NCBI GenBank assembly: GCA_021790115.1
Contig: JAJYIM010000016.1
Coordinates: 1 to 41,650 of the forward strand
Direction: 5' to 3'
Length of the DNA: 41,650 bases
From: Actinomycetes bacterium
GTDB lineage: Bacteria; Actinomycetota; Thermoleophilia; BMS3ABIN01
Each line of letters opens with the position of its first letter. The stretch's first letter is position 1. This document shows positions 1 through 41,650 of this stretch, one piece after another. Under the pieces are notes generated by a model. It made no database searches and was not told the origin of the DNA. It worked only from the letters and a program-made list of their open reading frames with translations. The position numbers and the translations under genes were made by a program.

Positions 1-1613
1 TGCTGTCGGCGCTGGACCAGACGATCGTGGCCACCGCCCTGCCACAGATCGTCAAGGAATTCAACGGGCTGGAACACCTGAGCTGGGTATACGCTTCATA
101 TTTGATCGCCTCCACCGTCGCCATCCCTGTCTACGGCAAGCTGTCGGATATCTACGGCCGCCGCGGCTTCTTTTTGGGCGGCATCGTCATCTTCCTGGCC
201 GGCTCGGCGCTGAGCGGCCTGTCGCACTCGATGCTGGAGCTGATCCTCTTCCGCGGCCTGCAGGGAATCGGCGCCGGCGCCATCATGGTCAACTCCATCG
301 CCCTGATCGGCGACCTGTTCACGCCCGCGGAGCGCGGCCGCTGGCAGGGGCTGATCGGCGCCGTCTTCGGCATCGCCAGCATCGCCGGGCCGCTGATGGG
401 GGGCTGGCTGACCGACAATATCAGCTGGCGCTGGATTTTTTATATCAACCTGCCGCTGGGGGCGCTGGCGCTGCTCGTCATTGCCACGATGCTGCCGAGA
501 ATCAAGCCGGAGGCGATGGAGCGCTCTATTGATTACTGGGGCGCCTTCTCCCTGGCGGCGGCGCTGGTGGCGCTGCTGCTGGGGTTTGTCTGGGGCGGCA
601 GCGAGTATCCCTGGATCTCTGCCCAGATTATCGGCCTGTTTGCCGCCACAGGGGCGTTACTGCTGCTGTTCATGTTTATCGAGGGGCGCGTGCGCGAGCC
701 GATCCTGCCGCTGGGCCTGTTCAAGCACCGGGCCCTGAGCGTGTCCTCGGCGGCGACTTTCCTGATCTCATTCGCCATGTTTGGCGCCGTCGCTTTCCTG
801 CCGCTGTATGCCCAGAGCGTGGTCGGCTTCTCAGCCACCAACTCAGGCCTGGCGCTGACGCCGCTGATGCTGGGGGCTGTTTTCTCCAGCACAGTCGCCG
901 GCCAGCTAATCAGCCGCAGGGGAACTTATAAAACTGTCGCTATCGGCGGCATGGCGCTGTCGGCGCTGGGAATTTACCTTTTCTCTCATATTTCAGTAGA
1001 TACGTCAAAATTGACGCTGGTGGAATACATGGTGCTGCTGGGCCTGGGCATCGGCGTGTCATTTCCTATTTACACAATCGTGGTTCAGAGCGCTTTTGAC
1101 CGCAGCAAGCTGGGCGTGGTCACGGCCGCGATTCAGATGTTCCGCAGCATCGGCAGCGCTGTGGGCATCGCCGTCATGGGCAGCCTGCTCAACAACGGCC
1201 TCGCCGGCAGGCTGGCAAATATCAGCGCAGATCATTTCATGCAGACTGTCAAACGCATTAATCCGGCTGCCCCGCTGACAAGCATTAATACCGATACGCT
1301 CCAGAGCTTCCTCTCCGGCGCAGGCCACCAGAAACTGCAAGCTGCGGTAGCCGCCGCTCCGGTGGCGCAGCAGGGCCAACTCGGCCAGGGCCTGCTCCAT
1401 TTCATGCAGACGCTCAAGGAGGCGCTGGCCGGCTCCATCGGCAGCGTCTTTTACGTCACCGTATTCCTGGTGCTGGCGGCGCTGGCGGTGGTGCTGTTGT
1501 TGCCGGTGATCAACCTGCATCCCCACAGAAAGCGGCCGCTGGCGGAAGATATTGGCCGCGAGCTGGAGGCGGAGCTGGCGCTGGCTGAGCCAAAAGATGA
1601 GCCGGAGCTGTAA
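1..1613 (+). CDS. DHA2-family MFS multidrug exporter (5' end cut by window)
   Basis: This is a polytopic inner-membrane proton-coupled exporter of the EmrB/QacA (DHA2, about 14 TM) type. The frame is open from base 3, and the upstream codons give LDQTIVATALP, the family's TM1 motif, so the gene begins before the window and the GTG at 27 is not its start. Visible family marks are GKLSDIYGRR (motif A) near the start, a motif C stretch IAGPLMGGWL, and WRWIFYINLPLG just after it. A roughly 60-residue non-membrane loop rich in Ala and Gln lies before the last TM helix, as is usual for this family. The tail is charged and cytoplasmic. The substrate cannot be told from sequence. It precedes mobB by 11 bases, which suggests co-transcription without implying a shared function. 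Confidence 0.9.
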   Translation, partial: LSALDQTIVATALPQIVKEFNGLEHLSWVYASYLIASTVAIPVYGKLSDIYGRRGFFLGGIVIFLAGSALSGLSHSMLELILFRGLQGIGAGAIMVNSIALIGDLFTPAERGRWQGLIGAVFGIASIAGPLMGGWLTDNISWRWIFYINLPLGALALLVIATMLPRIKPEAMERSIDYWGAFSLAAALVALLLGFVWGGSEYPWISAQIIGLFAATGALLLLFMFIEGRVREPILPLGLFKHRALSVSSAATFLISFAMFGAVAFLPLYAQSVVGFSATNSGLALTPLMLGAVFSSTVAGQLISRRGTYKTVAIGGMALSALGIYLFSHISVDTSKLTLVEYMVLLGLGIGVSFPIYTIVVQSAFDRSKLGVVTAAIQMFRSIGSAVGIAVMGSLLNNGLAGRLANISADHFMQTVKRINPAAPLTSINTDTLQSFLSGAGHQKLQAAVAAAPVAQQGQLGQGLLHFMQTLKEALAGSIGSVFYVTVFLVLAALAVVLLLPVINLHPHRKRPLAEDIGRELEAELALAEPKDEPEL

Positions 1614-1624
1614 TCAAGTTTACT

Positions 1625-2191
1625 TTGATACAACCGTTGATGAATGAAGATTTGAAAATAAGCGGGCGGCCCCACATTGAAAGCACTGCGCCACTTGTCT
1701 GCTTTGTGGGCAAGAAAAATTCCGGCAAGACCACATTCGTGGAGAAACTGGTTTCGTTGCTGGCTGGCTCCGGCCTGGCGGTTGCCTACATCAAGCACGA
1801 TGTCCATGGTTTTTCAATTGATCACCCGGGGACAGATACACAGCGGCTCAGCCAGGCGGGAGCGTGCATGGTAATCATTTCTTCTCCGGCTCAAATAGCA
1901 TGTCTCGAGAATGTAGAGGACGAAAGAAGCCTGACCGAGCTCTGCCGGGTTGTCAAGGGCCCTATCGACCTGATAGTCGCCGAGGGGTTCAAAAGCGCCG
2001 CCGCGGACCGCATCGAGGTCTGCCGGGCCGGCGCCTCCATGGTTTGCCCTGAAAAAGACCTGCTGGCGGCCATTTCCGAGCGGCCCGGAGTCGCACGGAG
2101 CATCCCGGTGTTTAATCCGGAGGCTGTGAGCCGCGTTGCCCGGCTGCTGATAAAAAGGTACAACCTGAAACCATCGCCTCTTCAAAAATGA
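1625..2191 (+). CDS. mobB: Molybdopterin-guanine dinucleotide biosynthesis adaptor MobB
   Basis: A P-loop GTPase that assists guanylation of molybdopterin in molybdenum cofactor synthesis. The Walker A motif GKKNSGKTT lies near residue 29. It is followed by IKHDVHGF with DHPGTDT, and by DLIVAEGFK near residue 118, all typical of the MobB family. The length (188 aa) is normal. The first in-frame start is TTG at 1625; an ATG at 1640 is an alternative and neither has a strong Shine-Dalgarno. The stop overlaps the moaC start by 4 bases (ATGA), so the two are translationally coupled in a molybdenum-cofactor unit. Confidence 0.9.
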   Translation: MIQPLMNEDLKISGRPHIESTAPLVCFVGKKNSGKTTFVEKLVSLLAGSGLAVAYIKHDVHGFSIDHPGTDTQRLSQAGACMVIISSPAQIACLENVEDERSLTELCRVVKGPIDLIVAEGFKSAAADRIEVCRAGASMVCPEKDLLAAISERPGVARSIPVFNPEAVSRVARLLIKRYNLKPSPLQK

Positions 2192-2694
2192 CAGATGAAA
2201 AATCAAACAGCGAGGCGGCAAAGCACTTTTCCCACCTGGACTCGGAAGGCAGGGCCCGCATGGTTGACGTCGGCGGCAAACCGGCAACGGAAAGAATTGC
2301 CCGCGCCGGCGCCAGCATTCAAATGAGCCGGGAGGCTTTCCGCCTCCTGATGGACAAGAAGATTCCCAAAGGGGATGTTCTGGGCGTGGCGCGGGTGGCA
2401 GGCATAATGGCGGCCAAGCAGGCCACGCAGTTGATTCCGATGTGTCATCCACTCATCCTCGACCATGTTGCCATCAATTTTGATCTGGATGAAAAGGAAT
2501 ATCGCATTAACATCGAGGCGGCCGTTCGCTCATCGGGAAAGACAGGCGTGGAGATGGAGGCGCTCACCGCCTGCGCCATCGCGGCGCTAACAATTTATGA
2601 CATGTGCAAGGCGGTTGATAAAACCATGCTAATCAGCCGCCTGCGGCTGCTGGAAAAGCGCGGGGGAAAATCGGGAGTATTTATTCGTGCCTGA
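2188..2694 (+). CDS. moaC: Cyclic pyranopterin monophosphate synthase MoaC
   Basis: MoaC converts the MoaA product (3',8-cyclo-GTP) to cyclic pyranopterin monophosphate in molybdenum cofactor synthesis. The protein opens with the usual MVDVGGKPATER segment. It contains MCHPL, the stretch GKTGVEMEALTA and DMCKAVDK, which carries the conserved catalytic Lys. At 168 aa it has family length. It is coupled to mobB by a 4-base overlap. It ends 15 bases before the stop of rplQ on the opposite strand, and no hairpin terminator is evident in that convergent gap. Confidence 0.96.
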   Translation: MTDEKSNSEAAKHFSHLDSEGRARMVDVGGKPATERIARAGASIQMSREAFRLLMDKKIPKGDVLGVARVAGIMAAKQATQLIPMCHPLILDHVAINFDLDEKEYRINIEAAVRSSGKTGVEMEALTACAIAALTIYDMCKAVDKTMLISRLRLLEKRGGKSGVFIRA

Positions 2695-2709
2695 AACAAA
2701 TACGGATAA

Positions 2710-3066
2710 TTATTTCTCCACCAGCTCCAGATAGGCCATCTCGGCGGCATCTCCCTGGCGGGGGCCAAGGCGGATGATGCGCGTGTAGCCCCCCGGACGG
2801 CCGGCAAACCTGGGTGCCACCTCGTTAAACAGAGTGTGCACAGCGTCATTGCTTCGCAGCCGCGCCAGCGCTTGCCGGCGGGCATGCAGGTCACCGCGCT
2901 TGGCCAGCGTGATCATCTTTTCCGCCAGCGGCCTGGCTTCCTTTGCCCGCGTCACTGTCGTCTTGATGCGCCCTTGCTCCACCAGCGAGCAAACCATGTT
3001 GCCAAGCATCGCCTTGCGGTGCGGCGCCTCAACTCCCAGTTTTCTGCCCTGCTTTGCGTGCCTCAT
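2710..3066 (-). CDS. rplQ: Large-subunit ribosomal protein L17
   Basis: Bacterial L17, 118 aa, starting [11 protein letters not shown] and carrying the [20 protein letters not shown] segment typical of the family. It binds 23S rRNA near the exit-tunnel side of the 50S subunit. It is the last gene of the S10-spc-alpha block, 12 bases after rpoA, and converges with moaC. ATG start. Confidence 0.97.
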
Positions 3067-3078
3067 TTTTTGCCTGTA

Positions 3079-4116
3079 TCAATCCTGGGATCCGGGGTTG
3101 CCGCCGCGAAGCGACAGGCCCATCTTCGCCAAATTCTCCTTGACTTCCTCTATGCTTTTCTTGCCAAAATTAGGGATATTCATCAATTCAGCCTCGCTGC
3201 GCTTGATCAGATCGCCCACCGTCTGGATGCCTTCGCGCTTGAGACAATTATAGGAGCGGACGCCAATTTCCAGTTCCTCAATCAAAATGTCTTCTTCGCT
3301 GCCACTGACGGATTCTGCCGCCGTCTCCAGCGCTGCCGCGGCAGCCGCTGCCGGCGTCTCGCTGCTTTCGTGGTCACCGGTGAAAATCTGCAGGGAAGAA
3401 ATAATGATGCCGGCGGCGGCGCGCAGGGCGTCGTCGGGACTGACGCTGCCGTCAGTGGCTATCTCAATTGTAAGCTTGTCAAAATCGGTGCGCTGGCCCA
3501 CGCGGGCCCGGTCTACTTCGTAATCAACGCGCGTTACCGGCGAAAAATTTGAGTCAACGGGAATGATGCCAATCGCGGCGCCGGCAGGCTTGTTGGCTTC
3601 CGCGGAAGCATATCCGCGGCCCCGCTTGATCGTCAGCGTCATTTCCAGCTTCGCCTTTTTACCCAGGTTGGCAATGTGCAAATCCGGGTTGACAATTTCC
3701 AGCTCTGACGGCGCCTCCACATCGCCGGCCGTGGCGGCGCCAGCGCCCGATTTAACCAGCCGCACCTCGACTTGCCCCGCTTCGCCGTGCAACTTGCAGA
3801 CCATCTTCTTGAGGTTGAGGACAATATCGGTCACGTCTTCCTTTACGCCAGAAACCGTGGAGAACTCGTGCGAGACTCCCTCGATCTTGACGTCCGTGAC
3901 GGCAGCGCCTTCCAGCGACGACAACAACACCCGCCTGAGCGAGTTGCCAAAGGTATGGCCAAACCCGCGGTCGAGCGGCTCCACCACGAAAATTCCCCTA
4001 TTGTCTTCTACGTGCTCATGTGTGATCTTGGGAACCTGGAATGTAAGCAAATCGTCCTCCATGGTTATCAATTGAGAATCTTTGTAAACGGCCTCGGCTA
4101 TCGCCCCTGGGGTCAC
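3079..4116 (-). CDS. rpoA: RNA polymerase alpha subunit
   Basis: Alpha subunit: the N-terminal domain dimerises and nucleates core polymerase, and the C-terminal domain binds UP elements and activators. RGFGHTFGNSLRRVLLSSL marks the N-terminal domain, and the C-terminal domain carries SYNCLKREGIQTVGDL and NFGKKSIEEVKE. At 345 aa it is longer than the common 310-330. There are two reasons: an 18-residue extension before MEDDLLTFQVPKI, and an Ala/Ser/Glu-rich interdomain linker (about residues 248-275). The GTG start at 4116 has GGTGAGGA about 7 bases upstream; the ATG at 4062 is the alternative giving a conventional N-terminus. Confidence 0.97.
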   Translation of the reverse strand: MTPGAIAEAVYKDSQLITMEDDLLTFQVPKITHEHVEDNRGIFVVEPLDRGFGHTFGNSLRRVLLSSLEGAAVTDVKIEGVSHEFSTVSGVKEDVTDIVLNLKKMVCKLHGEAGQVEVRLVKSGAGAATAGDVEAPSELEIVNPDLHIANLGKKAKLEMTLTIKRGRGYASAEANKPAGAAIGIIPVDSNFSPVTRVDYEVDRARVGQRTDFDKLTIEIATDGSVSPDDALRAAAGIIISSLQIFTGDHESSETPAAAAAAALETAAESVSGSEEDILIEELEIGVRSYNCLKREGIQTVGDLIKRSEAELMNIPNFGKKSIEEVKENLAKMGLSLRGGNPGSQD

Positions 4117-4137
4117 GGCTTTGTCCTCACCGGTTTC

Positions 4138-4758
4138 TCACTTCGAATAAAGCTCCACGATCAATTGCTCCGCGACTGGAGCGTCGATCTCCTGCCGTTC
4201 AGGGTATCTAAGAATTTTGCCCATCAGGTTATCGTGGTCGGCCTGAAGCCAGGGCGACACCGAAGCGGTCAACTCCGTGGCCTCGCTAATGGCGTCACGG
4301 GCAGATGAGTTTGGCATCACCGAAACAACATCGTCCGGTCTGACACGGTATGAAGGTATATCAACCCTCTTCCCGTTCACCATGAAGTGGCCATGCATGA
4401 CCAACTGGCGCGCCTGCCGCCGCGATACAGCAAAACCAAAACGGTAAACCACATTATCGAGGCGTGTTTCCAGAATCCTGAGCAGGTTCTCACCCGTAAT
4501 ACCGGACCTGCGGCTGGCTGCCTCATAGTAGTTGCGAAATTGCTTCTCCAGCAGCCCATAATAGCGCCTCGCCTTTTGTTTCTCCCGCAGCTGGGTCAGA
4601 TATTCAGTTTGTTTCGTCCGCCGGCGGCCATGCTCACCGGGCGCGTACGATCTGCGGTCAATGGCGCAGCGGTCGGTGAGGCAACGTTCCCCCTTGAGGT
4701 ATAATTTCAAACCCTCGCGGCGGCATTGCCGGCAAGCCGGTGAAGTATCTTTAGCCAA
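4138..4758 (-). CDS. rpsD: Small-subunit ribosomal protein S4
   Basis: S4 is a primary 16S rRNA binder that nucleates 30S assembly. At 206 aa it has family length. The N-terminus holds four Cys (PACRQCRREG and later GERCLTDRC), the zinc-binding C+ form. An S4 RNA-binding domain follows around residues 95-155 (LETRLDNVVYRFGFAVSRRQ). The start is TTG, supported by AGGTGAT about 6 bases upstream. In many bacteria S4 represses the alpha operon; nothing here tests that. Confidence 0.97.
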   Translation of the reverse strand: MAKDTSPACRQCRREGLKLYLKGERCLTDRCAIDRRSYAPGEHGRRRTKQTEYLTQLREKQKARRYYGLLEKQFRNYYEAASRRSGITGENLLRILETRLDNVVYRFGFAVSRRQARQLVMHGHFMVNGKRVDIPSYRVRPDDVVSVMPNSSARDAISEATELTASVSPWLQADHDNLMGKILRYPERQEIDAPVAEQLIVELYSK

Positions 4759-4795
4759 ATTTAATCACCTTAAAATCCGGTTTCGGGTTTTCAAA

Positions 4796-4884
4796 AAAAT
4801 CATAACTGCTATTTTCTATCCATCAATTTAATTCTTGGTTTTTGGGTTTTATCCAGTATCCAGAGTCCAGCATCCAGCATCCGC
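4796..4884. repeat. Intergenic repeat copy A with five 7-nt units (ATCCAGN type)
   Basis: The rpsD-rpsK gap contains five consecutive degenerate heptamers of consensus ATCCAGC at 4851-4883, preceded by a T-rich stretch. The whole block of about 90 bases is closely similar to the block at 36909-36998 upstream of rplL, including the flank ACTATTTTCTAT (here GCTATTTTCTAT) and TTGGTTTTT. No ORF is plausible in it. Confidence 0.8.
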
Positions 4885-4886
4885 TT

Positions 4887-5282
4887 TTACACCCTTCTTC
4901 TCTTGCGCTGGCGGCAGCCGTTGTGCGGCACGGGCGTCACATCCTTGACGCTCATCACTTCCAGGCCGGCCGCCTGCAGCGACCGGATCGCCGTCTCCCG
5001 CCCGGAGCCGGGCCCTTTTACGAAAACATCAATTTTCTTTAAGCCGTGCTCTATGCCCTTCTTGGCGCAGGAGTCGGCGGTAACCTGAGCCGCAAAGGGA
5101 GTGCTCTTGCGTGAGCCTTTAAAGCCGACGGAGCCGGCGCTCTCCCAAGCAATCACATTTCCTTCCTTGTCGCAAAGGCTGACGATTGTATTGTTAAATG
5201 ACGTTTTGATATGCGCCTGGCCCACAGGAATGTTCTTTTTTACCTTGCGGCGTGAGCGCCCTTTTGATTTTGGTGCCGCCAT
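4887..5282 (-). CDS. rpsK: Small-subunit ribosomal protein S11
   Basis: S11 sits in the platform of the 30S subunit. The 131-aa protein has the family's [11 protein letters not shown], the central [11 protein letters not shown] and the C-terminal [10 protein letters not shown](Q)RKRRRV. ATG start with AGGTTA upstream. It lies between rpsM and rpsD as expected for the alpha operon, with repeat-bearing gaps on both sides. Confidence 0.97.
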
Positions 5283-5298
5283 AAATAAATAACCTCAG

Positions 5299-5350
5299 TT
5301 TCTTGTTTCGGGTTTCGGTTTTATCCAGCATCCGGAATCCAGCATCCGGT
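5299..5350. repeat. Heptamer tandem repeat, two families adjoining
   Basis: The rpsM-rpsK gap holds three units of GTTTCGG type followed directly by four units of ATCCAGC/ATCCGGA type. All are spaced by 7 nt. It is the clearest place where two heptamer families sit side by side. Confidence 0.75.
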
Positions 5351-5353
5351 TTA

Positions 5354-5725
5354 TCACTTCTTCCGCCTGATGCCGACAGTCCGCCGCGGCCCTTTCCGCC
5401 CGCGGGCATTGGTCTTCGTGCGCTGCCCCCTCACCGGCAGGCCGCGCCGGTGCCTCAGCCCCCGATAGCAGCCAATTTCCATCAGGCGCTTGACATTCTG
5501 GGAGCGTTCACGCCTGAGATCTCCCTCAACCATCAAATTCTTGTCCAGATATTCCCTCAGCCGGTTGACCTCTTCCTCGGTGAGGTCGCGGACGTAGGTA
5601 TCCTTATTTATGCCCAAGTCGCCCAAAACCCGGTTCGACTGGGAACGGCCCACTCCGTAAATGTAAGTAAGCCCGACCTCAACCCGTTTGTCACGGGGTA
5701 GATTTATACCGGCAATACGCGCCAC
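5354..5725 (-). CDS. rpsM: Small-subunit ribosomal protein S13
   Basis: S13 lies in the 30S head and contacts P-site tRNA and the 50S subunit. The protein starts [19 protein letters not shown] and contains [20 protein letters not shown], both family hallmarks; 123 aa. I chose the GTG start at 5725 because it gives the conserved N-terminus and has GGAGG 8 bases upstream. The longer open frame to 5812 runs into an intergenic repeat. Confidence 0.96.
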
Positions 5726-5781
5726 CGAACAACCTCCAATCAACCGGCAGAAGGGTGCTTGCTTCTGCCTTGTAAAATTAA

Positions 5782-5862
5782 GCCTTCCAAAGGCAGGCTG
5801 AAAACCTGCCATCTACCAGGCCTGCCTCCTGCCAAGGCAGGCACAGGCTGTCAGCCTGTGCG
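5782..5862. repeat. Interspersed repeat with nested hairpins (copy 1)
   Basis: The gap between rpmJ and rpsM contains CAGGCTGAAAACCTGCC, then CCTGCC...GGCAGG and CACAGGCTGTCAGCCTGTG, a chain of short inverted repeats. A matching stretch (AAAGGCAGGCTGGAAAACC, read on the other strand) occurs at 33610-33660, so this is a dispersed element and not gene-specific. Confidence 0.65.
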
Positions 5863-5881
5863 GGCATATCCCTGCCGCTGG

Positions 5882-5995
5882 CTAGCCCTGACGCTGCTTG
5901 TGCCTGGGGTTGGGACAAATAACCAGCAACTTCCCGCCCCGGCGCACCAGCTTGCACTTCTCACAAATCGGCTTGACAGATGATCTTACTTTCAT
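5882..5995 (-). CDS. rpmJ: Large-subunit ribosomal protein L36
   Basis: A 37-aa protein that I translated directly: it begins [19 protein letters not shown] and ends [10 protein letters not shown]-x2-C, a later Cys and a His form the zinc-ribbon of the C+ form. ATG start with AGGGA upstream. It sits between infA and rpsM as usual. It is short and easily missed. Confidence 0.95.
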
Positions 5996-6007
5996 GTCTA
6001 AATCCCT

Positions 6008-6034
6008 AGTTCCGCGTTCCAGGTCCGAGTTCAA
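6008..6034. repeat. Heptamer tandem repeat (AGTTCCG family)
   Basis: Upstream of rpmJ, four degenerate 7-nt units of type AGTTCCG / GGTCCGA. A related AAGTTC-type pair occurs just before the infA stop (about 6066-6090). Confidence 0.6.
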
Positions 6035-6089
6035 AAATCATTTGCATTATCTTGGCAAAGGCGCAAAGCATTTGAACTTGGAACTTTGA

Positions 6090-6311
6090 TCATTTGAATC
6101 TGTACGTTATCCTTCCTCTACTCAAATCGTATGGAGAAAGCTCAACCTTCACCCTGTCGCCCGGAAGAATGCGGATATAGTGCATCCTCATCTTCCCGGA
6201 GATATGCGCCAGCACTTCATGTTCGTTGTCAAGGCGCACCTTGAACATGGTATTGGGAAGGGCTTCAACAACTTCGCCCTCAAACTCTATCGCTTCCTCT
6301 TTTTCGGTCAT
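6090..6311 (-). CDS. infA: Translation initiation factor IF-1
   Basis: IF-1 is a small OB-fold protein that binds the 30S A site during initiation. The 73-aa form starts [19 protein letters not shown] and contains [18 protein letters not shown] and [13 protein letters not shown], all family features. The ATG at 6311 is preferred over 6335 because GGAGGTGGAGG lies immediately upstream and the resulting protein has the usual length. It lies 33 bases after map. Confidence 0.96.
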
Positions 6312-6344
6312 TAAGCCTCCACCTCCGGTGGCCAACCCGGCATT

Positions 6345-7136
6345 TTACCACAAAGGGAGGGCTGTGCCCAACCCCGGCGCCTCTTGTTCCTTCGCCAGCG
6401 TCAAGATGCGCGGCCTGTTTTCTATCAGCGCCACCGTGTGCTCAAAATGCGCCGACAGGCTGCCGTCCGCCGTGGAGATGGCCCACTTGTCTTCGCCTAC
6501 CACTACCCGGTGCGTCCCCGCATTGACCATTGGCTCGATGGCAAATACCATCCCTTCCTTCAGCAACGGACCCTCACCCGCCATGCCAAAATTTGGAATT
6601 TGTGGGTCTTCGTGCATATTGCGTCCGATGCCATGGCCAACCAAAGTCCTCACTACCGCAAATCCATTCGCCTCAACGTACTCCTCCACGGCGTGGGAGA
6701 CATCTCCCAGATGATTCCCCGGCACGCATTTGGCGATTGCCCGCATCAGCGATGCCTGCGTCACCTCCATCAGTCTCAACGCCAGCTGACCCGGCTCGCC
6801 CGCCGCCACCGTGACGGCGCCGTCCCCTACCCAGCCATCCAGCGTGACGCCAACATCAAGGCTGATAATATCACCGTCCTTCAGCGCGTACGGGCCGGGA
6901 ATGCCATGCACCACCATCCCGTTGGGAGAGGCGCAGATGGAAGCCGGAAAACCGCGGTAGCCCTTAAACGTCGGGGTGCCATTGTGCTTCCTGATAAACC
7001 TCTCAGCCTTTTCGTCCAGCTCAGCCGTTGTTACTCCCGGCCGGCAGTGCTGCTTCATCATCTCCAGGCAGCCGGCCACAACCTCGCCCGCCCGGGCCAT
7101 CTTCTCTATCTGGTCTCGTGACTTGCGAATTATCAA
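6345..7136 (-). CDS. map: Type I methionine aminopeptidase
   Basis: Removes the initiator Met from nascent proteins. All five metal ligands of the pita-bread fold are visible: Asp in SLDVG, Asp in VGDGAVT, His in GHGIGRNMHE, Glu in FAIEPM and Glu in AHFEHTV. The substrate-site His is in VVHGIPG. At 263 aa it has type Ia length with a short C-terminal tail. The start appears to be TTG at 7136, with only a weak upstream Shine-Dalgarno. It follows adk as in many spc operons. Confidence 0.96.
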   Translation of the reverse strand: MIIRKSRDQIEKMARAGEVVAGCLEMMKQHCRPGVTTAELDEKAERFIRKHNGTPTFKGYRGFPASICASPNGMVVHGIPGPYALKDGDIISLDVGVTLDGWVGDGAVTVAAGEPGQLALRLMEVTQASLMRAIAKCVPGNHLGDVSHAVEEYVEANGFAVVRTLVGHGIGRNMHEDPQIPNFGMAGEGPLLKEGMVFAIEPMVNAGTHRVVVGEDKWAISTADGSLSAHFEHTVALIENRPRILTLAKEQEAPGLGTALPLW

Positions 7137-7169
7137 CTTGACCAGGCCCCGGTTACACCAAAAACCAGA

Positions 7170-7849
7170 CTAACCGTCAAGCTGCTCGCTTGCCCGGAAC
7201 AGGATTTCCCTGATGCGCCCATAAATTTCATCCGGATTGCCAACACCGTCAATCTCGGCCAGCACTCCCGGCTTCCGGTAATAACTGATCAGCGGCTCGG
7301 TCTGCTGCCTGTAAACCTGCAGCCGGTTGCGCACTGTCGCCTCGCTGTCATCGCTGCGCTGGTAAATCTCACCGCCGCAGACGTCGCAAATATTCTCCAC
7401 TGCAGGCGGAGAAAAAACAGTGTGGTACGGCTTCTGGCATTCACGGCAAAGACGCCGGCCCGTCAGCCGGCCAAGCAGAGCAGCTCCGCTTCCGGGACGG
7501 CGATCGCCACAGCCAGCGTCACCTGGCTGCCGCTTTCCCCCAGCTCTTTATCCAGCTCCTCTGCCTGGGCAAGGCTGCGCGGAAAACCATCCAGCAGAAA
7601 ACCCGCCGCCGCATCCGGCTGTTTGAGCCGCTCCACAACAATGCCTGTGACCACCTCGTCCGGGACCAGCTCCCCAGCATCCATGAAAGCCTTTGCCTTG
7701 ACACCCATTTCCGTGCCCCTGGCGACAGCTTCACGCAACATGTCCCCCGTGGAAACGTGGACCAGCCCAAACTCCTGCCTGATCCGCTCCGCCTGAGTGC
7801 CCTTGCCGGCGCCCGGCGGGCCCAAAAGGATGACGTTCAGGCCGGGCAT
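7170..7849 (-). CDS. adk: Adenylate kinase, reading frame broken near 7470
   Basis: Adk converts ATP and AMP to two ADP. The first frame (7849 to about 7475) has the P-loop [17 protein letters not shown] and [15 protein letters not shown]. It then runs into a TGA at 7463. The rest of the enzyme continues in another frame from about 7469: [16 protein letters not shown], a second C-x2-C pair (CDVCGG) of the zinc-binding LID domain, and the normal C-terminus ending at 7170. Skipping five bases (TTGGC at 7470-7474) restores a protein of about 224 aa. Adk is essential, so this may be an assembly or sequencing error, a true pseudogene, or a recoding site. The start overlaps the secY stop by one base (TAATG). 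Confidence 0.85.
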
Positions 7850-9105
7850 TACTTCAGGAATCCTTCATAATGCCGCATCAGCAGTTGCGACTCCATCTGC
7901 TGCATGGTCTGAAGCGCCACGCCTACCACAATCAGAATGGAAGTGCCCCCGAAATAAAAAGTGATGCCCAGTGTGTTGATGAGCATGCTCGGCAACACGG
8001 CAATGGCAGCCAGAAAAATGGCTCCCGGCAGCGTCAGGCGCGTCAGCACCCGGTCCAGATACACGGCCGTGGGACGGCCCGGCCTGATGCCGGGAATGAA
8101 GCCGCCGTACTTTTTCAAGTCACTGGCCCGCTCCACCGGATCAAACTGGACGGCGGTGTAAAAATAGGTAAAGCCGATGATGAAAATCGATTCAAAAATT
8201 AGGAACGCCGGCCCGGAGGGACGCAGCCAGTTGGCGAACCATTGCGCCGCGCCGCTGCCGGTGAAAAACCGGGCAACCGTGGGCGGGAACATCAACACCG
8301 ACGAGGCAAAGATGACCGGAATGACGCCCGCCATATTGATCGAGAGCGGCAGGTAGGTGCTGCCGCCGGTAGTCATGCGGCGGCCAATCTGGCGTTTGGC
8401 GTACTGAATGTTGATACGCCGCTGCCCTTGTTGCACCAACACGATGCCCATGATCACCACGGCGCCAATCCCCAGCATCGCCACGATCGTGAAAACGCTA
8501 GTGGTGTCCGGATTTAAAAACCGGTACAGACCCGGAATCAGGCCGGAGACAATGCTTGCGAAGATGAGCAGCGAGATGCCATTGCCAATGCCATGCTGCG
8601 TCATCAACTCGCCGATCCACATCAGCAGCACAGTGCCGGCAGTCAGCGTAATAACAATCTCGTAAAACTTCAGCGGCGTAAGCTGGATGATTCCCTGCTG
8701 CCGGAAAAGAATAGTGAAGCCAACCGACTGCGCCAGCGCCAGCGCCACGGTCAGGAAACGTGTGTACTGAGTGATCTTTTGCTGGCCGGCCTCGCCCTCC
8801 CGGGCCAACTCCTTGAGCGATGGAAAAGCCATGGTCAGCAGCTGCAGGATGATGGAGGCGGTGATGTAGGGCATAATGCCAAGGGCAAATACAGCAAACT
8901 TTGTCAGCGCGCCGCCCGAAAACAGGTTCAGGAATCCGAGGATGTCTCCCTGGCCGCTGTTGATGAAATTCTGGATTGCGCTGGTATTCACGCCCGGGAC
9001 CGGAATGTGCGCCCCCAGCCGGTAAATCACGATCATGGCGGCCGTGAAAATCAGTTTCCGGCGCAGTTCGGGAATCTTCCATGCGTTTGCCAGAGAACCA
9101 AACAC
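7849..9105 (-). CDS. secY: Protein translocase subunit SecY
   Basis: The ten-TM core of the Sec translocon, 418 aa. Family marks are [19 protein letters not shown] in TM1, [24 protein letters not shown] in TM2, and [19 protein letters not shown] in the large cytoplasmic loop. The GTG start at 9105 directly abuts the rplO stop, with GGAGG inside the end of rplO, so the two are translationally coupled. Its partner SecE is encoded at 40036-40413. Confidence 0.97.
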
Positions 9106-9612
9106 CTAAATGACCTCCGCCTTGCCTCCGGCTGCCTCGATCTTCTGGCGGGCTGACTTGCTGAAACCGCCGGCCCGCACAACAAGCGCCACATTCAGCT
9201 CGCCCTGGCCGAGAATTTTAAGCGGTTTTTTCGTGTTCTTGATAATGCCGGCCTGGGCAAGCGCCTCGGGAGTGACGGTGGCGTCCGCTGTAAAACCAGA
9301 GAGGCTGCCGATATTGACGGACTGGACTTGAGTACGGAAGGGGCCCATTGGCATGCTCTTTTTCTTGTTGGCGCCGCGCAGCTTGCCCACCCGCATGTAG
9401 AGCGGCATCTGGCCGCCTTCATACCCAGGGCGGGGGCCGCCGCCGGCGCGGCTGTTAAAGCCTTTATGGCCGCGGCCTGACGTCTTGCCATGGCCGCTGC
9501 CGTGCCCTCGTCCCAGCCGCTTGCGGGCATGCCTTGCACCCGGCGCCGGGTGCAGGTTGTGCAAGCCGATATGTGTTTCTTCGTTTTTTTCTTTTTTTTC
9601 TTTTGTGTTCAT
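9106..9612 (-). CDS. rplO: Large-subunit ribosomal protein L15
   Basis: L15, 168 aa from the ATG at 9612. It starts with a Lys/Glu stretch (MNTKEKKEKNEETH) then HNLHPAPGARHARKRLGRG and GHGKTSGRGHKGFNSRAG, the Gly/Arg-rich family signature. The upstream in-frame Met at 9639 is rejected because it lies in a heptamer repeat and lacks a ribosome-binding site. GGGGC precedes 9612. It abuts secY without a gap. Confidence 0.95.
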   Translation of the reverse strand: MNTKEKKEKNEETHIGLHNLHPAPGARHARKRLGRGHGSGHGKTSGRGHKGFNSRAGGGPRPGYEGGQMPLYMRVGKLRGANKKKSMPMGPFRTQVQSVNIGSLSGFTADATVTPEALAQAGIIKNTKKPLKILGQGELNVALVVRAGGFSKSARQKIEAAGGKAEVI

Positions 9613-9623
9613 AAAATGCCCCG

Positions 9624-9664
9624 CGTTCCGAATTCTCAACTTTGAACTCGAAACTTTAAACTAC
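9624..9664. repeat. Heptamer tandem repeat (ACTTTGA/ACTCGAA family)
   Basis: Between rpmD and rplO, about five 7-nt units such as ACTTTGA, ACTCGAA and ACTTTAA, running up to the rpmD stop codon. Confidence 0.6.
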
Positions 9665-9846
9665 TTTTTTACTTCCTCCACCTCTACCATGAAGCGGACG
9701 TGCTGAACCATGCCACGAATCACCGGATTGTCATCGTGAATGACGCTGTGGTTGATCCGGCGCAGGCCCAGCGCCCGGATGGTGCGGCGGTGCTCGGCTT
9801 TTCGCCCGATCAGGCTTTTCCTTTGCGTGATCTTCAGCCTGGCCAT
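9661..9846 (-). CDS. rpmD: Large-subunit ribosomal protein L30
   Basis: L30, 61 aa: MARLKITQRKSLIGRKAEHRRTI, then ALGLRRINHSVIHDDNPVIRGMV, the conserved L30 core. The ATG at 9846 lies one base after the rpsE stop. The longer frame (to 9888) would overlap rpsE and is not needed. Confidence 0.95.
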   Translation of the reverse strand: MARLKITQRKSLIGRKAEHRRTIRALGLRRINHSVIHDDNPVIRGMVQHVRFMVEVEEVKK

Positions 9847-9847
9847 A

Positions 9848-10402
9848 TTATTCCGCCGCTTGTTCCGCGGGCTTTTCCGGAGCCACACCCAGAATCTCGG
9901 CCACAGTCTTGCCTCTGAGCCTGGCCAGCGCCTTTGGATCCTTTAGCGACATCAGCCCATCGATGCTGGCGCGCACCATATTGATGGGATTCGTTGTCCC
10001 CAGGCACTTGGCCAATACATCGTGGATGCCGGCCAGCTCCAGCACGGCGCGCACGCCGCCGCCGGCGATGATGCCGGTACCCGGCGAAGCCGGCTTAAGC
10101 AGCACGCGCCCGGCTCCGTAGCTGCCAATCACCTGGTGGGTAATGGTCGTTTTATACTTGGGCACTTGAAACATGTTTTTCTTGGCGTCCTCGACCGCTT
10201 TCTGGATCGCCAGCGGTACTTCCTTGGCTTTGCCATAGCCAACGCCAACGCGGCTGACAGCATCGCCAACGACAACCAGCGCCGTGAAAGAAAAACGCCG
10301 GCCGCCCTTTACAACCTTGGCGACCCGGTTGATGTGAACAACTTTTTCCTGAAGCTCCGGCGCCCTGGCGCCGAGCTCGATTTTTTCGTAAGCATCGGCC
10401 AT
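9848..10402 (-). CDS. rpsE: Small-subunit ribosomal protein S5
   Basis: S5 acts in the decoding fidelity region of the 30S subunit. The 184-aa protein has [19 protein letters not shown], the double-stranded RNA-binding segment, and [20 protein letters not shown]. The ATG at 10402 is preceded by GGAGGA inside the end of rplR. A longer open frame to 10489 is only overlap with rplR. Confidence 0.97.
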
Positions 10403-10403
10403 G

Positions 10404-10772
10404 CTAAAACTCGATTCCTCCTTTGCGGACAGCCTCCGCCAGGGCCTTGACCCGGCCGTGGTACAGATAAGCGCCACGGTCAAAAACAACCTGGCCGATA
10501 TTGTTTTCCTTGGCCCTTGCCGCCAGCAGTTCGCCCACCTTGCCGGCGGCCTCTGTTTTCTTCAGGCCTGTCTCCCTGATTTCCTTAAACGAAGCCGAAA
10601 CCAGCGTCTTCCCCTCCAGGTCATCGATTACCTGAGCATAAATGCCACGGTTGCTCCTGAAGACCGTCAGCCGGGGCCGCCCGGCAGCGCCTTTGATCCG
10701 GCTGCGCACCCGCTGCCGGCGCCGGTTGCGCGTCTCATGGCTGCTGATTAGCTGTTCCCTGGTTTTAGGCAT
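10404..10772 (-). CDS. rplR: Large-subunit ribosomal protein L18
   Basis: L18 binds 5S rRNA. At 122 aa it has the family's [32 protein letters not shown] and [20 protein letters not shown] at the C-terminus. ATG start. It lies one base before rpsE and two bases after rplF. Confidence 0.97.
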
Positions 10773-10774
10773 CT

Positions 10775-11311
10775 TTAAGCCCTCTTGCCAACCTTCCTGC
10801 GAATATGCTCTTCTTCATACTTGATTCCCTTGCCTTTGTATGGCTCGGGAGGGCGGACAGCGCGGATATCGGCAGCCACCTGCCCGACTGCCTGCTTGTC
10901 GATGCCCCTCACGATGATCTGCGTCGGCTTGGGCACTTCAAAAACAATGTCCTTGTTGGCGGGAGCAATCAGCACCGGGTGCGAGTATCCCACCGCCAGC
11001 TCGAGATCCCTGCCCTTAAGCTGAGCCCGGTAACCAACGCCATTTATCTCCAGCCGGCGGACAAACCCCTCGGTTACGCCATGCACCATATTGGCAATCA
11101 GGGTGCGGGTAAGCCCGTGCAGTGAGCGGTGCTCGCCGCGGTCCGACGGCCGCCTGACAACGACCTGGCCGTCCTCGACTGATATCTCCATCTCCGGGGA
11201 GAACCGGCCCTCGAGCGAACCCTTCGGCCCCTTGACGCTCACATCGCTGCTGTCAACCGTGACCTCGACGCCCTCCGGCACGGGTATAGGCGCTTTTCCA
11301 ATCCTTGACAC
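10775..11311 (-). CDS. rplF: Large-subunit ribosomal protein L6
   Basis: L6 lies near the factor-binding GTPase centre of the 50S subunit. The 178-aa protein starts [16 protein letters not shown] and has GYSHPV in the second half. The C-terminus carries [25 protein letters not shown], the family signature split over two stretches. The start is GTG at 11311 with no obvious Shine-Dalgarno. The 67-base gap before it carries a heptamer repeat. Confidence 0.97.
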
Positions 11312-11340
11312 TAAGCTATAACTCCACTTTTTTAGGTTTT

Positions 11341-11373
11341 ATCCAGTATCCAAAGTCCAACATCCAGCATTCG
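11341..11373. repeat. Heptamer tandem repeat (ATCCAGN family)
   Basis: In the gap between rplF and rpsH: ATCCAGT, ATCCAAA, GTCCAAC, ATCCAGC and ATTCGC, at 7-nt spacing. It is very close to the copies at 4851 and 36964, including the GTCCA third unit. Confidence 0.75.
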
Positions 11374-11378
11374 CTTTA

Positions 11379-11777
11379 CTACCATATAAAACAGACCACC
11401 TCGCCGCCGATCCCTTTCTTCTCGGCTTCACGCCCTGTCATCAGGCCTTTCGAAGTTGATAAAACTGCTGTTCCCAGGCCTCCTAGCACCTTGGGGATGG
11501 CATCTTTCCGGGCATAAACGCGGCGGCCCGGCTTGCTAATCCGCCTCAGGCCAGAGATCACCCGCTGCCTTTCCGGACTATATTTGAGATCTACGACGAT
11601 ATTGTCAAAGCTCTGCCCGCGCACAACAGCGTAATCGCAGATGTATCCTTCCTGTTTAAGCAGCTTTGCTATTTCCACCTTCATCATCGACGCCGGCACC
11701 TCCACCTTGTCCTTCAGGCTCGTGTTGGCGTTCCGCAGGCGCGTCAGCATGTCGGCGATCGGGTCATTTACGGTCAT
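11379..11777 (-). CDS. rpsH: Small-subunit ribosomal protein S8
   Basis: S8 binds the central domain of 16S rRNA. The 132-aa protein starts MTVNDPIADMLTRLRNAN and ends with GGLGTAVLSTSKGLMTGREA then GGEVVCFIW, as the family does. The ATG at 11777 has AGGAGG about 10 bases upstream. The longer open frame overlaps rpsN and is rejected. Confidence 0.97.
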   Translation of the reverse strand: MTVNDPIADMLTRLRNANTSLKDKVEVPASMMKVEIAKLLKQEGYICDYAVVRGQSFDNIVVDLKYSPERQRVISGLRRISKPGRRVYARKDAIPKVLGGLGTAVLSTSKGLMTGREAEKKGIGGEVVCFIW

Positions 11778-11791
11778 CGTCTGTGAGCCTC

Positions 11792-11977
11792 CTACCAGCT
11801 GGACTTTGTCAAACCGGGGATGACACCTTGATGAGCCAGCTCGCGCAGACAGATGCGGCAAAGGCCAAACTTGCGGAAATAACCACGCGGCCGGCCGCAG
11901 CGGCGGCAACGGTGATACCCGCGGCTGCGGTACTTTGGCGTCCGGTTCGACTTGACTACCAGTGATGTTTTTGCCAT
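11792..11977 (-). CDS. rpsN: Small-subunit ribosomal protein S14, zinc-binding short form
   Basis: At 61 aa this is the short zinc-ribbon S14. Two C-x2-C pairs are visible ([10 protein letters not shown] and [11 protein letters not shown]). It starts [16 protein letters not shown]. The C+ form is the one found in the spc operon of Gram-positive and many other lineages. It is 14 bases upstream of rpsH and 9 bases after rplE. Confidence 0.97.
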
Positions 11978-11986
11978 TTTATCTCC

Positions 11987-12529
11987 TTACCGCTCCCGGA
12001 AAGGCATCCCCAGGCTTGCCATCAGGGCGCGTCCCTCATCATCGTTTGCGGCAGTTGTCGTGATCGCAATATCAAGTCCCCTTGTTTGCGAAATCGAGTC
12101 ATAGTCAATTTCAGGGAAAATCATCTGTTCCCGGATGCCCAGCGACATGTTGCCGCGGCCATCAAAGGATTTGCGTGAGACGCCCCGGAAATCCCGCACC
12201 CTGGGAAGGGCAACTGAAATCAGCCTGTCCAGGAACTCGTACATCCTCTCGCCCCTGAGTGTCACCGAACAGCCCACCGGTATGCCGGCGCGGATCTTAA
12301 ACTGGGCAATCGATTTGCGGGCCCGGTTGAGCCGGGGCTTCTGCCCGGTGATGACAGCCAGCTCAGCCATGGCGTCCTCGAGAGCCTTGGCGTCCGTCTT
12401 GGCCTCGCCCACTCCCATGTTGACCGTGACCTTGGCCACACGGGGAGCCTGCATGCGTGATCTCATCTTCAGCTCCTCCATCAGCTGCGGCAGTATCTCC
12501 TGTTCATACCTGTCTTTCAGGCGGGCCAT
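11987..12529 (-). CDS. rplE: Large-subunit ribosomal protein L5
   Basis: L5 binds 5S rRNA and contacts P-site tRNA. The 180-aa form starts [20 protein letters not shown]. It contains [39 protein letters not shown] and IFPEIDYD. I favour the ATG at 12529; the ATG at 12553 would add eight residues encoded by the end of a heptamer repeat. Confidence 0.96.
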
Positions 12530-12543
12530 AATTACTCTTTCTC

Positions 12544-12565
12544 TATCCAGCATCCATAATCCGGT
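12544..12565. repeat. Heptamer tandem repeat (ATCCAGC family), short
   Basis: Three units (ATCCAGC, ATCCATA, ATCCGGT) fill the rplE-rplX gap and run to within a few bases of both genes. Confidence 0.65.
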
Positions 12566-12568
12566 TTA

Positions 12569-12889
12569 TTACTCAGTCTCCGCTCCGCACTGCTTGCAGA
12601 CGCGCAGCCGGCCGGTCCCGGTGCGCTTGAGCCCAAGCCTGACGGCATTGTTGCAGCGCGAGCAATAATACATCACGTTGGAAATATGGATGGGCGCCTC
12701 CCGCTCCAGAGCCCCTTGCGGATTGCTTGGTGTTGGCCGCTTATGGCGCTTGGCCATATTCAGGCGCTCGACCACCACCCGTTGACTGGCGGGATCGACG
12801 CGCAAAACCTTGCCGGTCTTTCCGCGGGCCTTGCCCGAGATGACCCTGACCGTGTCGCCCTTTTTAATTTTTAGCTTGTTCTGTGACAT
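12569..12889 (-). CDS. rplX: Large-subunit ribosomal protein L24
   Basis: L24 is an early assembly protein of the 50S subunit. The 106-aa protein has an N-terminal KOW motif ([20 protein letters not shown]), [12 protein letters not shown] and a C-terminal zinc ribbon (CSRCNNAV and CKQCG), the form found in actinomycetes and others. ATG start with AGGA upstream. Confidence 0.97.
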
Positions 12890-12922
12890 ATAGTCCTGTT
12901 ATTCAGCACTTTGTTCTTCCAA

Positions 12923-12950
12923 TATCCAAAGTCAAATATCTACTATCCGC
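12923..12950. repeat. Heptamer tandem repeat (ATCCAAA/GTCAAAT, degenerate)
   Basis: In the rplX-rplN gap: ATCCAAA, GTCAAAT, ATCTACT and ATCCGCC at 7-nt spacing, a diverged member of the ATCCAGC family ending next to the rplN stop. Confidence 0.6.
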
Positions 12951-12951
12951 C

Positions 12952-13320
12952 CTACAGCACCTCCGGCGCCAACGATACTATTTTCATGAAATTCTTGTCC
13001 CTCAGCTCGCGGGCCACCGGGCCAAAAATGCGGGTGCCCCGCGGGTTCCGGGCTGCATCGATGAGGACGGCGGCGTTCTCATCAAAGGCAATGTAGGTGC
13101 CGTCCCTGCGCCCCAGCCCTTTTTTGGTTCTGACCACAACCGCCCGCACCACTTCGCCCTTCTTTACGGCGCCGCCGGGAGTGGCAACCTTCACCGTCCC
13201 CACGATTGTGTCGCCAATGCGGGCATACCGCCTCCTGGAACCGCCCATAATGCGTATGCAAAGGAGCTCGCGGGCGCCGGTGTTGTCCGCCACTTTTAAC
13301 CTTGTCTCGACTTGAATCAA
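12952..13320 (-). CDS. rplN: Large-subunit ribosomal protein L14
   Basis: L14, 122 aa. It starts [20 protein letters not shown] and contains [31 protein letters not shown] and [20 protein letters not shown], all conserved. The start codon is TTG at 13320, fixed by the family N-terminus, with only a weak upstream ribosome-binding site. Confidence 0.97.
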
Positions 13321-13340
13321 TTAACTTCGTTTCTCTCTTA

Positions 13341-13400
13341 TTTGTCATTCTGAGGGAGCGGAGCAGCCGAAGAATCCCAGGATCCTTCGCTTCGCTTACA
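13341..13400. repeat. Interspersed repeat of the TGTCATTCTGAG type (copy 1)
   Basis: The rpsQ-rplN gap reads TTGTCATTCTGAGGGAGCGG, then GAAGAATC and GGATCCTTCGCTTCGC. This resembles a dispersed intergenic sequence I recall from many environmental bacterial genomes. A degenerate relative lies at about 39350-39415. There is no coding signal. Confidence 0.6.
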
Positions 13401-13405
13401 ATTTT

Positions 13406-13675
13406 TCATTTTGCCCTTTCAATAACCTCGACCAGCCGCCAGCGCTTGTTTTTCGACAGCGGCCGCGTCTCAACCACCCGCACCATATCACCAATGTGCG
13501 CCTCGTTTTTCTCGTCGTGGGCCGCCAGCTTCCTGGACCGGAGCATCGTCTTGCCATAAAGCCTGTGCGGCTTCTTGGTGTCAACGCGAACAACGACGGT
13601 CTTATCCATCCTGTCGCTCACCACCACGCCGCGGCGCTCCTTGCTGCCGGCGCCCGTCTTCGTGTTTTCTCCCAC
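13406..13675 (-). CDS. rpsQ: Small-subunit ribosomal protein S17
   Basis: S17, an OB-fold 16S rRNA binder, 89 aa. It contains [38 protein letters not shown] and [20 protein letters not shown], all family features. The start is GTG at 13675, directly after the rpmC stop, with AGGAGG in the end of rpmC. This indicates coupling. Confidence 0.97.
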
Positions 13676-13888
13676 TTACGCCTCCTGCCCCTCGGCCTCC
13701 AAATAAACCCGCTCTTGCTGCACAGTCAGGATGCGGGCAATGTCCCGCCGCACCTGCTGCAGCTTGTGCGGATTGTCAAGCTGGCCCGTGGCGTGTTGAA
13801 ACCTGAGGTTAAAAAGCTGCTTGCGGGTTTCACGCAAACGGTCGCCCAGCTCCTCATCAGTCATTTCGCGAAGCTCATCGGCCTTCAA
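13676..13888 (-). CDS. rpmC: Large-subunit ribosomal protein L29
   Basis: L29, about 70 aa, near the exit of the nascent-chain tunnel. It shows [20 protein letters not shown] and [19 protein letters not shown], family hallmarks. Two starts compete: GTG at 13897, and TTG at 13888 with GGGTGAT a few bases upstream. I prefer the TTG, as it gives the usual [10 protein letters not shown] beginning. Either way the gene overlaps the end of rplP by 14-23 bases. Confidence 0.93.
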
Positions 13889-14303
13889 AAAGATCACCCT
13901 GGCGCATTACGAATTTGCACTTGACAGGCAGTTTGTGAGATGCCAGCCTGATGGCTTCCCGGGCCACGGGCGGCGCCACGCCGGAAAGCTCAAACATTAC
14001 CTTGCCCGGTTTAACCACCGCCACCCATTGCTCCGGTGAGCCCTTGCCGCCTCCCATCCTTGTCTCTGCCGGTTTCTCGGTAACAGGCTTATGCGGAAAG
14101 ATGTTAATCCAGACCTTGCCGCCGCGCTTGATATGACGCGTCATGGCAATCCGGGCCGCTTCTATCTGCCGGTTAGTGATCCAGGCCGGCTCAAGCGCCT
14201 TGAGCCCGTATTCGCCATGCTCAATGCGGTTGCCGCCTTTGGACAGGCCCGGCATCCGCCCCCGGTGTTGCTTTCTGTACTTTGTTTTTTTTGGCAGCAG
14301 CAT
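13875..14303 (-). CDS. rplP: Large-subunit ribosomal protein L16
   Basis: L16 contacts the A-site tRNA and is needed late in 50S assembly. The 142-aa protein starts [17 protein letters not shown] and contains [20 protein letters not shown] and [23 protein letters not shown] start. Its 3' end overlaps rpmC; upstream is a repeat-bearing gap to rpsC. Confidence 0.97.
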
Positions 14304-14310
14304 AAAAACT

Positions 14311-14341
14311 AGTTCCGAGTTCCAAATTCCGAGTTCCGAGT
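14311..14341. repeat. Heptamer tandem repeat (AGTTCCG family)
   Basis: Four units AGTTCCG, AGTTCCA, AATTCCG, AGTTCCG at exact 7-nt spacing lie between rpsC and rplP. This is the best-preserved array of this family. Confidence 0.75.
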
Positions 14342-14375
14342 GTTGGCCGCAAAGTTTTCGCTGGCAACCCTAGCC

Positions 14376-15071
14376 TTATTTTCTGCGTTGCGCATCTACT
14401 TCTCCCAGGCGGCGGTCGTTTTTCTTGGCCTCCGTATCATAGCCGGCAGGCATGATCTCGCCCTTGTTAATCCATACCTTGACGCCAATGCGGCCAAAAG
14501 TAGTGCGGGCTTCAGTAAAACCGTAATCAATGTCGGCGCGCAGCGTATGCAGCGGCACCCGTCCCTCGCTGTAGCCCTCCGTGCGGGCCATCTCGGCGCC
14601 TCCCAGACGGCCGGCGCACGCCACCTTAATGCCTTCTCCCCCTGACCGTATCGCTGACGTGATCGCCCGCTTCATCGCGCGGCGGAACGCCACCCGGCCC
14701 TCAAGCTGCTCGGCAATTGACTGAGCCACCAGGTTCGCATCCAGCTCCGGACGCTTGACCTCAATAATATTGGCATGCACCGCTTTGCCGGTTGCCGCAT
14801 GGATCTCCTTGCGCAGCGCATCCACTTCGGCGCCGCTCTTGCCGATGACGATGCCGGGCCGGGCCGTGTGAATGTCAATTGTTATCTTTTGCGCATCCTT
14901 CTTGATATGAATGTCAGACAGCGCCGCGTGGCGCAGCTTCTTGCGAATATGCTTGCGGATCTGCAAATCCTCAATTAAAAAATTGGCAAAATCTTTCTCG
15001 GTATACCAATGGGACTTCCAGTCATGGATAATCCCCAGCCTCAAGCCGCCTGGATGAACTTTCTGGCCCAC
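14376..15071 (-). CDS. rpsC: Small-subunit ribosomal protein S3
   Basis: S3 forms part of the mRNA entry channel. The 231-aa protein starts [19 protein letters not shown], has a KH domain around [20 protein letters not shown], and the C-terminal half with [20 protein letters not shown]. The start is GTG at 15071, with GGGAGG just upstream, directly abutting the rplV stop. Confidence 0.97.
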
Positions 15072-15464
15072 TTATCCCTCCCTCCTGAGGTCCAGCTTTA
15101 CGGTGACATGGCTGCTGCGCTTGCGGATCTGGCCGGCGCGGCCCATCGCCCGCGGCCGGTAGCGCTTCAGCGTCGGCCCTTCGTTCACGAAAATGCTGCT
15201 GACGAAAAGCTCATCTGCGTTAAGGTCGTGGTTATTCTCTGCGTTAGCCACAGCAGAGGATATCACTTTGCTTATCACTTTGGCGGCAGCCTTGGTGGAA
15301 AAAGCAAGGGCGGCCTGGGCGTCGGCAATCTGTTTGCCGCGAACCGTATCGGCAACGAGGCGCACCTTGCGGGCCGACATCCGCACGTACTTGGCCGTGG
15401 CCGTTACCGGCCGGGCCTCTTCCTCAATTTCCTCTGTTTCTTCTTTTTTCTTTTTATCAGCCAT
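15072..15464 (-). CDS. rplV: Large-subunit ribosomal protein L22
   Basis: L22 lines the nascent-chain tunnel. The 130-aa protein has [20 protein letters not shown] and the tunnel hairpin region ending [20 protein letters not shown]. An extra N-terminal stretch of about 22 charged residues ([18 protein letters not shown]) precedes the core. The ATG at 15464 is chosen; a TTG at 15485 is possible. It abuts rpsC. Confidence 0.96.
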
Positions 15465-15535
15465 AAGCCCGATTCCGATTTCCAAGTTCAGAAAGTTACC
15501 GGTTGATCAACGGTTCATCAGCATTGAACCTGGAA

Positions 15536-15820
15536 CTATTTCAGTGACGTGCTTCTTTCCGTATGATGGCCGTGGCCGCGGAAAGTGCGGGTTGGCGCAA
15601 ATTCGCCCAGCTTGTGGCCGACCATGCTTTCCGTGATAAATACCGGCACGTGCCTGCGCCCGTCATGGACCGCGATCGTGTGCCCCACCATTTCCGGGAA
15701 AATGGTTGAAGCGCGCGACCACGTCTTCAGCAGCTGCTTCTGGCCGGATTCATTCATTTTCTCTACGCGCGCCAGAAGCTTCGCGTCCACAAAAGGCCCT
15801 TTTTTAATCGATCTGCTCAA
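15536..15820 (-). CDS. rpsS: Small-subunit ribosomal protein S19
   Basis: S19 of the 30S head, 94 aa. It starts [20 protein letters not shown] and contains [20 protein letters not shown] and [17 protein letters not shown]. The start is TTG at 15820, fixed by the family N-terminus and by AGGAGG about 9 bases upstream, within 12 bases of the rplB stop. Confidence 0.97.
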
Positions 15821-15832
15821 ATTGCCAGCCTC

Positions 15833-16672
15833 CTACCTGCGTCCCCTGCGGCGGGAGCGAACGATATAACGGTCGCTGTCCTTGCCTTTCTTGCGGGTGC
15901 GGTAACCAATTGTCGGCACTCCCCAAGGAGTCACCGGATGGCGCCCGGCTGTTGTCTTGCCCTCGCCGCCGCCATGCGGATGGTCCACCGGGTTCATAGC
16001 GGTGCCGCGAACATGCGGCCGCCTGCCCCGCCAGCGGGTCCGGCCAGCCTTGCCGCCAGTTAGGTTCTCATGCGTGACATTGCCGACTTCGCCGATAGTG
16101 GCGCGGCACTCGGCAGGCAGAAGACGCATCTCCCCGGAAGGGAGGCGCACCGTCGCCATGTTGCCCTCCTTCGCCATCAGCTGGGCGGACGTGCCGGCGC
16201 CGCGCACCATCTGCGCGCCGCGGCCTGGCTTCATTTCCAGGCAGTGGATCGTGGTGCCCACCGGCATGTTCGCCAGCGGCAGGCTGTTGCCTACACGAAT
16301 GTCGGCCCCGGGGCCGGAAACCAGCTGGGCGCCGACAGCAAGGCCGATTGGCGCCGGAATGTACCGCTTCTCGCCGTCCAGGTAGTGAAGCAAGGCAATC
16401 CTTGCCGACCGGTTGGGATCGTATTCGATCGACGCAACCTTTGCCGGAACGCCGTCCTTAAGCCTTTTGAAATCGATTTCCCGGTAACGGCGCTTGTGGC
16501 CGCCGCCGCAGTGGCGCTTGGTAATGCGGCCGTAAGTATTGCGGCCGCCCTTCTTAGAGATTCCGCTGGTAAGGCTCTTCTCCGGTTTCGACCTGGTGAT
16601 CTCCGTAAATGTCGAACCGGTCATGAACCGCCGGCCGGGCGAAGTTGGTTTGTATGTCTTTACCTGTGCCAT
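15833..16672 (-). CDS. rplB: Large-subunit ribosomal protein L2
   Basis: L2 is needed for subunit joining and peptidyl transfer. The 279-aa protein starts [18 protein letters not shown], has [19 protein letters not shown], and ends with the conserved [15 protein letters not shown] including the functionally important His. ATG start, 12 bases before rpsS, normal length. Confidence 0.98.
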
Positions 16673-16684
16673 AAATAATAGTAG

Positions 16685-16758
16685 GTTTCGGGTTTCGGGT
16701 TAAAAACTTCGAATTATGAATATTTGTCCAGGATCCAGCGCCCAGGATCCAGAATCTG
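16685..16758. repeat. Heptamer tandem repeats of two families
   Basis: The rplW-rplB gap holds GTTTCGG, GTTTCGG, GTTAAAA, ACTTCGA, then after about 15 bases GTCCAGG, ATCCAGC, GCCCAGG, ATCCAGA and ATCTGC. As at 5299, the GTTTCGG family precedes the ATCCAGC family. Confidence 0.7.
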
Positions 16759-16763
16759 CTTCC

Positions 16764-17051
16764 TTACATCGATTCAAAAAATTCGATTTTCTGTCCCTCC
16801 GGCAGCTCCACGATTGCTTTCTTGCCCGAGCTGGTGCGGCCGCGCACCATTCCCCGGCGTTTGGGCTTTGACCTGGTCCTGATTATATTGACACCAACCA
16901 CGTTGACACTAAAAATTTCCTCGACTGCTCTTGCCACCTGCGGTTTTCTCGCCCGCGCATTAACCTTGAAGGTGTACCTGTTATGTTCAATTAACTGGTA
17001 GCTTTTCTCTGAGATGACCGGCCCCAGCACGATTGTGTGCGGATCCCTCAT
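16764..17051 (-). CDS. rplW: Large-subunit ribosomal protein L23
   Basis: L23 lies at the tunnel exit and docks trigger factor and SRP. The 95-aa protein contains LGPVISEKSYQLIEHNRYTF, VNARARKPQVARAVEEIF and VVGVNIIRTRSKPKRRG. Its ATG overlaps the rplD stop by 4 bases (ATGA), so it is translationally coupled. Confidence 0.97.
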   Translation of the reverse strand: MRDPHTIVLGPVISEKSYQLIEHNRYTFKVNARARKPQVARAVEEIFSVNVVGVNIIRTRSKPKRRGMVRGRTSSGKKAIVELPEGQKIEFFESM

Positions 17052-18004
17052 TTGGACTCGCCAATCTGGTTAAGCCGGCCTACCGCCTCTTTGGTGACCA
17101 GCACCGTGCGCGCGCCCATGATGTCGCTCACCAGCAGATCGCCGGTATCGGTCACTCCCACGCGGGGAAGATTGCGAAAAGACAGGGCCGCATTTTCTTC
17201 CGTCTCCGACACCAGCACTAGCAGTGGGTAGGTAACTTCGAGCCCTGCCAAAACAGCGGCTGCTGCCGCAGTTTTGGGCTCCTCGAAGGGCAGGCCATCA
17301 ACTACTTTCAGCACGCCCTCGCCGGCGCGGGCGCTCAGCGCCATTTTCAGCGCCTTGCCCCGCAGCTTGCGGTTTACCTTGAAGCCGTAATCGCGCGGCG
17401 CCGGGCCAAAAGCGGCGCCGCCTCCCGTCCAGTGCGGCGCCCGGCTGGAGCCGGCTCTGGCGCGGCCGGTGCCTTTCTGCCGCCAGGGCTTTTTGCCGCC
17501 GCCGCGCACCTCCGCCCTGGTTTTGGCGGCAGCCGTGCCCCGCCGCATCGCCGCAAATTCAGCCCGCACAACTTCATGCAAAATACCAATATTTGGTTTT
17601 ACCTCAAAAACATCAGGGTTCAGCTCGGCCTGTTTGCCTTCCAGGGCCGTCACCTGGGGAACTTTTATTTCCGCCTTCGCCGGGGCAGCTTTCTTTTTCT
17701 TCCTGGTTTTTTTAGGAGCGGCCTGCTTTTGCGCTGCGGGTTTCTCTGCCGGCTTAGTTTTTTCGTCCTTGCCGGCCTTTGCTTCCGTCCGTTTTCCTGC
17801 TGACGGCGCTGGCTTGGCGGCCTGTTCTGCGACGGCGCCCGTTTCCAAAACCTCTTTGTTTTCGCCTGCCGCCGGCCCGGCCGCTTCCCCTTCCTCAGCC
17901 ACAGCCGCATCAGTCATTGCATCAACAGGCCCGGCCGCAGCGGGGGACTCGGCCTCCGGCTCCTCTATTTCCGGCTTTTCTTTTTTTTCTTCTTCGTCAA
18001 CCAT
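17048..18004 (-). CDS. rplD: Large-subunit ribosomal protein L4 with long charged N-terminal extension
   Basis: L4 core (about residues 112-318) carries VVRAEFAAMRRGTAAAKTR and GGGKKPWRQKGTGRARAGSS, then FGPAPRDYGFKVNRKLRGKA. Its loop reaches the nascent-chain tunnel. L4 is usually near 205 aa, but this protein is 318 aa from the ATG at 18004. The surplus is a low-complexity N-terminal extension. Its first 60 or so residues are acidic (DEEEKKEKPEIEEPEAE and onward), followed by about 45 basic Lys/Ala/Pro residues. The start could lie further in, but no better start with a ribosome-binding site was seen. In many bacteria L4 represses its own operon. Confidence 0.93.
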   Translation of the reverse strand: MVDEEEKKEKPEIEEPEAESPAAAGPVDAMTDAAVAEEGEAAGPAAGENKEVLETGAVAEQAAKPAPSAGKRTEAKAGKDEKTKPAEKPAAQKQAAPKKTRKKKKAAPAKAEIKVPQVTALEGKQAELNPDVFEVKPNIGILHEVVRAEFAAMRRGTAAAKTRAEVRGGGKKPWRQKGTGRARAGSSRAPHWTGGGAAFGPAPRDYGFKVNRKLRGKALKMALSARAGEGVLKVVDGLPFEEPKTAAAAAVLAGLEVTYPLLVLVSETEENAALSFRNLPRVGVTDTGDLLVSDIMGARTVLVTKEAVGRLNQIGESK

Positions 18005-18011
18005 AAATAAC

Positions 18012-18046
18012 AGTTTCGAGTTTCGAGTTTCGGGTTTCGGGTTGAA
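18012..18046. repeat. Heptamer tandem repeat (AGTTTCG family), five units
   Basis: Just upstream of the rplD start: AGTTTCG three times, GGTTTCG, then GGTTGAA, at exact 7-nt spacing. This is the cleanest array of the family. In the rplD sense it reads CGAAACT/CGAAACC. Confidence 0.8.
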
Positions 18047-18122
18047 AAACAAAACCAAAATTAAATCTAAACTTCGACCTGAATTTAATCAGAACAATCA
18101 TCACCATTTTTAAGACAGTAGG

Positions 18123-18947
18123 TCAACATGTCTGAATAAAAACCAGGCTATTGCTGGCGCCCGGCACTGCACCTTTGACCATTAGCAGGTTTTGCTCCAT
18201 CTCGGTGGCTACGACCTCAAGTCCCGCCTGAGTCGACCGTTTGTTTCCCATCTGACCCGGCAGCCTCAGCCCTTTGAACACCCGCGCCGGATATGCCGCT
18301 GCCCCCACCGAGCCCGGGGCGCGGTGGAAATGAGCTCCGTGCGAACCTGGTCCACCGGCAAACCCGTGCCGCTTGATAACTCCGGCAAAGCCTTTGCCCT
18401 TCGAGATGCCAGTCACCTTCACCTTTGCGCCAACATCAAAAGATTCGACTGTGATCTGATCGCCGGTCCGGGGGGCGCCTCCTGCGGCGGTCGGAGCGCC
18501 GGTCTCAGGTTCTTCAACGGCAGCTGACTCATCTGCCGCCGGAGCGCCTTCATCAATTTCCTTTGCCTCTGCTCCCGGTGCTTCTGCCTCTGTTTCTTTC
18601 TGCTTGGCCCTGGCTTTCGCCTTGGCCTGCTTTCCTTTTGGTTTCTTCTCCTCGGCAGCAGCTGCTTTTACCCAGGCCGATGCTTCCTCAAGATTGCAGC
18701 GAACTTCGGCCAAATACCGCTGAGGGGGGACGCCCGCCTTTTTAAAGTGACCAGCCATCGGCTTGTCCACCCTGCGCTCCTTCACATCGCCAAAGCCGAT
18801 CTGAAGCGCATCGTAGCCGTCCCTTTCCCTCGTCTTGACCTGAGTGACAATGCACGGCCCGGCCTGGATCACGGTGACCGGAATGCGGTCGCCGGCCTCA
18901 GTGAAGATTTGGGACATGCCCAGCTTTTTCCCCAGGATGGCCGCCAT
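18123..18947 (-). CDS. rplC: Large-subunit ribosomal protein L3 with internal low-complexity insertion
   Basis: L3 binds near the peptidyl transferase centre. It starts AAILGKKLGMSQIFTEAGDR and its C-terminal half has VTGISKGKGFAGVIKRHGF, GSHGAHFHRAPGSVG and LPGQMGNKRSTQAGLEVV. Usual length is about 206-215 aa, whereas this one is 274. The surplus is an insertion at about residues 92-160, first Lys-rich (KKPKGKQAKAKARAKQK) then Glu/Ala-rich. It sits where the protein normally goes directly from the first beta-barrel segment to the GDQITVESF strand. The ATG overlaps the rpsJ stop by one base (TAATG). Confidence 0.96.
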   Translation of the reverse strand: MAAILGKKLGMSQIFTEAGDRIPVTVIQAGPCIVTQVKTRERDGYDALQIGFGDVKERRVDKPMAGHFKKAGVPPQRYLAEVRCNLEEASAWVKAAAAEEKKPKGKQAKAKARAKQKETEAEAPGAEAKEIDEGAPAADESAAVEEPETGAPTAAGGAPRTGDQITVESFDVGAKVKVTGISKGKGFAGVIKRHGFAGGPGSHGAHFHRAPGSVGAAAYPARVFKGLRLPGQMGNKRSTQAGLEVVATEMEQNLLMVKGAVPGASNSLVFIQTC

Positions 18948-19255
18948 TACAATTTAATCTCGATGTCAACGCCAGCCGGGACGTCGAGGCGCATTAGCGA
19001 GTCAACCGTCTTCGGCGTCGGCTGGTGAATGTCAATCAGGCGCTTATGGGTCCGCATCTCGAAATGCTCGCGCGAATCCTTGTCCTTGAAGGGGCTCCGG
19101 ATAACACAGTAGACATTCTTTTCCGTTGGCAGCGGCACCGGCCCCACCACGGTTGCGCCGGTGCGCTGCGCCTGCTCCACGATCAGCTGCGCGCTGCGGT
19201 CAATCAATTCATGGTCGTAGGCCTTTAGCCTGATTCTTATTTTTTGCTGAGCCAT
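18947..19255 (-). CDS. rpsJ: Small-subunit ribosomal protein S10
   Basis: S10 is also NusE, the partner of NusB and NusG in antitermination. The 102-aa protein has [39 protein letters not shown] and [20 protein letters not shown]. The ATG at 19255 is chosen; the longer frame runs into a heptamer repeat. It is the first gene after the strong hairpin that follows tuf, but no convincing promoter was found in the short gap. Confidence 0.97.
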
Positions 19256-19264
19256 GACAATTTC

Positions 19265-19285
19265 CGTTTCGGGTTTCGGGTTAAA
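19265..19285. repeat. Heptamer tandem repeat (GTTTCGG family), short
   Basis: CGTTTCG, GGTTTCG and GGTTAAA lie immediately upstream of rpsJ. A CCCGAAACT unit also fuses with the hairpin at 19342. Confidence 0.6.
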
Positions 19286-19341
19286 CCCAAGTCTCTTTCT
19301 GGCCTCGACGGACACCCTAAGCTTGAGACCATTTAAACCCG

Positions 19342-19379
19342 AAACTATTTAAAGCCCGCTTGCGGGCTTTAAATAGTTT
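19342..19379 (-). terminator. 18-bp perfect hairpin after tuf
   Basis: Arms at 19342-19359 and 19362-19379 are perfectly complementary over 18 bp with a two-base loop, GC-rich at the loop end and AT-rich at the base. It begins inside the tuf stop codon. On the minus strand only a weak U-rich tail follows, so termination may be partial. On the plus strand a T-rich tail also follows. Confidence 0.75.
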
Positions 19380-20583
19380 ATTTTATTATTTCTGTTACGG
19401 CGCCGGCGCCGACAGTGTGGCCGCCCTCGCGAATCGCGAAGCGGAGGCCTTCCTCCATGGCGATCGGCGTAATCAGCTGAACTTCCATGTTGGTGTTGTC
19501 GCCCGGCATTACCATCTCCACGCCCTCTTCCAGCTGAATCGTGCCCGTTACGTCGGTGGTGCGGAAATAGAACTGGGGCCGGTAACCGGGAAAGAAGGGA
19601 GTGTGACGGCCGCCCTCCTCCTTGGACAGCACATAAACCTGCGCCTTGAAGTGCGTGTGCGGGGTGATCGAGCCCGGCTTGGCCAGCACCATGCCCCGCT
19701 GGATATCTTCCCTTTTCGTTCCCCGCAGCAGCACGCCAATGTTGTCACCCGCGCGCCCCTCGTCAAGCAGCTTGCGGAACATTTCCACGCCGGTGCAGAC
19801 AGTTTTGTCAATTTTCTCCTGCATGCCAACGATCTCGACCTCTTCGCCCACCTTGACGATGCCGCGCTCGACGCGGCCGGTGGCGACGGTGCCGCGGCCG
19901 GTGATGGTGAAGACGTCCTCAATCGGCATCAGGAAAGGCTTGTCGATGTCGCGCTCCGGCTCAGGTAGATAGTCATCAATAGCGTCCATCAGTTCCAGGA
20001 TTGGATTGCAGGCCGGGCATTCCGCCTTGCCACAGCCGCACTCCAGCGCTTTTAGCGCCGAGCCCTTGACGATGGGGATATCGTCCCCGGGAAACTCGTA
20101 CTCGGAGAGCAGTTCCCGCACCTCGATCTCAACCAGCTCGAGCAATTCCGGGTCGTCAACCATGTCAACTTTATTGAGAAAAACGACGATATACGGCACA
20201 CCAACCTGGCGCGCCAGCAGAATGTGTTCACGCGTCTGCGGCATGGGGCCGTCGGCGGCGCTGACCACCAGGATGGCGCCATCCATCTGTGCTGCCCCGG
20301 TGATCATGTTCTTGATATAGTCAGCGTGGCCGGGACAGTCAACGTGCGCGTAGTGGCGCTTTTCCGTCTCGTACTCCACGTGCGCAGTGGCGATGGTGAT
20401 GCCGCGCTCGCGCTCTTCGGGAGCGTTGTCAATCGAAGCGAAGCTTCTTACCTCAACATTCTCTCCGTGACCGGCCAGGCACGACGTGATCGCGGCAGTC
20501 AGCGTCGTCTTGCCATGGTCGATGTGACCAATGGTGCCAACATTAATATGCGGCTTTGTCCTTTCAAACTTCTGCTTTGACAT
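19378..20583 (-). CDS. tuf: Elongation factor Tu with Cys-rich loop
   Basis: EF-Tu delivers aminoacyl-tRNA to the ribosome. GTPase motifs are [17 protein letters not shown] and NKVD; domains 2 and 3 are normal; 401 aa. At about residues 183-193, where E. coli has GDAEWEAK, this protein has [13 protein letters not shown]. That is about five residues longer and contributes four Cys in a C-x-C-x4-C-x2-C arrangement. ATG start with AGGAG upstream. It ends in a strong hairpin. Confidence 0.98.
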
Positions 20584-20724
20584 TTTGCTCCTTTCACTCC
20601 TTGAAAACGATGAAGCAAATATTTAAACCTGTTCCCAAAACCAGCTTTCTTCCACCCGCCGCGTCCGCAGCTTCTCCATGCCACGAGCTAGACAGCACCA
20701 GCCACCGCTGCGAGCCTCAGCAGT

Positions 20725-22857
20725 TTACCGGACTCCCACCTGTTCGACAATGCCCTGGGCGATAGAACCGGGGACCTCCTCGTACTTTTCAAACTGCATG
20801 GTGTATTGCGCCCGCCCCTGGCTGATTGAGCGCAGGTCGGTAGCATAGCCAAACATGGACGCCAGCGGCACGTGAGCGCGAATTATCTGGGCGTTGCCCC
20901 GCGGCTCCATGCCTTCAATCTTGCCGCGGCGGGAGTTGAGGTCGCCGATGACGTCCCCCATGTACTCCTCGGGCACGACCACCTCCACCTCCATGACCGG
21001 CTCCAGCAACACAGACTTGCCCTTGACCGCAGCAGCCTTCAGCGCCATCGAGCCGGCGATGCGGAAGGCCATCTCCGATGAATCCACTTCGTGATAGGAG
21101 CCATCGGTCAGCGTCACTTTTATACCAACCATCGGATAGCCGGCCAGCACGCCGGTTTCCATTGCCTGGCGAATTCCTTCGTTAACAGCGGGAATGTAAT
21201 CCTTGGGGATGACGCCGCCCGAGATCTTGTCGTTAAACTCATAGCCCTCGCCGGGCCCGGCGGGCTCAACATTTATGACAACATGCCCATACTGCCCCCG
21301 GCCACCTGACTGGCGCACAAAACGCCCCTCGACCTTGTCAACCGGCCGGCGGATAGTCTCCCGGTAGGCCACCTGCGGGCGGCCAACGTTGGCGTCTACC
21401 TTAAACTCGCGCAGGAGGCGGTCAACGATAATCTCAAGATGAAGCTCTCCCATGCCGGAAATAACAGTCTGGCCGGTCTCGTCATCGGTCCGCACCTGAA
21501 AGGTAGGATCTTCTTCCGCCAGCCTGTGCAGGGAAGAGCCAAGTTTCTCCTGGTCTGCTTTAGTCTTAGGCTCAATGGCCACGGAAATAACCGGCGCCGG
21601 GAAATCCATCGACTCCAAAATAATTGGTCTCGCCGCTTCTGAAAGCGTGTCCCCGGTGGTGGTGTGCTTAAGGCCAATTGCAGCCGCCAGCTCGCCCGCG
21701 TAAATAGCGTCGCGGTCTTCGCGATGATTGGCATGCATCTGCAGGATGCGGCCGATGCGCTCTTTCTTGTCCTTGGTGACATTGTAAACATGGCTGCCTG
21801 CCTTGATGGCGCCGGAATATACGCGGAAATACGTCAGTTTGCCGACATAAGGGTCAGTCATCACCTTAAAGGCCAGAGCGGCGAACGGCTCATTGTCATC
21901 CGCATGCCGCGCTTCCTCGGCGCCTGTTTCCGGATTTATGCCCTTGATGGCAGGCACGTCAACAGGTGAAGGAAGGTAGTCAATGACAGCATCCAGGAGC
22001 GGCTGCACGCCCTTGTTTTTAAAAGCGGTGCCGCACAGGACCGGAGTAATGACAATGTCGTTGGTCGCCCGGCGGATGACCCGCTTGAGCAAGGCCGCGT
22101 CAATCTTTTTCCCCTCAAGGAAAGCTTCCATCAGCTCGTCATTATGGTCGGATAGCTTCTCAATCATATGGTCGCGCCACTCCTGGGCAAAATCTTTCAT
22201 GTCTTCCGGGATGTCCATCACTTCCCAGGTCTCGCCCTTGCCCTCGTCCGGCCAGACAAGCGCCTTCATTTCAACCAGGTCGATCACGCCCTTGAAAGCT
22301 TCCTCTCGTCCGACCGGCAGCTGAATGGCTACCGGGTGCGCATCAAGCCGCTTGACCATCATATCCAGTACCTGGAAGAAGTCGGCGCCGGTGCGGTCCA
22401 TCTTGTTCACGTATGCAATCCGCGGCACGCCGTACTTGTCCGCCTGGCGCCAGACAGTCTCTGATTGAGGCTCAACGCCACCCACAGAGCAGAATAAAGC
22501 AATGGCGCCGTCCAGGACCCGCAATGAACGCTCCACCTCGACCGTGAAGTCCACGTGCCCGGGCGTGTCTATAAGGTTAATGCGGCAATCTTTCCATTGG
22601 CAGGTCGTAGCAGCAGAGGTAATTGTGATGCCACGCTCCTGCTCCTGCTCCATCCAGTCCATCACGGCGGCGCCCTCGTGGACCTCGCCGATCTTGTGGG
22701 TCCTGCCCGTGTAGTACAGGATCCGCTCAGTGGTCGTCGTTTTGCCGGCATCAATATGAGCCATGATGCCGATATTCCTGGTTTTCTCAAGAGAAAACTT
22801 TCTTGTCATGTCGCCGCTCTTGCTGCCTTTGTTTACTGTCGTTGCCTGTGTCGTCAT
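20725..22857 (-). CDS. fusA: Elongation factor G
   Basis: EF-G catalyses translocation. GTPase motifs [35 protein letters not shown] and [11 protein letters not shown] are present, and the C-terminal domains have [10 protein letters not shown] and [20 protein letters not shown]; 710 aa. The ATG at 22857 adds 16 residues ([16 protein letters not shown]) before [14 protein letters not shown]. The ATG at 22809 would give a conventional N-terminus, and neither has a strong ribosome-binding site. It lies between rpsG and tuf as expected. Confidence 0.97.
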
Positions 22858-22941
22858 TTAATTGTCTAAACCTTTAATTATTCCTTGTCTCATTAACAGC
22901 TGATTTTCAGAATCATGGGGCCTGCACTTCATATCAAACCT

Positions 22942-23412
22942 TTACCAACGGTAGTGGGCAAACGCCCTGTTGGCCTGAGCCATCCTGTAAAGGTCATCCT
23001 TCTTCTTCCAGGCGCCGCCCTGGCCTGCCAATGCGTCAAGGCACTCGCCGGCCAGGCGCTCGGTCATTGTCTTCTCGCGCCGTTCGCGAGCATAACCGAC
23101 CATCCAGCGCACGGCAAGCGTCCGCGCCCGCCGGGAGGGGACTTCCACCGGCACCTGGTACGTAGCGCCGCCAACACGGCGGGACCGCACCTCCAGCTGC
23201 GGCGTTACTGCATCCACCGCCTGCTTGAGGACAGCCACCGGGTCATCGCCCTTCTTCTTGCCAAGAACATCAAGCGCCCCATACGTTATTTTTTCCGCAA
23301 CCGACTTTTTGCCGTCCAGCATGATCTTGTTAACAAACTGGGTAACCAGCTTGTTGTTGTAAATCGGGTCGGGAACGACCTCGCGCTTTTGGGCTGCGGC
23401 TCGTCTTGGCAT
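22942..23412 (-). CDS. rpsG: Small-subunit ribosomal protein S7
   Basis: S7 nucleates assembly of the 30S head and lines the E site. The 156-aa protein starts [19 protein letters not shown], has [20 protein letters not shown] and ends FAHYRW. The ATG is two bases after the rpsL stop, with AGGA spanning that stop. Confidence 0.97.
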
Positions 23413-23414
23413 TC

Positions 23415-23783
23415 CTAGGGAACCTTCACTCCGTATTTGGACCGGCCCTGGCGGCGGCCGGAAACACCGGCAGCATCGAGGGCAGCCCTGACAACCTTGT
23501 AACGCACGCCCGGCAGGTCCTTGACCCGCCCACCCTTGACCAGGACCACTGAGTGCTCCTGCAGGTTGTGGCCGATGCCAGGAATGTAAGCAGTAACCTC
23601 AATGCCGGTGGTCAGGCGCACGCGGGCAACTTTGCGCAGGGCGGAGTTCGGTTTTTTTGGCGTCGTCGTATAGACGCGCGTGCAGACTCCGCGCCGCTGC
23701 GGACTGCCCTTAAGCGCCGGCGTGGTTACTTTGAGCGCCGGTTTCAGGCGGCCTTTTCTTACCAGTTGGTTTACTGTCGGCAT
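23415..23783 (-). CDS. rpsL: Small-subunit ribosomal protein S12
   Basis: S12 controls decoding accuracy. The 122-aa protein starts [11 protein letters not shown] and has [16 protein letters not shown] and [16 protein letters not shown]. The two Lys positions where streptomycin-resistance substitutions usually fall are unchanged. It is the first gene of the str operon, about 200 bases downstream of a good promoter. Confidence 0.98.
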
Positions 23784-23985
23784 AAATCTGGTTCCAGGTT
23801 CAAAGTCTCAAGTGAAAAATCAACAAAAAAGCTGGCATTCTGAACCGCTGGGGCGGCGAAGTACCTGTTTTTGCACACCAATAAGCAGCAGGCGCCATTA
23901 TCTGCGGAAAAAAATCCGCCAGCCTGCAGCTCGGTGATACTACCCAGTTCTAAACAGACTTAAGCGCCCATTGTCAGGGCGCAAG
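23784..23985 (-). promoter_or_regulatory. Structured 5' leader of the str operon
   Basis: About 200 bases separate the predicted start site from rpsL. On the transcript a 6-bp hairpin (23964-23969 with 23977-23982) comes first. It is followed by a nested structure: outer arms at 23888-23893 and 23922-23927, inner GCGGA/TCCGC at 23904-23908 and 23915-23919, with a T7 loop. A degenerate heptamer repeat (GGTTCCA, GGTTCAA, AGTCTCA, AGTGAAA) occupies 23790-23816. No small ORF with a clear ribosome-binding site was seen. A regulatory role is inferred. Confidence 0.5.
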
Positions 23986-23990
23986 TCGGA

Positions 23991-24019
23991 AGTATAGCGA
24001 AGATAGAAAGGGGAGTCAA
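23991..24019 (-). promoter_or_regulatory. Sigma70-type promoter of rpsL-rpsG-fusA-tuf
   Basis: On the minus strand TTGACT (24019-24014) and TATACT (23996-23991) are separated by exactly 17 bases. This is a near-consensus housekeeping promoter with a start expected near 23984. It lies between hepT and rpsL. Confidence 0.8.
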
Positions 24020-24064
24020 GGGGGCGAATTGCCTCACCAGAAACCTGCTCGCTGCCGGGCTTTT

Positions 24065-24493
24065 TTACGAAGAAATTGCTGTGAGGCAAGCTTCCACATG
24101 CCGCATATATTCAGGAATGTCTTTAGAGGCAGCCTTGATCGCTCCATAAACCTGGGAGGCGTCGATTTCATCATACTCATGCACAATCCGGTTTCTTAAC
24201 CCGGCGGATTTGGCAATCCTGCTTGCAAATTCGTGTTTGTATACACCAAGGTCTGCCAGATCAATAAACGATTGAAAATAGTCCGGCGGCGGCGCCTGCC
24301 CTGATTCAACCAGTAGATGAAAGTTTATGTCAATCATCCGGCCGATCATCCGCTCCAGATAGCGCTCTGCGGCTGCCTGATTAATGGCGCCGCCGAGATA
24401 CTCTTCCTTTGACAAACCGGCGAGAGATGCTATTTCCCGCAGGTCCTGGCCGATGAGGACCAGCTTGCGGTTGATCAGCTCGCGGTCGATCAT
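24065..24493 (-). CDS. hepT: HepT-like toxin (DUF86 family)
   Basis: A 142-aa all-helical HEPN/DUF86 protein. The motif R-x4-H-x-Y is visible as RNRIVHEY at about residues 100-107. In HepT family toxins it is the RNase active site, and its Tyr is AMPylated by the partner antitoxin. The start overlaps the end of the nucleotidyltransferase gene by 4 bases (ATGA). The gene pair is the standard MntA-HepT order. It lies directly upstream of the str promoter. Activity is inferred from the family. Confidence 0.88.
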   Translation of the reverse strand: MIDRELINRKLVLIGQDLREIASLAGLSKEEYLGGAINQAAAERYLERMIGRMIDINFHLLVESGQAPPPDYFQSFIDLADLGVYKHEFASRIAKSAGLRNRIVHEYDEIDASQVYGAIKAASKDIPEYMRHVEACLTAISS

Positions 24494-24921
24494 GCCGCCC
24501 CCCGCTCGTGCCTCCTGAGCAGGCGCCGAATGTATTCTTCCTCCATTTTCAGGAACCTTTTGTGATCAACGTACCGCTTGAAGGCGTACATGCGCAGCTC
24601 GGCCAGGGCGCGGCGCTTGCCATAAAGCAGTTCGCAGTTCTCCAGTATCTTTTTGAGAAAGAGCGGGTCCGCATGATTAACGAGCGCGAGGTCGACCTTG
24701 CGCTCGGGAAATATCCCCTGCAGCCCGGCCATAATATCAAAGGAATGCTCACCGACATCCTCGTTTTTCTCAAACTGGATGGCGATGTCCATGTCGCTGC
24801 CGGGGCGGGACTTGCCTGCAGCCATGGAGCCGAACATGATCACAAGACGAAGATTAAACTCTTCGGCCAACTGCGCTACCCGCGTGATTTTGTTTTCGTC
24901 GATTGTTTCGTCGATTGACAT
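24490..24921 (-). CDS. mntA: MntA-like nucleotidyltransferase antitoxin
   Basis: A 143-aa minimal nucleotidyltransferase. The motif G-S-x10-D-x-D is at residues 31-45 (GSMAAGKSRPGSDMD), with a third acidic residue in KVDLALV. MntA antitoxins AMPylate the Tyr of HepT and thereby silence it. ATG start with AGGGA upstream. It is followed by hepT with a 4-base overlap. The C-terminal 40 residues are strongly helical and charged. Confidence 0.88.
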   Translation of the reverse strand: MSIDETIDENKITRVAQLAEEFNLRLVIMFGSMAAGKSRPGSDMDIAIQFEKNEDVGEHSFDIMAGLQGIFPERKVDLALVNHADPLFLKKILENCELLYGKRRALAELRMYAFKRYVDHKRFLKMEEEYIRRLLRRHERGAA

Positions 24922-25001
24922 GATTTTCCCTGCCTGCCATGCAGTTATTCTTCAGCAGCGGCTAAAACACCTTCGATTCAAACTGCATATATTATTGCCC
25001 G

Positions 25002-25036
25002 GGCGGAAAAAGTAAAGACGCGCCGGGCGCGTCTTT
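25002..25036 (-). terminator. Terminator after the lipoprotein gene
   Basis: Arms AAAGACGCGC (25014-25023) and GCGCGTCTTT (25027-25036) form a perfect 10-bp stem with a 3-base loop. On the minus strand they are followed by TACTTTTT. This separates the lipoprotein transcript from the downstream MntA-HepT unit. Confidence 0.75.
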
Positions 25037-25072
25037 CAGCTTCTGTGCCTTGCCGGGCGGGGCGTGGAAAAT

Positions 25073-25675
25073 TCAGACGCTGGGGTCGGTCCACCAATAG
25101 GACGCCAGCTTGGGAGCGTTTTTCTCGCTCAGTGAAGCCCAGTCTATCTTGGCGGCGTCCGCCTTGGTTATCATAATTTTGACTGCAAGCCTGTTTTGAT
25201 CCTGGAGCGTTGTCCCATAGAGGCTGATTCGCACGCGCGAGATACCGGAATATTCATTGAAGAGGACGCTCATCACCCTCTGGGCGGCCTCGGCGGCGTC
25301 GCCGGGGAGCTGGTCGGCTGCGCAATTCAGAATCAGTCCAACATCAGAGCAAGGCAGGCGGTTCAAACTGATGTCAACAAATGTGCCGCCGGCTTCAGGC
25401 GTCAGAACTATGTTCCTGGTAAGCGGCTCGCCGGGAAAACCTGTCCGCCCCAGCCTGCGGTCAACCACTTCCTGCACGGCTTCCTTGGTCACGGGTCCCA
25501 GCTTGGTCGTCAAAGCGGCTGTGATCTCCGCCTGGCTCGCTGTTGATGCGCCGGAAGAGCCGCCACAGCCGGCCGCCAGGAGAATGGCCGGTGAGAAGGA
25601 AAGCAGGACAGCAATCAAGAGCAAGGTGCGCCTGCCGCTATGCTTTGGCTTTTTTAGACGATAGGGAAAAAACAT
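25073..25675 (-). CDS. Predicted lipoprotein of unknown function
   Basis: A 200-aa protein with a positively charged N-terminus (KKPKHSGRR), a hydrophobic segment and a lipobox LLAAGC at about residues 32-37, so it is probably lipid-anchored outside the membrane. The mature part has a Ser/Gly/Ala linker and a mixed alpha/beta domain with two further Cys (LPCSDVG and LNCAAD), possibly a disulfide. I do not recognise the family. No Shine-Dalgarno was seen before the ATG. It stands alone between the rpoC terminator and its own terminator. Confidence 0.7.
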   Translation of the reverse strand: MFFPYRLKKPKHSGRRTLLLIAVLLSFSPAILLAAGCGGSSGASTASQAEITAALTTKLGPVTKEAVQEVVDRRLGRTGFPGEPLTRNIVLTPEAGGTFVDISLNRLPCSDVGLILNCAADQLPGDAAEAAQRVMSVLFNEYSGISRVRISLYGTTLQDQNRLAVKIMITKADAAKIDWASLSEKNAPKLASYWWTDPSV

Positions 25676-25790
25676 GTATCTCAGGGGAAATCTTTCTTCG
25701 GAATCAGCTATCTAATGATAGGATAGAGGACTACTGGCACGCCAGTATATCATAGCAGCGCCGCAACCATAAAGGCTTCACGGCCAAACG

Positions 25791-25822
25791 ACAAAGGGGC
25801 GCGGCATGCCGCGCCCCTTTGT
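25791..25822 (-). terminator. Perfect 32-nt palindrome after rpoC
   Basis: A fully self-complementary 32-base sequence (arms AAAGGGGCGCGGC and GCCGCGCCCCTTT around a CATG-type centre) lies 29 bases after the rpoC stop. It is the likely rpoBC terminator and could act in both directions. No long U-run follows on the minus strand. Confidence 0.75.
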
Positions 25823-25851
25823 CTCGATAATATTGTCAAAAAGCAGCAGTT

Positions 25852-29778
<3,927 letters not shown>

Positions 29779-29798
29779 AGGATCCTCCTCTAAAAGCA

Positions 29799-29829
29799 GA
29801 TGGTGGATGGTGGATGGTGGATGGTGGAT
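29799..29829. repeat. Four-fold ATGGTGG heptamer in the rpoB-rpoC gap
   Basis: Four exact or near-exact 7-nt units (TGGATGG phase) lie between rpoC and rpoB. It is the most perfect heptamer array in the window and differs in sequence from the other families while keeping the 7-nt period. Confidence 0.85.
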
Positions 29830-29859
29830 AAACCCATATTAGAGCCACCCGCAAATAAT

Positions 29860-33363
<3,504 letters not shown>

Positions 33364-33429
33364 AAGGCTCACCCCTCCTGGGAGGAAAAATTGCAGGGAA
33401 ACAGGGACGTGCCGGAGCACGAACAATGA

Positions 33430-33458
33430 AATATAACATAACGGTTTTCGGGAATCAA
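33430..33458 (-). promoter_or_regulatory. Sigma70-type promoter of rpoBC
   Basis: On the minus strand TTGATT (33458-33453) and TATATT (33435-33430) have 17-base spacing. A start near 33423 would give a leader of about 60 bases before the rpoB TTG. This means rpoBC need not depend on rplJL transcription, from which it is separated by two unrelated genes. Confidence 0.75.
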
Positions 33459-33540
33459 GGGGACCGGCAAAGTTTCCGCTCGACCCGTAATTTGCAGACA
33501 GGCCCCGCGGAGAACTTATCCCCCCAGGCGCGTTATTTAA

Positions 33541-33735
33541 ACCCGCCGTGGGGGCTGCACAGGCTGAGAAAGCCTGTACCTACCGTCCGTACGCCGCAGG
33601 TAGATGGCAGGTTTCGTAGATGGCGGTTTTCCAGCCTGCCTTTGGGAGGGTCTATCTACGCACACACCCTCGCCTGCACAAGCTGAAAGCCTGTGCCTAC
33701 CTAAAGCCTGTGCCTACCTAAAGCCAGTGCCTCCA
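33541..33735. repeat. Interspersed repeat with repeated AGCCTGTGCC units (copy 2)
   Basis: The 394-base gene-free gap upstream of rpoB (33364-33757) holds the rpoB promoter and this repeat. Units of the form GCACAGGCTGAGAAAGCCTG and AAAGCCTGTGCCTACCT recur three to four times. A stretch at 33610-33660 is the reverse complement of part of 5782-5862. There is no plausible ORF. Confidence 0.65.
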
Positions 33736-33757
33736 AAGCTCCCCCAGTTTTCCCTTT

Positions 33758-35050
33758 TTAAGGATAAGTATAGCTTGCCCCCATGCCGTCCTGGGCACTT
33801 GCAGTGAGGGCCGCGGTCCAGGAGTTGACGCCGGCCGGCACGTTGTACTTGAGCGTAACCGACGCGGATGAACCGGCTGCGATGTCGCCGCTGCCCAATG
33901 TCGCAGGCAAGGTCGTCTGCCGGGAGACGCCATTAGTATCGCTACCAGCCGTAAGCTTCACAAGAAACGCGCTGGTGTTCCCGTTATTGCTGACCGTCCA
34001 GGTAACTGAAAGCCGGCCGGCTTGGTAATCCGACAATGAAGCCCAGAATGAAACGGGCAAATCGAGGCTCAACGCGGGTCTCCCAGTTTCAGCCGGCGCC
34101 GTTAATGGCAGGTTGTCCTGGCCGCCAAATTCGAATGTGTAAGGGGAGTCGCAGAAGCCGTCATTATTTGAGTCACTGCAACCCTGGCCGGCGGTGTGAA
34201 AGTCATCCCAGTAGTTGCCGCCTGCGGGGGCGGGCAGGTTAAACAGGTTGCCGCTGCCGCCGTTGATATAAGCCTGAGCCCACAAGCTGCCCAGGATATT
34301 GTTGTGGTAGAACTGGTTGTTGCCGGAGTTGCCTATATAGATGGCATAACTGTTGGTCGAGAATGTGTTGCCGGAGACAATGTTGTTATTGGCGCCGGTT
34401 AGGAGAATGCCATCTCCCCAGAAGTTGTCACTGGCTATGTTTCCGGAAATGGTGTTTCCATTGGAGTTAGAACCAAGATCGATTCCAAAGTTGTTATTTG
34501 AAGCAGTATTGCCTGAAAGAACATTATCGCTGGAAGCAACCAGATCAATGCCAATTCCTCCCGGGGTGCTGTTCTCGCAGATATTGCCCGAAAGGATATT
34601 GCTGCTGGAAGAGCTAAGGCCGACTCCTTCCCAAAAACCCTTTGCTGTCAAGTTCTTGATTGTAACGCCGGTCCTGCCCGAAAGATAAACCCCGTGAGTA
34701 TATTGCGGCACCGTTGAAGAGGCGCTGTCGCCAGCGAGCGTGTGACCATTGCCATCAAGGGTGACCCCGTTGCTTTGGATATCTATCCCATCTGTATGTT
34801 TTGTAAAAGTAATGTCTGCCGTTAGCGTGCAGGTGCTGGTGGCGCCGTTCCAGGTTCCCCATCCGTTGGCGGGAACGGCGCAGTCGCCGCCAGAGCCGGT
34901 GATAGTGTAGGCCGAATACGATGCGGTGGCGGCGCTGGCCAGCAGGCCCCCGGCAGCCAGAGCCAGCATCATGGCCACCAGCAAAATAAGAACAATAATT
35001 GCAGAAACCCCGAAAAACTTCCTGCCTGAAACGCTTCCCTGCGATCCCAT
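33758..35050 (-). CDS. Secreted NosD-like parallel beta-helix protein
   Basis: A hydrophobic N-terminal segment (VSAIIVLILLVAMMLALAAG) acts as a signal peptide or membrane anchor. From about residue 90 to 280 there are many short beta-helix (PbH1/NosD) turns: NGVTLDGNGHTL, GVTIKNLTAKG, NILSGN, NTISGNIASDN and NIVSGNTFS. A Ca-binding-like DSNNDGFCDSPY stretch follows, then a C-terminal Ig-like domain of about 120 residues. The repeats resemble surface carbohydrate-binding or NosD-type proteins; the ligand is unknown. I chose the ATG at 35050 because AAGGG precedes it; the ATG at 35062 is the alternative. It lies between rplL and rpoB, which is unusual. Confidence 0.8.
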   Translation of the reverse strand: MGSQGSVSGRKFFGVSAIIVLILLVAMMLALAAGGLLASAATASYSAYTITGSGGDCAVPANGWGTWNGATSTCTLTADITFTKHTDGIDIQSNGVTLDGNGHTLAGDSASSTVPQYTHGVYLSGRTGVTIKNLTAKGFWEGVGLSSSSSNILSGNICENSTPGGIGIDLVASSDNVLSGNTASNNNFGIDLGSNSNGNTISGNIASDNFWGDGILLTGANNNIVSGNTFSTNSYAIYIGNSGNNQFYHNNILGSLWAQAYINGGSGNLFNLPAPAGGNYWDDFHTAGQGCSDSNNDGFCDSPYTFEFGGQDNLPLTAPAETGRPALSLDLPVSFWASLSDYQAGRLSVTWTVSNNGNTSAFLVKLTAGSDTNGVSRQTTLPATLGSGDIAAGSSASVTLKYNVPAGVNSWTAALTASAQDGMGASYTYP

Positions 35051-35161
35051 GATACCCTTCATTATTTTGATTCACTGGAAAAATTTGTCATGATTTTTTG
35101 ACAAACAAAAAGCAGCCACCAAGCGGCCGCCCCTTTTGCCAGCCAAATCTGACACATTTAT

Positions 35162-35225
35162 TAAATAACAATTGTGAAATTATTTATATCAGGGAGTTCC
35201 CTGATATTTGCCACATGCAAATATC
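35162..35225 (-). promoter_or_regulatory. Palindromic operator and promoter-like region of the NosD-like gene
   Basis: ATATCAGGGA and TCCCTGATAT form 10-bp arms around two bases (35186-35207). Overlapping it, GATATTTGC and GCAAATATC form 9-bp arms (35203-35211 and 35217-35225). A -10-like TATTTA lies on the minus strand at 35167-35162, about 29 bases from the palindrome centre. This spacing fits an activator bound near -42. Confidence 0.55.
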
Positions 35226-35242
35226 AAATGCTCTGCTTTCAT

Positions 35243-36862
35243 TTAAAATGTCAACGCCGGACGTCGCAGTGTCCCCGACCGTGCTTTGTAACATGATCCT
35301 GAAAATGGGGCAATACTATCTACTAACCTCAACAGCTGCGCCGCCAGCGGGTACGGTTTACCGTGATTAAAATCCTGGTAAGTCAACGCCTTGTTTGTCA
35401 ACGGACGCTGCCAGCCATACGTGCTCACGTCTTTTGCGCTGTAAATGTTAAACACTTCGGATAACAGGATTTGCGCCGCAGGGTATTGGCTTTCGATGTT
35501 GGGAATCATCGCTTTTCGGCCTTGCTGCGAGACAGACAACAGAATAATGTCGGGCCGTTGTCCTTCAACTTTTTGTGCGTAAACAAGTCCGGTATAAGTT
35601 TCCCAGTCGCCCATCACCACCGCCCCCGGCTTCGCCCTGCTAAAGACGAAATTAACATAATCGCGCATGTCGCGGTCGTTGCGATGATTGGCAAATGCCC
35701 ATGTATGAGGTGTACCGGCCACAAGCAAGCCGAAAAAGCCGAAATAAAAAATGCCCGCGACGATCAGCGCCAGTTGCCGCAATTCTGGGTCAGATTCTGC
35801 CAACTTGTCCAGGGCAATTTTAACCAGATATGCTGACAGACCAGCCCAGACGGCAAAGTAAAACAGCAACGGTAAATAATAATGGGCGTAAATGTCAGTC
35901 AGGACAAAAATGAGGAACATCTGCACGATCATCCCGGCCGCCAGAAAAACAAGCCAGCGCCAGACGAAGCGAAGGCGCCGCCACACGCCCGGCAAAAAAA
36001 GCGCCAGCGATGGCGCGAAAATAAGAATTAAAAACGAAGGGTTATAGCTGCTGTAAACAACTTCATCGAGGCGGCCTTGAACGTCAGCCAGGTTCGGCAA
36101 AAATGACTGTTGCAACCGCGTGTTGTGGGCGTGGGATGCAGACACAAAGCTGATCATTTTTGATAGGCTGTTTATTTTTTGATATTGGATGGCCGGGCCG
36201 GTGGCGCCGCGGATTGGCAAGTAAAGATAAAAACTCAAACCAGTCATAAATAACAGTGTCAAGATCAAAACGGGTTTCAGCCGGAGCAGTTGTTTCCAAC
36301 GCCCCAAAAAGAAGACGCCGGCGATGGGAACCGGCAGGAAGAACATCACCAGGGGATGATAAGCGAGGCCGAAACCCGCCAGCAGCGCGGCGCCCCACAA
36401 AAATCTGATATTGCCGCTTCTGCTCCAAAGCAGCAACAGGACTAACAGGACCGCCATAATTGTGAGCACGGCGTTATAGGGGGTCGCCACGGTTGCGTGG
36501 CTCCACCACATGCCCGCCAGCGCCAGTGTTGCAGCGGAAACAATAGCGGGCAGCACACGGTTGAGCAGCAGTACCATAAAAGCGTAAACGGCCACTACGC
36601 CGGCAGCGCCCATAACGACTGACAAAAAAGTGACTCTTGCGGCCGGCAGGCTAAAGGGGGCCAGCGTCAGCAGCCAGGACAAAATCGTATACGCTGGCGA
36701 GCCGGGGGCATGCGCGATCCCCAGGGTGGCGCCCGTCGCCTGCCATTCGGCCACATCATTAGCGCCAATGTCGGGAGCCATCGTGACCGCGTAAATGATC
36801 AAGCATGCCACGCCCAAAACGGCGCCTATCCAAAACCGGGGATTGTGAAGCAGCCGCCTCAA
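35243..36862 (-). CDS. DUF2723-family multi-spanning membrane protein, possible glycosyltransferase
   Basis: A 539-aa membrane protein with about 10-11 hydrophobic helices and a C-terminal soluble part. Near the N-terminus it has DIGANDVAEWQATGATLGIA followed by HAPGSPAY. This matches the DUF2723 signature (acidic pair, LGIAHPPGYP-like), a family related to GT-C O-mannosyltransferases and to TMEM260. The soluble part includes PGAVVMGDWETYTGLVYAQ. The likely role is transfer of a lipid-linked sugar on the outer face; donor and acceptor are unknown. The start appears to be TTG at 36862, weakly supported. It precedes the NosD-like gene, so the pair may make and glycosylate a surface protein. Confidence 0.75.
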   Translation of the reverse strand: MRRLLHNPRFWIGAVLGVACLIIYAVTMAPDIGANDVAEWQATGATLGIAHAPGSPAYTILSWLLTLAPFSLPAARVTFLSVVMGAAGVVAVYAFMVLLLNRVLPAIVSAATLALAGMWWSHATVATPYNAVLTIMAVLLVLLLLWSRSGNIRFLWGAALLAGFGLAYHPLVMFFLPVPIAGVFFLGRWKQLLRLKPVLILTLLFMTGLSFYLYLPIRGATGPAIQYQKINSLSKMISFVSASHAHNTRLQQSFLPNLADVQGRLDEVVYSSYNPSFLILIFAPSLALFLPGVWRRLRFVWRWLVFLAAGMIVQMFLIFVLTDIYAHYYLPLLFYFAVWAGLSAYLVKIALDKLAESDPELRQLALIVAGIFYFGFFGLLVAGTPHTWAFANHRNDRDMRDYVNFVFSRAKPGAVVMGDWETYTGLVYAQKVEGQRPDIILLSVSQQGRKAMIPNIESQYPAAQILLSEVFNIYSAKDVSTYGWQRPLTNKALTYQDFNHGKPYPLAAQLLRLVDSIAPFSGSCYKARSGTLRRPALTF

Positions 36863-36908
36863 TAAGGTCCCATCATTTCAAGCTCCCGGTTCCTAAGAAT
36901 CTATCTCA

Positions 36909-36998
36909 AAAATCATGGCGACTATTTTCTATTTGTCAAGTTAATTTGTTGGTTTTTAGGGTTTATCCAGTATCCAGAGTCCAGCATCCAGCATCCGG
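36909..36998. repeat. Intergenic repeat copy B with five 7-nt units
   Basis: The gap between rplL and the DUF2723 gene contains ATCCAGT, ATCCAGA, GTCCAGC, ATCCAGC and ATCCGGC at 36964-36998, preceded by ACTATTTTCTAT and TTGGTTTTT. It is nearly the same as 4796-4884. Confidence 0.8.
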
Positions 36999-37002
36999 CT
37001 TA

Positions 37003-37383
37003 TCACTTCACCTCGACCGTGGCGCCAACCTCTTCCAACTTTGCCTTGACATCTTCTGCTTCTTCCTTGCCTACTTTTTCCTTCACCGGTTTAGGGGCGC
37101 CATCGACTACTTCCTTGGCCTCCTTGAGCCCCAGGCCGGTGACGGCGCGCACAACCTTGATCACCTGGATCTTCTTGTCGCCCACGGCAGCAAGCACCAC
37201 ATCAAACTCGGTCTTCTCTTCTTCGGCAGCCGCAGCATCGCCGCCGCCGGCCGGGGCCGCGGCCACTGCCACCGGCGCGGCAGCGCTGACGCCGAACTCT
37301 TCCTCAAAGAGCTTGATCAACTCTGCAATCTCGGTGATGTTCCATGTTTTCAATTCCTCAAATGTCTTTTGTACGTCAGCCAT
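37003..37383 (-). CDS. rplL: Large-subunit ribosomal protein L7/L12
   Basis: The acidic stalk protein that recruits translation GTPases. The 126-aa protein has an N-terminal dimerisation helix ([18 protein letters not shown]), an Ala/Pro hinge and the C-terminal domain with [20 protein letters not shown] and [20 protein letters not shown]. The ATG has GGAGGAAG upstream, 54 bases after rplJ. Confidence 0.98.
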
Positions 37384-37437
37384 GCTTCCTCCGTTTTGAT
37401 TTTGACTTGACCGTAATTTCTAAGTGCGGCCGTGAAC

Positions 37438-37965
37438 TCAGGCCGCCGGCGCTTTTTGTTCCTGAACCTTGGAAAGCACTGTCACCAGGCCGCGCATGGC
37501 GCCCGAGAGCACCGTCACCATGCCTCTGGCCGGGCTCTGGAAGGCGCCCAGCAGTTGGGACATAAGAACTTCCTTGGAAGGCAGGGAAGCCAGATATTTG
37601 ATCCGCTCCGCATCGATCAACTGGCCTTCAAGAATACCGCCCTTTATCTCCAGCGGCTTGAGCTCCTTGGCAAATTTCACCAGCACTTTAGCCGGCGGCG
37701 CCGCATCGCCGCTACAAAAAGCAATGGCTGTCGGCCCGCTAAGGAACTCCTTTACCTCGGCCAGTTCGGCAGCATCGGCCGCCCGCTCAGTTAGCGTATT
37801 TTTGACAACTTCAAAACTGGCGCAACCCGCTTGGCGCAACTGTTGCCGAAGCTCCCGCGACTGGGCCACCGTCAATCCACGGTAATCGGCCACCAGCATG
37901 GCGCTGCTGGTTCTCATTTTGTCGGCCAGGTCATCCACCCTGGCCGCCTTCTCCTCTTTATTCAT
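37438..37965 (-). CDS. rplJ: Large-subunit ribosomal protein L10
   Basis: L10 anchors the L7/L12 stalk. The 175-aa protein has SSAMLVADYRGLTVAQSREL, FEVVKNTLTERAA and the C-terminal helix with SKVQEQKAPAA. ATG start with GGAGGTGAG upstream. It is preceded by an attenuator-type leader. In many bacteria L10 bound with L7/L12 represses this transcript. Confidence 0.97.
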   Translation of the reverse strand: MNKEEKAARVDDLADKMRTSSAMLVADYRGLTVAQSRELRQQLRQAGCASFEVVKNTLTERAADAAELAEVKEFLSGPTAIAFCSGDAAPPAKVLVKFAKELKPLEIKGGILEGQLIDAERIKYLASLPSKEVLMSQLLGAFQSPARGMVTVLSGAMRGLVTVLSKVQEQKAPAA

Positions 37966-38163
37966 GTCTCACCTCCATAAAAAAATCTACCTCCGCAAAG
38001 GTAGACATAACAACATATAAATGTTCCTACTGCCACCTCGGCGGGCGGGCCGGTTCTGCCGGCCCATTATGCCCATTTCGTGAGCACCGGCTGTCTTGGG
38101 TATTTGTAAGTTTCGGGTTTCGAGTTATTGTTTCAACATCAAGCTGGAAACCAGAAGCTGTTT
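37966..38163 (-). promoter_or_regulatory. L10 leader with intrinsic attenuator
   Basis: The rplA-rplJ gap holds a stable hairpin GGGCCGG/CCGGCCC (38047-38053 with 38059-38065) as expected for an L10 leader. A terminator follows: arms TCTACCT and AGGTAGA (37986-37992 and 37999-38005) with seven U on the minus strand (37985-37979). The terminator ends just before the rplJ ribosome-binding site, so rplJL transcription can be cut off independently of rplKA. A heptamer repeat (AGTTTCG, GGTTTCG, AGTTATT) lies at 38109-38129. Confidence 0.8.
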
Positions 38164-38880
38164 TTAGGCAACTTCCATAAACCCTCTCGTAACTGAAGAG
38201 TCAACCGGGATGCCCGGCCCCATGGTGGTTGCCATGACCACACTCTTGATGTATCTGCCCTTGGCCGCCGCCGGTTTGGCCCGGATTAACTCTTCCATCA
38301 AAGCACCGTAATTCTCCAATAGATCGGCTTCCGCAAATGAAGCCTTGCCAATGGCAAGGTGCACAATGCCGGTGCGGTCTGTGCGGAACTCAATCTTGCC
38401 GGCCTTCGCATCCCGCACAGCCTTGCCAACGTCAAAGGTAACTGTGCCGGCCTTGGGGTTTGGCATCAGGCCCCGCGGACCGAGCGCCCTTCCCAGGCGG
38501 CCTACCACACGCATCAAGTCCGGTGTAGCGATGGCCACATCAAAATCAAACCAGCCGCCTTCGATCTTCTTGGCCAAATCTTCGCCGCCGACAAAATCGG
38601 CGCCGGCGTCTTTGGCCTCTTTCTCCTTCTCCCCTTCCGCGAAGACGGCCACGCGTACTTCCTTGCCTGTGCCCTTAGGAAGCATCAGCGTCCCGCGGAT
38701 CATCTGATCTGCCTTGCGGGGGTCGACGCCCAAACGGAAGTGAACTTCAACAGTCTCATCAAAATTGGCAGATTTCAGTTCTTTTAACAGCCGCGCAGCC
38801 TCCAGCGGCGAGTAGAGCCTGGCGCGATCGACCTGGCTTTTGTTCTCGATAACCCTTTTGCTCGCCTTTGCTGTCATCAT
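38164..38880 (-). CDS. rplA: Large-subunit ribosomal protein L1
   Basis: L1 forms the mobile stalk by the E site. The 238-aa protein has [39 protein letters not shown] and a C-terminus of [14 protein letters not shown] at 38880 overlaps the rplK stop (ATGATGA context); a second ATG follows at once. L1 is a known translational repressor of rplK-rplA in other bacteria. Confidence 0.97.
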
Positions 38881-39299
38881 TGCACCTCAATGCCCATGCT
38901 GCGGGCGGTGCCGGCAATGATTTTCATTGCTGCGTCCAAGTCGTTCGCGTTCAGGTCTTTCATCTTTAGCTCTGCGATTTCCTTAATTTTGGCGCTCTGC
39001 ACCGTGGCAACCTTGTCCCGGTTGGGCTCTCCGGAGCCCTTTTCAATGCCGGCTGCTTTTTTCAGCAGCACTGCCGCGGGGGGCGTCTTGGTAATGAAAG
39101 TGAATGACCGGTCCTCAAAAACAGTGATCTCCACAGGGATGATCGTGTCGCCCTCCTGTTGCGTCTTGGCGTTAAAGGCTTTGCAAAAATCCATGATGTT
39201 AACGCCGTGCTGCCCCAGCGCGGGTCCCACCGGTGGCGCCGGGTTTGCCTGGCCCGCCGGGATTTGCAGCTTGATGATTGTCATTACTTTTTTAGCCAT
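38877..39299 (-). CDS. rplK: Large-subunit ribosomal protein L11
   Basis: L11 forms the GTPase-associated centre with the 23S 1070 region. The 140-aa protein has [39 protein letters not shown] and ending in [16 protein letters not shown] start; overlaps rplA by 4 bases. The [11 protein letters not shown] thiostrepton-contact region is unaltered. Confidence 0.98.
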
Positions 39300-39349
39300 C
39301 GTAAAATCTGCGCTTCCTTCTTTACCATTTTGACGATCGCTTCACCATT

Positions 39350-39415
39350 GCTCAGCAGAGGCTCCGCGACAATGAATCTCCAGATCCTATCCTTCGCTAT
39401 GCCCAGGATGACAAG
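39350..39415. repeat. Interspersed repeat of the TGTCATTCTGAG type (degenerate copy)
   Basis: The 199-base rplK-nusG gap has CAGATCCTATCCTTCGCTAT then GCCCAGGATGACAAG, a degenerate counterpart of the element at 13341-13400. There is no ORF or clear promoter in the gap. Confidence 0.45.
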
Positions 39416-39498
39416 TTGCATCTACGCGCAAGGAAGAAGGATACAGCAAAAACAGGCCGCGCCGCAAGCTGGCACAGGCCGGCCGGGCCCTTTCTCTT

Positions 39499-40023
39499 CT
39501 AGCCCTTTTTCACCTGTTCAAAGCTGAGCTCGACCGGGGTCTCCCGGCCGAAGATGTTTACCAGCACTTTCAGTTTGCTTTGATCTTCACTAATCTCGGC
39601 AATCTCCCCATTAAAATCGGACAGAGGCCCGGACATCACCCGGACCGTCTCGCCGACGCTAAACTGGGCAACCGCTTTTGGCTTTTCTACCGTCGAGGTG
39701 TGGAGGATGCGGTCCACTTCTTGTCCGCTTAGCGGCACCGGCTTATTGGCCGAGCCCACAAATCCCGTGACGCCTGGAGTGTTCTTGACGAGCGCCCACG
39801 AGTCATCAGTCATGTTCATGTTCACGAGAACGTAGCCAGGAAATACCCGCTTCTCAGTCTGCACCTTCTGTCCGTTCTTGGTTTCGATAACCTGCTCTGT
39901 CGGGACGACGATCTCCTTGACACTATGCTCCTGGCTCATTGACTTAATCCGCTGCAACAGGTTAAGCCGAACCTTGTTCTCATGGCCAGAATACGTGTTA
40001 ATAACATACCAGTTAAATGACAT
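39499..40023 (-). CDS. nusG: Transcription elongation/termination factor NusG
   Basis: NusG couples RNA polymerase to Rho or to the ribosome through S10. The 174-aa protein has the NGN domain (NWYVINTYSGHENKVRLNL and RVFPGYVLVNMNMTDDSW) and a C-terminal KOW domain (GETVRVMSGPLSDFNGEIAE). ATG start, 12 bases after secE. Confidence 0.98.
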   Translation of the reverse strand: MSFNWYVINTYSGHENKVRLNLLQRIKSMSQEHSVKEIVVPTEQVIETKNGQKVQTEKRVFPGYVLVNMNMTDDSWALVKNTPGVTGFVGSANKPVPLSGQEVDRILHTSTVEKPKAVAQFSVGETVRVMSGPLSDFNGEIAEISEDQSKLKVLVNIFGRETPVELSFEQVKKG

Positions 40024-40035
40024 TATTGCTTCTCT

Positions 40036-40413
40036 CTATCCGGTGAACAACCCAATTACCTTGGAGAAGACGGCATCCCATATAGCAATGAACGTCCCGG
40101 CAATGGTTACGGCTATCACGACCACAATCGTCGATTGGATCAACTCCTCGCGGGATGGCCAAGTGACCTTTGATAATTCCACTCTGACTTCGCGAAAGAA
40201 CTTGACATATTTGCGCTCTTTTATAGCCTTGGCCTTTGCCGGCTTTGATTTGGGCTGTTGCGCTTTGGTTGCTATCTTGCCCCGGAATCTGCCAGCCGTT
40301 TTCGCTTTGCTTTTTCCAGCCTGCTTTTCCTTTCCCTTTGAGGCGGCTTTCCCAACCCGCCCGGGGAGCGCAACTGTTTCCTTTTTCTTCTTTAGTTTGG
40401 CCGACTTAGCCAT
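40036..40413 (-). CDS. secE: Preprotein translocase subunit SecE
   Basis: SecE stabilises SecY. The C-terminal 60 residues hold the amphipathic segment FFREVRVELSKVTWPSREEL and a single TM helix. The first 65 residues are a basic Lys/Ala-rich extension (KLKKKKETVALPGRVGKAAS and onward), longer than the minimal SecE. 125 aa, ATG start. Its partner secY is in the spc block. Confidence 0.95.
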   Translation of the reverse strand: MAKSAKLKKKKETVALPGRVGKAASKGKEKQAGKSKAKTAGRFRGKIATKAQQPKSKPAKAKAIKERKYVKFFREVRVELSKVTWPSREELIQSTIVVVIAVTIAGTFIAIWDAVFSKVIGLFTG

Positions 40414-40417
40414 GAGT

Positions 40418-40446
40418 TAGTTCCAAATTCCAAATTCAAAGTTATC
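40418..40446. repeat. Heptamer tandem repeat (AGTTCCA/AATTCCA family)
   Basis: TAGTTCC, AAATTCC, AAATTCA and AAGTTAT at 7-nt spacing, just upstream of secE. Confidence 0.6.
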
Positions 40447-40571
40447 TTTCAGCAATTGCCTTAACATACCGCTATCAAAGAAACAATCCTTCCGGTCTTA
40501 ACTTCCCACCCGGTGAACTTGAGCCGCGCAGACACCTTCTGGGCTATTTGGGATCGGAAAGATAACCTATT

Positions 40572-40648
40572 TGGCAGGGCAGGAGGGACTCGAACCCCCA
40601 ACATCCGGTTTTGGAGACCGGCGCTCTACCAGTTGGAGCTACTGCCCT
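40572..40648 (-). tRNA. trnW: tRNA-Trp (anticodon CCA)
   Basis: On the minus strand the acceptor stem AGGGCAG pairs with CTGCCCT. The D arm GCTC...GAGC, anticodon stem CCGGT/ACCGG with loop CTCCAAA (anticodon CCA at 40614-40612), and T arm GGGGG TTCGAGT CCCTC are all present. The CCA end is encoded (40574-40572). Between rpmG and secE is its usual position. Confidence 0.97.
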
Positions 40649-40712
40649 GCAGGTAGTCCACCGGCCACCTGAATTATACCCCACGCCTCGCAACCTTAGC
40701 AATGAAACAAGC

Positions 40713-40874
40713 TTACCGCGTCTCCCGGTGCGGGGTATGTTTCCGGCACCAGGGGCAATATTTTTTCAACTCCAGCCTGTCCCTGTTGTTGACTTTGTTC
40801 TTGGTAGTATTGTAATTTCGCCGCTTGCACTCCGTGCAGGCCAGCGTCACCATCGGTCTTTTGTCAGACGCCAT
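40713..40874 (-). CDS. rpmG: Large-subunit ribosomal protein L33
   Basis: L33, 53 aa: [20 protein letters not shown], then [20 protein letters not shown] and [13 protein letters not shown]. Two C-x2-C pairs form the zinc ribbon. I chose the ATG at 40874, with GGGAAG upstream, over the longer open frame to 40964, which would cross the leader hairpin and promoter. Confidence 0.96.
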
Positions 40875-40893
40875 CTTCTTCCCAAACTTTGAG

Positions 40894-40918
40894 CAATAGA
40901 AAAGACGGCCAAGCCGTC
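40894..40918 (-). terminator. Hairpin with U-run in the rpmG leader
   Basis: Arms GACGGC and GCCGTC (40904-40909 and 40913-40918) with loop CAA are followed on the minus strand by TTTTCTATTG. It lies between the predicted promoter and the rpmG start, so it may be a weak attenuator. Confidence 0.5.
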
Positions 40919-40935
40919 CGTTAAGAACCGATAGT

Positions 40936-40964
40936 AATGTATCAGAGTTGCAGGCGGGCGGCAA
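40936..40964 (-). promoter_or_regulatory. Sigma70-type promoter of rpmG-trnW-secE-nusG-rplKAJL
   Basis: On the minus strand TTGCCG (40964-40959) and TACATT (40941-40936) with 17-base spacing; start expected near 40929. It is a moderate match, but no better candidate lies before rpmG. Confidence 0.6.
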
Positions 40965-41046
40965 GGCAAGAGGCTTCTACCCTGCCGCTTTTGGGCTATC
41001 GAACGTTGCTTATAGAGGTCCCTTTCTTTACTCCATCACTTACCAG

Positions 41047-41074
41047 AAAAAAGAGGCTGATAATCCTCAGCCTC
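41047..41074 (-). terminator. Intrinsic terminator after the small-ORF pair
   Basis: Arms GAGGCTGA and TCAGCCTC (41053-41060 and 41067-41074), six-base loop, followed on the minus strand by TTTTTT (41052-41047). It closes a minus-strand transcript that can only contain the two small ORFs upstream and isolates it from the rpmG promoter. Confidence 0.85.
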
Positions 41075-41141
41075 CCAGTAAAATTCTCATCCATCTCATT
41101 TTTCTTGAGAAACATTCTGCGGAGCAGCGCTGTTGCGGCCG

Positions 41142-41246
41142 CTATAAAACCATTTGGCCATCCTCGCGCGTGATCATCTTAATATTGTCGTGCTTGATCA
41201 ATTGCGGCTTCGCATATGGCTCGCGATCCTTCTTCAAAACGTTCAT
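41142..41246 (-). CDS. Small peptide with lasso-type leader motif, possible RiPP precursor
   Basis: A 34-residue peptide that I translated directly. It starts MNVLKKDREPYAKPQLIKHD and continues NIKMITREDGQMVL. Tyr11-x2-Pro14-x-Leu16 matches the YxxPxL recognition sequence of lasso-peptide leaders. Thr26 lies ten residues after the Leu, where the conserved near-cleavage Thr of that consensus falls; the usual intervening Gly is Asp20 here. Only eight residues follow the Thr, too few for a normal lasso core, so this may be a stand-alone leader-like peptide or a different RiPP. AGGGAG lies 8 bases before the ATG. No modification enzyme is in the window. Its terminator is at 41047-41074. Confidence 0.55.
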   Translation of the reverse strand: MNVLKKDREPYAKPQLIKHDNIKMITREDGQMVL

Positions 41247-41317
41247 TACTGAGACTCCCTGCTAATTCAGTTGATGAAGAAAAAAAGAGAAACCTCTAAT
41301 ATCGCCAGGAGGTCAGA

Positions 41318-41425
41318 TCAATCGTGCAACCGGGTCTGCCATCCAAACCGTGAAAGTTCTGAAGCGCAAAAAGCGGCAAAAAAAATAAGACTGCCAACAA
41401 ATGCGATGCTTCTTTTTTTATTCAC
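41318..41425 (-). CDS. Small signal-peptide-like ORF upstream of the RiPP-like ORF
   Basis: A 35-residue ORF starting at GTG 41425: NKKRSIAFVGSLIFFAAFCA (basic, then hydrophobic, then an Ala-x-Cys-Ala type cleavage region) followed by SELSRFGWQTRLHD. AGGGG lies about 7 bases before the GTG. It would yield a short exported peptide of about 14 residues, or stay as a single membrane helix. It ends 71 bases before the next small ORF on the same strand. It is too short to assign by homology; coding status rests on composition and the ribosome-binding site. Confidence 0.4.
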   Translation of the reverse strand: MNKKRSIAFVGSLIFFAAFCASELSRFGWQTRLHD

Positions 41426-41459
41426 CTTATACCCCTGAGGCTATTTAACATTAAATAAA

Positions 41460-41506
41460 ATAATACTACTCCGATTTTATAAAGTCTCTAAGGGAATTCC
41501 CTGAGA
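41460..41506 (-). promoter_or_regulatory. Palindromic operator and promoter-like region of the small-ORF pair
   Basis: TCTAAGGGAA and TTCCCTGAGA (41487-41506) pair over 10 bp with one mismatch. A -10-like TATTAT lies on the minus strand at 41465-41460, about 31 bases from the palindrome centre, with a weak GAGACT 17 bases before it. The arrangement is the same as at 35162-35207. The remaining 144 bases to the window end hold no gene that I can support. Confidence 0.5.
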
Positions 41507-41650
41507 TTCAAAGAAGAATAAAACTGGGAGATTGGTTTTAAAAAAACCGGGTTATTGATCCATGCATAAGTAAAGTCCTATCTAAGACGTAAAGAAAGAG
41601 GACTGTGATTGATGAAGGAACGAAGTAGGTATTCTTTACGCTGAAGCGAG

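What the first reader, a model, noticed from the sequence alone, without database searches (positions are those of the whole stretch)
4796..40446. Degenerate 7-nt tandem repeats fill most intergenic gaps of the ribosomal clusters
At least 15 gaps (near 4851, 5299, 6008, 9624, 11341, 12544, 12923, 14311, 16685, 18012, 19265, 23790, 29799, 36964, 38109, 40418) contain arrays of about 3-9 units with exact 7-nt period. There are three main sequence families (ATCCAGC, AGTTTCG, AGTTCCG) plus ATGGTGG in rpoB-rpoC. Sequences differ but the period is constant, and arrays of different families adjoin at 5299 and 16685. They are absent where genes are translationally coupled. They resemble the heptanucleotide STRR sequences of heterocystous cyanobacteria, which would be unusual here. 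Possible roles are transcript spacing, protein binding, or neutral expansion by slippage.
Basis: partly seen in the sequence, partly recalled or inferred. Interest (0 to 1): 0.72.

Follow-up and report, generated by a model that had tools for sequence, protein, structure and literature searches.

The report
Gene-border hairpins built from seven-letter repeats
The short seven-letter repeats between these bacterial genes are real; many look like single arms of small folded-back DNA elements that sit at the borders of genes in a few related uncultured actinobacteria, and what they do is not known.

Summary
The arrays are real but overstated. 14 of 16 named sites have a period-7 stretch at p<0.05 (13 without a T-run near 9624), of 1.7-5.1 units, not 3-9; 8 of 32 window same-strand gaps hold an array. 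A 347-kb sample of the genome has 21 period-7 arrays against 0.1 expected.

The families reduce to two main words, A = TGGAY+2 nt and B = GTTYC+2 nt, with a near-constant core and a variable linker. Read in mRNA sense, these follow stop codons and their complements precede starts (147 arms right-way, 21 wrong-way; weaker with looser words). In a related genome type A arms form 18 hairpin elements with a loop of usually about 44 nt, three beside tRNAs. The window genome has mostly solo arms (31, against 3 complete).

Arrays recur at the same gaps in sister species, usually with the same family, and are missing from a same-genus genome (0 of 35 gaps). CsrA was not found, no RAYT link or target-site duplication was seen, and opposing arms do not co-vary. 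Function is unproven.

The parts
4850..4882 (-). type A arm (TGGAY heptads in mRNA sense), 4 nt after the rpsK stop codon
   Evidence: score 16, p 0.001; sense reading; type A left arm also in this gap of G001 and G003
5323..5347 (-). type A arm after the rpsM stop codon
   Evidence: TRF period 7/14
5298..5322 (+). type B arm (GTTYC on + strand, GRAAC in mRNA sense) before rpsK; adjoins the A arm
   Evidence: score 10.5, p 0.001
9613..9660 (.). rpmD-rplO gap with a short type B left arm
   Evidence: B left arm in G000, G001 and G003; the G004 gap is 21 nt and lacks it
11340..11370 (-). type A arm after the rpsH stop codon
   Evidence: score 9, p 0.003; A also in G001
12545..12562 (-). type A arm, rplX-rplE gap
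   Evidence: score 6, p 0.028; A also in G001
12918..12947 (-). very degenerate type A-like stretch after the rplN stop codon
   Evidence: score 5.5, p 0.036
14311..14341 (+). type B right arm (GRAAC in mRNA sense) just before the ATG at 14303 (rplP)
   Evidence: score 14, p 0.001; B right arm also in G001 and G003
15465..15535 (.). rpsS-rplV gap, type B left arm directly at the TAG stop; GAAC/GGAA words before rplV too degenerate for the arm rule
   Evidence: one search scores it left arm only
16684..16701 (+). type B right arm before rplB
   Evidence: score 11, p 0.001
16727..16756 (-). degenerate type A arm after the rplW stop codon
   Evidence: TRF period 7, 69% matches
18012..18043 (+). 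type B right arm 7 nt before the called rplD start
   Evidence: score 22.5, p 0.001
19266..19282 (+). type B words near the start of rpsJ (start uncertain, the called frame begins further upstream)
   Evidence: score 10, p 0.002
29799..29829 (+). type A arm in reverse orientation (AUCCACC in mRNA sense) before the rpoC ribosome-binding site
   Evidence: score 24, p 0.001; one to three ATCCACC-like units also in G001, G002 and G003, none in G004 or L069; the arm rule scores only G000 and G002
36964..36999 (-). type A arm after the rplL stop codon; its first 33 nt equal 4850-4882
   Evidence: score 16.5, p 0.001
38110..38126 (+). short type B stretch, rplA-rplJ gap
   Evidence: score 7.5, p 0.007
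40421..40443 (+). type B-like stretch 7 nt before the ATG of the ORF 40036-40413
   Evidence: score 11, p 0.001; ORF

Best explanation
The arrays are arms of small gene-border elements with inverted halves. An arm is a few heptads (3-8 in the complete elements seen) of a near-constant 5-nt core plus a free 2-nt linker (type A TGGAY-NN, type B GTTYC-NN). The outer end of an arm lies at a gene border (stop codon, start codon or tRNA end) and complementary arms face each other across the gap. A complete type A element is arm, a loop of usually about 44 nt, inverted arm, and can fold into a strong hairpin. Shown: the words, the orientation, complete elements in G008, many solo arms, recurrence at orthologous gaps, a 14-nt (two-unit) length difference. 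Inferred: that solo arms in the window genome are remnants or one-sided versions of such hairpins; that elements spread as non-autonomous palindromic DNA (REPIN- or MITE-like in behaviour, by an unknown enzyme), then change length by slippage while the core is kept because it is the paired or bound part. Any effect on the mRNA (an intercistronic stem, a processing or binding site) is a guess.
For: Gene-oriented arms 147 right-way vs 21 wrong-way over 673 gaps, both arms in 26 gaps vs 0 wrong-way; left and right arm presence associated in same-strand gaps (odds ratio 7.0, p 2e-9). Left arms start 0-8 nt after the stop in 17 of 24 sense-A and 14 of 20 B arrays. Deviations concentrate in two columns (0.781 vs 0.649, 49 of 62 arrays, p 1.4e-7). 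G008: 18 complete type A elements in 10 of 11 regions read, 13 of 18 with loops of 42-45 nt, dG -33 to -86 kcal/mol, three of them next to tRNAs. A model of inner arms plus loop has 73 matches in G008 (about 37 places by my count, since a palindrome matches on both strands), 7-15 weaker matches in each of five genus genomes, none in G004, with 150 first-look candidates scored per genome. One complete element has 58 matches in the window genome, both strands counted, all listed ones arm-sized. Filled against nearly empty site: tRNA-Tyr/tRNA-Thr gap 119 nt in G008, 11 nt in G005. Orthologous gaps share arrays (7 of 14 gaps with any in G000/G001, 9 of 16 in G000/G003, 6 of 16 in G001/G003) with the same family 4/5, 5/6, 3/3 on the left and 3/3, 4/4, 4/4 on the right. 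Arrays in 4 of 94 divergent gaps against 85 of 516 same-strand gaps. G003 and G005 differ by 14 nt in one array and 8 nt in another.
Against: With looser words and overlapping halves the orientation is less clean: right-way vs wrong-way 118 vs 47 in 516 same-strand gaps, 13 vs 3 in 63 convergent, 16 vs 8 in 94 divergent. In the window genome solo A arms prevail (3 complete, 31 solo) and the 22 gaps with only a left A arm show no fold (mean z +0.14). Opposing arms are not matched in detail: same-gap arms pair no better than swapped arms within a genome (z -0.0 to 1.3; pooled over genomes z 2.9, which also reflects family use per genome; array-free gaps of G000 give z 4.2); B linkers do not match (0.591 vs 0.590, 11 gaps); in G008 own arms pair no better than swapped ones (15.81 vs 17.25); the covariation term is 0.03. 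No target-site duplication seen (p 0.17). Unit order is not shared between loci above shuffle in G000 (2 vs 2.0). In 51 kb of G003/G005 alignment no clean gain of an element was seen. No transposase was linked to them. The core words were chosen after looking at part of the same data.
Confidence: 0.45

Rival explanations
1. Protein- or RNA-binding sites of a post-transcriptional network: a factor reads the 5-nt cores next to stop and start codons, as was proposed for the TAACTGA repeats of Beggiatoaceae; the inverted layout only reflects where it binds.
For: Near-constant core and free linker; placement 0-8 nt after stops, and 20 of 39 GRAAC arrays within 20 nt of a start; type A sits at the stop side far more than the start side (31 vs 5 in same-strand gaps), which a symmetric element would not predict; Shine-Dalgarno words are rarer where an array lies within 25 nt of the start (10/30 vs 296/539, p 0.024); same family mostly kept at orthologous gaps.
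Against: Elements also lie between tRNA genes. G004 runs the same operons without arrays. CsrA not found in 6 of 6 genomes, control positive in 3 of 14. A -10-like box upstream of B arrays is not enriched (4/34 vs 76/1362, p 0.13).
Confidence: 0.28
2. Neutral heptanucleotide microsatellites: period 7 is favoured by the replication machinery, arrays grow and shrink by slippage and survive only where DNA is non-coding.
For: Period 7 (with its harmonic) is the period in excess; 28 of 30 arrays of window plus sample lie mostly outside genes; length differences of 14 and 8 nt; heptamers are reported over-represented in bacteria and tied to polymerase slippage (PMC4692102, passages seen); scattered GTTYC arrays in five other actinobacterial families, several long and uniform; a minor third word, CGTTTA/TAAACG, behaves alike (6 of 112 arrays).
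Against: Deviations not spread evenly over the unit; orientation to genes; inner end GGATAAA in 15 and a close form in 9 of 28 type A arrays; complete elements with a loop of usually about 44 nt.
Confidence: 0.18
3. REPINs or other RAYT-driven palindromes.
For: Inverted doublet of conserved words, spacer of fairly fixed length, hairpin, solo remnants, local clusters: the layout of REPINs (PMC3116915, passages seen).
Against: Y1 transposase (PF01797) not found in G000, G002, G003 and G005, which have arrays; one in G001; five in G004, which has none. Present once each in G008 and G007, but 0 of 8 Y1 loci looked at carry A or B word pairs.
Confidence: 0.05

Closest known systems
TAACTGA direct repeats of Beggiatoaceae, some Cyanobacteria and Bacteroidetes (MacGregor 2015, PMC4679880; outline and abstract, section 5 part 1 of 5, and sections 10, 13, 16 and 24 seen)
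   Same: 7-nt intergenic arrays of 2-6 units, mostly forward just upstream of start codons, a few near stops, present inside ribosomal protein operons, 7-nt indels between close strains, few Shine-Dalgarno sites nearby, patchy among relatives. Right-hand B arms (GAACT or AAACT heptads) share the AACT string and the position.
   Different: One word there, two main words with free linkers here; that paper reports one inverted repeat and predicts no particular RNA structure, here inverted arms are frequent and complete hairpins occur.
GGGAATC / GGGGA(C/T)T heptamers of Xanthomonas and Nostoc (Rehm 2015, PMC4692102; passages seen)
   Same: Heptameric, intergenic, some inverted repeats, mostly the same gene pairs in two species with variable length.
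   Different: Those are G-rich and quadruplex-forming; the words here lack G runs of three.
REPINs (PMC3116915; passages seen)
   Same: Inverted doublet with spacer, hairpin, solo remnants, clusters.
   Different: No RAYT link seen; arms are variable-number heptads instead of a fixed REP word.
STRR heptanucleotides and small dispersed repeats of filamentous cyanobacteria (recalled; no paper on them read)
   Same: Period 7, intergenic.
   Different: Sequence and arrangement not compared here.

Membership tests
Intergenic heptameric repeats of bacteria (broad kind) | 7-nt period in excess of other periods, outside genes | tested here: met
TAACTGA repeats | unit TAACTGA | tested here: not met
   unit profiles are TGGAYNN and GTTYCNN
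TAACTGA repeats | forward arrays upstream of start codons | tested here: met
   GRAAC arrays nearer the start in 30 of 39
REPIN | inverted doublet forming a hairpin, with solo remnants | tested here: met
REPIN | RAYT (Y1 transposase) in the genome, flanked by the element | tested here: not met
MITE | target-site duplication | tested here: inconclusive
   longest shared flank word 3.29 vs 3.00 swapped, p 0.17, 17 of 18 elements; very short duplications would be missed
MITE | terminal inverted repeats shared with an autonomous transposon | not tested
   no transposon with heptad ends was looked for beyond Y1
Neutral microsatellite | mutations evenly spread over the unit | tested here: not met
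Neutral microsatellite | length changes in whole units | tested here: inconclusive
   14 nt in one array, 8 nt in another; other arrays in the 51-kb alignment mostly unchanged in length
CsrA-bound GGA sites | CsrA in the genome | tested here: not met
   0 of 6 genus genomes; 3 of 14 control genomes ring
Cyanobacterial STRR | matching STRR words | not tested
   only the period was compared

The most novel reading that the evidence does not exclude
A class of mobile or self-copying element not described before: a hairpin with a short loop and arms that are themselves slippable heptad arrays. Two unrelated core words (TGGAY and GTTYC) obey one layout with the outer ends at gene borders, including tRNA ends and ribosomal operons, and single arms persist over species divergence.
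Probability: 0.32. Interest if true: 0.68.

Novelty: new variant of a known kind. Interest (0 to 1): 0.5.

Why it matters
Heptamer over-representation in bacteria was noted in 2007 (as cited in PMC4692102) and its cause is not settled. Here the repeats come with an anatomy that can be tested: a core and a linker, an orientation to genes, and complete hairpin elements. If the arms are element remnants, some heptamer arrays elsewhere may be too, and the question of why seven becomes one about a stem or an enzyme rather than about slippage alone. It would also show small elements tolerated between essential ribosomal genes.

Tried and rejected
Changes made on checking: TRF sites 9 of 16 (I had first counted 10); complete arms 3-8 heptads (first 3-7); orientation counts with looser words, the capped candidate lists and the pattern controls added; target-site test marked inconclusive. 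For the first three of these I lowered the main confidence from 0.48 to 0.45 and raised two rivals by 0.01 each.

Promoter idea: in several G000 gaps a TTGACA/CATAAT-like pair lies between an A arm and a B arm, suggesting that B arrays start transcripts; only 4 of 34 B arrays have such a box within 20 nt and the excess is not significant. Dropped as general.

Covarying arms: the G003/G005 tuf-rpsJ gap looks as if both arms switched between GTTC and GTTTC together. Tests of same-gap against swapped arms, linker matching and alignment covariation gave nothing. Within-genome family concordance of the two arms is 16 of 26 vs 12.7 expected, p 0.065. So I do not claim compensatory change.

Copies of one progenitor: unit order is not shared above shuffle in G000, and after masking arrays the gaps of G000 do not cluster by array type.

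Stop codons supplied by the element: usage not significantly shifted (TAG 14/34 vs 323/1203, p 0.078).

Fold strength of two-armed same-family gaps (mean z -3.95, 12 of 16 below -2) is partly built in, since gaps were chosen for inverted words; only 60 of 347 array-free gaps were folded as control (mean -0.39).

Limits of counts: one search left out G004, L069 and G008 and gaps under 45 or over 400 nt; gaps with N were dropped throughout; one search left out arrays under 21 nt, and 16 arrays fitted neither word; one search aligned 16 of 18 complete elements and one search used 17; the G008 regions were picked from matches to one complete element, so 18 is not a random sample. Gene calls are from my own ORF script; starts are uncertain. 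Names of ribosomal genes are recalled from order and sequence, not from a call; only seven non-ribosomal window proteins were scanned. Fisher tests treat gaps as independent; with coupled gaps removed the sharing of arrays is p 0.041 (G000/G001) and 0.047 (G000/G003).

Paper searches; beyond the three papers cited none that I saw listed was closer; open-licence PMC library only, and most hits seen as listings.


Full report
Setting. The window is contig C12 of a 1.81-Mb, 63-contig genome of 97.6% completeness. Its rpoB is 90% identical to that of a Thermoleophilia MAG (L068) and 86% to an Actinomycetes MAG (L069), with the next ones at 73-75% (Actinobacteria, Solirubrobacterales), so I take it for an uncultured Thermoleophilia-like actinobacterium. 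G003's contig C34 has the same length as L068's contig (42,883), so G003 is probably that MAG.

Noticed in passing
window 36892-36914 (fragment); L061:3526-3931: Another dispersed repeat of about 185 nt (AATCTATCTCAAAAAGCATATTCTGCTGCGGCCGGC...) links 50 of 240 sampled gaps of the window genome by self-BLAST; 10 of the 50 also hold heptad arrays.
   Followed up: no
window 24065-24921: HepT-like ribonuclease gene next to a nucleotidyltransferase gene, a likely toxin-antitoxin pair of the HepT/MntA kind, between rpsL and rpoC.
   Followed up: no
window 7170-7849: The adk gene seems split into two frames here (7463-7849 and 7170-7400), while in G001 the frame runs on to a stop 69 nt before map; a frameshift or assembly error.
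   Followed up: no
window 13320-13405: The rpsQ-rplN gap carries a TCATTCTGAGG...CGAAGAATCC inverted element; similar ones sit in the rpoA-rplQ and rpsS-rplV gaps of G001.
   Followed up: no
L069 rplA-rplJ gap; L054:8075-8183: Near-perfect palindromes of the form GGGACGT..CGTTTCC just after stop codons, in L069 and in the window genome's own sample.
   Followed up: no
window 33600-33732: Tandem repeats of 16 and 17 nt (GTAGATGGCAGGTTTC, AAAGCCTGTGCCTACCT) upstream of rpoB.
   Followed up: no

Follow-up and report, generated by a model that had tools for sequence, protein, structure and literature searches.

A probable relic of a lasso-type precursor family whose members are mostly encoded beside secreted proteins with a shared C-terminal domain

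We analysed a stretch of 41,650 nucleotides (the window), which is contig C12 of the source genome (G000; 1.81 Mb in 63 contigs), around a 34-residue open reading frame (ORF) that an earlier note had singled out as an unannotated peptide gene. The ORF is present as described, and its main features are:

41142 to 41246, minus strand: leader-only member of a precursor family, 34 residues, MNVLKKDREPYAKPQLIKHDNIKMITREDGQMVL, ATG start (ORF list and homology)
41169 to 41246, minus strand: intact leader, residues 1 to 26, with YxxPxL...Thr (alignment to 35 relatives)
41255 to 41260, minus strand: Shine-Dalgarno-like AGGGAG, 8 bases before the ATG (sequence)
41051 to 41076, minus strand: intrinsic-terminator-like hairpin, 10-pair stem and T-run, 3' of the ORF

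The YxxPxL motif reads YAKPQL in this ORF, with the Thr also present, and AGGGAG at 41260–41255 agrees with the ribosome-binding site that had been claimed. The claimed terminator has a counterpart in the hairpin at 41076–41051, although a site of this type is expected 0.6 times by chance in the scanned stretch. No sigma-70-like promoter was found upstream on the same strand, Pfam and NCBIfam searches with the ORF gave no match, and an Rfam scan across the window returned one tRNA and nothing else. Against a profile built from its relatives, with the ORF itself left out, it scored 39.3 bits (E = 5.7e-10 among 28,231 frames), and its homology is real and far above chance. Another small ORF, MNKKRSIAFVGSLIFFAAFCASELSRFGWQTRLHD, lies at 41318–41425 (minus strand, GTG or TTG start); it is conserved upstream of rpmG-secE-nusG in the sister genomes G001 and G002 and encodes a probable one-helix membrane peptide.

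The search for paralogues that the earlier note had proposed returned ten leader copies in the source genome by tblastn (the window copy and nine paralogues) and, for every one of the other 18 genomes in its taxonomic family, two to nine relatives. The closest relatives are at most 74% identical to the window ORF over the leader, and tblastn found almost no leader matches elsewhere in the class, beyond the family. A scan of 84,980 species yielded 73 further precursor loci in 16 assemblies, all assigned to the same family; across these species the precursors are restricted to one family of uncultured actinobacteria, and they form a large, apparently undescribed group.

Full-length members consist of the leader REPYAKPELVKHDNLKEIT followed by the core FECxxWxCSVxVPPPPA, which is near-invariant across seven genera and contains two invariant cysteines (C-x4-C with a Trp). 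YxxPxL and a Thr at −2 occur in the window copy and in all 77 distinct aligned precursors, a motif that had partly served to select the 77, and the Ser of CSV is invariant (77/77 distinct precursors). Third codon positions are two to three times as variable as the others (first, second and third positions: 0.18, 0.19 and 0.47 in the leader; 0.18, 0.13 and 0.37 in the core), with dN/dS of about 0.20 in the leader and 0.18 in the core. This codon-position variability and dN/dS near 0.2 show both parts to be translated and under purifying selection; the codon-position conservation whose absence would have refuted the earlier note is present in each. If the precursor is cut after Thr-Phe, core positions 7–9 are Cys-Ser-Val; Asp or Glu at position 7–9, the ring acid of lasso peptides, is absent from the family core.

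The source genome has one kinase-RRE-B2 operon, which is unlinked to the window precursor and lies on contig C58 in the order hemW, HprK-like kinase, RRE and B2:

C58, 57674 to 57871: PqqD-type RRE (B1)
C58, 58032 to 58325: B2 protease, the genome's one Transglut_core3 (lasso B2) gene

An RRE adjoining a lasso B2-type protease was among the things the earlier note had advised looking for, and this pair, with the paralogous leaders, bears out its assignment of YxxPxL and Thr to a lasso-type leader. None of the three conditions that the note gave as refuting its reading applies. All nine loci examined, which come from six genera, have the kinase-RRE-B2 order, and adjacent RRE and B2 matches were found in all seven genera of the family; the operon adjoins hemW in several of them. 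B2 scored 38.9 bits against NCBIfam lasso_biosyn_B2 (over the cut-off of 33) and its Cys and His do not vary among nine sequences, whereas the RRE scored 62.1 bits against the lasso PqqD model, under the cut-off of 80. All nine kinases of the maturation loci, and most of those linked to precursors, carry the motif H..G..G.GKS..DD. Three family genomes, of which two are incomplete, gave no B2 match, and since B2 genes also occur in other families of the class, B2 alone is not lineage-specific.

The third enzyme that had been named, an asparagine-synthetase-like lasso cyclase, exceeded the cut-off (NF033535) in none of the 19 family genomes, and G001 lacks any match, even an AsnB-like one. This, together with the missing ring acid, bears out the earlier suggestion of a different class of peptide that uses the lasso recognition element. 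The cyclase candidates in the source genome are merely AsnB-like proteins in loci with glycan-type genes; genus g6 has a third AsnB-like gene that matches the lasso cyclase model better, yet below the cut-off. Two further pairs were rejected as alternative maturation sets, a radical-SAM/PqqD pair at C39 and an HprK-like/PqqD pair at C57, with no B2 gene adjoining either. The C57 pair, the second HprK-like and PqqD pair in this genome (L043 665–1817 and L038 2035–2142), stands beside a 35-residue ORF, MEGKTKEAYESPVIEEIDLEESFSFGMPPVASPFI, and looks like another precursor system. A different precursor-like ORF, with leader REPYEQPELIKLGALKELT and core AQECWECQGSFTF, was seen in G010 (L048 7322–7507).

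Most precursors are directly preceded by an ORF for a secreted protein, and these proteins have in common a C-terminal domain (CTD) of about 108 residues. Among 101 distinct precursors, 90 had at least 500 bp of upstream sequence and were assessable, and 71 of these 90 have a same-strand CTD stop codon 14–113 bp ahead of the leader, counts that do not represent independent events because many loci come from related genomes. Thirteen of the other 19 are solitary intact precursors at a single conserved, syntenic site beside hemC/hemA (L028 7968–8123 and its 12 orthologues), which recur across genera without a CTD and are possibly the ancestral copy. The CTD gene is directly downstream of the precursor in L077, and a CTD-like domain lies in the gene next to the precursor in L152. 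In seven of nine loci, the kinase-RRE-B2 operon also has a CTD gene no more than 4 kb away.

Each of the 19 family genomes has 11–39 CTD copies; the 1.8-Mb source genome has 23 (about 1% of genes) against 10 leaders, and an adjoining precursor is absent for about half of the CTD proteins. Of 230 genomes of the class outside the family, one gave a single match, in an assembly with 5% contamination, and the CTD is confined to the family apart from this stray match. In their N-terminal parts the CTD proteins are not related to one another, appearing propeller-like, rhodanese-like, beta-helix-like or Ig-like in sequence, yet the pairing of CTD and precursor persists. A Pfam search with the CTD gave no family above threshold. 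Its predicted structure is an Ig-like sandwich (pLDDT 96), for which Foldseek found nothing in the PDB below E = 0.001 (the best matches were weak, to adaptin-ear-like Ig sandwiches), and a PDB sequence search returned nothing convincing. The window contains one CTD gene:

33758 to 35062, minus strand: secreted protein of 434 residues with beta-helix-like repeats and the CTD at its end

This gene sits between that of a large membrane protein (35243–36862) and rpoB, and while an intact precursor immediately precedes the orthologous gene of G002, the gene in G000 has none.

In about a dozen loci, the gene order is CTD protein, precursor, lipoprotein and a second HprK-like kinase. The lipoprotein ends in GW[DPS]xGGIxIxVPxxP or a close variant (GGWDSGGIEIVVPPAP), carried on a Gly/Pro-rich linker, and this tail resembles the tail of the precursor core. 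Among 9,695 frames the tail pattern matched 12 distinct proteins, all precursor-linked lipoproteins and no others, a count that measures specificity only because the pattern was formulated after the tails had been seen. A kinase gene comes next in most of the 12.

We give somewhat better than even credence to the reading that intact precursors are phosphorylated and lose their leader, that the resulting peptide acts together with surface proteins carrying the CTD, and that the window ORF is a decayed copy. Homology and gene linkage establish the machinery, whereas its function is inferred. The RRE protein (B1) would bind the leader (YxxPxL...T) of intact precursors, the HprK-like kinase, helped by B1, would probably phosphorylate the invariant core Ser (ECxxWxCSV), and the B2 cysteine protease would cut after Thr-Phe to give ECxxWxCSVxVPPPPA, a product whose two cysteines may form a disulfide and which lacks both an acid for ring closure and a cyclase to act on it. 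These putative roles in holding the leader, phosphorylating the Ser and removing the leader are drawn by analogy with BsfA/BsfK/BsfB1/BsfB2: for BsfA of Bradymonas, kinase, B1 and B2 activities lead to Ser phosphorylation and leader removal, and the H, P-loop and DD residues of BsfK are important (PMC10368454).

The mature product would then work with the Ig-like CTD of the secreted proteins encoded just upstream, the core most probably binding the CTD as a beta-strand with a polyproline tail and so controlling folding, attachment or release, while the lipoprotein, whose core-like tail sits on a flexible linker, would tether CTD proteins to the membrane. Strand-type binding is suggested because the core, the lipoprotein tail and the final CTD strand (for example, YSYPGPMP) share a beta-strand-plus-polyproline character. 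A role as a structural partner rather than an antibiotic is argued for by the constant core, the genome-wide dispersal and the CTD pairing, although adjacency need not mean interaction, because CTD-precursor cassettes may be copied together. The many CTD proteins that lack a precursor beside them and the 13 solitary hemC/hemA precursors also count against this reading. Since no dedicated exporter was noticed and no evident signal peptide was seen in the precursors, export of the peptide and its contact with the CTD outside the cell are conjectural. More speculative, and rather unlikely in our judgement, is a lineage-wide protein-display system in which the phosphorylated, leader-cleaved RiPP peptide and its unprocessed look-alike on the lipoprotein compete for, or complete, the CTD and thereby switch dozens of secreted proteins between membrane-held and released states.

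The peptides could also be ordinary secreted lasso-type bacteriocins or signals, with the CTD genes mere operon neighbours through duplication of CTD-precursor cassettes. Such an origin is consistent with the lasso-type leader, the B1/B2/kinase set and the tandem cassettes (three precursors in L044, for example), but we consider it unlikely: the core barely changes across seven genera, unlike the variable cores of bacteriocins, cyclase and ring acid are both lacking, no immunity or ABC gene was noticed beside the precursors examined, and the pairing survives although the CTD proteins' N-terminal parts are unrelated. Still less probable is a role of the precursors inside the cell, as small redox or metal-binding peptides that regulate how the upstream CTD protein is expressed or exported, with the leader as a docking tag only; the two invariant cysteines, the want of an evident signal peptide and a weak zinc-finger-like match in one member (E = 0.01) speak for this, but the match is under the Pfam cut-off, and the B2 protease, the Thr at the lasso cleavage site and the core-like lipoprotein tails would be left unexplained.

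The preferred reading, in which the window ORF is a decayed copy, draws on three further features of the window:

41120 to 41168, minus strand: degenerate core, GAG[GA]TG-GCCAAATGG against GAGTGCGCCAACTGG (ECANW) of paralogues L027 and L021, in a shifted frame
40968 to 41316: about 350 bp of extra DNA carrying the window copy, against 59–80 bp at the same place in G002 and G001
41553 to 41650: 98-bp repeat with identical copies at three other contig ends; elsewhere in the genome it overlaps a transposase-like ORF (L085)

A putative core of only about eight residues had been reported, which is true of the window copy and not of the family, whose core has about 15–18 residues. The window copy ends in TREDGQMVL and does not match the family core ECxxWxCSVxV; an Arg after the Thr (TREC) is also found in some paralogues. 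At the DNA level, ACGCGCGAGGATG-GCCAAATGG of the window aligns with ACGCGCGAG--TGCGCCAACTGG of L027, corresponding to a shifted ECANW, and similarity to several relatives continues beyond the stop codon of the ORF (blastn). With the first 9 bases fixed, the score of the core alignment was reached by 39 of 500 shuffles. The core was probably lost by frameshift, for which support is moderate, and the eight-residue stretch is most likely a stump of the standard core rather than a novel one; the window copy is therefore probably a relic, a core-less copy of the precursor family, or a leader-only by-form. The flanks of the 350-bp segment align on both sides with the sister genomes. The 98-bp repeat is an insertion-sequence end, which accounts for the contig break. 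A functional leader-only ORF that occupies the RRE (B1) as a decoy or brake on the maturation of other precursors seems very doubtful: the leader is intact though the core is gone, and the start codon, Shine-Dalgarno-like site and terminator are retained, but the copy at this site is confined to G000 and missing in G001 and G002, which leaves the leader-only form without evidence of selection, and the DNA 3' of the stop is still core-like. As a whole, the interpretation in the earlier note is partly supported.

Among known systems, the phosphorylated lasso peptides (paeninodin; BsfA/BsfK/BsfB1/BsfB2, PMC10368454) share the YxxPxL leader, a conserved residue (Thr) before the cut, a discrete RRE (B1) and a B2 protease, and their HprK-like kinase has the catalytic motif seen here. 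Of the discrete lasso-type RREs that RRE-Finder retrieved, only about half co-occur with a lasso protease and cyclase (PMC7470986), and the precursor family provides a defined case of a lasso-type RRE without a cyclase, with substrates, enzymes and candidate partners in hand. It differs from the phosphorylated lasso peptides in having no macrolactam synthetase, no ring acid, a near-invariant core, about ten unlinked precursors per genome and linkage to CTD surface proteins. No match for cyclase-less lasso-type systems or for RiPPs tied to sorting domains was found in the literature searched. Prochlorosin cores are highly diverse, whereas the core of the precursor family is constant, and the enzymes are unrelated. 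In both cases, many precursors are served by one modification enzyme (prochlorosins of picocyanobacteria, PMC10783134). The HprK-related kinase A/PqqD/nucleotidyltransferase sets (NCBIfam TIGR04352 and relatives) likewise place an HprK-like kinase beside PqqD, and NTP_transf_5 occurs near kinase/PqqD genes in several genomes. In contrast to those sets, the kinase here reaches 60 bits where the cut-off is 200, and it comes with a lasso B2 protease and defined precursors.

Surface proteins can also bear C-terminal sorting domains, as in the PEP-CTERM/exosortase, LPXTG/sortase and Por CTD systems. The CTD resembles them as one short domain at the extreme C-terminus of many unrelated secreted proteins, but no sortase motif or terminal transmembrane helix was seen, and it is Ig-like and paired with a peptide gene. 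The combination of a constant core and surface-protein pairing points to RiPP chemistry in a structural or sorting role rather than as an antibiotic, a role that is directly testable with small recombinant parts.
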